A stretch of DNA of 57,783 nucleotides from Heterotrichella gracilis (Eukaryota; Sar; Xanthophyceae; Tribonematales; Xanthonemataceae): the NCBI GenBank assembly GCA_032358255.1, contig JAULBX010025663.1, forward strand, positions 1 through 57,783, given 5' to 3'. A model generated the notes under the pieces. The model was not told the DNA's origin. It made no database searches and was given only the letters and a program-made list of their open reading frames with translations. Shown here piece by piece: positions 1 to 57,783 of this stretch. The stretch's first letter is position 1. Each line of letters opens with the position of its first letter. Both the position numbers and the translations under genes were made by a program.

Positions 1-73
1 CTTGGCTCTAGGACTGGGGTGAGGCATACCCAGACATGCTAACCTGGCTTCAAAGCTGGAAAGCAAATACTTA
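1..73 (-). repeat. 73-bp dispersed repeat, copy 1 (introner-like candidate)
   Basis: The first 73 bases recur at 42894-42966 with only a few mismatches (for example CTTCAAAGCTGGAAAG here against CTTCGAAGCTGGGTAG). Read on the minus strand both copies begin GTAAGTATTTGCT. In the second copy that GTAAGT is the splice donor of a coding exon. The window edge cuts this copy, so its full length is unknown. An intronic mobile or introner-like repeat is the best guess; an unrelated SINE tail is possible. Confidence 0.6.
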
Positions 74-718
74 CTTAATATATGGTGGCACCTTGTAATA
101 CCACATACAGTATGTACTACAATAATAATTACTCGGTTGCCCCCGGGGTGGCCACGTCCAATTGCTGGCTGCAGACGCTAAGCGCCTAGTCTAGTGTCGT
201 CCTGAACTCCACCACTTGCGGTGGTAGTTTCATAATTTATTATTATCTTTTTTTTATTAAAAAGACACGGTACTCACGTCACATTTGCAAATTGGGTACC
301 TTCAAGGTAGTTCGAAGTTCGTCAACTGTGACACCAAGGAGCATAGGCATGTATACATTGCTGGGCAAGTGGGTATCCTGTTGTGTGCAGGGCGCCCATG
401 CTCATATATCACTTGATCCACTTTACTGAATCAATGATGACATGGCGTAATCAGTGCTGGCTGTTGCAATTCATTGGTTCAATCCTAGAACTAACGCTGG
501 GCATCCCCGCAGCTGCACTTCGTGGTTTTTTGCAGCACCTTGAGGTTTCATCTCATCTGATCCAGTCCAGAATACTAGTGGCACAGCATGGCGACTGTAT
601 GGCAGCACCGCACTCCAATTTCTGTCACAAGGGCTGCTGTCAACACCGTGCATGTGCGTCAGGTGTGCTGCCTTGGGTGCTGGAGCTCCGCTATTCCAAT
701 TCCATTCTGCAGATCCCA
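74..718. other. Spacer or 3' flank with no supported gene
   Basis: This stretch lies downstream of the minus-strand gene ending at 719. It contains AT-rich tracts around 225-260 and no exon with convincing splice sites. Short open frames on both strands look incidental. Confidence 0.4.
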
Positions 719-3058
719 TCAAATGTTGGCGTAGTCCCCGCGCCGCACCCCCACCGTGAGCCAGCATCCCTGGGCGCAAAATAAAATAAATAAACAAATA
801 TCTACGCAGCCTGTCCTTGAACAGGCGCGTTGGTTAAGGAAGAGGATTGAGCGAAGAAAAGGATCCCTGGGCGCACCAGCACACACAGAGCCCGTCAAGC
901 TCGTAACCACACATGCATGTTGGGTTGGCTTTGCATGGGCACTGGATGTGCATTTGCAGATCCTTTCAACAGCAAACCTAGCTGCCGCTCTGGTAATAAT
1001 GCTGTATATTGTGCATGTGCATGATTGCCACAGGGTATATATACCTGCACAACCCCACCATGGCAGATGCCATTCCCACTATCCAACCCGCAAAATACCC
1101 CTCGCAGTTCCAACCCCTCGCAGTTCCATCGACCCTATGCCTTCTAACTTTCTTGCCCCGTTCCCACTCCTGTGCACCCCCAGCCACCATACCCCCACCC
1201 CTCACCTTGTAGGACCCCGCCTCCACCTTTTCCACACAGAACGTGAACCTCTGCGCCACACCCCCTTGGCCCACCTCCATCCCATGCACCTCCCTATCAC
1301 CTGGCCTATGCCCTCACTACCTGGATGCTTCTACCACTCTTTCTTAAGTCAGATTGAACCCTACACCTGTGCACCCCCAGCCATCATGCCCCCACCCCCT
1401 ACCTTGTACGACCCCGCTTCCACCTTCTCCACACAGAACGTGAACCTCTGCGCCACACCCCCTTGGCCCACCTCCACAGCCACCACCGCCTTGCTGCTGT
1501 GGCGCACGCTGGGGAAAGTCACCGGGGACACGGCCTGGGAGAAAAATAACAATAACCCTGTAAAGCATATCAGGATGTCACAACCAAGCAATGTCAGTTT
1601 TATATCTTGTGTTATTTGTGCTGTGATATTCCATTGAAGTGCATTGTACATTTTTCAGGCAGACGCCAGCATGAATACACCAGGTCTACAAAATCAGAGC
1701 AACACTTCTGTGCACACCCTACCTGCCAGCTGTCGCAGTTGAGCATCTCACTGTAGAGGGGGGAGTGCAGCATGGATGCAAACTCGGATGGCGCCAGCCA
1801 CTCCTCCTTGGCACCCCAGCTGCGCACAGTGTTGCTGGGGCTCTGCACGCACAAATAATATGTGTATTTGCAACCCATGAGCTGTGTATGTGCTCCCTAT
1901 GAGATGTGTATCTGCAACCAAGTAATGTGCCTGCACAACATGTGTGCGCCCATGTGTTGCATGCAGGGCTGGCATGTGGGTGTATACATTGCCATGCATG
2001 TTTTTGGCATCATGCAACGTGCGAACAGCCGCCGGAACCACAAAACATTGCCCCAGAAAACCAACGTCAAACCAGAGCCAATGGCAGTACACAAAATACA
2101 AGCATGTACAGTGCCCTAGCCCTAGCCCATGCCTCCTCACCGACTGCCCAATCTCCTCCCCTGCCCCCCTTGGCCACGTGAACGCCCACACAGTGCCCAC
2201 CCCCGCATCCGCACCCGGCGAAAAGCAATCAACCGTAGATGTACGACATGCAGCTGACCGCTAGCATCACAAATTTCTGCACTAGGAACCCCGGGGGAAA
2301 ACCCCAGAACCCTATGCCACCTCACCGACTGCCCAATCTCCTCCCCTGCCCCCCTCGGCCACGTGAACGCCCACACAGTCCCCACCCCCGCATCAGCCTC
2401 GGGCCAGTCGTTGCGCTGCAGGGCGTCCATTTGCGCAGCCACTACCGCATGGGGCGGGAGCATGGGGGAGGGGCGGCGCGAGGCCATGAGGGGGGGCGTG
2501 CCCGCACTGTTGAGGTAGCGGGCAAATTGTGTGGACAGGTCGGGGCCTAAGTTGTCTGGGAAGGAAGGAAAATGTTTTGTTAACAAGCAGTGTTGCAAGC
2601 TAAAGGTTGTGCTGTGGGTGATGTGCTTCCATTTAAGCAGCCACCACCGCATGGGGCGGGAGCATTGGGGAAGGTGCGCGCGAGGCCATGCGGGGGGGGG
2701 GTGCCGGCGTGCGCTGTGGCAACACTGGCAGTTTTGGTCTCTTGTAGCTAACGTGGGCAGTGCAGGGGAAGCCTTCCGCGCCAGAAAAACCCTAGAGCAG
2801 TGGCGGGGGCAGGGTAAGCACCTCACCTCCACTTGACACACCGGAGCACATGGTTGCATGGCGACCCCTGTGACCTCCCCTCCAATAGCTTTGTTGGTGT
2901 TTCCTCCTTGTGATGTTGGCAGGCGCGCTGGTACTCCCTGTGAGGCTAGCACGCATACATATGCGGGGCTGCAGCAGTTGTGTGCAGGACTGCCCACCTG
3001 GGGATGGAGTGGGCACGTGGGTTGGAGGGAGGCTGACCCCGCACGCGTGTGTATGCAT
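719..3058 (-). CDS. Uncharacterised, probably organelle-targeted protein (DUF4864-like?)
   Basis: Five exons in transcript order: 3058-2827, 2555-2326, 1842-1723, 1534-1403, 769-719. Phases close and give 254 aa ending in ..GDYANI-stop. Residues 1-77 are rich in S, T, R, H and P and acid-poor, as in a plastid or mitochondrial transit peptide. The mature part has the pattern VVAAQMDALQRNDWP (exon 2), KEEWLAPSEF (exon 3), FTFCVEKVEAGSYK (exon 4) joined to GCWLTVGV (exon 5). This recalls small uncharacterised plant/algal proteins (DUF4864 type); that assignment is from memory and weak. The gene is divergent from the ABC transporter, with a 750-bp gap between starts. Exons 2 and 4 have partial duplicate copies in the adjoining introns. 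The first exon is the least certain. Confidence 0.6.
804..837 (+). repeat. Short dispersed repeat, copy A
   Basis: The 34-bp sequence starting ACGCAGCCTGTCCTTGAACA recurs at 36047-36080 in the same orientation and at 48672-48704 inverted, with a few changes. It contains a CCTGT/ACAGG stem. All three copies lie in non-coding DNA. Confidence 0.6.
1206..1277 (-). repeat. Donor-side copy of exon 4, gene 719-3058
   Basis: The last 24 codons of exon 4 (1534-1403) recur here in the same frame (EVGQGGVAQRFTFCVEK.., ending GSYK) and are followed by a GTGAGG donor. There is no acceptor at the 5' edge. Confidence 0.8.
2144..2212 (-). repeat. Donor-side copy of exon 2, gene 719-3058
   Basis: The 3' end of exon 2 (GTVWAFTWPRGAGEEIGQS) is repeated with a following GTGAGG donor. 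A more decayed, frameshifted copy of the middle of the same exon lies upstream at about 2635-2720. Confidence 0.8.
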
Positions 3059-3809
3059 GCTTACTGTGAGTAGGCTCTTGAAAGACAAGAAGTGCTAACT
3101 GTTTATTGATGTGTGTGCGGTTCTCCGCTTGTCATGATAGGGTGTTGCATGCGTTCTGTTGACACAGGCTCGCCTGAGGCAATGCTATAGCTGTGAACAC
3201 AGCAAGGAACACGCATTACGTGTCAAAATACTATATTTGTAGCGACTGGTGGGTGAGATGTAGGCTGAGTGTTGTGAAACAGCTGCTACAGGATCTGCAC
3301 GATGCATGCATGCATTTGATGGGCATGGGGAGGTCAAGTACTGTCAGAATCCTCCCAACTGATACCCTCAACGTAAGCACCTAAAAGCAACTTCCAAATC
3401 AAACTTCTTTGTGGGTAGTGCCTGTGTTATCTGACACAGTAACGGTACCTTGACACAAAAAACATGCCGCCTGCCGCACAAGCTGCGGGGTTCCCGCCGT
3501 TTTTACCAGGTCAACTTTTTGGCCACACACAAAAATATCCCACAAGAAAACTCGCACACCTTGAATTTCCTTGTGGTAACAAAGTTGGACTTGGTTCACT
3601 GTTATCAGGTCAGTGTCGTGACTAGTGCCGCTACCTGCGCTGTTCAAGATACCTGCCAGCGCCACTCCACCACACAACGTCCAGTGTTAGTTTTGTGTGG
3701 CAGATTTGATCTTACCTTGCTTTTGGCACACACCTTTGCTTACGAACATATAGATTGCAAGTGTTTGCTGTGGCTAAACTATCTGGAACAGTACATGCGC
3801 TAGTCACGC
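3059..3809. promoter_or_regulatory. Presumed divergent promoter region
   Basis: Gene-free interval between the divergent starts of the minus-strand gene at 3058 and the ABC transporter at 3810. I see no clear TATA box or named element. Promoter function is inferred only from gene orientation. Confidence 0.35.
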
Positions 3810-6800
3810 TTGCAAACGCCAAGCATGGCGCAAATAGGCTTAGGCATGGGCGTCCACCCCACGCATACATATGCGCTGCCCGGACCCCGGGCCCAAACTC
3901 TCCGCAGCACAACCCACTGCCACGCTACGCTGCGTTCCCACACCCTCCGTGCCCTCCCACGAGCAACCCTCCAAGGGTTCCCCAGGCAGCACAGCCATGG
4001 CTATGCCGCGCAAGCACATACACATGTGTGCGGTCTGCAAGGCCACGTGCGCGGCCTCCCGGGCCTCGCAACCCCGCGCAAACATATCCTGTCGAGGCGG
4101 AGACACCACCCCATCGCAGCAGCGTCCGCCCATGCAGCGCTGCCGGCAGAACTACCCCGCGCGGCAGTCGCGGAGCCCCCGCCACCCCTCCCACCGCCGC
4201 CCAAGTCCGCCAGCCTCGCCCACGTGCTGCCATATCTCATGGAGCTGTCGCTTTCTGGCGGATACGGGACGATGCTGCGGCTGGCGGGCGCATTTGTGCT
4301 GCTGATTGCCTCCAAGGCAGCAGGTGGGTTGAGCAACGTATATGCATGCATATGCATATGCACACCGTATACATACCCCTTGTGCTGAGGCTACGCACGC
4401 CTGCATATGCACGTGCGTTGTTCTCATGAAATCATTATCTCCCTGCATCAGACACGCTTTGGTGCACACGCCCACTCATAAGCCTCCCCCCGCAAAACCC
4501 TCGCACCAAAACCCTAACCACAGTCACTGCCCCATCCCCCCCCAGGCCTGATGGCGCCAGTATACTTCAAGCACGCTGTGGATGCCCTGGGCGCATCCCG
4601 CATTGCCGGGGGCGTACAGGCCGCCATCACTGCGCTTGTGGTATCGGGGCTGTGCCGGGTGGTGAATGGTGTGGCGCGCGAGGGCATGATGCCCATCTTC
4701 ACGCCGGTGTCCCAGGTGGGGATGCATGTGTGAGGTGTGAGGATCGCATGGGAGGGAATGTAATTTGGGATGATTGGGATGTGTGCATCTGGTCTGTCCC
4801 ACTTTAGGGGGTTGTTGTTGGGGTTCTAGGCCGCCGCCGCGGCACTTGGGGTCAAGGAAGTAGGAAAGAAATGGGACGTAGCAAAGTGACTTGGTTGTCA
4901 CTGCTGCGCTACATTTTGCCAGGCCATGCTTCAGTATCAGTATCAGTATCAAATTCAAATTTAAATCAATTCAAAGTCGAATTGCTCTACAGGCTGCTGG
5001 GCGCCGAGTCGCCTACCACACCTTTGCACATGTGCTTGATCTTGACACCAAGTTCCACCTGGAGCGGCGCACGGGCGCGCTCTCGCGCATTCTGGAGAGA
5101 GGTGCGGGGCCCTTGGCTAGGGTTTTGGTGGGTTTGATACCTCCGCATTTTTCACTGGCCAACCAGCCTCTGCACTGCAACTGAGAATTGGACTCATCAT
5201 CTGCTGCCATGTGCTCCTTTCCACACTAACAAGTTCCCACCTCCCACTCACCCTCAGGAACCCGGTCTGTGGCCATGATCTTCCGCGCCCTTGTGTTCAC
5301 TTTCATACCCACCCTGGTGGAGCTGGTGCTGGTCACTACTCTGCTGGCACGGGCATTCAACCTCACCGTTGCTGCGCTGGTGGTGGCGACATTCGCTGTG
5401 TACGTCACCTGGACAATGGTGGTCACATCGGTAAGGGGGAAAACAAACAAAACCTTGCGACCCTAAGCTTTTCAGGCCCCATCGTAAACACAAAACCCCC
5501 AAACCATGGGGCCCACAACGTCCAGTGGCGGCGTTGGTCGTGTCGACATTCGCGGTGTACGTCACGTGGACAATGGTGGTCACTTCGGTAAGGGAGAACC
5601 AGAAAACCCTGCATCCACTGTAACAAATGAATATCGTATTGTTATTGGTTGCATAGTATTTTATGCTTAGAGTAGTCTTTTCCATTATTAAACCCATTAT
5701 ACATTTAATGAATGGAATAATTGCAACATTTGTACACCCAATTTTAAGGATAAAACTGTTCCACCGCCTGCCCACTTACCCACCTCCCCACCATCAGGCG
5801 GCCACCGAGGTGCGCAAGAAGGTGAACGAACTTGACACCCTCACATCGGGCAAGGCAGTGGATGCGCTGCTCAACTACGAGACGGTGAAGCTTTTTGGCA
5901 ATGCGCGGTTGGAGGTAGAGGCGTACGATGAGTACCTGGTAGGGTATCAGAGGGCAAGCGTGGCGACTGAGTCAATTGGGGCGACACTCAACGCAGGTGG
6001 GAAGCCTAGGGTAGGGTGTAGGGTGTAGGGAATACCTAGTAGGAGGGCAAGCAGTTGACTACAAGATGGGTCACCTGTTTGGCAACGCACGGTCCACCCC
6101 TTCTCGCTTCCCACACTGATACCCCTCCCTCGGCACCTCCCCACTTCCCTTACCACGCTGATGTAGCCCCCTCTGCACCTCCCCCCTCCCTCACCATGCT
6201 GATTCTGCCCGCTCCCCCTTCCCTTGCCATACTGATGCCCCCCCCCCCCCTCCCCCTTTTACAGGCCAGGCCACCATCCTTGCGGTGGGTCTGACAGCGG
6301 TGCTGGTGTCTGCGGCGGGCAGCTGCGCAACAGGGACAATGACGGCTGGGGACCTGGTGAGCAAACGCTAGAGTAGGGTATGGTGTTCACTTTGTGTGGA
6401 AACCCTGGAGTAGGGTTTGGGTGGTGGCCAGGGTGATGGTGGTTCCTGGTGTATGCACAGGGTAGGCTGGTGAGGCAATCACCAGGTGCATTCAACCCAA
6501 CCCTAGTTCAGGGTATTTGAGCGCCGTGTGGTTGGATGTGGATGGGCATTAATTACCTCCCTCTGGAACAATATTTATCGAGTTCTCACTTGCACCCTTT
6601 TTGCTGTCCCTAGGTGATGGTGCAGGGGATGCTTTTGCAGCTGTGGGGACCGCTGCAATTCCTGGGATGGTTTTACCGGGAGCTGCGCCAATCCCTGGTG
6701 GATATGGAGGCATTTTTGAACATCCTGCAAACCAAGCCATCCCTCCCAGACGGCCATTTGGACATGCCGGGCCCCCGGGATGCACGATCTGGGACGACGT

Positions 6801-9071
6801 TTTCAGAAAATGGGCACTCCAATGGTCATGTGGCGCCTGGTCCCTCTTCAAACGGGGATGGGGATGCCAGCAGTTCGGGACGAGGATTGTCGGTGGAGCT
6901 GCAGGTGCGGTGGTGGGGCCAAGGGCTGTGGTATACTGTGCTGCTCCCACGTAGGTGCATGCGTGTTGTACCTGTTGCGGCAACAAGCACTTCGGGTTCT
7001 GAGGTGTTGGTTGATTCCTGCTTCTTGTCACCATTCTGCTTCCCATGGCTGTGGTAAATTTCGTAAGCACCCTAACCCCTTCCCCCTCCCACACATTCAC
7101 ACCAATGCCCACCTCACATGCCCAGCACACTCCACACCCACTCCCATACCATATTATCCCCCTCTTCAGGACGTCCATTTCGGATACTCCCCAGAGCGGC
7201 CAGTCCTCAAGGGGGTGAACATCAAGGTGGAACCGGGGAGGAGCGTGGCCATAGTGGGGCCCTCGGGGAGTGGCAAATCCACGCTGCTGCGCCTGCTGAT
7301 GCGGCTGTATGACGTGGACGAGGGGGCGGTGGTGGTGCAAGGGGTGGATGTACGCGAGCTGAAACAGGTGCGGGGAGGAAGATGGGATGGGGTGTGGTGC
7401 TGTGCTCATAAAGTGTTTGGTGCTGGTGAAGGGAAGATGTGTTTGTTCACCACGGGGGGGGCAGAGCCTGCACGCTGCTGCAGCTGAAAACAGGGTTGGC
7501 GGTGAAGAAATGTGGGTTTTTGCCTGTGCAAATCTTACTACAAGAGCGTCACACCTTTTCCTCCCCTCCCCACAGACCTCTCTGCGATCCTGCGTGGCGG
7601 TGGTTCCCCAAGACACCGTGCTCTTTAATGAGAGCATCGCCACAAACATAGCCTACGGCAGGCCAGGCGCCAGTGCCGAAGAGGTGGAGGCTGCCGCCCG
7701 GGCCGCGCAGTTGCACCATGCTATTGCGTCTATGCCCAAGGGGTATGAGACTGTGGTGGGGGAGAGGGGGCTGAAGCTGAGCGGGGGGGAGAAGCAGCGG
7801 GTGGCGATCGCGCGTGCATTCCTGCGGTGAGTTGGTTTTAGGGTTTGTTTGCGGTGAGGTTTAGGGCGGCCACCCTCTGACCTACACCAAAACACTCCAC
7901 AACCACACACACACAAAAAATGCTGCTTATATATTCTATATGTCAAGGGCTCCCCGCGTGCTTATTTGTGATGAGGCCACCTCCGCTCTGGATAGCACCA
8001 CCGAGCGGGGAATCATGAAGTCGCCGCAGGAGCTGTCCACCTTCCTAAACACACCACCAAATAACCCCAAGACACTGACAAAACCCTCTTTCTCTCCTTG
8101 TGCAGGGCCCCCCGCCTGCTTATATGTGACGAAGCCACCTCAGCCCTAGACAGCGCCACCGAGCGCGGCATCATGAAGTCGCTGCAGGAGCTGGCCAGGG
8201 GTCGTACCTCGGTGTTTGTTGCCCACCGGCTGTCCACCATCAGGCACTGCGACAAGATTGTGGTGATGAGCGCCGGCAAGGTGGTGGAGGAAGGGACGCA
8301 CGAGGATCTGATGCAGGTGGGCGGAAAAACCCTTATCTGGGGTTTTGGTGAGTCCTTCCAGGTTTGGGGTGAAGTTAATTGCTAGGGTTTTGACACAACC
8401 CTTAAGATCGTGGTGAAGAGCGTCGGCAAGGTGGTGGAGGAGGGCACGCACGAGGAGCTGATGCAGGTGGGGCGGAAAACCCTTAGCTAGGTTTCTCAAG
8501 TGGAAAACCCTTAGTTAGGGTTGGGGTGGTGCGTGGGGGCAAGGTGGTGGAGGAGGGCACGCACGAGGAGCTGATGCAGGTAGGCGGGGAAACCTTTGAA
8601 GAGCTCCTAAAAAACCCTAAAAGTATGACATTGCTGCAGGCTGGCCGCGTGTACTGCGACATATGGGAGCTGCAGGAGGCGCAGCAGGCAGTGGAGGATC
8701 ACCTTAAAACCCTAACCCCCCAACCCGAAACCCGAAACCCGAAACCCTAATGTTTGCCTGCAGGCTGGCCGCGTGTACTACGACATGTGGGAGCTGCAAG
8801 AAGCGCAGCAGGCAGTGGAGGATAACCCTAAAACCCTCATTCCTGAACCACAAACCCTAACCTCGCCTGCTGCAATTTGTCCAAACAAAAGCCTAAACCC
8901 TTATTTTGTCTGCAGGCTGGCCGCGTGTACTACGACATGTGGGAGCTGCAGGAGGCGCAGCAGGCTGTGGAGGAGGCGCTGCAGTCACGCGAGGGAGATG
9001 TGGCGGAGGGCATGCTGCCGCCGATGGAAGGCGCGGGGGTGATTCAGGGTGTGCCGGTGCACGCTGCCTAG
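3810..9071 (+). CDS. ATM3: ATM/ABCB7-type mitochondrial half ABC transporter
   Basis: Eleven exons: 3810-4323, 4546-4715, 4993-5101, 5258-5430, 5798-5996, 6265-6356, 6614-6904, 7170-7367, 7576-7826, 8106-8316, 8916-9071; phases close to 787 aa. The family sits in the mitochondrial inner membrane and exports glutathione-linked sulfur compounds for cytosolic Fe-S assembly. The membrane domain (about 150-470) has the ATM/ABCB7 signatures [27 protein letters not shown]-like [12 protein letters not shown] and [15 protein letters not shown]. The nucleotide-binding domain has Walker [10 protein letters not shown] (about 546), signature LSGGEKQR (about 650), Walker [13 protein letters not shown] (about 668) and H-loop AHRLST. 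A roughly 50-residue S/G/N-rich linker in exon 7 separates the two domains. The first 130 residues look like a long R/H/A-rich presequence; the Met at 3810 is a choice and an upstream exon is possible. Copies of exon edges lie in introns 4, 9 and 10. An ABCB6/HMT1 relative is less likely. Confidence 0.85.
5527..5587 (+). repeat. Donor-side copy of ABC transporter exon 4
   Basis: Sixty bases of exon 4 recur 96 bp after the real donor, again followed by GTAAGG. The encoded end [17 protein letters not shown] becomes [17 protein letters not shown]. Of seven base differences counted, six are synonymous. An AG at 5523-5524 could act as a weak acceptor. Confidence 0.9.
7948..8042 (+). repeat. Acceptor-side copy of ABC transporter exon 10 (Walker B)
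   Basis: This copy of the start of exon 10 encodes [20 protein letters not shown] and follows a CAAG acceptor-like site. It matches the working exon at 8106 ([20 protein letters not shown]). Of 14 base differences counted, 10 are synonymous. No donor follows; the copy fades into intron sequence with CCC(C)AAG and CCCT motifs. Confidence 0.9.
8404..8579 (+). repeat. Two donor-side copies of ABC transporter exon 10
   Basis: Copies at 8404-8466 and 8538-8579 repeat the end of exon 10 ([13 protein letters not shown], here ..HEELMQ). They are followed by donors GTGGGG and GTAGGC. Copy units are separated by ACCCTTAG/TTAGGGTT motifs. Confidence 0.9.
8640..8820 (+). repeat. Two acceptor-side copies of ABC transporter exon 11
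   Basis: Copies at 8640-8696 and 8764-8820 are each 57 bases (19 codons, [19 protein letters not shown] with one or two changes) and each follows a perfect CTGCAG acceptor. Both end after GTGGAG, where the real exon (8916) continues. CCCTAA-type tracts follow each. Confidence 0.92.
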
Positions 9072-10893
9072 CTGGGGTTTTTTTAGTGGGAAATGGTAGG
9101 GGTAAAGTGGGGGGGGGTTGATCTTGAGCGGTGGTGTGGCGCTGCGTACAGGGTACTTGAAGCTGAAGAATTGGGGATGCAGTGGAACTTGGTATGGTGT
9201 CGTAGGGTGCCGCCTCGTCCAATACTTGAGCGGTCGCATGTATGAAGGGGATTGTTTGTTTGCCTTTTTTTGCCGTTTAGTAGAAGGAGCCCCTAGCCCC
9301 TGATTCACCTTGCCACATCCCTTACTCCCTGCACCGCACAAGACAGGTTCTTGCACAGTGTGGTGCACCCCTTGTGGGGGTGGTGAACGGTGTACCGGTA
9401 TATTGTAAACTGTTTTTGAACGAGCGATGATATGTTGGTACAAATGACGGGTTGGTTGATTGAAATGAAAGCTGCTGTGTTGGTCATAGGACTGTGGAAA
9501 TATCTTGTAAGATAGTTGGTATATTTTTGTAACAACTGTTTGCACCTCTTGTATATTTTTGTAACAACTGTTTGCACCTCTTGAGTAATCTCACAGTTGG
9601 TGGTGCGGGCCTGGCCCATTCAAATGCCATGCCATGTGCCTGTGCTCCTTTGAACGTGTAGCTGGGTTCGAAAGCCCTGCAAATACATGTACTGTAGATT
9701 TCACTGCGTCGACTTCACTGCTGAAGAGACTGTACATAGTATAGTGTATAGAGGTGAGTTGCATCTTTTCCTTTTCGCTTTCGAGAATAGGTATAATCCA
9801 TTTCGCAAAAATTAAATGGACTTTCCTCAATGTGTATAAACAGCAACCTTGGCAGGCATCGAAAGCATTCCACACCCAACACGCACTTGCTGTCCCAGAA
9901 CACATATGTTACACTGCCTTGGATCAAGTCAGGGACGGTACTCGTAAACTCCAAACCGAGTTGCACGGACGGGACCCATCGTACCCAGGTACGCTGATGG
10001 CTTGCGCGATAGAGTCCCGGGACGCGTCGCTGATAGGCAACGGTTGTAGCGTACCACAGGTCAAATTGGACTGCGTTATTCTGCGGTGGTATGCAAGGAT
10101 CGGTCGTTCTTCACAGCCATGATTGATATCGTATCAAAGCTCTGGGCAGTGTATCGCGACGCAACACTGCCAATCAGGGTCCCCACCAGAACCCCGCTCG
10201 TACCTATTTCGCACCTACGACCTTGACATTCCCAAGCACGAACAACGGCTAATATTTTTGCCTTGCCCGTAGTTGTCGAGTGACGTTTATGGTGTGCGGA
10301 ACTTGCCACGTATACGTATACATCTGGTGTCGGAGTTTAGTCGCGGTGTGCGGTAACACCGCAAGCAGGCGTTCCGAGTGAGCAGAACTAGCCCATTTCA
10401 TCGATGTCGTTCTACAGCATAGCAACTTATTCACCTGCCAGCCGTTTATAAGCCAATTTGATGCTCGCTCATATGCATGCATATGCGAGTTTTTACTCAT
10501 ACCTACCCTTTATGCATGCATATGCCCATCGATGCCGAAGAGAGCGCAATGCAGCCTAGTCGGACAGCCTCATCAATATATTTTTCCCTCTGGTTATATT
10601 TGAGAAAGAACATCTAAGTGTGGAAACATTACACAATCGGCTTCATCCTGCATCCCCCAATGCCCATGCACCCATTGGGTCTACCATGATCAAACCTCAC
10701 CTGCAGTTGCACAAATACTCTGCACAGGACTGACTCCACCCTCCCTTTCCCAACAACACCCACACCCCAAACCACGCAGGTCCGTTCCCGCACAAACCCT
10801 AAACCCTAAAGCCACACGACGGCCAGCAGCACCGCGCGCCTCCGCCTCTTCTTCCCCATTTCCCCCCGTAAAATCCGCCCTTTTTGCGCCGCA
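9072..10893. other. Spacer between transporter and epimerase genes
   Basis: The left part is the presumed transporter 3' UTR with several TGTAA motifs. The middle (about 9900-10500) lacks telomere-type motifs and has a different, more even base composition with no convincing exon. The right part is the presumed epimerase promoter. Two copies of TATGCATGCATATGC lie at 10472-10486 and 10511-10525. Confidence 0.4.
9520..9583 (+). terminator. Tandem 32-bp repeat carrying TGTAA
   Basis: The 32-mer beginning TATATTTTTGTAACAACTGT occurs twice head to tail (9520-9551 and 9552-9583). TGTAA is the usual green-algal polyadenylation signal, and the site lies about 450 bp after the transporter stop. A role in 3'-end formation is inferred. 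Confidence 0.45.
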
Positions 10894-12936
10894 ATGCTGC
10901 GCCAAATGCCCACATGGCACAGGGGGCGCGACAGACCAGAGGGGGTAATTTCCCCCTCGATTCTGTCGGCAGACTTCGCAAAATTGGCGGATGAGTCTGA
11001 GAGGATGGTGTCCCAAGGAGCGGAGTGGCTGCACGTGGATGTCATGGTGAGGGCAAAACCCTAACAAAATCCTAGCCAATCCCTAGCCCAAATCCGCCAA
11101 CAACCAGGCTACAGTGTTCAATCGCAGGATTGCTATTGTCTGGATAAACCCTAGCATTGCATGGGTGCACAAATCCCGGCCCTCTAAATCATCGCCATCA
11201 CCCCAGTCACCCACCTCCCCCAAACCCCCACTTCCCCTTAAACCCCCACCTCCCCTCAAACCCTTGCAAAACGGGCTTTTGTGCCCTAGCCTGGCCCCCT
11301 TCCAAATCGTCCTCATCATGTCCCACCCCCCTCCCTTGCAGGACGGCCATTTTGTGCCCAACCTCACCATCGGCGCACCCGTGGTTGCCAGCCTGCGCAA
11401 GCACACCACCGCATTCCTCGACTGCCATCTCATGGTCACGCACCCGGAGCAGTGGGTCAAGGTGCGTGTAGGGTTTAGGGTTTAGGGTTTGGGGTGGCGC
11501 ACCCGTTGTTGCCAGCCTGCGCAAGCACACCACCGCGTTCCTCGACTGCCATCTCATGGTCACACACCCCGAGCAGTGGGTCAAGGTGGGTGTGATACGA
11601 TGGTGGAGGGGGGAGGAGGAGGGGGGAGTGTGACATGCGTGCTCTGAAGTGCATGCAGGATTCATCTTTGACGACAGTAGGTAGGGTCTTGCATTTGTTC
11701 TCAACAGACCCTAAGTACTGGAGGCATTACATGCATTCCTCGACTGCCATCTCATGGTCACACACCCGGAGCAGTGGGTCAAGGTGGGAAAATGTGGGTG
11801 TGTGGATGTGGGTGTGTTGTGAGGTGAAAACCAAATTCCAACACACACTTGTAAAGGATATGTATATAAAGGGTACGAGATGATGTTGTCTAAACATTTT
11901 CTCAACACACACCTGAACACTTGTAAGCATATGAATGCGCACACGCTTGTGCACTCGTGCAGGACTTTGCAGCTGCCGGAGCAGACATGTTCACATTCCA
12001 CCTTGAAGCCATCTTAGGGGAACCATGCCCGCTGCTAGCCAAGGATAACAGGGTGGTTGACCTCATTGCAGCAATCAAGGGGGCAGGGATGCACGCGGGG
12101 ATTGCGCTCAAGCCGTCCACCCCCGTGGAATCGGTGTATCGATACGTGGAGGAGTGTGGCCTGGATATGGTGCGGTGAAAAAGGGCCCTTGGGGATCCAT
12201 TGTGTGGGGTTATGGGTCGTTGAATTGTGCCAGTGAGGGCAATGCTTGGCGGAACCTATGGCTTGGGATGGAAACAGCCCAATCCAGGGGTTTTGTGGAT
12301 GTCCACAGGTTGTGGACGCTCGTGTGGCACCCGCCCCATCCACGGTATTTATGAATGCATTGACTCTGAGACTCCCACCGGCACCCCTCGCCCTCCTGAG
12401 ACAGCACGCCAGTGACATTGTCCCCCCATGCTGCCTGCTGCAGGTGCTTATCCTGAGTGTGGAGCCGGGGTTTGGTGGCCAGAAGTTCATGAGCTACACC
12501 ATGAAAAAGGTGGAGGCGCTGCGGGAGAGGTATCGGTCGCTCAACATAGAGGTAAGGGGAGTGGATGGTGAGAAGTTGTAAGTCAAGCTTCCTTGCAGGT
12601 ACCACAATGGCTCCTCACAATCTACCACATTGCAATACCATTCCACCAATACCATCACCACACAAAATAGGTAGAATATACCAGCTTCTTTCCTAAATCA
12701 TGATTGAATAATTACAATGACAATCATAACCACATGGTTAATCCCTCCCCTTGCAGGTTGACGGCGGCTTGTCCCCCTCCACCATCAACGAGGCCGCGGT
12801 GGCGGGTGCAAACGTGATTGTGGCAGGGAGCGCGATATTTGGGGCCCAGGACCCAGGGGAGGTTATCAGGGGGATGAAGGAGGAGGTGGAGAAGGAGGCA
12901 ACGAATATAGTCATCTATAGGTGGGGCCTTGCCTAG
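10894..12936 (+). CDS. RPE: Ribulose-phosphate 3-epimerase (cytosolic type)
   Basis: Five exons: 10894-11046, 11342-11461, 11963-12169, 12444-12551, 12757-12936; all junctions are phase 0 and give 255 aa, close to the family size of about 230. The enzyme interconverts ribulose 5-phosphate and xylulose 5-phosphate in the pentose phosphate pathway. The TIM-barrel motifs are complete: [12 protein letters not shown], the metal and catalytic pair in [27 protein letters not shown] and [10 protein letters not shown] with the second catalytic Asp. [14 protein letters not shown] and the ALKPSTPVE segment match the cytosolic rather than the plastid form. The reading frame is open upstream to 10810, so a short N-terminal extension or a start at 10906 is possible. 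Exon 2 has two donor-side copies in intron 2. Confidence 0.93.
11494..11784 (+). repeat. Two donor-side copies of RPE exon 2
   Basis: Copy 2 (about 11495-11586) repeats the last 30 codons of exon 2 and copy 3 (about 11735-11784) the last 16, each followed by GTGGG. Copy 2 begins directly after a GTTTAGGGTTTAGGG-type tract. The four base differences I count in copy 2 and one in copy 3 are all synonymous. Neither copy has an acceptor. Confidence 0.92.
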
Positions 12937-15900
12937 TCCCCATTCCTCATTTTGATTTTCTTCTCAAGGCCATCGTCTAGTCCCCATTCCTCATCTTGCA
13001 TAACTCTCTCTCAGGTAGGCCTTTAGGGGTCTAGGGTTTAGGTGGTGGTGGCCAGTGGCGGGCGCATGGCAGGAAAATGCTGGGCATCGGACTGTGACAA
13101 GCCCTTGGTGAAATGCATTATCACGGGGTATGGGGTGGCAGAGGGGAGTACATCTTGTGACAAAAAACACTGCCGGCGTATAAATTATTGGCCATTATCT
13201 ACCTGATAGCATTTAAAATGTCACGCACAAGTTGCGGCATTCTCTACAACTTCAATCCTCAGCCATCGTAATGATAGGTGGTGATGGTGCGATGCACACA
13301 TGGTAATGTTAGTGCCTCCTCCATCGTGTCGTGTTCAGCCTAAACCCTAAACCCTAAACCCTGAACCCTGAACTTGCTCACACAAGCTTGTCCTCCCTGG
13401 CTCCCACACCCCAGCCTGTGCAACGCTTTATCAACACCAACCACATCGCGTCCGCAAGGCCTCACACTTGCATACACATGCATGAGTCATGCAGCATGAC
13501 GCACCCACCCCTTATCCTCCTTCCTCCCCTCACTAATCCCACTATTGAATATACCCCCTTCCCACCTCTCCACAGCCCACGCAATTCTGTGGACATGACC
13601 CACGACGTTTCATCCCCCCGCGCCCTTGCCCAAACGCTACCCCCCTTGGATGAAGCGGCAGGGGAGGGCGCAGGGGGCGCGGCACAAGGGGAGGACAAGA
13701 AGGGCGAGGTTGAAGGGGAGGGAAATCCAGCTCACCAGCAGGCAGCGGAGGCAGGGCAACCGCCTGCCACTGGCACGGTGCAGGTCACGGGATAGGTGTG
13801 ACTTTCGGAGAGGGAGAAAGGGGATCAATGCAGGGCAAGGGGGAGGGACGACTGTCAGTGATACCAGCAATGGAGCCATCACAGATTCAGATGGCTGGTG
13901 TATCAATTCAGTACTAGCACGCACGCACGCGTGTGCCAGTAGGTGTTGTACAAAACTTCCTCAAGCATTTTGAGTCCACACACCAACCTTCATCATGAGG
14001 GTATTTCCAGCTGTTGTGGCCACAGCTTGCCCCTTAGGGGGGATGTCTTACTCTAATTAGCCCCTAGGGGGATTTTTGACGCAAAATTTGTGGCAGGAAT
14101 CCACTACGTGGGGGGCTTGCGGCAATAAGGACAAAAGTGGGGAATGCGGGGGGCTCGAGAATCATCCCATCATGGGACATTTTGCGTTAGGGGATCGGTG
14201 TACATACTACTGGCATTTGATCCCCCACCCCCTGGGGCAGGTCACTGGCTAGAGGGTGTGATTCCTGAGCAAGGGGCGAGGGAGTCAACGAGGGGCAGGG
14301 GGGCATATGCATGTGGGGCATGCCGGGGGCTGGGTAAGCAGGGGGGTTGTGCCACTACCAGTGATACTAGCAGGGATGAGCCTTGGTGACTTTCACTAGA
14401 TCAGTTCTATTATGTGAAGGAATGTGAGGAAATACGTGCGACGAAATAGGGGCGCTGACAGTCAATTATGCAGAAGGTATCCTTTAGGAATCATATGGCA
14501 ATTATTGTGTTTGAACTGGGTCAGCCTTGGTGGACATTCATGGTCAGCCCTCCATTGCATCGTGACCGTCAAGGCTTAGTGCAAGGCCTTCATTTGCTAG
14601 CATGCTGGTACATCAAGGTGCCATTAGTAATCTGCGTCTTGAAACATACTATTAGTCGGTGATGATGACAGAGTCTGACAGACTTTCTGTGCACAACATA
14701 CTCAGGTCGACCTTTCGGGACTGCGTCTCAATATCGCGTTGGCTGTGCCACTCTGTTCCGGTACCCAAGTCCTACCTGTGCCACGCGGCGTGGAGCGCTC
14801 TGCGCAGAATGTTAATAACAGTTGTATATACCATCTCCAATGAACTGGGGTGTTTATAAACACCGGGTTAGTGATCCTCCAGACCTAAAAGTCCTTTAGT
14901 CTAAGAGTATGATCAGGTGATGATGAACCTGCATGGTTTAGTCTAAAAGCATCTAAGCTCGTCGCTCGTTGCTCTTGCTCCCGCTCTTGCTCTTGCTCTG
15001 GCTCTAGCCATCCTAGCACACTCCGAACACAATGTTCACCGGCAGCTGATAGCAGTGGAGCAAGTCCCAGCAGTGAGTGGATCTGCCTAAAAGCCGAGGG
15101 AAAGTCCCGCCGCTTGACTTGTACAACCAGGAATGGGGCGTGCTGCAGAAGCACGAGCGGTGCACCCGCAAGTGGCAGGAAGGGACACAGAAAGCTGGCG
15201 CGCCGGAAGAAGATCCCTGGGTCAGTTCTGGGCTTTTGCCTCAGTAGGAAGCCCAGGGGTCTCAATTCCTTCAAGCCAACTTTCAGTGCCCAGAACCGCC
15301 ACAGTGGTTTCACCGCTCTTGCTTCTCCAGGACGCCTCATTCCTAGGGTGTACGTTCCGCCGGCGGGATTTTCCCCATTGCTTAATTACTGCCTCCAGAC
15401 TTGGTGTCCGGAAGCACAGGATTATGCGCTTTTGTTTTGTGAGGCTGTCGATAGGTACCCTGCGGAAACAGTCGAACGGCACCAAGGGTAGTCTCAACAT
15501 GGGAACCCCATGATTGGCCTTGAGTACAGACACAGCAAGGCCAGATTCAGCAGAGTAGTTGATTGCGTTGCGATGCTCAGACAGTTGTGCTCCAGGTGCT
15601 GTTTGGGAGAATGGCGTTTCGCCCTGCCTTACCATCGTTCAAGCGTCAACCACTCCTGCGGCCTCATCCTTGGCCGAGGGCAAGTGGATGCAGGGAGTCA
15701 TCAAAAATGTCGTACCCCTAACTGGTAATTGCAACCACTTGCCGTCTATCAAGGACACACTGATGCCTGATGAGCGTACGCGTGGTCGTACACTTTGAAC
15801 GTACGTGTGGCACGGGTCGTGTACTCAGCAAACGCTTGCAGCGGTATGTAACTGTAATATTATATGTAACTGTCATATGATACATCCTCCAGTCAACAGA

Positions 15901-16824
15901 GGTGTTGGTGAACACCAGGTGAGAGAAGCAAAAGACCTTATCAGGTAGCAACAACGCTTCTGATACGATGCCCACTCTCGAGTCTGCAACCTGCAATCTC
16001 GACTGCCCGCCAGTTTGGTTACCCTTGCTAGGGTTCAGCAAGGTGGGGAACACTAAGGTCACAAACGATGAGGCTGTTACGCACTCATGTTAGCATGACA
16101 GCGATGGTATAGAGTTACAAGTCCATTACAGAAAGCAGGCATGTTTGATCAATGGAGTTACAAGACTAGTTCATCAACCACATAGCAGTCCGCATCAGGA
16201 ACGCACAATCCACCTGATGGCCACACGTCCCCGATAAAGATAAATCAGCTTTGTCAGATTGAGACTCAAGCCCTACTGCGCAACAGACATCCCAGCTGCA
16301 AACAGATAACAGCAAGGGGGAAGCAAGCACCATAAAAACAAAATTCGTGGCGGAAAATACTATTTTGTTTCTACCCCTTGACAAGCGGCCAGCTCTGTAA
16401 CTCCACTGAGACCCCCCAAGGATGTGTAAACCCTGCACCCTGAAAATACTCCTCCTGTTTCTCCGCCACTTGCGCCGCCAGCCTGGTCGCGATCCCCTAA
16501 ATGCTCTAAATACCCTAAACCCTAAACCCTATCCCCATACATCCCCTCCTCCTTTCTCTCCGCCAGCTGCGCCGCCAGCCTTTGCCATGGGACCCTAAAT
16601 ACTCTGATTACCCTAAATCCTAACCCTAAACCCTACACCCCCTCCTCTTCTATCCCCGCCAGTTGCGCCGCCAGCCTTTGCCACGAGACCCTACATACTC
16701 TGATTACCCTAACTCCTAACCCTAAACCCTACACCCCCTCCTCTTCTATCCCCGCCAGTTGCGCCGCCAGCCTTTGCCACGAGACCCTACATACTCTGAT
16801 TACCCTAACTCCTAACCCTAAACC
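12937..16824. other. Convergent spacer between RPE and RIF1
   Basis: No gene is firmly supported in this 3.9-kb stretch. It holds a telomere-type tract at about 13340-13372. An open, acceptor-preceded plus-strand segment at about 13575-13795 (E/G/A-rich, stop at 13795) could be a stray terminal exon. A large foldback lies at 15055-15415. TTACA motifs at about 16110-16125 could be TGTAA signals for RIF1 on the minus strand. Confidence 0.4.
15055..15415. mobile_element. Foldback (inverted-repeat) element
   Basis: The left arm (about 15055-15228) is a diverged reverse complement of the right arm (about 15236-15412). Matching blocks include GGGAAAgTCCCGCCG with GGGAAAaTCCCGCCG, GGAATGgGGCGT with GGAATGaGGCGT, and AGAAGCAcGAGCGGTG with AGAAGCAaGAGCGGTG. 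The centre carries CCCTGGG...CCCAGGG. The left arm can be read as coding (LYNQEWGVLQKHERCTRKW), so the element may derive from an inverted duplication of a coding fragment. No transposase was seen. Confidence 0.6.
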
Positions 16825-16880
16825 CTACACCCCCTCCTCTTCTATCCCCGCCAGTTTCGCCGCCAGCCTGGCAGTGAGTC
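16440..16880 (-). repeat. Tandem copies of the RIF1 terminal exon end
   Basis: The end of the last RIF1 exon (LAAKLAGIEEEGV-stop) is followed by about three more copies of a roughly 100-bp unit. Each unit carries CTGGCGGCGCAACTGGCGG, the GGAGGGGGTGTAG stop region and TTTAGGG tracts. Two adjacent units around 16680-16840 are almost identical. Confidence 0.85.
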
Positions 16881-19800
16881 CAGTGAGTAGCATGAGGGCG
16901 CGGCGCTGGGAGCGCTCCTGCAGTTGAGGGGAGCATGTGCGCGTGGTGAGGAGGGCGTGGGAGATATGACTCGTGTCAGGAGAGCGCATGGGCGGGGGTG
17001 GGGATGCCTAGGTGCGGATGTAGGGGGTGATGTTCAATTTAGGAAAATTGAGGTGAGGCCTGTGAGTAGCACGAGGGCGCGGCGCTGGGAGCGCTCCTGC
17101 GGCCAAGGGAGGAAGTGTACGCGCATGGTAGGAGGGCATGGGTGTGTTGTCAATGGGGGGATGTTACATGTCTCAGGAGGCCGCATGGGTGGGTGTGAGG
17201 GTGCGTGGGTGTTGAAGTGGGGGAGTGATATTTACTATGCTTTTAAGGTTTAGGGTTTCCTTACCGTCTGCTGACCCCAGCTAGGGTCTTCCGCCAGGCG
17301 CTGGAGGCGCTCCATCAGGGGCCCCTCCTCCTCTTCCCTCCCCATGCGCATGCGCTTCACATCCCCCCCTTGCGGCACTCCTTGGGGTTTACCCTGGGTG
17401 CTGGGGCCTGCGGGAGGCGAGGGGAGTAAACCCTAGGTTAGGGTTCGATGGTCGCTGCTGGTCAGATAGATGAAAACAACGATGTGAAAACACTGGGGGG
17501 GGGGATCGATCATTAAAAAAATGATGACGGTTCTCAGGTTTAAAATTGCCCAGGAAGGGGGTTAGGTAACTGTCACTGAGAGTGCAGGACATGCTTCACC
17601 AAAACAGGAAAGCCTTGGACCATTGACAAGCAATAACAAAACAGCACATAGGATACTTCCCAGGGTTAATGGCCAGATCTCCCGTACTCACATTTCCACT
17701 GGCACATGTCAGGAGATAACATCATTGAGGGTGCCTCCTAGGGTTTATGTGAGGGTCAACTCACCTGGTTGCGGCACAGGATGGTCCGCCACCTGGCCCT
17801 CCGCTGCCCGCTTGGAGCTTGCACCCACCGCACCCCTCGCACCCACCCCACCACCACCAGCGCTGACGTCAGCGCCAGGGGTGGCGGCTGCGGTGGCGAC
17901 GTCAGCGCTGACGTCAGCACCAGCACCAGGCAGTGGAGTAATCATTGGAGTGATGACTGCGCTTGGACCACCCGCTCCTCCCCACCCCAGAGTTGGATCG
18001 ATCGTTAAATTCCACCTGGGGCCAGGCCGCGGCAGCATGGGGTGTAATGCGTGCTGCGTGGGGTCGATTTCCAGCTCGTGAATGTCTGCATTTGTGAGGG
18101 GTGTACCCCCCTTTGCGGCGGCAGCGGCAGCAGGGGGGGTGGCACCCAAGTGGTTGGTGGAAGGGGGTGTAGGCGCTAAGCCGCCCCCCTTCACCCCCTT
18201 GGCAGCAGCAGCGAGGACAGAGGGGGTGGCGCCCATGCGATTGGTCGACAAGACAGTTTCCTCCCCTTGATTGGAGGGGGGTGCAGGTGCTGGGGCGGCT
18301 CCCTCTATCCCCCCTTGTAGTTCCGAATCGGGCACCACGTCCCCGTGGTCTGCGATATCCACAGCTCCCCCTGCACCACATTATCATTATCTGTTATTTC
18401 CTTTTGGATATTGTTTTAGTTTATTTATCATTACTGGCCCCATTCATTCATAGACTTTTCGCAAGCGGGGTGCCGTTAATCCACACCCCCAACAGTCTTG
18501 TGAGCCTGGGTTGGCTCCCTGGGTGACTATTAAATATTTTTTTGTAAGCCTTGTAAGCGGTATTTATCGAGAAATAACATGTAACTATAAGCCCGCATCC
18601 ACAGGACCAGCCCTACACCTCATACCCTAAACACTCACATTCCTTCACAATCAACCCTAAACCCTGAACCCAAAACCCTAAACCCTGAACTCACCCTGAT
18701 CAGCCTTTGTCCCTGCATCGGCTGGAATTGAATCACTGACCCCTCCAGGCACCGACCCTGATCCGCCATCCAAGCCCGGGACTATTAGCGCTCCAGAGCT
18801 GGCAGCAGCCGCAGCGGCATCCCCAGAAATCAGACCCGAAACCTCCCTTGTGGTTGCAAGGATCAAACCCGGGACCTCCTTTTCGTTTCCAGGCATTGAA
18901 CCCGGGACCTCTCCTGTGCGCTGCTGGATGCTGCCGGCTGCGCCTGGTTGCCCACCCCCCTGCCCCCTCCCCGGATCCAACCAAGGCATTGCGTTGTCAC
19001 CGGATGGAATGGGAGCAGGGGGCGGACTGGTGGGTGGTGGTGGTGGTGGTGGTGGTGGCGGTGGTGGTGGTAGCGCGTCAGGGGGGGTATCCTCGATGTC
19101 AGTGTCCCCGCCTGTGGGGTCAGCACCGCGTTTTGTATCACCCCTGGAGGGCTCATCTGTCCTTGCAGCTGGGCTGGCATTCGAATTCAAATGGGCATTT
19201 GAATTTGAATTCAAGTGGGCATTTGAATTCGAATTCAAGCGGGTATTTGCGGGGGCTGTGGTTGGCGATTGGCTGGGTGGGGGTGGGGGTGGAGCACCAG
19301 GGGTGTGGGAGTTGTTGGTGGAGGGGAGGTCGCCACTGCCGCCTGCATGCATGAAGGGGGCTGGGACTCGACGACAGTTTGAAAAATAAACTGCGTCAAC
19401 CATTGCATTTAACCCCCCACATTTATCTGCATGACAAAGTGCACAACGTCTATGCGAGGCCCATTGCCAGGCACATGCAGTACCCACATGAATTGCAGAT
19501 TGAAGTACTGACCTCCACACAATGCGTATCCTTTATCCTAGCTGTGCTTAACACACAGCCTTAACTCTCACAAACCAGGCTAGCCCAAACACCCTACATC
19601 CATCACCCCACCCCACTCACCTGCTGTATCCGCACCACGCCTGTCCACAATGCCCTCCCCATGCGAATCGCCAGGCGTGTCCCGCACCACCTCATCCACC
19701 ACCGCCACATCAGCGCTGCCCCCATGTGGCGCCACATCATCAGCGCCAGATGGGACCTCCTTGCCAACAGGCAGCGCAGCGGCTGGGGCATCTGCGCCGC

Positions 19801-22800
19801 TAGCTGGAACCTTGTCGCCAGCTGGAACCTCCTTGCCCACATGTGGTCCAGCGGCAGGCTCGCCTGCATCGCCAGCTGAAACCTCCTCGGCCACGCACGG
19901 TGTGGCGGCTGGCTGGTCTGCATTCGCCACGTCAGCGGGCGTGGCCAATACATTGTCAGCATCCCCCGCCACGTCACCAGCGGGCACAACTTCGGCTCCC
20001 GCCACATCAGCGCCAGCAATGGCGGCCACCATCGCCTCCGCACCCGCAATGTCACAAGCCACCTTGCTCGCCACATCAGCATCCGCCCCGTCAGCAGGCG
20101 CCACGTCAGCGCTGACATCGCCACCAGCAGGCGCCACGTCAGCGCCCATGTGCGCTTCCATTGCCACACCATGTGTGTCCAAACCAGCTGGTTCCTCCCC
20201 TGCCAAGTCGGCATACAGATCCTCCCCTATGCCCCCACCACCATCCATGCCCTCCCCACCTGCATGCGCAAACATCCCCTCCCCTGCAAAATCCGCAAAC
20301 ACCTCCTCCCCCTCTCCAACACCCACATCCATATATTCCCCCCCTGCACGCGGATCCATCCCCTCCCCTGCCGAGTCAGCATACAACTCCTCCCCTTCCC
20401 CAACACCCACATCCATGTCCTCCCCCTCTGCACGCACATCCATCGCCCCCCCTGCCGCGTACATGTGCATGACATCCATTTCCGAGGCAGTGGGGAGGGA
20501 ATTCGGGACCACCAAATTAGGGTTTGCCAAGGGTTTTGCCCTGGCAGTGGCCTTGAAGCGCGGCCCTGTCCTGGGCGCGGCTGCGCCTGGCTGGCTAGGG
20601 TTTTGAGGAGGATTTTGCAATGCATCGCTGGCTGGAGCTATGGGAGGCCCCAGGGTAGGGTTTTGCCGCGCCGAATCTCCAGTCGAGGGCTGCTTGCTCC
20701 CGGGGATGCGAGTTGGCTGAGGGCTGCCAGCCAGCGGGGATTCTGGCAGCATCTGGGGATGCAGTGGGGATGCTGGCCGGATAAAAACAACCTGGGGATT
20801 TGCACCCGGTCCCGAGGGGCCTGGAGCTGGGGTATGGCTAGGATTTTGCTGCGCGCCACCAGACCCTACAGTAGGGTCTGCACCCTCCCTCCGCCCACGC
20901 ACATTTGGCTCTCCCGCTGGGGGCTCCCTCGCTGGATTTTTGGGGATGGAGCTTTCTGCTGGCGCATCCTCAGTAGGCTGCTGCTGCCTGGGGTGCTTGG
21001 GGTCTTGGCTAGGGTTCCCGCTAGGGTGCAGCCCAAAACTGTCCTGGGTTTGGCTGGCATCCAGGACGGTATAGGTGGTCACCCCCTCGCGTCGCACCCC
21101 CTGGAAAATGCGCAAAATTTCCGTCAGAGTTTTGGCAAATGGCATATTGTCCCCCCACAAGCCCACCCTATCATGCCGCTTCATACTCACAAGCCTGGCA
21201 TTTTTGCACACCAACAAACAACCCATGCTTCCTTTCTGTAGACCAGTATTTCTTGTTGCACGGCAGGGCAGTATAGATGGTCACCCCTTTGCGCTACACA
21301 CACTGGACATGCGCAAAATTCCCGTAAAATTTGCCCACCTTTTTCTGCCGCTCGGCCACCTCCGCTGCCTGTCAGTCCCGAGGCCAGGCAAAATCACTTT
21401 TTGCCAACTGACCATCCACCACACATACACACTAAAGCCTACCAGGCGCCCTTCTGATTCCCAGTACTGCAGTAGACTACCCTCCCCATGTTCTGAAAAA
21501 CTCCAATAATTAATATATTTCTTTACCCACATTTTTCTGTCGCTCCGCCACCTCCCGCTGCCTGTCAGTCATGAGGTCGGGGCGCATTTTTGTGGGGGTG
21601 TTGGAAATGACCACGTAGTCGGTCTGGGTGTCCTCAAAGAGGGATGCCTTTTTGGTCCCTGCACGCACAACATATTTTTTTTTTTTTTTTTTTTTGGGCC
21701 CCTGCACGCACAGCGTAAAATTCTTTTTATTTTTTATTTTTTTGTTGTTGGGCCCCTGCACGCAACAACACAATTTGTGTTCTTTTCCAGTCATTTAATC
21801 ACCCCAGCATGTACAGTACAAGATAGCAACGCTGTGTCACAGTCCCCCTGATGCCCAGGCAAAAAACCCTCCCTGTTTACAATGCAATGGTATATTTCAC
21901 ACAGCTTGCCAACAGAGGGAATGTTTATGCCCCTCACCTTTGGTCCCCTTGGGTTGCCTCCCCTGCTCCGCACCAGTTGCCTCCCCTGCCTTGCGTTTCC
22001 CTCCCCAGTTCCGGACCGGGCCAGGGGGGGCACGGGAAAGAGCCTGCATAGGGGAAAACACAGGGGGTTTATAATGTTTGCCACCCAATTCTGCTGGGTT
22101 TGTAATGGTAAGACCGGCGCACTGACGCCTGAACCCTAAACCCTCAGCTGCAGAGTTACATAGGGGCGTGTTTTATCCTGGCTGATGATTGGCAATGATC
22201 CTGGCTGATGATTAGCAGTGACCCGCAGATTGTGTGGCCGTTATTGAGGAGTAGGAAGCAATGCAGGTACAGAATGCACCACATTAAAACGGCTCGAGCC
22301 AGTGCTGGAAGGGGTTCTTGGTACTCTATCGTAACAGATGCAGTTTAGGCCAATGCTTTTGGTGCTAGATCCCTGGAAATGGGATTTCAGCCATGGTAAA
22401 AAGTGCATGCAAGCAGGAAAAAATCTATGCAAGCATTCCATCCTCGACTTCAAATAATAATGTCCTCACCTTGGGTACCGGTGATGATGACGTCGCCACC
22501 TTCTCCCCCACTCCCCCATCCCCACCCTGCGAGGCCTCAGCAAGCGCATCCGAAACCACCCTCGGCAATCCCCCCCCGCCCCCCTCCCCCTCCCCATTCC
22601 CCCCCTTGCGCCCGCCCCCCCACCCGCCACCTATCACCACCCGATTCACCAACTCCCCTGCCTGGCGTGCCACGTCAGCAAGAGGGCACCGGAGTGCAAC
22701 CGCAATTGGCTGTGCGAGGTCTTCCAACAAGGGGGCGGTCGATATGAGGGTGGGTGGGGGGGAACGCAGGGTGGTGACTGCGGCTAAGGCAAGGGGGGAT

Positions 22801-25800
22801 ACGTCAATGCCCCCTTCCACATTTGTGCCGCATTTGGAGGGGTCCAGCCAGGGGCCTAATCCGCACAACAGGCGGGTCCACAGATGTGGCGCATTCGGCA
22901 CCGCTGCCAGGGGGGCCGCGATAATGGCCACCGCCCGCAGGAGGGAGGGGGCGCCGAGGAGGGTGAGAGGGGCGGGGTGCTCTCCCCCCTTGGCAAGGAG
23001 GTATGCTGCATGGGAAGCAAAAAGTTATGAGAAACAGCAAGGTATCAACAGCATCGGTGTTGAACAAGTGCAGCGCTCAACGAAATGAAGGAAACAGAGC
23101 CCCGGCAGAAGCAGAGGTAGTATTGCTTGCACAAACAGTAGTCTACGTTAAGTCATAAAGGGAATTACATACAAAGTTAGGGTTCCAACGAATTTCTGGA
23201 AAGAACTGTGTTCTAGTGATACAATCATGTCGACGGGGATGCACCATGCATGCCGTCCTCCTCCTCCTCCCCGCCCCCTTTTCTCACCGCATAACTCCCC
23301 GGCCTGCGCCACCCCACTCCCCCCCACCCACCTCCCCCCCTTGGCCCTACCCAGGGGGCTTACAGGGCGCTGTGGGGGGTTGGGGGCTGCAGACGCCCCC
23401 CTGGGGGTGGCACCAGTGGGTGTGGGGGCTGCCTTGGCCGCCTGTGGGGGGTGAAGAGGGTGTGGGCGAGGGTGTGGGTGTCAGTGGGGTGGGTGGGTGG
23501 GTGGGGTGAGGTGGTGAGCAGTGGTGTAGGGTTTGCAAGGTGTGGTGTGGCGTGGGCGTGGATAAGGATGGATGGGTCACAAACTTCATTGCATGGTGTG
23601 GGTCATAACCCCTCCCCATTCCATGAATAGTTCCCGGAACTGGCAATGGCGCGCCAAGTTTCAGCTATCAGGCCGCTGGGTGAGGAAGGAGAGGGGTGAC
23701 AGAGGAACTGGCAAGTTTAGCAATCCCCACGCGCCTCCTACAAGTCACCATTCCTGCAACCGCCTCCGCAACCCCCCACCCCACTCCACACCCCACCCGC
23801 AACCCCGCCCCCAACCACACACGCACCACTGCACACATGTGCTCCCCAGCGGCGCACGCCACCCCCCACGCCGCATCCCCCGCCCCCCCTCCACACCCCT
23901 CCAAACTCTGAAGCACAGCCGCTGGGACGGCCGCCCTGTGCGCCTTCGAATACGCGCCCCGCCTTGCCGCCGTCCCCTCTAATGCCGTGTGTAATGCCCC
24001 CCATGCGGCGATGCAGATGGCGAGGGTATCGGTGGGCCAGGCGAGGTTGGGGCCAGGGGGGTGCATTAGGAAGAGGAAGGGGAGGTCGAGGAGTTGGGCG
24101 ATGGTGGTGAGGGTGCGGTTGGCGGCCTTGTCGTCGTCTGTGATATCACAAAAAAACATGTGTTAGCATGGCTAAAAGGTGTTAGAGGGCACAAGGGCAG
24201 CTACAAAACAACCCCGTTTCAAGGTGCTCTTTAAGTCGTTTGGGAGTGATTGAATCCACAAGGAGCAATGCCATGTCAGATCCAGACTAAGAAATTGCGA
24301 GAGCTGACTAATGGTGGTGAGGGCACGATTTGCCACATTGTCGTCCTCTGTGGGGATCCCACAGGAATGTGTAAAATTGACAAAAACGTACACTGACAGA
24401 AGCACAATGACAGAACATGCTGAAGATATTGCAACCCCCCCCCCAAAAAAAATACATTACGACATGACCCCCCCCCAAGTATTTTTGGGGAACTTTTTGG
24501 ACTGATCAAACTCAGAATCGTAACGGTCGGACGACTTGTAACGACTTCGAAACGAACTTTGACGATGTTTGACGAACTTGGATCAGGCATAGACGAGCGT
24601 TACCAACGTCTGATCAGTTTTCGATCAAGTGCAAAATTATTGAAAAAAATATTTTGAGGGGATCATGTCGAAACGTTTTTGCAATACGACTGAAGTCACT
24701 CAAATGGCAGTTGCTTAAGAGGTGAAAACATCCACAATGAACACATAAAAATGCCCTTCACACGATCATATTAAATACATTGATTATTGTCTGATATTCT
24801 CTATAATATATAAATACACTAATATTTATAATGATAATGATAATGAACATACCCTTTTCCAAGTCATCCGCCGCTTCCGAGTTCAAAACCCCGGTTAGGG
24901 CCGAGGCAACCACACACCAAATCTCAAGCAGCGCGCCCCAGTTCAAACCCTTCCCAGACCCTAGGGTATCGCCGGGGCTGGGGGTGGCAGGGTTGCCGGG
25001 TGGTGCGCCTAGGGTTTTGCTAGGGTTTTGGCCCCCTGCTGCGGCGGCTGAGAGGGCTGAGGTCAGGTTGCGGGGAGTGGCTGTGGCTGTGGCTGTGGCT
25101 GTGGCTGGTTTGTTTAGGGTTTCGCTAGGTTTTGGCGGGGTTTGCGTTGGGGTTTGTGAGTATGCCAGCAGCACCATGTGCTCGGCAAGGTGGTGGAAAT
25201 CGGTGAGAGGGGAGGCGCTGGTGTCTGCACGGGGGGGATATATATTTTTGTCCTTCACTTTACTACAAATGCTGGCACATTAGGGTTGATTCCTTGCACA
25301 TTTCTAGGTGCATTGTTCCACCTTGGATGCGCACTGGTATCAAAGCAGTAGTGTTCGTGACGAAAGCAGGCGGAGTAGCCTGTTCTGTGGGAATACAAGA
25401 ACACACCCAAAATCAATGCACATGAGCCCTCAGTGCACATAAACCCACACTAAAAAATAATAATAGGAAGTGTTATTTCTTTCGTTATGTTTTCTCATTT
25501 CCACTCTGCCAGGTTTGGCCTAAGAAGCTTGCCTGTGCACAAATGGTACCAGCAATGGCCGCCAGCATCACGCCGAGTAAGGGTTTAGTTCACATGTAGG
25601 GTTTAGTGGTTGGATTTAGGTTGAATATAGTTAGATGCGTAGCCCACCTGTAACAACCGCCAGCAGGGCAAAGAGGTCCTGCACCCAGCCAGCGTTGTCG
25701 GGGGAGCCGGGAACCCTAGGAGGGTTTTGCAGGGCCTGGCAGCGGGTCAGCAGCAGCGCCAGGGATAGAGCCTGGGACTGCTTGTGGGCCAACTTGGGAT

Positions 25801-28800
25801 TGGCGGTGTCGCGTGGGGACTGGGGTGCGCGTGGAGGGGTGGGGCGGCTGGAGCCCGCCCCCTGGTGGTGGTGGTGGGTGCTGGCGAGGGATGTGGTGGT
25901 GAAGGTGGGGATGGAGCGCATCCCGATCGCCTTGGGCGACTCCCCACCAGCGGCTGCGGTGGGGATGGCTGTGTCATTGTGCGGATCCCCGTTTATTCCT
26001 GCACCAGTGGCAGCCAACCAGGCATGCCCACCACTCCTCACCAGCTCTGAAATCAAACGGGTCACCAAACCCCCACACCCCGGCGCCGCGATCCCCACAT
26101 CCCCATTGGTCCCCACAGCATCCCCAAGGCAGCCCACCATGGCTTGGATGGGGATTAGGCCCGAGGGCGAGGGGTACCAGAAACACAGATGAACGAGCCC
26201 CTGCCAGTACTGTACAGTGCTGGAGAAGGTGAGCTGGTCCGTAAATCCGCCGCGCACCACCGCAGCCACCGGCAGCAGTAGGGTGGGCATGATATCCATC
26301 AGAGTTCCTTGGAGGGACTGTGGCAAGCGGGGACATAGGGAGGGATGAAATGCCATGGGGATGTAAGGAAGACACATTTGGGCGTCAGACCAACACGTAC
26401 TACAGAGAATACGATTATGTTATCAGCCCAGCTGCTTCAGACTTGAAGGTACACCACGCACTCGAGTCTGCCAGTGAGCCAACGGCGCTTCGCCACCTGG
26501 CGCCTCCTGACCCCCATGGCCACCACTGCTGCTGGTGGCCGGTGCTGGTGCTGGTGGGGTGGCGGCGGTGGGGGGGGGCGAGGGGAGCAAGGGCAGGGGC
26601 GCAACGAGGCTTGTGAGGGAGGCGAGGAGGGTGGTGAGGGCGGGTGGGGGGTGACCTCCCCTGCGCTCAAGGAGGATGTCTACCACCCCTTGCACCACCT
26701 GTGGGGTTGAGGCGGTGATTCAGAAAACAGTCCACTTTCTGGCCACTGGGTAGCACCAAAAAAAAAAAAAAAACTACTTGCATTCCAACAAGAAAGCCAG
26801 ATCAGCAATCAGCTGGGTAGCGCAATGCACATTCAGTATGTAGGCCTAAAGAGTCTAGGCATGTGTTAAGGCTAGACCCATGCACCCTAACCCCTAAATA
26901 GCACGCTACTACAGGTACTGACGCGACCTGTAGTAGGCGTCACGACCCCTTTGCCCGTGGGGCAGGGCTGTTACCCTTATTTGGGATTGGGCGTATTGAG
27001 AACTAATGTAGGGGACGGTGCCTCTTAATAATATTAAAACATGAGTTACGGAAATGAGCAGTAGATACTTTTATAGACACGCAAGGTTTCTGGATTCATT
27101 AGTGCCTATTTGTCATGGGTATCCTTGTCCCCACTTTGGATGAAGTAAGAGCTGATGCCATGAATTATTTGACTTCATACAATACTTCCCCTTTGTATGT
27201 ACCCCGCCCACACTCACCTTGACCAGTTGTTCCAGTTGTGGTGGCCGCCTGCTCCTTGTTGTCCCCTCGTATTGCGCCTCTCCCGAGGTGCTCCTCGCCA
27301 TGATGCTGGAGTAGGCCTCGGGGTCGCCTGGAAGAACAGTAATACTATCAATTGATTATTATTTAAAAACGCTAAAAAATGTGGTTTATATTTGACGTTG
27401 ACGCTACCCAGGTGGGCCTGGCCATGAATGTTGGAGTAGACCACGGGGAACAAATGGCAATTCAATAATAGTACTAATAAAACATAAACGAAATAACATA
27501 AATGAACTTAGGCAAGTTTTACCCTGGTGTGGGCCTGCCAGTGGTCTCCTTATCTGCCAGTGCCCTAAACCCCTAAACCCTACCTCCACCTGCCAGAGTC
27601 CTAAACCCTAAACCCTAAACACTACACCCACCTGCCAGTGCCCTGAGAACTGGTTCGCAGTATGCCACCATGACAGGGGGGGAGTTCCGCGTTGTGGAAG
27701 GGGTGGGACCGGGGGGACGGTGAGGCCAAGTGGAATGATTACAAATGGTACACAAAGGTCGGGATATAACTATCCCACGCTCCATGGGCATGGGTGACTC
27801 CTATGAAACCCTGAACTGAAACTAAACCCTAAAACCCACCTGCCAGTGCCCTCAGCACGGGTTCGCAGTACGCCACCATGACAGGGGGGGAGCATCGCGA
27901 TGCGGGAGGGGAGGAGGTGGAGGGTGATGTGGACGGGGGTGGCGATGCCATGTGGAGCAAGAAGGCCAGCCAGGTGCGTTGCGCATACTGCAACAAGAAT
28001 TGGGCATTCATTGGTTAGGGTTGAGGGGGTTTGCCACCGTGACAGGGGGACGAGAGCGGGATGTGGGAGGGGAGGAGGTGGAGGGTGACGTAAATTTGGG
28101 TGGAGAGGCCACGTGGGTCTAGGGTTATGTTTTAGCAGCAGCAGGGTTTAGGGTTTTGGGGTTAGGGTTTTGCTCACCGGCGCCAGGGTGCGTATGTTGA
28201 CCAGGCCATTGACCAGGGGTTTGAGCAGCAGGGTTAGGGTTTGTGCTTTAGGGTTTAGGGTTTTTGTCAACGGCGCCAGGGTGCGTATGTTGACCAGGCC
28301 ATTCACCAGGGGCTTGAGCATCAGCTTGCGCTTTTGAGCCAAAACGGTGTGGGGTTACCTTTTTTAGGGTTTATAGTATTTCTCGACGGCACAGAGCAGC
28401 AGGGTTTAGGGTTATACTTTAGGGTATTTGCATACCGGCGCCAGGGTGCGTATGTTGACCAGGCCATTGACCAGGGGTTTGAGCAGCAGCTTGCGTTTTT
28501 GAGCCAAAACGGTGCGGGGTTCACGTTTTTAGGGTGTAGGGTACTTCTCCCCGGCACAGAGTAGCAGGGTTTAGGGTTTAGGGTTTATGTTAGGGTTTCG
28601 CTCACCGGCGCCAGGGTGCGTATGTTGACCAGGCCGTTGACCAGGGGTTTGAGCATCAGCTTGCGTTTCTGAGCCAGGATTGAGGGAGACAGTGATGTGA
28701 AAAGAGCGGTCCATGCCGCGAATGCTTCCTCGGACACTAGGGGGTGGCGCGTGTGGACGAGGGCGGGGGTGAGGAGCTGCATGGGAGGTCAGCCGTGAAG

Positions 28801-31800
28801 TACATCTTTAGATGCATGAATGCAGGGGATTAGCGCGAAGGGGGTGAGCTTGTGTGCCAAAACGAGGGCCAATACATTTATGAAGCGGGGGTCCCTGCCC
28901 TGGATGCATCCGCACACATTAAGGAGAAGTTGTGTGGGCCACATGGACCAGGGCGGAGGAGGGGGGAGGGAGAGGTCTTGCCCGCATGCTGCGCAACTCA
29001 AAATGCCTTTGAGTACATTCAACCAGTTGGCACTGGGCGTCGGAACAGTTGCCGCCGGACGATGATGCTTCACCTCATCAAAATCATCATCTGTTTTATT
29101 ACGGCTGCATATGGCTCCCCCTACCTTGAGCATTTGCTGACCCACCCCTTTGCTGGCCACAAATTCGTCCCCCAGCATTTTCACGTACACCCCCCACGCC
29201 ATTAATGCCCCCCCAGCCTCCTGCACCCTTGCTTCCTCCTCCCTCCCGGGGGGAGTCCGGGCGGCAGGGCTAGGGTTTCCGGTGCTGGGGCTAGGGTTTT
29301 CCGTCCCCGAGATGATCTCCAGCATGCTTGCCATTTGGTGGATGAGGCCCTGTGGGGGGCAGGGGGCATAAATGTCTGAATTATGTTCCTAGGGTTTGGC
29401 TTAGGGTTCAGGGTGTCATCCACGATCCTGGGTGAAAGGTACACAATTGGATTACCCTTGTGAGTTTTCATGGTCTGGTGGGTGTATTTCTTGGGGCATG
29501 GCTTAGGTGACGATACACCTGATGCACCCAACAATCTACTCCCTTGCTTCTCATGACCACTCGCATTCCAACCATACAGCAATATATTCCTTATATCCCT
29601 CTTTTCAATATTCCATTTATCTTATATTTATTGTCTGCTGTCTATTGCCTGCTAGCTGTACTTTGACTCTGTATCATAGCAGAAACCGCCTCATTGCAAG
29701 CCATAAAACCCGCCCACCTTTTTCAGCGCCGTGTTGAGCTCCATTGCCCTGGCTTGAGGCAAGGGGTAGGGCACCGCAGGGCCCATGGCCGCGTCTCGTG
29801 CCGCTGCGCGCAGGCGCAGGTGCGACACGTGGAGGGCCACGGCGCGTTGGGGGTCCTTGGGGGCCTGCGCGGAGAAGGCGTGGCCTTGATTATATTTAAC
29901 TAGTGTATAGCTGGGTTTGTAGCCTGGAATTCCACTTTTATTAGTCCAAAACATCGAATGGTGGGCGGTGTATTTTGTTGAAAACGATGCCATGCAGGGT
30001 GCGAAAGTACGGGTGCGACACATTGTGGGGGGACAACTCCCAATGCATGACCACGATCCGAACCCGCCCCCACCCCGTTTTCACCCACCGTATCCTCTCC
30101 CCCTTAAGGTGGCACCGCTAGCATGAGGCCCCACACTGCAGGCAGCCACTCGCCACACACGCCACCACCACCACCACCACCACCACCACCACCACCACCA
30201 TCGCACAATCCACACCACCACCACCTTGCCACCTCCCCTCCCCATTTCCCCCACCGTGTCCTCCCCCCCTTTTGGTGGCACCGCTAGCATGAGGCCCCAC
30301 ACTGCAGGCAGCCAATCGCCACACAGCGCGCGCATGGCGCCAGGCAGCGCAGACTGCACATGGGGGTTTAAGGTTAACAATTACGGGCTTAGGGTTTAGG
30401 GTTAGAGTCAGGCAGAAGTGCACATCGGGATAAGGGGTAGGGTTTAGGGTTTCGAGTCAGGCAGCCACTCGCCACACAGCACGCGCATGGGGCCGAGCAG
30501 CGCAGACTGCATATCGGGGAATTGCAATTAGGGTTTAGAAATAAGGGTTTAGGGTTTAGAGCCAGGCACCCAGCACGCGCAGAGGGGGTGGGGTTGGGCA
30601 GATTGCACATAGGGGGGTTAGAGTTAAGGGTTCAGGGTTTAGGTTTCATAACCAGGCACTCGCCACACAGCACGCATGGGGTTGGGCAGCGCAGACTGCA
30701 CATGGGGGTCAGGGTTTGGGGTTCAGAATTAAGGGTTTAAGATGAAGGGTCGGGCAGCGCAGACTGCACATGGGAGGGGTACAGGGGTTCATTGCTTGGC
30801 TGTACCATGTGTTGGTGTGCCACAGCCACATCCTGTCAGCATTCCCATTGAAAACAGCAATTCCACACAAATGGGACTCCTCACCTGCATGGTGCTCAGC
30901 AGCTCCAGGGCTGGACCCACGCACGTCACGCTCTCTCACCGGTTCACACCAAAACCCTCGCCGGGGCTCCACCCAAACCCCACACCCTCGCCAAGGGTTT
31001 TCACCCAAACCCTCCTCACCTGCATCGTACTCAGCAGCTCCAGCGGCAACCCCACATAAGTCACACACAAACCCTTGGTATGGTTCACAACCCCACCCCT
31101 TGGGAAGGATTGACAGTAAAACCCCTCGTTAGGGTTTCCCTCACCTGCATTGTACTCAGCAGCTCCAGCGCCAGACCCACATACTTCACACTCTCTCACC
31201 GGTTCAAACGCAAACCCTACCAAGGGTTTCCCCAAAAACCCTCCTCACCTGCATGGTACTCAGCAACTCCAGCGCCAGCCCCACACACGTCACGCTCTCC
31301 CACCGATTCACCACACGAAGCGCGGGCAAAAGCGCAGCCAGCGCCACACGCAACCCCCCACCGCCACCACCGCCATCACCGCCGCCACCACCGCCACCAC
31401 CACCACCGGCGTCAGGAGAAGCCAGGAGGTGGAGTTGGGGTCGGCAGTGCTTGAGCATGATGAGGGCCAGGCGCGCGGTTTTGGGGCGGGGGGTGGCGGC
31501 CAGGGTGGAAAAGAGGGATTTGATGAGCAGGTAATGGGCGGTGGCTGCAGGTGAACAAGTGGAGGAAAGAGGATGTTAGTATGATGGAAACCTTCTGTTT
31601 GGCGTGAATGCCCTTGCGCAGGGTTTTACATATGGGGTGGCGGCTAGGGTGGAGGAGAGGGATTTGATGAGCAGGTAATGCGCGGTGGCTGCAGTTAAAA
31701 AGGGAGGAAAGTAGGTTGTTAGGATGAATTTTTTGTGAATTTCATTGCACAATATTTGACACATGATTAGGGCGAGGCGCGCGGTTTTGGGGCGGGAGGT

Positions 31801-33685
31801 GGCGGCCAGGGTAGAAAAGAGGGATTTGATGAGCAGGTAATGGGCGGTGGCTGCGGTATAAAGGGGAGAGAATATCAGTATGATGGTTGTGAAAAGCATT
31901 TTTGCTCATCTGGCGGCATTGCCGGAATGCATTCGATTGGAACTGTGACTGCAATTGTGAAATACCCTTGCATAGGTTTGGGTCTGGGGGTGGAGGCCAG
32001 GGTGAAAAAGAGGGATTTGAAAGCAGGTAATGGGCGGGGGCTGTGGGACAAGGGGGGAGCAGGGTGTTTGGTACGGGTTTGTACAAAATCATAGGGTGTG
32101 GTGCACTGTTGCCAACCTTCGCGTGGGGTTTTCAAGTTGCGAGAAAAGGCACGTGCTGAGGACATATTAATGTATGTGAAGTTCACATTGTGAACCTTGT
32201 GTGGAAGTAGGCTTAGGTCTGTAACTGTGCGCATGCATATGTGTGTACTGTCAAGTGCATGTGCATGTAATCGATGCCATGTAATCAATGCCATGAAATC
32301 GATGCCATGTCATCGATGCCATGCCATTGGTGTACCATCTCCTCCCCGTTTCCCCCCACCTGACACCCCCTCCTTGAACCTCTCCGCCTGCGCCACCCAT
32401 ATCCCCACACGCAGCGCGCACTCACCCCTGCGCACACCAGGAATTACCATCAGGGACTGGAAAAAACGAGGTTTCCTTTTTGAAATTTCCGCTACACCCG
32501 CACAGACCCAATCACCCGGGACAATGGTTATTCAAATTCAGGGGGGCAATGTCAGCCCCGTACCACAATAGCCTTGAAACGTATCTGGCTGTACTGCTTG
32601 TAAAGCGGTTCAAGTAGGGTTTTTAGTTTAGGGTTTTCGTCACTCACAGGCCCTCCTGAGTGCCTGCTGTATCCTGTGCCAGCACTGCTGTTTAGGGTTT
32701 TAGGGTTTAGGGTTTTCGTCACCCACAGCCCCTCGTGGGCGCCTGCTGCATCCTGTACCAGCACTGTTGTTTAGGGTTCAGGGTTTAGGGTCTTCATCAC
32801 TCACAGCCCCTCGTGAGTGCTTGCAGTGTCCTGCGCCAGCAGCACCACTGCTGCTTAGGGTTTAGGGTTTAGGGTTTAGGGTTTTATTCACTCACAGGCC
32901 CTCGTGCGTGCTTGCCGTGTCCTGTGCCAACAGCATCACTGCGGCATCGGGGTCCTTCCCCAGGGCTGATCTGATCTGATCCTCCTTGCCAGAGTCATCC
33001 AAGTCATTGCCCTGCAAACAGCAGTTGGTTATTTGGCTTCCATTTGAGTCTATATGTTTTTTCTTTTCTTTTCTGGTTTATTCAATGCTGCAGTGGTGCA
33101 GTGCGAGGCCGGCACACTAAACCCTATTCGTAAACCCTAGGGTCCTCCCCTTTGGGCGGAGCTGATGTGGTCCCCCTTGCCAGAGTCATCCAAGGTCATT
33201 GTCCTACAAACAGCAACGTTTTTATTCCTTTTACTTTTTATAATGTAGTAGTGGTGTAGTATGACACGGGCACACATGATTCTCCAATCTCTGCCCTCCC
33301 CAAACACGGTGCAGAGTAGAGTTTAAAAAAGAAAAAGTTTGAGGTGTAGTGTGCTCCCTTACCTCAATGTTCTGCAGCCACACCATGTACATCTGGGTTT
33401 AGGGTTTAGGGTTTAGGATTTAGGATTTAGGACCCCCTCCCTCACCTCGATGCACTGCAGCCACATGGTGTCCAGCTGGGTTTAGGGTTAATATTTTAGG
33501 GTTTAGAATTTAGGGTTTGGGGTCCCCCTCACCTCGATACTCTGCAGCCACACCATGTACAGCTGGCACCGCTTCTCCTCCGTTTGCGGCAAGGTGACAC
33601 TCCCCCCTTGCTCAACAAAGGGGGGGAATTTCAACACATCAAACAGGGAGGGACCCGTGTTTGTGCCCCCCGCCTGGAGGGCCAT
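16825..33685 (-). CDS. RIF1: RIF1-like protein (Rif1 N-terminal HEAT-repeat family)
   Basis: Twenty-two exons: 33685-33533, 33011-32896, 32427-32360, 31544-31249, 30353-30225, 29864-29718, 29349-29125, 28776-28606, 27987-27840, 27327-27218, 26698-26453, 26317-25648, 25224-24853, 24137-23742, 23005-22470, 22043-21938, 21658-21531, 21100-19621, 19366-18695, 18370-17765, 17407-17265, 16917-16825. Phases close to about 2336 aa (human RIF1 is about 2470). RIF1 controls replication timing, double-strand-break repair choice and telomere length. Residues 1-1260 are helical and HEAT-like. ILAQKRKLMLKPLVNGLVNI (about 412-431) matches the RIF1 block for SAKRLKLLMQPLSSIHVR. Near 1305-1355, DYVVISNTP, LMTDRQREVAERQ and VLDASQTQDSF appear in the same order as in vertebrate RIF1. 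Residues 1355-2250 are low complexity (acidic, Pro, Asn-Ser and Ala-Asp-Val repeats). No PP1-docking motif was recognised. The exon 14/15 junction and the exon 11 end are least certain. Confidence 0.85.
17068..17098 (-). repeat. Acceptor-side copy of RIF1 exon 22
   Basis: A GCAG acceptor plus GAGCGCTCCCAGCGCCGCGC recurs about 180 bp upstream of the working last exon (16917), followed by CTCGTGCTACTCACAGG against CTCATGCTACTCACTGG. Confidence 0.8.
19033..19075. repeat. GGT/ACC microsatellite coding for poly-proline
   Basis: A (GGT)n tract inside RIF1 exon 19 encodes a run of about 13 prolines on the minus strand. Nearby (about 19180-19250) an Asn-Ser-Ala-His-Leu repeat is built from GAATTC-containing units. 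Confidence 0.85.
21272..21385 (-). repeat. Copies of RIF1 exon 17 end and exon 18 start
   Basis: About 21337-21382 copies the end of exon 17 (TDRQREVAERQK, here frameshifted) with a GTGGGC donor. About 21272-21305 copies the start of exon 18 (GVTTYTVL-like GVTIYTAL) after a CCAG acceptor. So intron 17 holds a degenerate donor-side copy and a degenerate acceptor-side copy back to back. Confidence 0.75.
21665..21775 (-). repeat. Homopolymer-expanded acceptor copies of RIF1 exon 17
   Basis: The working acceptor reads GCGTGCAG then GGACCAAAAAGG. Two upstream copies read GCGTGCAGGGGCCCAAAA.. with a run of about 20 A (T on plus strand, about 21675-21695) and GCGTGCAGGGGCCCAACAAC followed by A/T-rich sequence. 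The AAAAA of the exon has apparently expanded in the copies. Confidence 0.7.
24295..24352 (-). repeat. Acceptor-side copy of RIF1 exon 14
   Basis: A CACAG acceptor followed by AGGACGACAATGTGGCAAAT and a Thr-Leu-rich continuation (ALTTISQL) copies the start of exon 14 (DDDKAANRTLTTIAQL), about 215 bp upstream of the working acceptor. Confidence 0.8.
26906..26936. repeat. Perfect 11-bp inverted repeat
   Basis: CTACTACAGGT (26906-26916) and ACCTGTAGTAG (26926-26936) form a perfect stem with a 9-base loop in RIF1 intron 10. It may be a small foldback remnant. Confidence 0.6.
27410..27450 (-). repeat. Acceptor-side copy of RIF1 exon 10
   Basis: A segment with the pattern of the exon 10 start (GGCCT..TCCAGCATCATGGC, here CGTGGTCTACTCCAACATTCATGGCC) lies about 100 bp upstream of the working exon at 27327. 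Confidence 0.65.
27540..27700 (-). repeat. Donor-side copies of RIF1 exon 9
   Basis: About 27630-27690 repeats the exon 9 end (CCTGTCATGGTGGCATACTG.. ending CACTGGCAG) with a GTGGGT-type donor. Two shorter stubs of the last bases lie at about 27583 and 27545. CCCTAAACCCTAAACCC tracts separate them. Confidence 0.8.
28180..28508 (-). repeat. Three donor-side copies of RIF1 exon 8
   Basis: Copies ending near 28186, 28273 and 28443 repeat the exon 8 end (KLMLKPLVNGLVNIRTLAP). Donors are GTGAGC for the first and GTATGC for the third; the middle copy has lost its donor (TTGAC). TTTAGGG tracts separate the copies. The working exon ends at 28606. Confidence 0.9.
30105..30775 (-). repeat. Edge copies around RIF1 exon 5
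   Basis: Upstream of exon 5 (30353-30225) at least four acceptor-side copies carry a GCAG acceptor and TCTGCGCTGCCC-like starts, near 30508, 30600, 30700 and 30770. Downstream, about 30105-30160 copies the exon body (WLPAVWGLMLAVPP). Telomere-type tracts separate the units. Confidence 0.8.
30162..30201. repeat. CCA/TGG microsatellite
   Basis: A (CCA)n run of about 13 units lies just past the exon 5 donor in RIF1 intron 5. Confidence 0.95.
30886..31205 (-). repeat. Three donor-side copies of RIF1 exon 4
   Basis: The exon 4 end VTCVGLALELLSTMQ recurs three times, ending near 31146, 31020 and 30888. The variants are VKYVGLALELLSTMQ, VTYVGLPLELLSTMQ and VTCVGPALELLSTMQ, each followed by GTGAGG. 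Most base differences are synonymous. Confidence 0.92.
31640..32050 (-). repeat. Three acceptor-side copies of RIF1 exon 4
   Basis: The start of exon 4 (ATAHYLLIKSLFSTLAA) recurs near 31690, 31850 and 32040, upstream of the working acceptor at 31545-31546. The 31690 copy keeps CTGCAG; the others keep parts of it. The 31850 copy also retains PKTARLALIM. Confidence 0.9.
32636..32850 (-). repeat. Three donor-side copies of RIF1 exon 2
   Basis: The exon 2 end AVMLLAQDTASTHEGL recurs three times, each preceded by TTTAGGG-type tracts and followed by GTGAGTGA or GTGGGTGA donors. The working end is at 32896. A decayed acceptor-side copy of the same exon lies at about 33160-33205. Confidence 0.9.
33361..33480 (-). 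repeat. Two donor-side copies of RIF1 exon 1
   Basis: Copies at 33363-33397 and 33446-33480 repeat the exon 1 end. QLYMVWLQSIE appears as QMYMVWLQNIE and QLDTMWLQCIE, followed by GTAAGG and GTGAGG. TTTAGGG tracts separate them. Confidence 0.9.
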
Positions 33686-33780
33686 GGTGCAGTACAATAA
33701 CCCTTAGGTTAGGGTACTATCCGGCTTCCTGCATCAGCACACAACAGATCAGGGTGGGGATACAATCCAAGGGGGAATGC

Positions 33781-33830
33781 AAGGATATCAGGAACAGGGA
33801 GGGACCCCTGCCTGGAGGGCCATGGTGCAG
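33781..33830 (-). repeat. Copy of the RIF1 start-codon region
   Basis: The sequence around the RIF1 ATG (CTGCACCATGGCCCTCCAGGC) recurs about 140 bp upstream together with part of the codons that follow, giving a second in-context ATG near 33824. Confidence 0.75.
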
Positions 33831-34179
33831 AGTTGACACCCTAGGCCAGGGTGCTTTATGGTACATTGTTTCATACCCTAAGGTAGGGTTTTGTCAGGCT
33901 CGCCTCCATCAGCGCACCACAAATGAATGTGAGGGTATCACCCAGCTAGGTTTAGGGTTTAGGGAAGTTTTTACCACCACCAAACAGGCAGCAGCAAAGT
34001 CAGGTGGTAGCTGAAGTGCACCGACTTCAGCTCCCTGACCGAAGCAGTCCAGCCATGACGATGTATGTGGGGGGCAGAGAAGTGCAGGCAGGGGGGCTCA
34101 AAAAGACACAAGACCTAGCTGGGGTTGGGTCACCCTGCACTTGTGTGCTGCCAGGTTAGTAACCTATTGGGCCTTGGTA

Positions 34180-34194
34180 TATGCATGCATATGC
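34180..34194. repeat. Palindrome TATGCATGCATATGC, one of four
   Basis: The same 15-mer occurs at 4341-4355, 10472-10486, 10511-10525 and here. All sites are non-coding, three of them near gene 5' flanks. Confidence 0.6.
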
Positions 34195-34227
34195 TTCCTG
34201 AAGAGGCATCCTGGTGCTTCCACACAG

Positions 34228-34539
34228 TTAGAGCCATTGCAACTACAGCACGCTGCACTGCACGATTTGAAAGACGATTGTGGGCTGCAGTGCTTGGCAG
34301 CGTCCTTCCCTGTCCGGGAAACGGAGCTTTTTGGCATCACCATACCTGTTGCCGATAACGCTATGCTCATCGAGGTGTGCTCGCCGCGACGGGGATAAAG
34401 TGAGGTTCAGTCGTTGCGCCCAGTGGTTGTCCCTCAACTATTTAGGGTTAGGGTCGAGTCGTGACACTCACGGTTGGTCATGGATGCCCATCTTGTTTTG
34501 TAGGTTGGGGTTCTGGTTGCAACTGCAGTGACCAATTGA
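34228..34539 (+). CDS. Orphan exon pair, unidentified protein end
   Basis: Exon 34228-34374 has a CACAG acceptor and GTGTGC donor and is open in phase 0 for 49 codons (..ASFPVRETELFGITIPVADN..). It joins exon 34504-34539 (TTTTGTAG acceptor, VGVLVATAVTN-stop). No upstream exon was found with matching phase. In the alternative frame the first exon ends at a stop near 34358. I do not recognise the protein; it may be a gene remnant. Confidence 0.3.
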
Positions 34540-35661
34540 GGCAGGGATCTTACACACTGGAGTTATAAGTGACATGCCGGCTGCTTACACCACTTATTGC
34601 GCCGCTGCTGAAGCACGCTGCCAGTGCATGCGTGCATAAACCCAGTTTGAAATTCAAATAGCTTAGCCAGGACGTCACCTGAAAATGCCGTGGCCTCAAT
34701 AGCTAAGACAAATAACATGATCTCCTCCTGTCCTTCTATCACGAGTCGGTCGAGGGGTTATGTGCCTGCTGTGAGTCGTCCATTAAACCCTTCCATTTTA
34801 AATCAAGGCCCTTGTTAGGAAAGTGGGTAAGGATGCCTGCCAGGTTAACTATACCCCCACAAGGGGTAACTCACCCTGGCAGGCATCCTACCCACGTTCC
34901 TAACTAGGGCGCCTGCCAGCGCGCAGATGATCAACGCGGTGCCAACACAGTCTGTCACATTTTAATCATCATAAGTTGCCAGCGCCCGGCAACACAGGTG
35001 CACATTTATAAATAAATTATACAACAGCTTTGTAAGCAATTCCACCACTGTAACAGTTGTGACTGTCACAATCAACTTGATCAAGACTGGAACAGAAGTA
35101 GTAAACTCCACTGGTGGCCCGGGGCGCAAGCATGGGTCCAGTAGACTCCGAGTGAGAAGAAAGTCTAGATGGAGGTATGGGAGAGCACTAGACTCTCTGG
35201 CAGTCCAGCAGCGCTTGAAGTCAATAAGAGGAGGTGGGTGCAATAAAGCACAAGCATAAAGGCAGCGCCATTGGCTGGTAAACCAACACGTTGGGAGTCG
35301 AGAAAGAAATGACAGATATTCCTCAGGATTCGTCAACGCCGCAGTGTGCTGGTGAAAAGCCAATGCCCCCTCTTTGCACAATAGGTCTGTTGACAGATTT
35401 GAAAAACGCACAAGCATACAATGCCGCACACAAGCGTATTTGAAGGGCAATATGGAAAAACTGTGCAAGCACCATTAAAAGACGATATGCAGCACCATTT
35501 TCATAAACGGACAGAAACAATATGGGGAGCTCATAAGAAGCGACATAAATGGGATTAACACAACAACACTAAAATCCAAAATGAAATGTACTGCAGCAGG
35601 CTGGAAACGAATACCAACATAGTGACCCGGAAGAAGCCTGCCAGGGACCATGTTTAGGGTT
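34540..35661. other. Spacer, 3' side of the receptor kinase gene
   Basis: No exon is supported. It includes the hairpin at 34812-34907 and otherwise ordinary mixed sequence. The kinase stop codon itself lies in TTGTAA on the minus strand. Confidence 0.4.
34812..34907. mobile_element. Foldback hairpin, MITE-like
   Basis: The left arm (GTTAGGAA, GTGGGTA, GGATGCCTGCCAGG) is matched by a near-perfect reverse complement on the right (CCTGGCAGGCATCC, TACCCAC, TTCCTAAC). Arms are about 45 bases with almost no loop. No coding capacity. Confidence 0.75.
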
Positions 35662-38600
35662 TTACAACTGGCTGTCAACCACCTGCACATCCTGGATCGA
35701 TCCAAACCCCCCTCCTGCCAACGTCGGCATATTTGGGTTGAGACTGGGTGGCAGCGCCGCATCCTCCACCTCCGGAAATTGGCCCCTGGGGTAAATCAAC
35801 GGGGATTCCTCCATCCTCGGGGATCGCTGCGGGGATTTGGGCAGCTCGTTTTCCTCCTCTGGGGATGACAACATCCCCTGTTCCTCGTCGTTTTGCTCCC
35901 CCTTTGAAGTTGATGAGGCCCCAGGGTCCAGACTGGGCAGGCTGGGGAGGCTGGTTGCCCCGCTGTGGGGGTGGGACCCGATTCGGTCCAGATTTGCTGG
36001 GTCCCCTACAAAATGAATGGAAATAGTTGGAAAATGGATAATATTATGCAGCCTATCCTTAAACAGGCGCGCTTGTTAAGAGGGGTTAACGATGAGAGTA
36101 GAATTGGCATCCTATCCACTCTTTCCCCACTATTCAAGGCAATGCCCTCCTAATCCTAGCACAACAAGCTAGGAATTCTGCAAATCATGCTTGAAGTAAT
36201 AACACCCCTGCCCAGATCATTCAAGGCGTTGCCCTCCCGTCCATCAATCCCGTACCTGTCTGGTCCCCTAGGGATGCCGCGGATCCCTGCTCCCCATCTA
36301 AACCTGTCCCTGGGGATTCCAACCCCTCCTCCTGGACCACCTTAAATGGAGATGTCGACGGGGCGGAGGCCCCTCCAGATTGTGACAATTTGGACCCCTC
36401 CACGCCACCCCCTGCCACATTCGAGATTGACTCCCCCTCGGAATGTGCCCCCCTCTCCAGATCGACATCTGGCCCGGCCCCCAGAGAATTTGGCCCCTCG
36501 TGGTGGTCCACATCAAAGGGGGAAATTGTGGGCTCTGAGGAATTGGCCCTCAGGGTCTGCTGGGAGTTCCAGAGGACGCCTAGGGATACCCTAGGGTTTT
36601 TGGGCATGGCCCAGCTGGACTGCTTGTGCTCCAGAAATGTGAGGACCTCCGAAATTTCGGGCCTATTTTGGTAGTCCGCCTTGGTGCAGGCCTTGATGAG
36701 GCCCGCGATGGAGGCGGGGCACTCTCCCGGAACCCTACACAAGGGTATAAGGGCGGGATTAGGGTTTCGGATTTGGATGGAGCGTTATGGCAAGGTTGCG
36801 TCCGTGAAGCACAGGGGAAGGGGCACATGAAACCCTTGGGTAGGGTGTGTGACATCAGGAGGGCGCACACAGGTGAAACCCTTAGGTGGGGTTTATCAAC
36901 AGTCTGGAGTGGGGCAGGCCTGTGGCAGACAAACAAAGCCCTAGGGTCAAAACCCTACGTAAGGTTTTTCTAATCTGGTCAGGGTTTAGGGTTTAGGGTG
37001 TGCGGCTGCGTACTTGACTGGCCTCAGCTGCCTGTTGTGCGGGGGTGCCTGCCGAAGGGTTTTCCCCAAAGTAATTAGGGTTTGGGTTTAGGGTTTAAGC
37101 TTAGGGTTTAGGGTGTGCGGCTACGTACTCGATTGGCCTCAGCTGCCTGTTGTGCGGCGGTACCTCCCCTGTCACAATCTCCCACAGCAGCACCCCATAG
37201 CTGTACACATCAGCACGGGGGGTCACAGTGGTGCCTGCAGCAAGGGCGAGGGACAGAAATGTCAAGCAAAATGAGATGGCATAAGCCTGTGCTGCGCTTG
37301 GATGCTGTTTTTGAAAATAATACTAGGATGGGGGGAGGCGAAACCCTACGAAAACCTAGCAATCTCCCACAGCAGCACCCCATGGCTGTACACATCAGCA
37401 CGGGGGGTCACCGTGGTGCCTGCAGGGAAGGGTGAGTAAGAAACGCTTGTTGCTGACTCCAGCACAAGCTGCCAGAGGGAGCGTAAAACCCTACCCCAAC
37501 CCTAGCAAAGCCTGTTCCGCTCTGCAGCTTGGGTGCCGCCATCTGCCATACCCATGATTGGTTAAATCAGCCCAAATAAAACCTAAATTAGGTTTTCCCA
37601 CCCACCTAGAATGACCTCCGGCGCCATCCATCCCCAGGTTCCCTTGTTGGCCACAGATGTCCGAGCCGCAGTCCCCGTCAAAACGTGCGCAATTCCCACA
37701 TCGCCCACTTTCGCCATCCACCGCCCGGTCCGCTGGTACGATTCCCCCCCTGCCTCCCCATTTGGCTGCCCTAAACTCCCCCCCTGGCCTGAGGGGGTTT
37801 GTCGGGGCGGGGGGGCGCACAAGAGGATGTTGGCAGATTTCACGTCAAGGTGGAGTATGCTACGGGAATGGAGGAAGTGGATTCCCCGTGCCACGTCGAC
37901 CGCGATATCGCACCCCCTGCACGCGGGTCACCCATGTCAGTTAGGGTTTGTTTAGGGTACAGGTTGGTGTATTTCCCTTTCCTGCTTTGCACGCTTCCCT
38001 CGGATGAGGAACCGCCCCATTTGGAGGACATTATTATTCATAAACTAATGTTATTAAGAAAGGTGATCAACTGCCGCTTACCCATTGTATCAATCCACCC
38101 CCATGCGGTTGACCGCCTGCCGCAGCGAACCCCCTTACATCAACCCCTTCAAAATGACCACGATTTCCCAATGAATGCTGGACCCCAGGCACTTAATTGA
38201 TCATTTTGATGTGACTTTTCCTTTTGATGAAAACCAAAAAGCCATGCCCAGTCAGCCCTAAATACTTCCCCACTTACCCGTTGTACCAATCCACCTCCAT
38301 GCGGTTCAGCGCCTGGCGCAGCGAACCCCCCTCCATCAATTCCATCAAAATGACCACGATTTCCCGATGGATACTGGCCCCAAGAAACTGGACAATGTTG
38401 GTGGAAGCCGCCTCCAGCAGTACTGTGATTTCGTTGAAGATGGCGGTGAGGGAGGTGGGTCCCTGGGGATCGAAGACGGTGGAGGCGGGGAGGATTTTCA
38501 CCGCGCACTGGCACTGGTGCTTCTTGGAATAGCCCTTGTACACCTGGACGGGAGAAAGGAAGAAATGTAGGGGAGGGAAGAGGAAATGGACAGAGACCAA

Positions 38601-41600
38601 ATACCGCGCAGCTTGACTTGCAGATGGTGGGCACTGATCCCTACCCAGGGTATTGCACGGCTGCTCACCTTGCCAAACCCTAAACTCTAAACCCTAAACC
38701 CTAACTTCCACCTTCCCCTGAGAGCACATATCTGCCCAGGATATTGCATTGATCCTAAAACCCTGAAACCCTACGCCCTAGGCCCTAAACCCTGATGTCT
38801 CACCTTGCCAAAGGCCCCTTCCTCCAGCAGCACGTCCCTGCCGGTGGGTGTGGTGGCGATGATGATGTCATCCAGGGGCACATGCCATTCGCAGTGGAGA
38901 ACCTAAACCCTAAACCCTAAAATTCTCACCTTGCCAAAGGCCCCTTCCCCCAGCAGCACATCCCTGCCGGTGGGTGTGGTTGCGATGATGATATCATCAA
39001 GTGGCACGTGCCACTCGCAGTGCAGCACCTCAGCCAGCATCCCATCCAGCGCTGCAATGATCTCCCCTGTGGATGGGTGTGTTCGCGTGTGGGTAACGTG
39101 AGCAAGTACTGTTTGCCGTGTGAGTACTGTAAGAATATAACTGTATGCATATCAATACTGTGAGCACAGTACGGTTTGCATGTTAGTATTGCAGAACCTC
39201 TGCCAGCATCCCATCCACCGCTGCATTGGTCTTCCCTGCGTATGCATGCGCATGTGGGTGATAGGGGAAATCAGCGACTATGGGTTGCAACGTGCGTATA
39301 CACTAGCCAATACAGTCCTATTAACAAGACTTCGCTACCCACCTGTCTCCGATGACGTGGCAGAGCTAGGCGAACCAGCCTCCAACTCCTCCACTGCCAT
39401 CCCCCGCCGCTTGCTGCTTGTCATCCTCACAACAGCCTTCAGTTCAGAAGCTGGATCCAGGCCCAATAATCGGGCCGCCATTTTGGCGGAATCGCTTTTC
39501 AGCAGCTGGGGATGGGATGGGGTCCCCGGGAACATGATGGTGGGGATTGGGCTGAGGGGTTTTGGGGCCCAGTCCTCCTCGCCAGCTAGGGTTTCTTGGG
39601 GGTCGAAGGGTGCGCCGGTTTCGGGGTCGTGGTGGTCTGAGTGGTCGTAAAATTGGAGGTCGTGGTGGTCGGGTGGGTTGTCGGGTTTGGTGGGGGTGGG
39701 GGGTGGGGCCTGGCCGGGAAGGGGTGGTTGGTGGGTAACCATGCATGTGTCATAATAATGATGATAGATTTGGGGGTGGGAGACGTAGCCGCAATGGATT
39801 GAAGCACGAAATGCAATGGATTTTATTAATGAAAATATATGTTAATTAAAATGGAATTGCAATGGTAGCAAGCCAAGTCTCTTCCTTTGAAAGACTAGAA
39901 CGCCTTTCAAAATGGAGTACAAAAAATGAAAAACTCGTACATGAGGCGCAATTTACCAAGGGGTTGTATGATGGTGGTGGTGGCTTTTCTCGTACCGTCA
40001 CTTTTGTGCGCCTCCCCTTTCTTCTAAACACCACCACCCCCACCACAATCCCCACCAGCGCCATGCCAGCCACCGCACCCACAGCCCCTGCCACCACCGC
40101 CACATGGCTGCTGGTGGGGGCTGGTGGGGGTGGTGGGGGTGGCGGCGGCGGTGGTGGTAGCAGTGGTGTAGGTGGGCTTGGCACACCGTGGGGGGTGGGG
40201 TCGGGGGTGGGTTCGGGCTGCAGAGGGGAGGATACAGGTTTAGGGCTTGGGGTTGAGGGTTGAGTGCACAGGGAAAGAAACTGGTTTTAAGATGTAATGT
40301 GTAGGGTATTGGATTGAGTGCAGCCCAAGGGTAGTAAGATAACAAAAGTATATAAATAATGATAATAATACCATGCCCACATGCGCGCACCTCTGGCAAC
40401 CCTGCCGCATCCCTGAGCGCCCTTTAGGGTTTAGGGTTTGGGGTTCAGGGTACCATGGCCACATGCACGTACCTCTGGCAATCCTGCCGAATCCCTAAGC
40501 TCCCTTTCCGCAACCACAAGTGATTAGTTTTAGTAGGTGTAAACCTTAAGGCAGGGTTAGGTTTATTGCCACGCATACCTCTGGCAAGCCCTATGCCAGG
40601 CTTTATGGGCTCAAGGGTTTGTTATTTAGGCCAAAGCATACCACTGGCAAGCCTTATGCCAGGTTTTTTAGGGTTTCCGGGGTGCGCAACTCTGGCAACC
40701 CTGCCGCATACCTGAGCTCCATTTAGGGTTTAGGGTTTGGGGTTCAGGGTATTATGGCCACATGCGCGCACCTCTGGCAAGCCTGCTGCAGCTCGGAGCT
40801 CCCTTTCCGCCACCACAATGGAGGAGTTTTGGTAGGTGCAAAATGCCAGCAAATTCGCCACATCAGGGCGCGTCAACGAGGGGGGGTAAAATTGGCCCCC
40901 TAGCCAGATTTCCCTGGTTATCACCCCTTGAGGGTAGACAACGGCATCCAGGTAGTATATTACGGATGAGCAGGCGAGGGTTCCCCCCGTTACGTTTGCG
41001 CTGTTAGCGGGCCCTTGCACCACCACCTGTGGATGGAGGGGGGTAATGGTGGGTGGTCAGGGTGTGGTGTGTGTATGTGGAGAGGGAGGGGAGAGGGAGG
41101 GGTCATTTGGGGGGTACATGCAGTGGACCCTGTGCAGTGGGGCCATTGATGTGGAGATGCTGAAGGTGAACACTAATATCGGGGAACAGGCGTGCCCCCC
41201 ACCAACCACCGCACATGCGCGTATGCATGCCTGCTCCCCTAGCCCCCTAAAACCCTACACCCTGAACCACGCACCGTTCCGCCTGGCCCAAAGCTGAACC
41301 GCAGCGTGGCCGCGTTGCCAAGCGAATCCACCTCCCCCACCGCCACCAGATCCAGCCGGCAGTAGGCATCCGCCAGCTGTAAGTAGTATGGCACCGACCT
41401 CCAAAACCCTAAACCCTAAATCACACCCGTGCTTTGCATGCTTAGGTACATTTTTGGTTTTTCTAAATGCATGGGTCCGCACCGTTCCGCCTGGCCCAAA
41501 GCTGGACCGCAGCGTGGCCGCGTCGCCAGGCGAATCCACCTCCTCCACCGCCACCAGATCCAGCAGGCAGTATGCATCCGCCAGCTGGATGTAGTAGGGC

Positions 41601-44600
41601 ATTGACCCTAAACCCTAAATCCACACCCGTGCTTTGCATGCCTAGGTAGATTTGTTTTCCTTCTAAATGCGTGTCATCGCACCGTGCATGCTTAGGTTGA
41701 TTTTGTTTGCTTTCCTAAATGCGTGTGATCGCACCGTTCCGCCTGGCCCAAAGCTGAACCGCAGCGTGGCCGCGTCGCCAGGCAAATCCACCTCCGTGTC
41801 CATGTTTATGTGTATCATTACGTATGCATGCTCGCTCCCCTGGCCCCTGAAACCCTAAACTCTGAATTACACACCGTTCCGCCTGGCCCAAAGCTGAACC
41901 GCAGCGTGGCAGCGTCGCCAGGCGAATCCACCTCCCCCACCGCCACCAGATCCAGCAGGCAGTACGCATCCGCCAGCTGTAAGTAGTAGGGCACCGACCC
42001 CACCAGGCTGGCGTTTCCGGAGGAGGTTTCGCCTGGCGCTGACTTGGTGTCATTGGATTGGGTCGCCAGGCTGGCGATGTTCACCCCTGCAGGGGGGGGC
42101 AAGGGGGGGCATGTGCACGGGCGTTATAGATAGCGAGTGGATGGTATGGGTGAAACAAGCTGTGTTTAGAGTTTAGGGTTTATAGGTTAATTTGACTCCT
42201 TACCTGCTCACTTGCCAACGAACCTGTTTTACATTTTGACAGAACAAGGTTGTTGTGGAACAGCACCGTGGAGCACCATCGCGCCCAGAAAACCATAACC
42301 CCCAAAACCTAAACCCTCAACCCTAATCGCGCCCAAAAGATATTCCCTCCGCTTACCTCGCGCCCCGGCAAACTCCTCCCACTGCGCATTGCCTGCCGCC
42401 AGCAGAGTGATGGCAAGTTGGGGATCAGCCAGGTAATCCCAAATCCCCGAGAGTTTCAGGACCACCACCTGCCAGGCCATGTTGGGGTCTGCCAGCAAGG
42501 CGGACTGGATGCTGGTCCCGTTACATTGCTGCAAGGAGAAGACATGATTGTAAAAAATGGCGGGGTTGCTTGTTGAATTTTGGCATGATTACTAAGCTCA
42601 GAATGGATGCTGGTCCCATTGGATGGCTGCAAGGGGAGGGGAATGTTGGTTAGAATGCTGCGGAAATGTTTTTAATGCTCAATTATGGGTGCTGGGTCCC
42701 GTTGCGTTGTTGCAGGGGGGTTAAGATGTGGGTTGGAATGCTGAGGGGATATATGTTGGGGTCTGCCAGCAAAGGCGGACTGGATGCTGGTCCCGTTACA
42801 TTGCTGCAGGGAGGGAGATTTGCTGGAACATGCTTGCTACGTGAGCACAAATTGAATAATGCTCGCTACACTGGAAAGAGTGTCAGTTAAGCCTTGGCTC
42901 TAGGACTGGGGTGAGGCATACCCAGACATGCTAACCTGGCTTCGAAGCTGGGTAGCAAATACTTACAATGGCAGGGTTGAGATTGGATTGCAACAGACCC
43001 AGCTGAGCACCCGCCTGCATGCACATGCACAAGCATACCACCACCACCACCATTACCACCACCACCACCACCATTACCACCACCACCACCACCACCACCA
43101 CCACCCACAAACACGCCACCACCACCACCACCACCACCAATATGCACACGCACAAGAACACCACCACCACAACAACCACCATCACAACCACCACCCACGT
43201 GCACGCCACCGCCACCATCAGTCCACCCACCACCCATTCCCTCCCCACCCCACCCACCGCAAGCTCGTAGTCCTTGGGGATGCCCTCCTTCTCCAGAACC
43301 CCCAGGTTTTCCACCGGGTCCCAGCTTTGTTCCGGCAGCATGACTACATCAACTGTGTAGATGGCAGATGAGTTGCACACCAGGGCGGCTGGGGGGCCAA
43401 GGGGGGCAACTGGGGAGGGATAGGGGGACTGTGATACCAGTTGGACCTGAAAACGGGGAAGAAAATGCGTGTGGTTTATGGGTGAGTGTGGATACAGATG
43501 GGTTGCACACCAGAGAACCCATACACATCGGGGACCCAGGCACAGCTACGGCCGGGACCCAAAATCACCCACCCCCTCAACCACGCCACTGCACACCCAC
43601 ACGCAGTGGAGGATGGATGCCTTGCCTTGCCCACTACCACGCACCTGGTCAAGGGAGGCATTGTCATCGCCAGTAGACCAGTCGCCATTTGTGACATATG
43701 CCAAGCTGGCCATTAAACACTTACCCCACTTGCCCCATGCAACACAGACCACCCCCACCTCCCCCATTCAACCCTGCCACCCCCCACCCCTCCCGTTCCC
43801 TCCCTCTACCACCAGCATACCCTGAACACCAACACCCTACACGCACCTCGTCAAAGGAGGCGTTATAGTGCAGCATGAGCGGCCAGTCGCTCTTGGTGAC
43901 ATAAGCCAGTTGGCTGTTGAAAACATAACCCCCCTGGCCCGCCAGTGCAAGGGAGGTGGTATCATCAATGAACCCAGGGGTCATCATATACAGCAGCGCG
44001 GGGAGGGATGCGGAAACAGCGGAGGAGGGGAGGTCGCTGGCGTTGGCTGGGAGAAACCACAAGCAAGGGTTTTGTCAGGGGGAGGGAGGAGTGCGTGGTA
44101 TGTGGCGGGTGGGTGCAGCAGCACACTGTGTGCCCTTGATTAGTGTCTGGCCCCGTCACCCAAGTCCCCACTTGCAATTGCTTCATGGTCGAGGTCGGCG
44201 GCACCTGGTATACCCTTGGCTAGGGTTTTGGCCCCACACCTGCTACTGCCTACGCACTGGACCCTTGATCCGTCACCATAAACAGCATGCGGATAAGCCC
44301 CAGCCCAAACCGTCAACAATCAACCCTTAACCCTAGACTAGGGTTTGACCCCGCACTTGCTATAGCCCACGCCCTGTATCATCCATGACCACAACGAGCG
44401 TGAAGTTGAGCCCAGCTGGGTCCAACCCTAAACCCTAAACCCTTAACTAGGGTTTGGCCCCGCACTTGCTATAGCCCACGCAGTGTACCCCTCATTTGTC
44501 ACCACAAACAGCATGCGGTTGAGGCCAAGTGCAAACCCTAAGCACTAAACTCTTAAGTAGGGTTTTTAAGGTTGAGACTAGCCTAATCCTCTAAACCCTT

Positions 44601-45520
44601 GACTAGGGTTTAGCCCCGCACCTGCTCAAGCCCATGCCCTGTATCCCTCATCCATGACCACAACGAGCGTGAGCTTGAGCCCAGCTGGGTCCAACCCCTA
44701 AACCCTTAACTAGGTTTTGGCCCCGCACCTGCTCAAGCCCACGCCCTGTACCTCTCATCCATGACCACAAAGAGCGTAAACTTGAGCCCAGCTGGGTCCA
44801 ACCCTAAAACCCTTAACTAGGGTTTGGCCCCGCACCTGCTAGAGCCCACGTGCTGTACCCCTCATCCGTCACCACAAGCAGCGTGCGGTTGTGGTCAGGC
44901 CCAAACCCTAACCCTAAACCCTAAACCCTAAATGCCATCACACCTGCTGCCGCCCACGCGCTGTACCCCTCATCCGTCACCACAAACAGCGTGAGGTTGA
45001 GCCCCGGCCTGTCCAGTAGCGTCCGCAGGCGGGTGGTGGAGGCAGCTGCTCGGTAAGTGCTGGTGCCCGGGAGGGACTGCAGGGACTGCCATATGGTGGT
45101 GGTGCAGGGGGCCTGCGGTAGGAGGTGGGGGGAGGGGGGTGCAGGGGGGGTGGGGGGTGCTGATGCCGGGGAAGCAGTGGACTGACAGATGGTGGTGGTG
45201 CAGGGGGCCTGCGGTGGGGGGTGGGAGGCGTGGGGGGTGAAGGGGTTGCAAGGGGGGAGAGGGGGTCGGTGCAGGTGCTGAGCAGAAAATAGAGCCAGTA
45301 TTGGTGCGTTAAACCCTAAACCCTAAAACAGGGTGCATAGGGTTTGTGCAGGGAATCCTATACCCTGGGTCCCCACCTGCGGCACCGCTGCTGGCTGCGC
45401 CTCCCCCACAAGGAGCGCTGTGAACAGCAGGCAAGTGAGTGACTGCCAGGTGGCAGGCCGCCAGCCCCCAACACGTGTGTGCGCTCTCATTAGTGGGGGA
45501 GAAGCTGCATGTTCAGACAT
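35662..45520 (-). CDS. Receptor-like kinase: two fasciclin domains, TM, TKL kinase
   Basis: Sixteen exons: 45520-45377, 45112-44944, 44046-43847, 43446-43258, 43014-42967, 42528-42357, 42086-41875, 41026-40772, 40217-39996, 39709-39343, 39066-38930, 38543-38278, 37916-37606, 37234-37129, 36734-36256, 36005-35662; phases close to 1206 aa. Exon 1 encodes a signal peptide (WQSLTCLLFTALLVGEAQP). FAS1-like domain 1 spans about 65-235 (LNLTLFVVTDEGYSAW, LLYMMTPGF, IYTVDVVMLP). FAS1-like domain 2 spans about 245-455 (LAITLLAAGNAQWEEF, VIYYLDAVVYPQ). A proline run precedes one TM helix (about 502-526) with FRRKGRR on the inner side. The kinase (about 695-970) has LGEGAFGKVYKG, AVKIL, HLDVKSANILL, VGDVGIAHVL, GTWGWMAPEV and DVYSYGVLLWEIVTG, as in TKL kinases. 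HRD is HLD and DFG is DVG; catalytic Lys, Asp, Asn and Asp remain. The tail is acidic and Ser/Pro-rich. Probably surface sensing of wall or adhesion state; ligand unknown. Confidence 0.87.
36047..36080 (+). repeat. Short dispersed repeat, copy B
   Basis: TGCAGCCTATCCTTAAACAG and the following GCGCGCTTGTTAAG match copy A at 804-837 with a few changes. It lies in the last intron of the receptor kinase gene. Confidence 0.6.
37008..37065 (-). repeat. Donor-side copy of kinase exon 14
   Basis: The end of exon 14 (CCGCACAACAGGCAGCTGAG, then GCCAGTCAA against GCCAATCGA) recurs with a GTACGCAG donor. TTTAGGGTTT tracts lie between the copies. The matching acceptor-side copy is at about 37347-37425. 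Confidence 0.85.
37347..37425 (-). repeat. Acceptor-side copy of kinase exon 14
   Basis: A CTGCAG acceptor and GCACCACGGTGACCCCCCGT plus about 45 further bases copy the start of exon 14 (TTVTPRADVYSYGVLLWEI, here ..YSHGVLLWEI) upstream of the working exon at 37234. Confidence 0.9.
38078..38172 (-). repeat. Donor-side copy of kinase exon 12
   Basis: About 90 bases repeat the end of exon 12 (REIVVILMELMEGGSLRQAL region), decayed, followed by GGTAAG. The working donor is at 38277. Confidence 0.85.
38811..38903 (-). repeat. Donor-side copy of kinase exon 11
   Basis: The P-loop exon end (DDIIIATTPTGRDVLL.EGAFGK) recurs with a GTGAGA donor. Here LGEGAFGK reads LEEGAFGK. A short stub of the same end sits near 38667. 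CCCTAAACCC tracts intervene. Confidence 0.9.
40389..40725 (-). repeat. Five donor-side copies of kinase exon 8
   Basis: The exon 8 end ERELRAAAGLPE recurs with varying length near 40390, 40471, 40579, 40640 and 40688. Most copies are followed by GTGCG or GTACGT donors and separated by TTTAGGG-like tracts. The working end is at 40772. Confidence 0.85.
41272..41795 (-). repeat. Three donor-side copies of kinase exon 7
   Basis: Copies end at about 41272, 41478 and 41733. They repeat up to 42 codons of exon 7 (ADAYCLLDLVAVGEVDSPGD..FGPGGT), each followed by GTGCG. Two copies start beside CCCTAAACCCTAAA. Confidence 0.92.
42600..42810 (-). repeat. Three acceptor-side copies of kinase exon 6
   Basis: Copies near 42610, 42700 and 42800 carry CTGCAG/TTGCAG plus CAATGTAACGGGACCAGCAT or a close variant. 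The last extends through TCCAGTCCGCCTTTGCTGGC, with one base inserted. The working exon starts at 42528. Confidence 0.88.
42894..42966 (-). repeat. 73-bp dispersed repeat, copy 2, ending on a splice donor
   Basis: It matches 1-73. On the minus strand its first bases GTAAGTATTTGCTACCC form the donor of kinase exon 5 (43014-42967). The repeat therefore starts exactly at the exon boundary, as introner elements do. Confidence 0.65.
43036..43190. repeat. CAC/GTG microsatellite
   Basis: Interrupted (CAC)n tracts lie in kinase intron 4, close to the acceptor of exon 5. Long open frames here are an artefact of the repeat. Confidence 0.95.
43643..43715 (-). repeat. Donor-side copy of kinase exon 3
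   Basis: A diverged copy of the exon 3 end (QLAYVTKSDWPLMLHYNASFDE reads SLAYVTNGDWS..DNASLDQ) is followed by GTGCG. The working end is at 43847. Confidence 0.8.
44222..44944 (-). repeat. Six donor-side copies of kinase exon 2 (FAS1 core)
   Basis: Six extra copies of the exon 2 end (LNLTLFVVTDEGYSAWAAAG) occur, ending near 44238, 44352, 44464, 44621, 44726 and 44836. They are spaced about 105-157 bp apart with CCCTAAACCC/CTAGGGTTT tracts between. Each keeps a GTG(C/T)G-type donor. The working end is at 44944. An acceptor-side copy of the same exon lies near 45187-45215. Confidence 0.92.
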
Positions 45521-47358
45521 CCTGTTGGTTTCCTCCGCCTTGCTTGTTCATTGCCAAAGTTTCTGAGGGGGAAGGAGCTGCGCGTTCCATCAGCGGGGTG
45601 GGGAGGGCGACTGGGAGGAGGGGATTGCGCCCAACCACCATGGCATGGCGCGCCGCTGGGCCTTGTCGTGCTGCAGCTGGGATTGTGGGCAGAGCTGCTG
45701 AGTTGGTGTGGGGGCTATGGCTGTTAAACTGGCCTGGTAAAACAATATAACCAGTGGCCTCTCAGTACAGCCCTGCCTGGCGCCGTTTGTAGAAAGGCTG
45801 CTGCTATCGGTGTGGCCTGGTTGGTGTGTGTTGGTTGTGTCTATGACCTATGGCTGTCCGACTGGCCTGGCCTGGTCTAGTAAGAGGCTCTTTCCCTGGT
45901 GAGTATTCTGCTGGCTACGTATCGCTGTCTTGCCAGACCCTAACCAAGTGGCTGACCAAGCAAGTGCCCCGGGCCTAGCCCAGCCTGTCTTGGTGATGGC
46001 TATGGCTGTGGCTGTCACAGGAAAGGCACTGTCCCATCACCTAGAGGGCGAGGGTGCTGTGCCATGATGTGGTCTGCATACCCACACCTCCCTTGGTGCA
46101 ACCCTGCACCCCCGTGGTTGAGGTGCAGCTGGGCCTTGTGCCCTTCAGGTGACTACTGCAGTGGTTCTGATCAGCGCAGCGCAAGGCGAGCAGCCCTCCA
46201 GTCAGTGCTCAAACTGCACAGCTGGCACTGCTGTAAGCACCCCCCTCTGGTGTGGCTAGCAGTTTCCCCCCACAGGCGCTACCCATCCATCCCTGCAGCA
46301 GTGGAAAAGCATGGGGTGGTGACTGGTCAAGGGGGAGGACCCAAGACCTGAGTTTTGGGAAGGACTGGAGAGCGACCAGTCTCTCCACACCCTAGGGTTG
46401 CGTGCGATGCAGGAGGGTTGACTCAGCAGGGGGGAAGGGTGGGGGTTCGGTTCGATTGGCGCGTGCAGACTGGAACGGTATGCATGCATTGGACCCACGT
46501 GTGCATCGGCCCCAGACGAACCTCCGTTGGATACCTGCGTTTTCGAGGCGCAAACAGACCTGGGGGGATGCAATTCTGTCCCAACGTGCGTTTGAAGGCC
46601 TATCACAGCTGTGCCAACCATGCACGAGGCGACCCGGCGACTGTGTCAACATCACCCAGGCCTGCCCAGAAGAAAACGTTGAACCCGTCGGCCCAGTGCC
46701 CCATACACTGTGGGTGTGGGCTGTGCAGAGGAGGCAACGGCCTAGTCAATCATACGGGAAAGAGAATGCCTTGCAGCCACATATTCGAAGGCAGGTACAC
46801 AGCGAGCAGAGCCGTTTTGGCGCGCACCCACCTCGTAGTGCACGCCCCGCTCCCCGTGGCACAGTATGTATTTTTGTTCGCCTGATGGGTCGCACAGCAG
46901 TAGTTTGGGTTGGGGAAGGTCGCTGCGATGCGCGAGCTTCGTGCCTGAAAAGCGAGCTTTCAAACTTGTTTGCCTGGCGCATGCATCCCCAATTCTGTGT
47001 AATACTTAAACCAGAATCGAGGAGGAAAGGGTGACTCGCATCGCCGGCAAAAAGCCTCGTTCTTCCTTGCCAAGAAACAAGCAGCTACCCATGAGCTGCA
47101 ACTACCCATCAATTAAGCGTTATAGGACCTTGCAAGCAAAGGTTTTGGCAAGGGGTTTAAATCATGGGCCAACATGGGTATGCATGCATGCATAACGGAC
47201 CCAAACACGTCCTCGTCTTCTTTAACAGGCTATCAAAGGCGTTATCTTTGTGACGATGGTACAGTGCTATCCCACTGGCTCCGTGTTTCACCCGTTGTGG
47301 CTCTTGTCTCCTTTGATGGGTCGGTAGTGTGCTGGATTTATTGCTGCTTGCTGAAAGC
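45521..47358. promoter_or_regulatory. Divergent 5' region: receptor kinase and 47359 gene
   Basis: Gene starts face away on both sides. No exon with convincing splice sites was found, although open frames of 90-210 codons exist. The part at about 46930-47150 is homologous to 50445-50670. Confidence 0.35.
46930..47150 (+). repeat. Segmental repeat, copy 1 (5' of the 47359 gene)
   Basis: Shares with 50445-50670 the blocks GTGCCTGAAA, AAGCGAGCTTT, TTGCCTGG, CAGAATCGAGGAGGAAAGGG, CAAGAAACAAGC and ATCAATTAAGCGTT/ATCAATAAGGCGTT, in order. It lies 200-430 bp upstream of an ATG. It could be a shared promoter region or a dispersed repeat. Confidence 0.65.
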
Positions 47359-49000
47359 ATGGCGGATAGGAACGCCCAACCGTCTGCCGAAGCTATTGCA
47401 GCATTGAAGGAGGCTGTGCGCCGGCGTGTGACTTCAAACCAGTTTTCGCAGTTCAGCAAGGATGACTTCGAGCTCCTGTGCAGGGCAGGTTACCGTGATG
47501 CCGTGGATCTGCTGGCTGCGTCAAACGAATTGCTACGTATAATAGCCTGCTGCCCGTGCTGGCGGACTTCCTGACGCCCTCGCCAGGTGTGTATTCACGT
47601 GCCTAGGAGGGTCTATCCAGGACGGAGGAGACATCTGTGCCCATCTGTGTGTGTACTCCACAGATGTAGGAGAGTGAGCCACAACAGCCATGCTACCCAC
47701 CTGTTCAGGGGTCCTGCCCACTGCGCCCTCCACTGTAGCTTTTCCTCAGGCTATGCACTTGCTGCATGCAGTGAACCTGCGGGTATTCCATCCTGCTGCG
47801 CGTGCTTTGATCCAGTGGGCTTCTGTTGTGCTGGTAACCCTTCAGGTAGCTGGCAGGGCACGTTAAGGGTTTAGGGTTTAATATCAGGCCCATTTAGGGT
47901 TTAAGGATTAGGCACGCTGCTGCACCACCAACACCTAGTCCCCTGTACCAACCCCTTCACCTTGCACCTGCTTGTTCCTTTTGCCACAGCAGAGGCTGCT
48001 GCCTTCTTGAAGGTGAAAGAGTGGTTGGAGGACCCAATAAACGTGTTTTGCGGCCAATTAGAGCAACACCAGCAGCTGGGCAATGCACCTACCATCTGCG
48101 AGCCACTTAGTGGCATCGGTGGAACCGATTCAAACAGGGGCGAGCCATGTGAAGCAGCCAGCCTCGGGGATGTGTCTTGGCCTTCTCGGGATAGCCTTGG
48201 GGATAGGCAGCTGGCAGGTAGGGGACAACCCCACTTCACAACAGAAGTTAAGGGCCGTGCTGCCTATTTTATGAAACCTGCACCGCACCAGACAATCTGC
48301 AGACAATCTCTGCAAGTGGGGAGGTTGTTGTGACGTCATCCTCACTGGTATAGACGCTTTAGTCCTACATGCGGGTATGGGCTTGTTTTTGTTTGTGCAG
48401 GTGACACGAATGTGAAGAGAGGGGAGGAGGCGCTGAAGAGGTTGATGAAATTCATGAGAAGAGATATGGATGACTCTGTCCCCACTGAAATCACGGGTGC
48501 CACATCAGTGTTTGAGGAGGGCCTGGGAGACCGCGCGACGACCTCCCTCAGGTGCGATACCTGAGAAAATGACGGCTGCATTTGTGGTGTCTTGAGCGCT
48601 TCATGTTGTCGGGCGGATGCACTGCTCTTGCTATACGCACGAGCACATGCCATGGCAGCACGTGAGAGCATACCCAACGCGCCTATTCAAGGACAGGCTG
48701 CGTAGGAAACTATCTATTTCTTTGTTTCTTCATCCCCACGCAGTTCCCCAGCAAGACAGGGACATGTGGGGGGCCAGGGCACAGGAATAACAGGAAACGG
48801 GGCAGGGACAGTAGGGACAGTGGGGGCGGTGTCCACTCAGGGCAGCCAGCCGCCATGGTTTAGGGGTTTGGGGCAAACCCTAAAAGTCAGGGACACGTGC
48901 GGGGACAGGGGCACAGGAGACGGGACAGGGAGTGTTGCAGTGTCCACTGAGTTTTCTGTGTTTTGCGCCACGCGATCAATCGAGTATGCAGACTGTGTAC
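47359..49000 (+). CDS. Unidentified multi-exon protein
   Basis: Exon 1 starts at ATG 47359 (MADRNAQPSAEAIAALKEAV) with a helical FSKDDFELLCRAGYRDAVDL segment. The next coding block (LLPVLADFLTPSP, to 47585) lies in another frame only a few bases further on, so either an indel or a very short intron lies near 47535. Exon 47990-48217 (CACAG acceptor, GTAGGG donor) and exon 48401-48551 (GTGCAG, GTGCGA; RGEEALKRLMKFMRRDMDD) follow with matching phases. Another begins at 48744. I do not recognise the family; the first two blocks look like short helical modules ending in DxLxPS, which recur in the decayed relative at 50126-50310. The 3' end is unresolved because a foldback lies at 49003. Confidence 0.45.
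48672..48704 (-). repeat. Short dispersed repeat, copy C (inverted)
   Basis: The reverse complement TACGCAGCCTGTCCTTGAAT, continuing AGGCGCGTTGGGT, matches copies A and B. It lies in an intron of the 47359 gene. Confidence 0.6.
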
Positions 49001-49002
49001 CA

Positions 49003-49180
49003 TATCAATACATATGTAACGAGAATTCCAACTCCCGTTTTTGCTGACAGATACACTGGTTTCAGGCCTGGTTTGCGACTCAGAGGTCTCTAGTAGGAAT
49101 CCGCTCTGAAACCAACATAACAGTCAGCGATGAGGGTGTGTTGGAGTGGGAATTCTCGTAACATAAGTACCGATATGTTA
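49003..49180. mobile_element. Foldback MITE-like element
   Basis: The ends CATATCAATACATATGTAACGAGAATTCCAACTCC and GGAGTGGGAATTCTCGTAAC..GATATG are inverted copies. An inner pair (CTGACAG..GGTTTCAG and CTCTGAAACC..CAGTCAG) extends the symmetry. Most of the 178 bp is therefore one imperfect palindrome with no coding capacity. Confidence 0.7.
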
Positions 49181-50125
49181 CAATCTGCTTCAGTGATGCA
49201 GCGGGTGTGCCACGAGGCGTCGTCAAGGTGAGTGTCATGAGTTCAATTGTGTGGGGGTGGGGGGAAGAGGGAGGGGTAATGGGATTCATGTGAGTGTGAT
49301 TGTGCGGGGTTGGGGGTATGGGGTATTGGGTGCATGTGAAGTTAATTTTGTGGGGGTGGAGGAAGCGTGAGGGGGTATGGGATGCATATGGGGTTGCATG
49401 CGGTCATGATGCCATGTGGTTTAAAACCCTCTGCTATCCACACTGCAGCCCTCACCCTTAAAAACGTGCAAGAGGTGTACCGAGTAAAGCCCTTGACTGA
49501 TTTATGCCTTAATGGCTGGCTTTTACATTCCCTGCTAACTAAATATATAATGATACTCCCCTGGGTCCCATGATGAACTGCTGCCATGCTGATATATGCT
49601 GAACGCACAGAGTGCCGACCACCATCTTCAAGTCTGATTTTGGTTAAGAACAAATGTAACAACGGGTAATTGGATCCTGCAATTACACCAAGTACCCCCT
49701 CCCTTGCAGGCGCTGGCACCCGACCTCAAGCGCCTGTATTCCGTGGTGGGGTTTGCCCCACCATTTTTGCATTACCTGTGATCATGTCCATCTAAGCCTT
49801 TTTGTTCATATAGGTACCCTTTACAGTGCGTGGCGCGGTGATATGCAGCGGGCCGGGGGCGATGGCAGGTGGATGAACGGTGCAGGCTGTAGGTAGCAAT
49901 ACATGGAGTTTGTGCTGGTGGAAGGGGATTCACCACCACGTGCATTCACCACATGTACAGCAGGCGCAACAGGGAGGAGGGAGGGGGACGGGGCCACTGT
50001 GCTGCACATGTGCCAGACATGTGGGAGCTTCAGAAGTGTGCAGATTGCCACAGTGTGCGGCGCGTTCACATGCACCTGGCTGGGGCCAATGGTAGAGAAA
50101 CAGCGCATGCATTTTGCCTCCACAG
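49181..50125 (+). other. Possible further exons of the 47359 gene, unresolved
   Basis: Short acceptor/donor-bounded segments occur at 49194-49228 (..GVPRGVVK then GTGAGT) and 49710-49745 (ALAPDLKRLYSV then GTGGGG). An open stretch at 49903-50125 encodes a Cys-rich segment (LHMCQTCGSF). I could not join them in phase with confidence. Confidence 0.3.
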
Positions 50126-50310
50126 GAGCTTGAAGTTCTGCTTGCCAAGCGTCAAAGACTGTCTTTCTCTAGTACCGTGGTGCCGAGGATCTTCAGGAGG
50201 CATCAAAAGACATGCTCATTGGCGTGGATAATTAATTGTTTTTTTATTTTTTTGCCCATTGCCATAGACCTGCCTGGCGCGCTGGTGGACTATCTGAAAC
50301 CCTCGCAAGG
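50126..50310 (+). pseudogene. Decayed relative of the 47359 gene's first exons
   Basis: A CACAG acceptor opens ELEVLLAKRQRLSFSS, continued in another frame by AEDLQEASKDMLIGV. A CATAG acceptor at 50265-50267 then opens LPGALVDYLKPSQ, ending at a GTGTGT donor. The second block and its flank (TACTCACGTGCCTAGGAGGG) match 47545-47620. Frame breaks suggest decay; an unusual active gene cannot be excluded. Confidence 0.4.
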
Positions 50311-50444
50311 GTGTGTACTCACGTGCCTAGGAGGGAGCTAGCCAGGGGACTTAGGCATGGACTAGGAAAACCATAGATGTGTGGAGAAACGCCTGGTGGA
50401 TTCAATAGCTGTGTTTGGGTTTTGGAAGTTAGCTGCGTCAAGCA

Positions 50445-50670
50445 ACGCGTGAGCTTTGGTGCCTGAAACTTACAGTGAAAGCGAGCTTTTTGCCTGGTGC
50501 ATCACTGGGTCGCCTATGTGTAATACATGAAGCAGAATCGAGGAGGAAAGGGCGACTCGCCTCGTCGCAAAAACTTGCAAAAATACATCCGCCGCTTCGC
50601 ACTGTTGTACTTCTTTCACAAGAAACAAGCGGCGTTGCAGCTATTCATCAATAAGGCGTTGGTAAAGCCG
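50445..50670 (+). repeat. Segmental repeat, copy 2
   Basis: Homologous to 46930-47150 (shared CAGAATCGAGGAGGAAAGGG and CAAGAAACAAGC blocks). It lies after the decayed relative and about 1.6 kb before the RWP-RK gene. Confidence 0.65.
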
Positions 50671-52207
50671 GGCCTTTGCACGCAGCCGTAGGCTTGTTTT
50701 CGACGGAAGGACGTCGCTCCAAGCCTCGATCTCTTACCCCTGGAAGGTACGCGCAAGTGTCCACAGCGTGTGCACTGCCCATGAACGATCATTACGGGGT
50801 TTTGGGGGTTTCCGTTGCTTCCCGAGCCTCAAGCGCACGGTAGTTACTGCGGAACACCAGAGTATGGTAGAGCTAGGACGTCCCGCTGTCTGGTATATGT
50901 CTGCGAAAGCTGTGCGCAACGTATCCTGGGCATGCACACCATCCCCCCGCCCCAAGGGGTTAGGCTCAAGCTAGGCGTAACGTGACGCGCCTTCGCACAG
51001 CCCCGGACCCGTGTATGCTTGCGAGTTACTGCCTGTGTCGCCCGATCCGAGCCGCACGCATACGCATACGTATACGGTGGGCCCCGGTAGTAGTGGCTGC
51101 TCACAAGGCACTGGGTGGCCAGGGGGGCAGGGTTCGAAGCACCTGTTGAGTGAACGCGAATCATGCCCAGCCTGTTGCACTGCGCAGCGTTCAACCCATA
51201 GCCATCTTATGAGCTTTTTCGCCTCCTTTTTCCCGTGCAAACGCGCTCACGTTTTCCTTGACACGCTCTTTCTTTTCCTTGGCCACCAGCGGCACTCATG
51301 ACGTCACAACCACATGCTTACACCAACCAGGCACTTGCATCACACAGCCTTGGCCGCCGATCGCGTGATGCCAGCCCCAAGTATCCCACCCCCCATCCAG
51401 TATTGGAAATATCCTGCACTTTTTCCACCCACATCCTGAGCTCCCACCCTTGGTAGCTGCTTTAACCCTGCCAGGCAGCCATATGAGTCGGCAAGCATGG
51501 CTGGTTCTACCCTGTGGCACCACACCATATGCATGGTACCCGGGAAAGTAGCGGGGCTGCACTGCCTATACTGTATGAGAACCCTGCAAGATGCGGCATA
51601 TGCATGCTGGGGTGGATGAATTAGGGTTGCATGGTCGCACCCCAAACCCTTAAGCATAAACATACCCTTGTGCTCCTTACAGTGCCTGGTTGTGGTAGCT
51701 TTTGGCCACTCCGGAGGGTGCTAGGCTTGTACGCACTGCAAAACAGCCGTGGCGTCCTATGTACCACATCCGAGCAAGGAGTTAATGAAGTGCGTCCGTT
51801 CCTTCTTTTTATCCCTTGAGATGTTGACCAGCCCGCCTCCACTGTGTTTTCCACAGGCAAACCCCAGCATTTGAAGCCACCTCCCACGCACCCGAGGCCG
51901 CTGCAAACCCTACACTAACCCTAAACAAGGCCAGCCAACACTGGGGACGCTAGGGTTCAAGCTAGGGTCTGCAGACACCCTACCAGCAGCCAGCAGCCTG
52001 CCACCTGGCAGCAACCACCAGCGGTCCTTCTGGGAATCCCCACCCTATCGCTAGTGGCAGCACACACTAGCAGGCTCCCACTGGAATTTGATTTTGGGAC
52101 AGGACTCCCCACGTGACCTCCACATTTTACTGGCTGCAACCCTGGTGGCGTACACCCCTTGGCAGCAGCAGCAGCGGCGCCCCGATGCCCTCCCCTCCCC
52201 TTGCGGC
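50671..52207. promoter_or_regulatory. 5' region of the RWP-RK gene
   Basis: No exon is supported with certainty. An acceptor-preceded open stretch at 51681-51819 (CTTACAG, LRRVLGLYALQN) may be a stray exon. Telomere-type tracts appear from about 51905. A promoter is presumed to lie here. Confidence 0.35.
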
Positions 52208-55200
52208 ATGAGCCTGCTCCAATTGGTGGACATTGCCCTTGGTGAGGAGTCAGGGGGGAGCGACTCGACGCTCATGCAGGTGGGGAGGTGTCCTAGTGTT
52301 GTAATTTGCCTTGTTAGGGTTTTGCGTCTTAGGGTCTAGGGGTGCTGGTGGGGAGCGACTGGACGCTCATGCAGGTGGGATGATTTCCCTAGTGCTGCAG
52401 TTTGCCCTGTTAGGGTTCAGAATCGTAGGGTCTAGGGGTGCAGGTGGGGCGGCGACTCGACGCCTATGCAGGTGGGACGTTTCTAATACTGGGCTCTTAC
52501 CTGCACTTGACCACATGAACACAGAGGAGTGGCCCCTTCTTTTTCCAAGCAGCATCGCTGTCTTGTAGCTGGTATTTAGAAAGGGTGTTCAGGGCTTAGG
52601 GGTTGCAAGTGTGCTACCTTGGGGCAGTACCTTGCACCAACTTCCTTTGAGTCTACTTGTATTACATTGGTCGTTGCATATGCATGTATGATGGCCTGTC
52701 AACACAATCACTTAAATCCTCGCAACTAAATATATGTTTGGTTCTTTTCCGGTCACGCAGGGAGGGACTTCGGCCCCAGGGCCAGGCGAAACCCTGCTCC
52801 CCGACGTGGACCTCATGCAGGCCCAAACCCTATCAGGGTGTGCAAACCCCAACAATGCCCTAGGCCAGCGGGGAGACCCCAATGACGATGACCTGTTCAG
52901 CTTGGCCCACATGCCGCTGGAGCCGGCTTCCCACGGTTTCACCCGATTTACCTCTCTCCCCTCAGGTAAGTAAGACATAAACCCTAAACCCTATATAGCA
53001 CTGGGCAGTTTTAGTTCCTAGACTCTAATTGTAGGTCTTAAATGGGTGATGTCCAACCCAGTATGGTGTCCAAATTGTGTCTCAATCTAGGTACTTGGCT
53101 TGGCCACCAATCTAGAAGGGCACTCACGTTCCAAAAGATGCGAAGGTACAAGTAGAAGTTGCAATTATGACTGCTAACCTGACTGTACTGCTGGATTGCA
53201 CGTAACAGACTCACCAACCTCTCTCCCCTCCAATCAGACCTCCTGTGCTCCACCACCGGCTTTTTCCAAGCCACTGACGAGTGCCTCGCCGCGCGCACAG
53301 CCAACCCCATGCCCACACACCCCCACCACCAGCAGCAGCACTTCGCCACCTTACAGCGCGCAAATTCCCTGGGCGCCCCCCCCGCGCACCCCACCAACCC
53401 CTCTCTCCCCCTTGGGTACGCCTCCCAGCCCAGCCCCACCCACCAGCAGCACAGCAACCCCTCCTCATCCGGAGGGGGAGTGGATCACAATTATGGGATG
53501 GTGCGGTTTTCCTCGCTCCCGCCTGAGTTGGATGGGCTGACGCAGTTGGTGCACCCCGGGGGTGGGCTCGGTCCCCAGTTGCTGGATGACGGCATGGGGA
53601 TTGGGGGCGGGGATGACGACCTGGGGATGCAGCCGGTGCAGCGACAGGTGAGCGGTGGAATCTTATGAGTTTTTCTTACCAATCGCATCACCCTGACAAT
53701 GCACTCCATCCATGAATTTTGCCATCCCCATTCACTCTCCTATCCCACCATTCCACTTCACGCCCCACAAAACCCTCCAAAACCTAACCCCCACCTTTTC
53801 CATGAACCCCCTAAACCCTGAATGCAAACCCTCTAAACCCTGAATTTAAACTCTGAATTCAAACCCTCTCAACCCTGAATCCGAATCCTTACCACCCCTT
53901 CCCTGGTCTGCAGAACTCCATCGCCCTCTCGCAAGACACCTCCGCCTCCACCTTTTCCATGAACTCCCTGGAAGCCGCGGGGGCCCTCTATCGCCTCTCC
54001 GAACCCCAAACCCGCGAGGACGGCTTTGAAACCCTAAACCCTAACCCCCTGGCCACCACGCTCACCAGCAGCCACAACCCCAAGGGGGCAACCGTCAATT
54101 CCCGCAAGGGGGAGTCGACAGGGGGGGAAATGGATGCGGGGGCGCTGGCGGTGCACCAGCGGCTGCAGCAGCTAAGGGACGCCTCCCATGGGGCGGTGGG
54201 GGTTGGTGGGGGGGGTGGGGGGGGTGGGGGGGGTCAGCCCCGTCGGCAGAGTTCGAGCGACAGTGGGGGGCATATGAATGATTTGGCGCAGCTGGCGGAG
54301 GAGCAGCAGGGGCACATGCGCAGGTAACCCTAAAACCCTAATAATATAATGCCCTAGACCCTAAACCCTGCTGCCTAAGAGTGGTAGTAGGTGCATGAAT
54401 GACCTTGCACAGCTGGCGGAGCAGCAACAGGGGCACGTGCGCAGGTAGGCTTAAAAACTAATACCCTGCATTTTTCAGAGAAATGCATGGTTCCCTGTTC
54501 AGTGTACCTTTGGCTTGTGCCACTGGTGGCGAGCCTTGCAGCTGAAAGTCACTGCATTTCTATGCTGACAAGTTGTGTTATGGGGCTGGCATGGGAACGG
54601 CCTGAAACTCCATTTCTCTGCCCCCCCTCCCCTCCTCTCTCTCTCTTCTCTAGTACCTGCTTCAAAAGCGCTTAACTAAACCCCTGATTTAATCTTCCCT
54701 GTGCCTTTGCCTCCCCCCTCAGGTATGCGATGGCGCATGAGGCGGCATCCCAACACCACTCGGGGGCGCCGTACCACTCGGCCGCGCCGCACCACCCCAC
54801 GTACCACATGCCGCCGCAGCACTGGGGCGCGTGGGAGGACATGCAGGGCCACATGGGGGGCCACATGCACCACCCCGCCATGGCACACATGTACGCGCCG
54901 CACCCGCACCCGCACCAGTACCACCACCCGCACATGCGCCCGGACCCCTACTTGCAGCCCGGGGGCGGCGGAGGTCCTCGCGGCGGCTACATGCCGCGGT
55001 ACCCGGGCGGCATGGCGGGCGGGTACGGCATGCCGCACTACCCGCCCGGGCCCGGCTACATGCATATGGACCCCGGCGGCGGGGGGCATGAGCCCATGCC
55101 GCCGCGGCGCAACCACGACCTGTACCCGACGGCGGTGCCGGTGGGCGCGGGAAACAGCCAGCGCGCCACCTGGCACTACCTCCAGAGCCTGCGGGCGCAG

Positions 55201-57783
55201 GCAGAGCGGGACCTCGGCGCCGCACCAGGTGGCGGGGGCATGGCGGCGCCGCCGCCGTCCCGCGGCATGTACGCCAGCGGCGGCAGCGGGATGGCGGGTG
55301 GCGGCATGTACAGCGGCGGTGGCGGGGCCATGGCGCCGCAGGAGGGTTTCTTCTCGGACGCCGCTGGCGGCTATCGGTACCCGCAAGGGGAGGAGTACGC
55401 GCGGGATTGGAGGGGCGAGCGCCAGATGCGGCGGGAGCCTCAGGTGCGAGAGGGCTCGTGCATGCCTCTGTAGTGCTCTGTCATACTTGCATGCTCGCTG
55501 TGGTTGGGGAAACGCTGGGGGGGCGCGCGTGGTTCTACTGAAGTGTGGCATGCTCTTTGTCACCCCTCTGATACTGATATTGTCCACATCTGGGGTGCAC
55601 ATGTCTTGCCTTGCTACTGGTGAAGCGGTGTGTTAAATGCCAACAGGGGCATTGGGTCTGTGCCACGTTTCAATATCATTTATTCTTGAGTATCAACCTT
55701 GTGAGCCCAGGCTGGCGCCCTGATTGTGACTGTCAATTAAATAGATAAGTCAATGTCCTCCAAGAAACCGTCATACCATCAAATCCATCAATGACAAGTT
55801 GTGTTGTTCCGCCACAGGAGGCCCGGGAAGCCCCGGTGGTGGTGCAGCCGCCAGTGAGGTCGAGGAAAGCCTCCAATGGTGCAGGCTCCTCCAGGCGCTC
55901 AGGGTCTGCAGCCAGTCTTGGGGTCAAGGCATCGGCCAGAGGTGGGTGGCGGGGGCTGTGGTAGTTGGTTTGTGGGAATGCTGGCCTTATTTATACAGTC
56001 AGTGACATGCAATGCAGCCAGGAAGCCAGTTGTTTAATTGCCAAGGTAGGGTTTAGGGTTGAACAATGAAGGGTGGCAGGGACATTGGTGGAAATATGTG
56101 TCAAGGGAGCTAACGACATGCATGCCATGGCGGCCAATCTGGAGAATTTGCACAAGCGAGCACGGGAGTAACTCCGTGTCTGCACCCTAGCTAAGGGTAC
56201 TTATGTGTGTGTCCCTGCAGTGTCCCAATTCCAGGACCTAGATTCCGACACATTGTCAGACCCCGAGCCCTTCCCCCACACCCGCCCCCCCACCAAGAAG
56301 CGCTCCGCCCGCAAAATCTCCCCCCGCATCCCCGCCACCCTCCACCAAATCCCCGTCGCCGAGGCCAGGCGAGCCCCGGGGATGGGACGCGCCAGCTTCC
56401 CCCTGCGGGATTCCTCCCCTGCCCACCCAGACGCCTTGCGGGATTCCTCCCCTCACAAGCGCGCGCGGGGACACCCCCCTGGCGTCGGCGCCAGGCCCCA
56501 CACCACAGCCGCAGCACCCACCGCAGTACCCACCAAGGCGCCGGCCACAGCCACCGGTGGGGGTGGGGGTGGGGGTTTGAAGCACCGGAAGCCCCAGAAG
56601 GCCAAGGTGCCTTCTTCAAATGTGCAGGCGGTGACCCTGGATTTCCTGGTGGAGAACGGAGTGTTTGACCTGCCCATTGACGTACGTGGGCAAAATCCTG
56701 TACCCTAAATTTTGGACCCTTAAACCCTAAACCCTGGAATGTGCGAGCGACCTAGGGCAAGAAACCCAGAACTTCAACCCGAATCCTAGGCCTAGAAGCT
56801 CTAGTATCCTAACCTAGAACCCTGAAGCTAGAACCCTCGAGCCTTAGAAGGCCTGCTGTACCCAAATACCCTTGCCAAACCCTCCTCCTCACAGGAGGAC
56901 CATGTACAACACTAAAATGTAGCAGTCGCCACTGACCCCCGAGCATGCCCCACACCACCACACCACCACAACCACACCACCACAACCACACCACACACAC
57001 CCACAGGACGCCGCCGACTCTCTCGGCATGGCCACCACCACGCTCAAGAAGCGGTTGCCACAAGCTGACCCACCACCACCACCTGGGAATTCCTTGAAGT
57101 AATCATTAAAAAAAAAGGCAAATTTTCAAAATGGTTCAAAATAACCAAAAATATTGAGGCGCCAACCCCATAGGCCACCACCCACCCACTTTCCCCTCCT
57201 GCAGGATGCTGCTGACTCCCTGGGCATGGCCACCACCACGCTCAAGAAGCGGTGTCGCAAGCTGGGTGTGCAGCGGTGGCCCTACCGCAAGAAGAGGTCG
57301 GTGGAGAACCTGAGGGCGCTGGTGGTGGGGCTGCAGGTGGGTGTCAGGGTTCGGGTGGTGGTGGTTCATGTGGATGGTAGGGTGTTGGTGGTGGTGGTCT
57401 TTGTGGTTGTGCTGGTGGCGGTGGTCCGTTGGTGGTGGTGGCGGTGCTGTGTTACTGCCCGCCTTGACTCCCAAGCTGGGTGAGGCGATGCCGCATTTAC
57501 AACCCTAGCCCCCAAACCCTAAAAGAGCCAATGGTGTGCAGGCTGATGGCGGTGGCGGTGGCCAACCCGGTGGCGGGTTCAAAACCGCGTTCAAAACCCT
57601 AGACCCCAATCCCTAGACATTGAAAAGAGCCAATTGTGTACATGTGCAGGCTGACTGGAATGGCGGTGGGCCGCCAGGTGGCGATGCCGCAGAGATCCGC
57701 GAGCTGCGGGAGGCATGTGCGGGGGTGATGGAGCGGGTGGGGGAGCTGATGAAGGACCCTAAGGAGGTGCGGGTGGTGGGGGT
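52208..57783 (+). CDS. RWP-RK domain transcription factor (3' end beyond window)
   Basis: Nine exons, phases consistent: 52208-52279, 52761-52965, 53238-53647, 53914-54323, 54723-55443, 55818-55941, 56221-56681, 57205-57336, 57650-57766; at least 884 aa, open at the right edge. RWP-RK proteins are plant/algal nuclear DNA-binding regulators of nitrogen responses and gamete or sex determination. The domain lies at about 782-845: VTLDFLVENGVFDLPID then DAADSLGMATTTLKKRCRKL and GVQRWPYRKKRS, with RWPYRK for RWPxRK. Upstream are Gly-, His-, Met- and Gln-rich low-complexity regions (exons 3-5) and basic patches (TKKRSARK, HKRARGH) likely for nuclear import. A helical RELREACAGVMERVGELM segment follows. 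The frame is open before ATG 52208, so an earlier start is possible. Edge copies occur for exons 1, 4, 8 and 9. It is not a full NIN-like protein as far as seen; no PB1 domain is in view. Confidence 0.85.
52346..52475 (+). repeat. Two donor-side copies of RWP-RK gene exon 1
   Basis: The exon 1 end (GGGGAGCGACTCGACGCTCATGCAG) recurs at about 52350-52374 and 52445-52472 with one or two changes, each followed by GTGGGA. GTTAGGGTTTTGCGTCTTAGG-type sequence lies between the copies. Confidence 0.85.
54390..54444 (+). repeat. Donor-side copy of RWP-RK gene exon 4
   Basis: About 55 bases repeat the exon 4 end (HMNDLAQLAEEQQGHMR, here CMNDLAQLAEQQQGHVR) followed by GTAGGC. CCCTAAAACCCTAA lies just before it. 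Confidence 0.9.
55698..55742 (+). repeat. Dispersed repeat shared with 18497-18536
   Basis: CTTGTGAGCCCAGGCTGGCG, CCCTG, TGACT and TTAAATA occur in the same order as at 18497-18536 (CTTGTGAGCCTGGGTTGGCT..). One copy lies in an RWP-RK gene intron and the other in a RIF1 intron. Confidence 0.55.
57007..57053 (+). repeat. Acceptor-side copy of the RWP-RK core exon 8
   Basis: A CCCACAG acceptor is followed by 16 codons encoding DAADSLGMATTTLKKR exactly, then divergence. The five base differences from the working exon (57205) are all synonymous. Confidence 0.92.
57541..57580 (+). repeat. Acceptor-side copy of RWP-RK gene exon 9
   Basis: A GTGTGCAG acceptor plus GCTGA.TGGCGGTGG..GGTGGCG copies the start of exon 9 (57650), about 110 bp upstream. 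CCCTAGACCCC-type sequence follows. Confidence 0.75.

What the first reader, a model, noticed from the sequence alone, without database searches (positions are those of the whole stretch)
719..57766. Many exon edges are tandemly copied into the adjoining introns, with splice sites kept
In L (719-3058), the ABC transporter, RPE, RIF1, the receptor kinase and the RWP-RK gene, I see at least 25 exon edges with extra partial copies. Donor-side copies follow the working exon and end in GT; acceptor-side copies precede it and begin after AG. No clear copy has both splice sites. Units often start or end in CCCTAAA/TTTAGGG tracts. This looks like a genome-wide process of tandem duplication across exon-intron borders with breakpoints in telomere-type repeats. 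It would create arrays of competing splice sites and grow introns. I know of no described system matching it.
Basis: partly seen in the sequence, partly recalled or inferred. Interest (0 to 1): 0.92.

Follow-up and report, generated by a model that had tools for sequence, protein, structure and literature searches.

The report
Exon edges duplicated beside telomere repeats
In this unnamed green alga the outer 50-60 bases of many exons, together with about ten bases across the splice site, have been copied into the neighbouring intron, often beside scraps of telomere repeat, which points to an unusual and apparently widespread way of breaking and repairing genes at exon borders.

Summary
My gene models give 28 of 152 exon edges in the window (25 of 76 introns) with a copy in the adjoining intron, and 46 of 640 edges in 250 kb from six other contigs. 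A probe test gives 58 of 314 exon tails and 31 of 326 exon heads copied into their own intron, against 0-1 in controls and 2 of 259 for exon interiors. Telomere-type tracts (TTTAGGG, also found at contig ends) often lie between copies: 109 of 301 tracts versus 7% of random anchors. The copied unit is lopsided: about 56 bp of exon, about 10 bp of intron, also where no tract is near. Best reading: recurrent small tandem duplications at breaks near splice sites, with telomeric DNA joined in or acting as the weak point; one-sidedness mostly reflects survival of the working exon. Nothing shows that the extra splice sites are maintained. Unexplained: why breaks fall next to splice sites, and why young copies differ from the working exon mostly at silent positions (46 silent, 19 replacement). 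The ingredients are known singly; I did not find this concentration at exon edges described.

The parts
1169..1279 (-). Gene L: intron copy of the donor-side exon edge 1366-1476
   Evidence: 94% identical; exon border from gene finder only
2130..2212 (-). Gene L: copy of donor edge 2315-2397
   Evidence: 95% identical; telomere-like tract 2299-2314 abuts the working copy
5516..5598 (+). ABC transporter (ATM1 type): copy of donor edge 5358-5441
   Evidence: 86% identical; exon confirmed by orthologs
7946..8039 (+). ABC transporter: copy of acceptor edge 8104-8197
   Evidence: 85% identical; exon confirmed by ortholog
8404..8597 (+). ABC transporter: two copies (8404-8476, 8525-8587) of donor edge 8254-8325, with tracts 8327-8345, 8383-8402, 8477-8522
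8634..8823 (+). ABC transporter: two copies (8634-8698, 8758-8822) of acceptor edge 8905-8974, with CCCTAAA-type tracts 8707-8750 and 8824-8860
   Evidence: 94-95% identical
11469..11490 (+). RPE: telomere tract (about three TTTAGGG units) between working edge and first copy; none directly after the copy
11496..11592 (+). RPE: copy of donor edge 11372-11468; a further partial copy at 11733-11788
   Evidence: 95% and 96-98% identical; RPE by Pfam and PDB
17053..17232 (-). Copy of acceptor edge 16874-17034 (71% identical)
21264..21383 (-). Copies of acceptor edge 21062-21124 (at 21264-21325) and donor edge 21522-21576 (at 21330-21383) in one intron
27630..27706 (-). Copy of donor edge 27838-27914
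   Evidence: 86%; tract 27806-27837 at the junction
28137..28506 (-). Array of copies (three pairs counted) of donor edge near 28602-28676, separated by TTTAGGG tracts
30458..31206 (-). Copies of acceptor edge 30305-30361 and of donor edge 31243-31310 in one intron, with tracts between
31634..32043 (-). Three copies of acceptor edge 31469-31587
32615..32854 (-). Copies of donor edge 32888-32945; tracts 32690-32715, 32769-32791, 32855-32884
33144..33226 (-). Copy of acceptor edge 32954-33033
37000..37053 (-). Kinase gene: copy of donor edge 37115-37168, tract 37056-37114 between
   Evidence: 89%; kinase domain by Pfam
37360..37436 (-). Kinase gene: copy of acceptor edge 37175-37250
   Evidence: 94%
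38074..38188 (-). Kinase gene: copy of donor edge 38270-38384
   Evidence: 85%
38798..38899 (-). Kinase gene: copy of donor edge 38924-39025, tract 38902-38921 between
   Evidence: 91%; 8 silent and 1 replacement difference
39190..39259 (-). Copy of acceptor edge 39021-39094
   Evidence: 80%
40440..40539 (-). Copy of donor edge 40739-40838, tract 40667-40738 at the junction
   Evidence: 80%
41262..41795 (-). Three copies (41262-41399, 41480-41601, 41732-41795) of donor edge 41862-41999
   Evidence: 93%, 95%, 97% identical; the nearest copy is the most similar
42753..42813 (-). Copy of acceptor edge 42479-42538, no telomere tract near
   Evidence: 97%
44209..44925 (-). Array (five pairs counted) of donor edge near 44941-45009, tracts between units
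52350..52477 (+). Copy of donor edge 52255-52380, TTAGGG-type tracts between
   Evidence: 84%
54395..54446 (+). Copy of donor edge 54274-54325, tract 54326-54369 between
   Evidence: 87%
57004..57067 (+). RWP-RK gene: copy of acceptor edge 57202-57264
   Evidence: 87.5%; 6 silent, 1 replacement difference; RWP-RK by Pfam

Best explanation
Exon edges suffer recurrent small tandem duplications by break repair. SHOWN: the duplicated segment runs from about 55 bp inside the exon to about 10 bp past the splice site; it is seen at 74 of 792 edges by repeat pairs and 89 of 640 by probes; a telomere-type tract lies at the inner junction in about half of the cases and in 14 of 20 of the youngest; the copy with the second set of splice bases lies inside the intron. 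INFERRED: a staggered break opens with one end just inside the intron (often at a telomere-type tract, which is a weak point and/or is lengthened there) and the other end in the exon; both overhangs are filled in and the ends are joined, giving working edge - telomere tract - copy. This is the outcome expected of CST/Pol-alpha fill-in plus end joining, with telomeric DNA as filler. Further slippage or unequal exchange between copies gives arrays of unit plus tract. Only events that leave one complete working edge survive, so copies are one-sided; the copy then decays and the intron is longer. Why breaks fall beside splice sites is not explained; chromatin or transcription-linked features of the exon border are guesses.
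For: Copies are concentrated at exon edges: own-intron copies (score 20 or more) of exon tails 58/314 and heads 31/326, reversed probe 1/314 and 0/326, other intron 0 and 0, exon interiors 2/128 and 0/131. 54 of 100 non-overlapping clusters contain an exon edge versus 34.3 +/- 4.4 in 1000 circular shifts (maximum 48); wholly non-coding pairs are 12 versus 42 expected. Telomere tracts lie between copies in 109 of 301 cases versus 7.1% of 904 anchors placed away from tracts, 0 with the reversed flank; median distance to the copies 10 and 8 bp in 99 rows. Tracts are at the inner junction of 14 of 20 young pairs (identity at least 90%) but 7 of 32 old ones (below 84%). Lopsided unit: at identity of at least 88% (n 29) intron part median 9 bp (IQR 7-13), exon part 57 bp; in 12 pairs of at least 86% without a tract nearby the next 30 bp are on average 28% identical (range 0.10-0.47), so there the unit really ends. 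A clean young case without outer tract is RPE 11372-11592. (TTTAGGG)8 occurs on 11 contigs, six of them at contig starts in the outward orientation, so it is very probably the terminal repeat. CST/Pol-alpha fill-in is known to make small homology-independent tandem duplications (PMC8355091, passages), and telomeric repeats are known to be inserted at breaks, some with duplication of the flank (PMC2246262, passages and one section).
Against: 9 of 20 young pairs also have a tract on the outer side of the copy and in some the tract is clearly part of the duplicated unit (read by eye), so the tract often preceded the duplication. The orientation expected if telomerase extends each broken end is not seen at donors (51 G-strand: 46 C-strand). 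Bases in register with the tract are not in excess at the priming side (1 of 4 versus 4 of 12 at the other side; too few). 6 of 20 young pairs have no tract at the inner junction. 46 of 100 clusters contain no exon edge by the test. Young copies differ too little in amino acids for a simple live/dead pair, which this model does not predict. In one array the copy most like the working exon is the outermost with decayed copies in between (read by eye).
Confidence: 0.47

Rival explanations
1. Tract first: telomere-type tracts already sit just inside introns (perhaps because they help splicing), stall replication forks, and the polymerase restarts a little upstream, duplicating exon edge plus tract as a unit.
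For: Tracts are enriched 11-40 bp from donors and 21-50 bp from acceptors, also at edges without a detected copy (64/312 donors, 44/334 acceptors, random intron 40-mers 8.9%). Outside edge arrays, tracts are flanked by copies about equally often near and far from splice sites (13/97 and 12/102, score 25 or more), above control anchors (9/124 and 11/335), so the tract itself seems to attract duplication. Several arrays repeat unit plus tract with shared imperfections (by eye; the 96-bp x 4.4 array at 16449-16869). Interstitial telomeric tracts are a known source of rearrangement (PMC6410037, passages).
Against: 12 pairs of identity at least 86% without a tract within 25 bp end at the same place. 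6 of 20 young pairs have the tract only inside.
Confidence: 0.28
2. The copies are functional: spare or competing splice sites or alternative exon ends under selection.
For: Silent differences are in excess: 261 silent to 236 replacement over 74 pairs (0.525) against an upper limit of 0.421 for one working and one dead copy; 46:19 and no stop in 406 codons at identity at least 90%; 53:25 in 11 pairs of genes confirmed by homology. The gene finder called 25 copies as complete exons.
Against: Copied splice sites are kept about as well as the rest. 21 of 74 periods are multiples of three, as by chance. 14 stops in 1381 codons. The silent excess fades with age to 0.399 below 80% identity, whereas selection on copies should persist.
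Confidence: 0.08
3. Copies are templated from a diverged functional version of the gene: the other haplotype of a heterozygous or hybrid diploid, or RNA from it, so that young copies already differ at silent sites. This could be added to either break model.
For: The silent excess is strongest in the youngest pairs and decays with age. An allodiploid hybrid with 2.7% heterozygosity and pervasive loss of heterozygosity is known in the trebouxiophyte Auxenochlorella (PMC12636532, passages).
Against: No second allele was found in the assembly for two window regions. Third-position divergence of the youngest pairs (24 of 278) is higher than the heterozygosity reported there. No reads were available.
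Confidence: 0.3
4. Assembly artefact, for example haplotypes strung in tandem through a telomere repeat.
For: Draft assembly of 903 contigs.
Against: Copies span about 70-98% identity with graded decay, stops and indels; junctions join telomere tract to exon interiors, which no normal haplotype offers; controls are nearly empty.
Confidence: 0.04

Closest known systems
CST/Pol-alpha-primase small tandem duplications at breaks with 3' overhangs (PMC8355091)
   Same: Tandem duplications of tens of bp without need of homology, made by telomere-maintenance machinery at breaks
   Different: Shown at induced breaks in cultured cells; no telomeric filler and no tie to exon borders in the passages seen
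Interstitial telomeric sequences inserted at double-strand breaks (PMC2246262)
   Same: Short telomeric tracts at internal sites, some with duplication of flanking sequence (6 of 130 rodent, 4 of 25 primate loci)
   Different: There duplication is a minority class and 67-80% of loci have in-register bases; here copies flank about a third of tracts, units are about 77 bp and concentrate at exon edges, and the register signal was not found in few cases
Tandem duplications from adjacent single-strand breaks in plants (PNAS 2016, 113, 7266; part of the title seen in a reference list; paper not held; otherwise recalled)
   Same: Duplications of tens of bp from staggered breaks
   Different: No telomere repeats or exon-edge focus known to me
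Intron gain by tandem duplication and by break repair (PMC3296678, passages)
   Same: Local duplication producing intron sequence
   Different: In that model the copies overlie donor and acceptor of one new intron; 0 such cases here
Introners (recalled)
   Same: Many similar events across a genome, in introns
   Different: Mobile families; here copies match their own exon (other-intron control 0 of 640)

Membership tests
Telomeric repeat insertion at breaks | Telomere-type repeats at internal sites, same unit as the chromosome ends | tested here: met
Telomeric repeat insertion at breaks | Bases at the break in register with the inserted repeat | tested here: inconclusive
   1 of 4 priming-side junctions versus 4 of 12 others
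Telomeric repeat insertion at breaks | Strand of the repeat points outward from each extended end | tested here: not met
   Donor side 51 G: 46 C; acceptor side 15 G: 52 C, the latter also explicable by splicing constraints
Telomeric repeat insertion at breaks | Empty orthologous site | not testable with these tools
   No relative genome held
CST/Pol-alpha tandem duplication | Small tandem duplication with little or no junction homology | tested here: met
   Copy length median 77 bp; junctions of 43 pairs read by eye, most exon-side junctions with no shared base; not counted by script
CST/Pol-alpha tandem duplication | Dependence on CST and Ku | not testable with these tools
   Needs mutants
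Intron gain by tandem duplication | One copy over the donor, the other over the acceptor of the same intron at the same offset | tested here: not met
   0 of 162 pairs
Introners | Related copies in unrelated genes | tested here: not met
   Other-intron control 0 of 640; no pairs at 5-6 kb; not tested against the whole assembly
Alternative or mutually exclusive exons | Copy with both splice sites | tested here: inconclusive
   25 copies were called as exons by the finder and dropped by rule; after that 0 in the window, 3 copy intervals elsewhere
Alternative or mutually exclusive exons | Transcript evidence | not testable with these tools
   No RNA data held

The most novel reading that the evidence does not exclude
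A genome-wide mutational process aimed at splice-site borders: breaks fall about ten bases inside introns, telomere-maintenance enzymes process them, and a stretch of exon (perhaps from the other haplotype or its RNA) is pasted beside telomeric filler, so that introns grow by budding copies of exon edges.
Probability: 0.3. Interest if true: 0.85.

Novelty: new variant of a known kind. Interest (0 to 1): 0.7.

Why it matters
It would give a natural, abundant record of break repair by telomere machinery inside genes, a route by which introns lengthen and decoy splice sites arise, and a case where DNA breakage seems to read exon borders. The lopsided unit makes the question testable: any model must say why one end lies about ten bases past the splice site on both donor and acceptor sides.

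Tried and rejected
Telomerase orientation rule: no bias at donors. In-register bases at junctions: too few informative cases. Intron-gain type pairs: none. Conservation of copied splice sites beyond the rest: none to speak of. Branch-point use of CCCTAAA tracts: CTAAA is commoner 20-29 bp before acceptors with a tract (12% of 138 versus 1% of 214), but this follows from the tract itself. Second allele in the assembly: none found for two regions. Simple live/dead divergence model: rejected by the silent excess, after correcting for base composition and CpG. A first print of junctions showed wrong letters through a script bug and was redone. A larger sample was not possible, so 'genome-wide' rests on the window plus 250 kb (0.36% of the assembly, 200 kb of it from one contig). 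The 25 predicted exons that were themselves copies were dropped by rule before counting edges (13 of them in the window).

Literature: searches (listings, capped at the rows shown); no listed paper describes exon-edge copies joined to telomere repeats. Only open-licence PMC papers were searched.

Full report
What was examined. The window is contig C315 (bases 1-57783) of an unnamed 68.5 Mb, 903-contig genome. Its ABC transporter (ATM1 type) is closest to trebouxiophyte green algae (Elliptochloris bilobata 70%, Trebouxia 67%, Coccomyxa 66%), with no near-identical protein among the 120 listed. I compared the window with 250 kb from six other contigs. No annotation or RNA is held, so I wrote a two-strand gene finder trained on the sample itself; it gave 458 exons. 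ABC and RPE were checked against known proteins, kinase and RWP-RK by Pfam. Other exon borders rest on the finder alone; it erred at one RPE donor, and after copy-exons were dropped two of four window chains contained stops.

Local direct repeats, with telomere-like bases masked: 162 pairs in all within 1 kb, none at 5-6 kb distance. Of 792 exon edges, 74 have a copy in the adjoining intron: 28 of 152 in the window, 46 of 640 elsewhere; the RWP-RK edge is a further one in the window. A separate test that needs only the exon borders gave 58 of 314 exon tails and 31 of 326 exon heads with a copy in their own intron at score 20 or more; reversed probes gave 1 and 0, other introns 0 and 0; exon interiors 120-180 bp from the edge gave 2 of 128 and 0 of 131. 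So the window is richer than the rest (18% versus 7% of edges), but the process is not special to it. If the 250 kb are typical, the genome would hold of the order of ten thousand such edges (inference).

Anatomy. In gene direction, donor cases read exon - working edge - [tract] - copy of the edge with GT - rest of the intron; acceptor cases are the mirror image. The unit is lopsided: exon part median 56 bp, intron part 11 bp (n 74); at identity of at least 88% (n 29), 57 and 9 bp, the intron part being shorter in 27 of 29. In 12 pairs of at least 86% identity with no tract within 25 bp the intron part is also about 11 bp and the next 30 bp are unrelated (mean identity 0.28). Masking does not produce this in those 12, and survival of the working exon does not predict it: a longer intron part would do no harm, and on the acceptor side it would help by carrying the branch point along (inference). 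Units contain exon edges more often than circular shifts predict (54 versus 34.3 of 100), and wholly non-coding duplications are rare (12 versus 42 expected). Faster decay of non-coding pairs can explain part of the latter, by my estimate less than twofold.

Telomere tracts. (TTTAGGG)8 is found on 11 contigs, six of them at contig starts; for the other five I did not fetch the contig length. So it is very probably the terminal repeat. Inside the sample, 301 tracts were scored: 36% (109) have copies on their two flanks at score 22 or more, against 7.1% of 904 anchors placed away from tracts and 0 for reversed flanks. Tract density is 0.11-0.14 at 11-40 bp past donors and 0.07-0.09 at 21-50 bp before acceptors, against roughly 0.045 further in. 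Tracts are commoner at the junctions of young pairs (14 of 20) than of old ones (7 of 32), so they seem to decay quickly. Outer tracts (9 of 20 young pairs) show that the tract is often part of the repeated unit, or that events recur at the same edge. Outside edge arrays, tracts near splice sites (13 of 97) and far from them (12 of 102) are flanked by copies about equally often, above control anchors (9 of 124 and 11 of 335): the tract attracts duplication even away from edges. The 70 of 70 inside arrays in that call is circular, because arrays are defined by copies.

Strand of the tract. Near acceptors the sense strand reads CCCTAAA (52 of 67), near donors there is no preference (46 C, 51 G), mid-intron 109 C to 87 G. 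Extension of broken ends by telomerase predicts G-strand at donors, which is not seen. Avoidance of TTTAG|G as a false acceptor, or use of CCCTAAA as a pyrimidine tract with branch point, would explain the acceptor side (inference).

Are the copies alive? Splice sites in copies are kept about as well as the rest of the copy. 21 of 74 periods are multiples of three, as by chance. Yet the coding part is odd. There are 261 silent and 236 replacement differences, 0.525 silent, bootstrap interval 0.477-0.575 (72 edges with at least 8 codons). With substitution rates measured in non-coding columns and CpG taken into account, a copy that is dead from birth beside a perfectly constrained exon should not exceed 0.421 (74 pairs). 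The value is 0.708 at identity of at least 90%, then 0.585, 0.530, and 0.399 below 80%; in 11 pairs of genes confirmed by homology 53:25. Such a gradient is what one would see if copies start out already different at silent sites, that is, if the template or the present working exon came from another allele, and then decay freely. Constant selection on copies predicts no such fall, though dilution by wrongly predicted exons in the oldest class may contribute. Reads would settle this; I have none.

Mechanism. I favour small tandem duplication by break repair with telomeric DNA at the join (confidence 0.47), next fork stalling at pre-existing tracts (0.28). These two figures were moved by 0.03 on checking, because, which I had first counted against the tract-first rival, in fact speaks for it. 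Copying from a diverged allele is an addition to either. What none explains is the choice of exon edges.

Novelty. Each ingredient is published: telomere repeats inserted at breaks, sometimes with flank duplication (PMC2246262, passages and one section); small tandem duplications made by CST/Pol-alpha (PMC8355091, passages); instability of interstitial telomere tracts (PMC6410037, passages). The concentration at exon edges with a fixed short intron part I did not find in the searches listed. I call it a new variant of a known kind.

Noticed in passing
74 edge pairs over window and L009-L033: Copies differ from working exons too rarely in amino acids, most of all in the youngest pairs (46 silent to 19 replacement); points to a diverged template or to recent constraint.
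   Followed up: partly
introns of the whole sample: Telomere tracts near acceptors read CCCTAAA on the sense strand 52 to 15; near donors no bias.
   Followed up: partly
42479-42813: The copy most like the working acceptor edge (97%) is the outermost; decayed partial copies seem to lie between (read by eye), so order is not always age.
   Followed up: no
8425-8471 and 8538-8584: Two intron copies are 98% identical to each other but 86-90% to the working edge, so arrays also expand on their own.
   Followed up: no
16449-16869: Minisatellite of 4.4 units of 96 bp, each holding an exon-edge-like part and CCCTAAA tracts.
   Followed up: partly
20194-20460: 84-bp repeat, about three units, lying wholly inside a predicted exon of the RIF1-like gene.
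   Followed up: no
whole sample: CpG is depleted (observed/expected 0.49 in introns, 0.62 in exons) and CpG sites in non-coding copies diverge about 2.5 times more than other G/C sites, which suggests CpG methylation.
   Followed up: no
G000 contigs C70, C140, C173, C460, C607, C609, C660, C712, C717, C770, C872: Contigs carrying (TTTAGGG)8, six of them at contig starts: probable chromosome ends.
   Followed up: no
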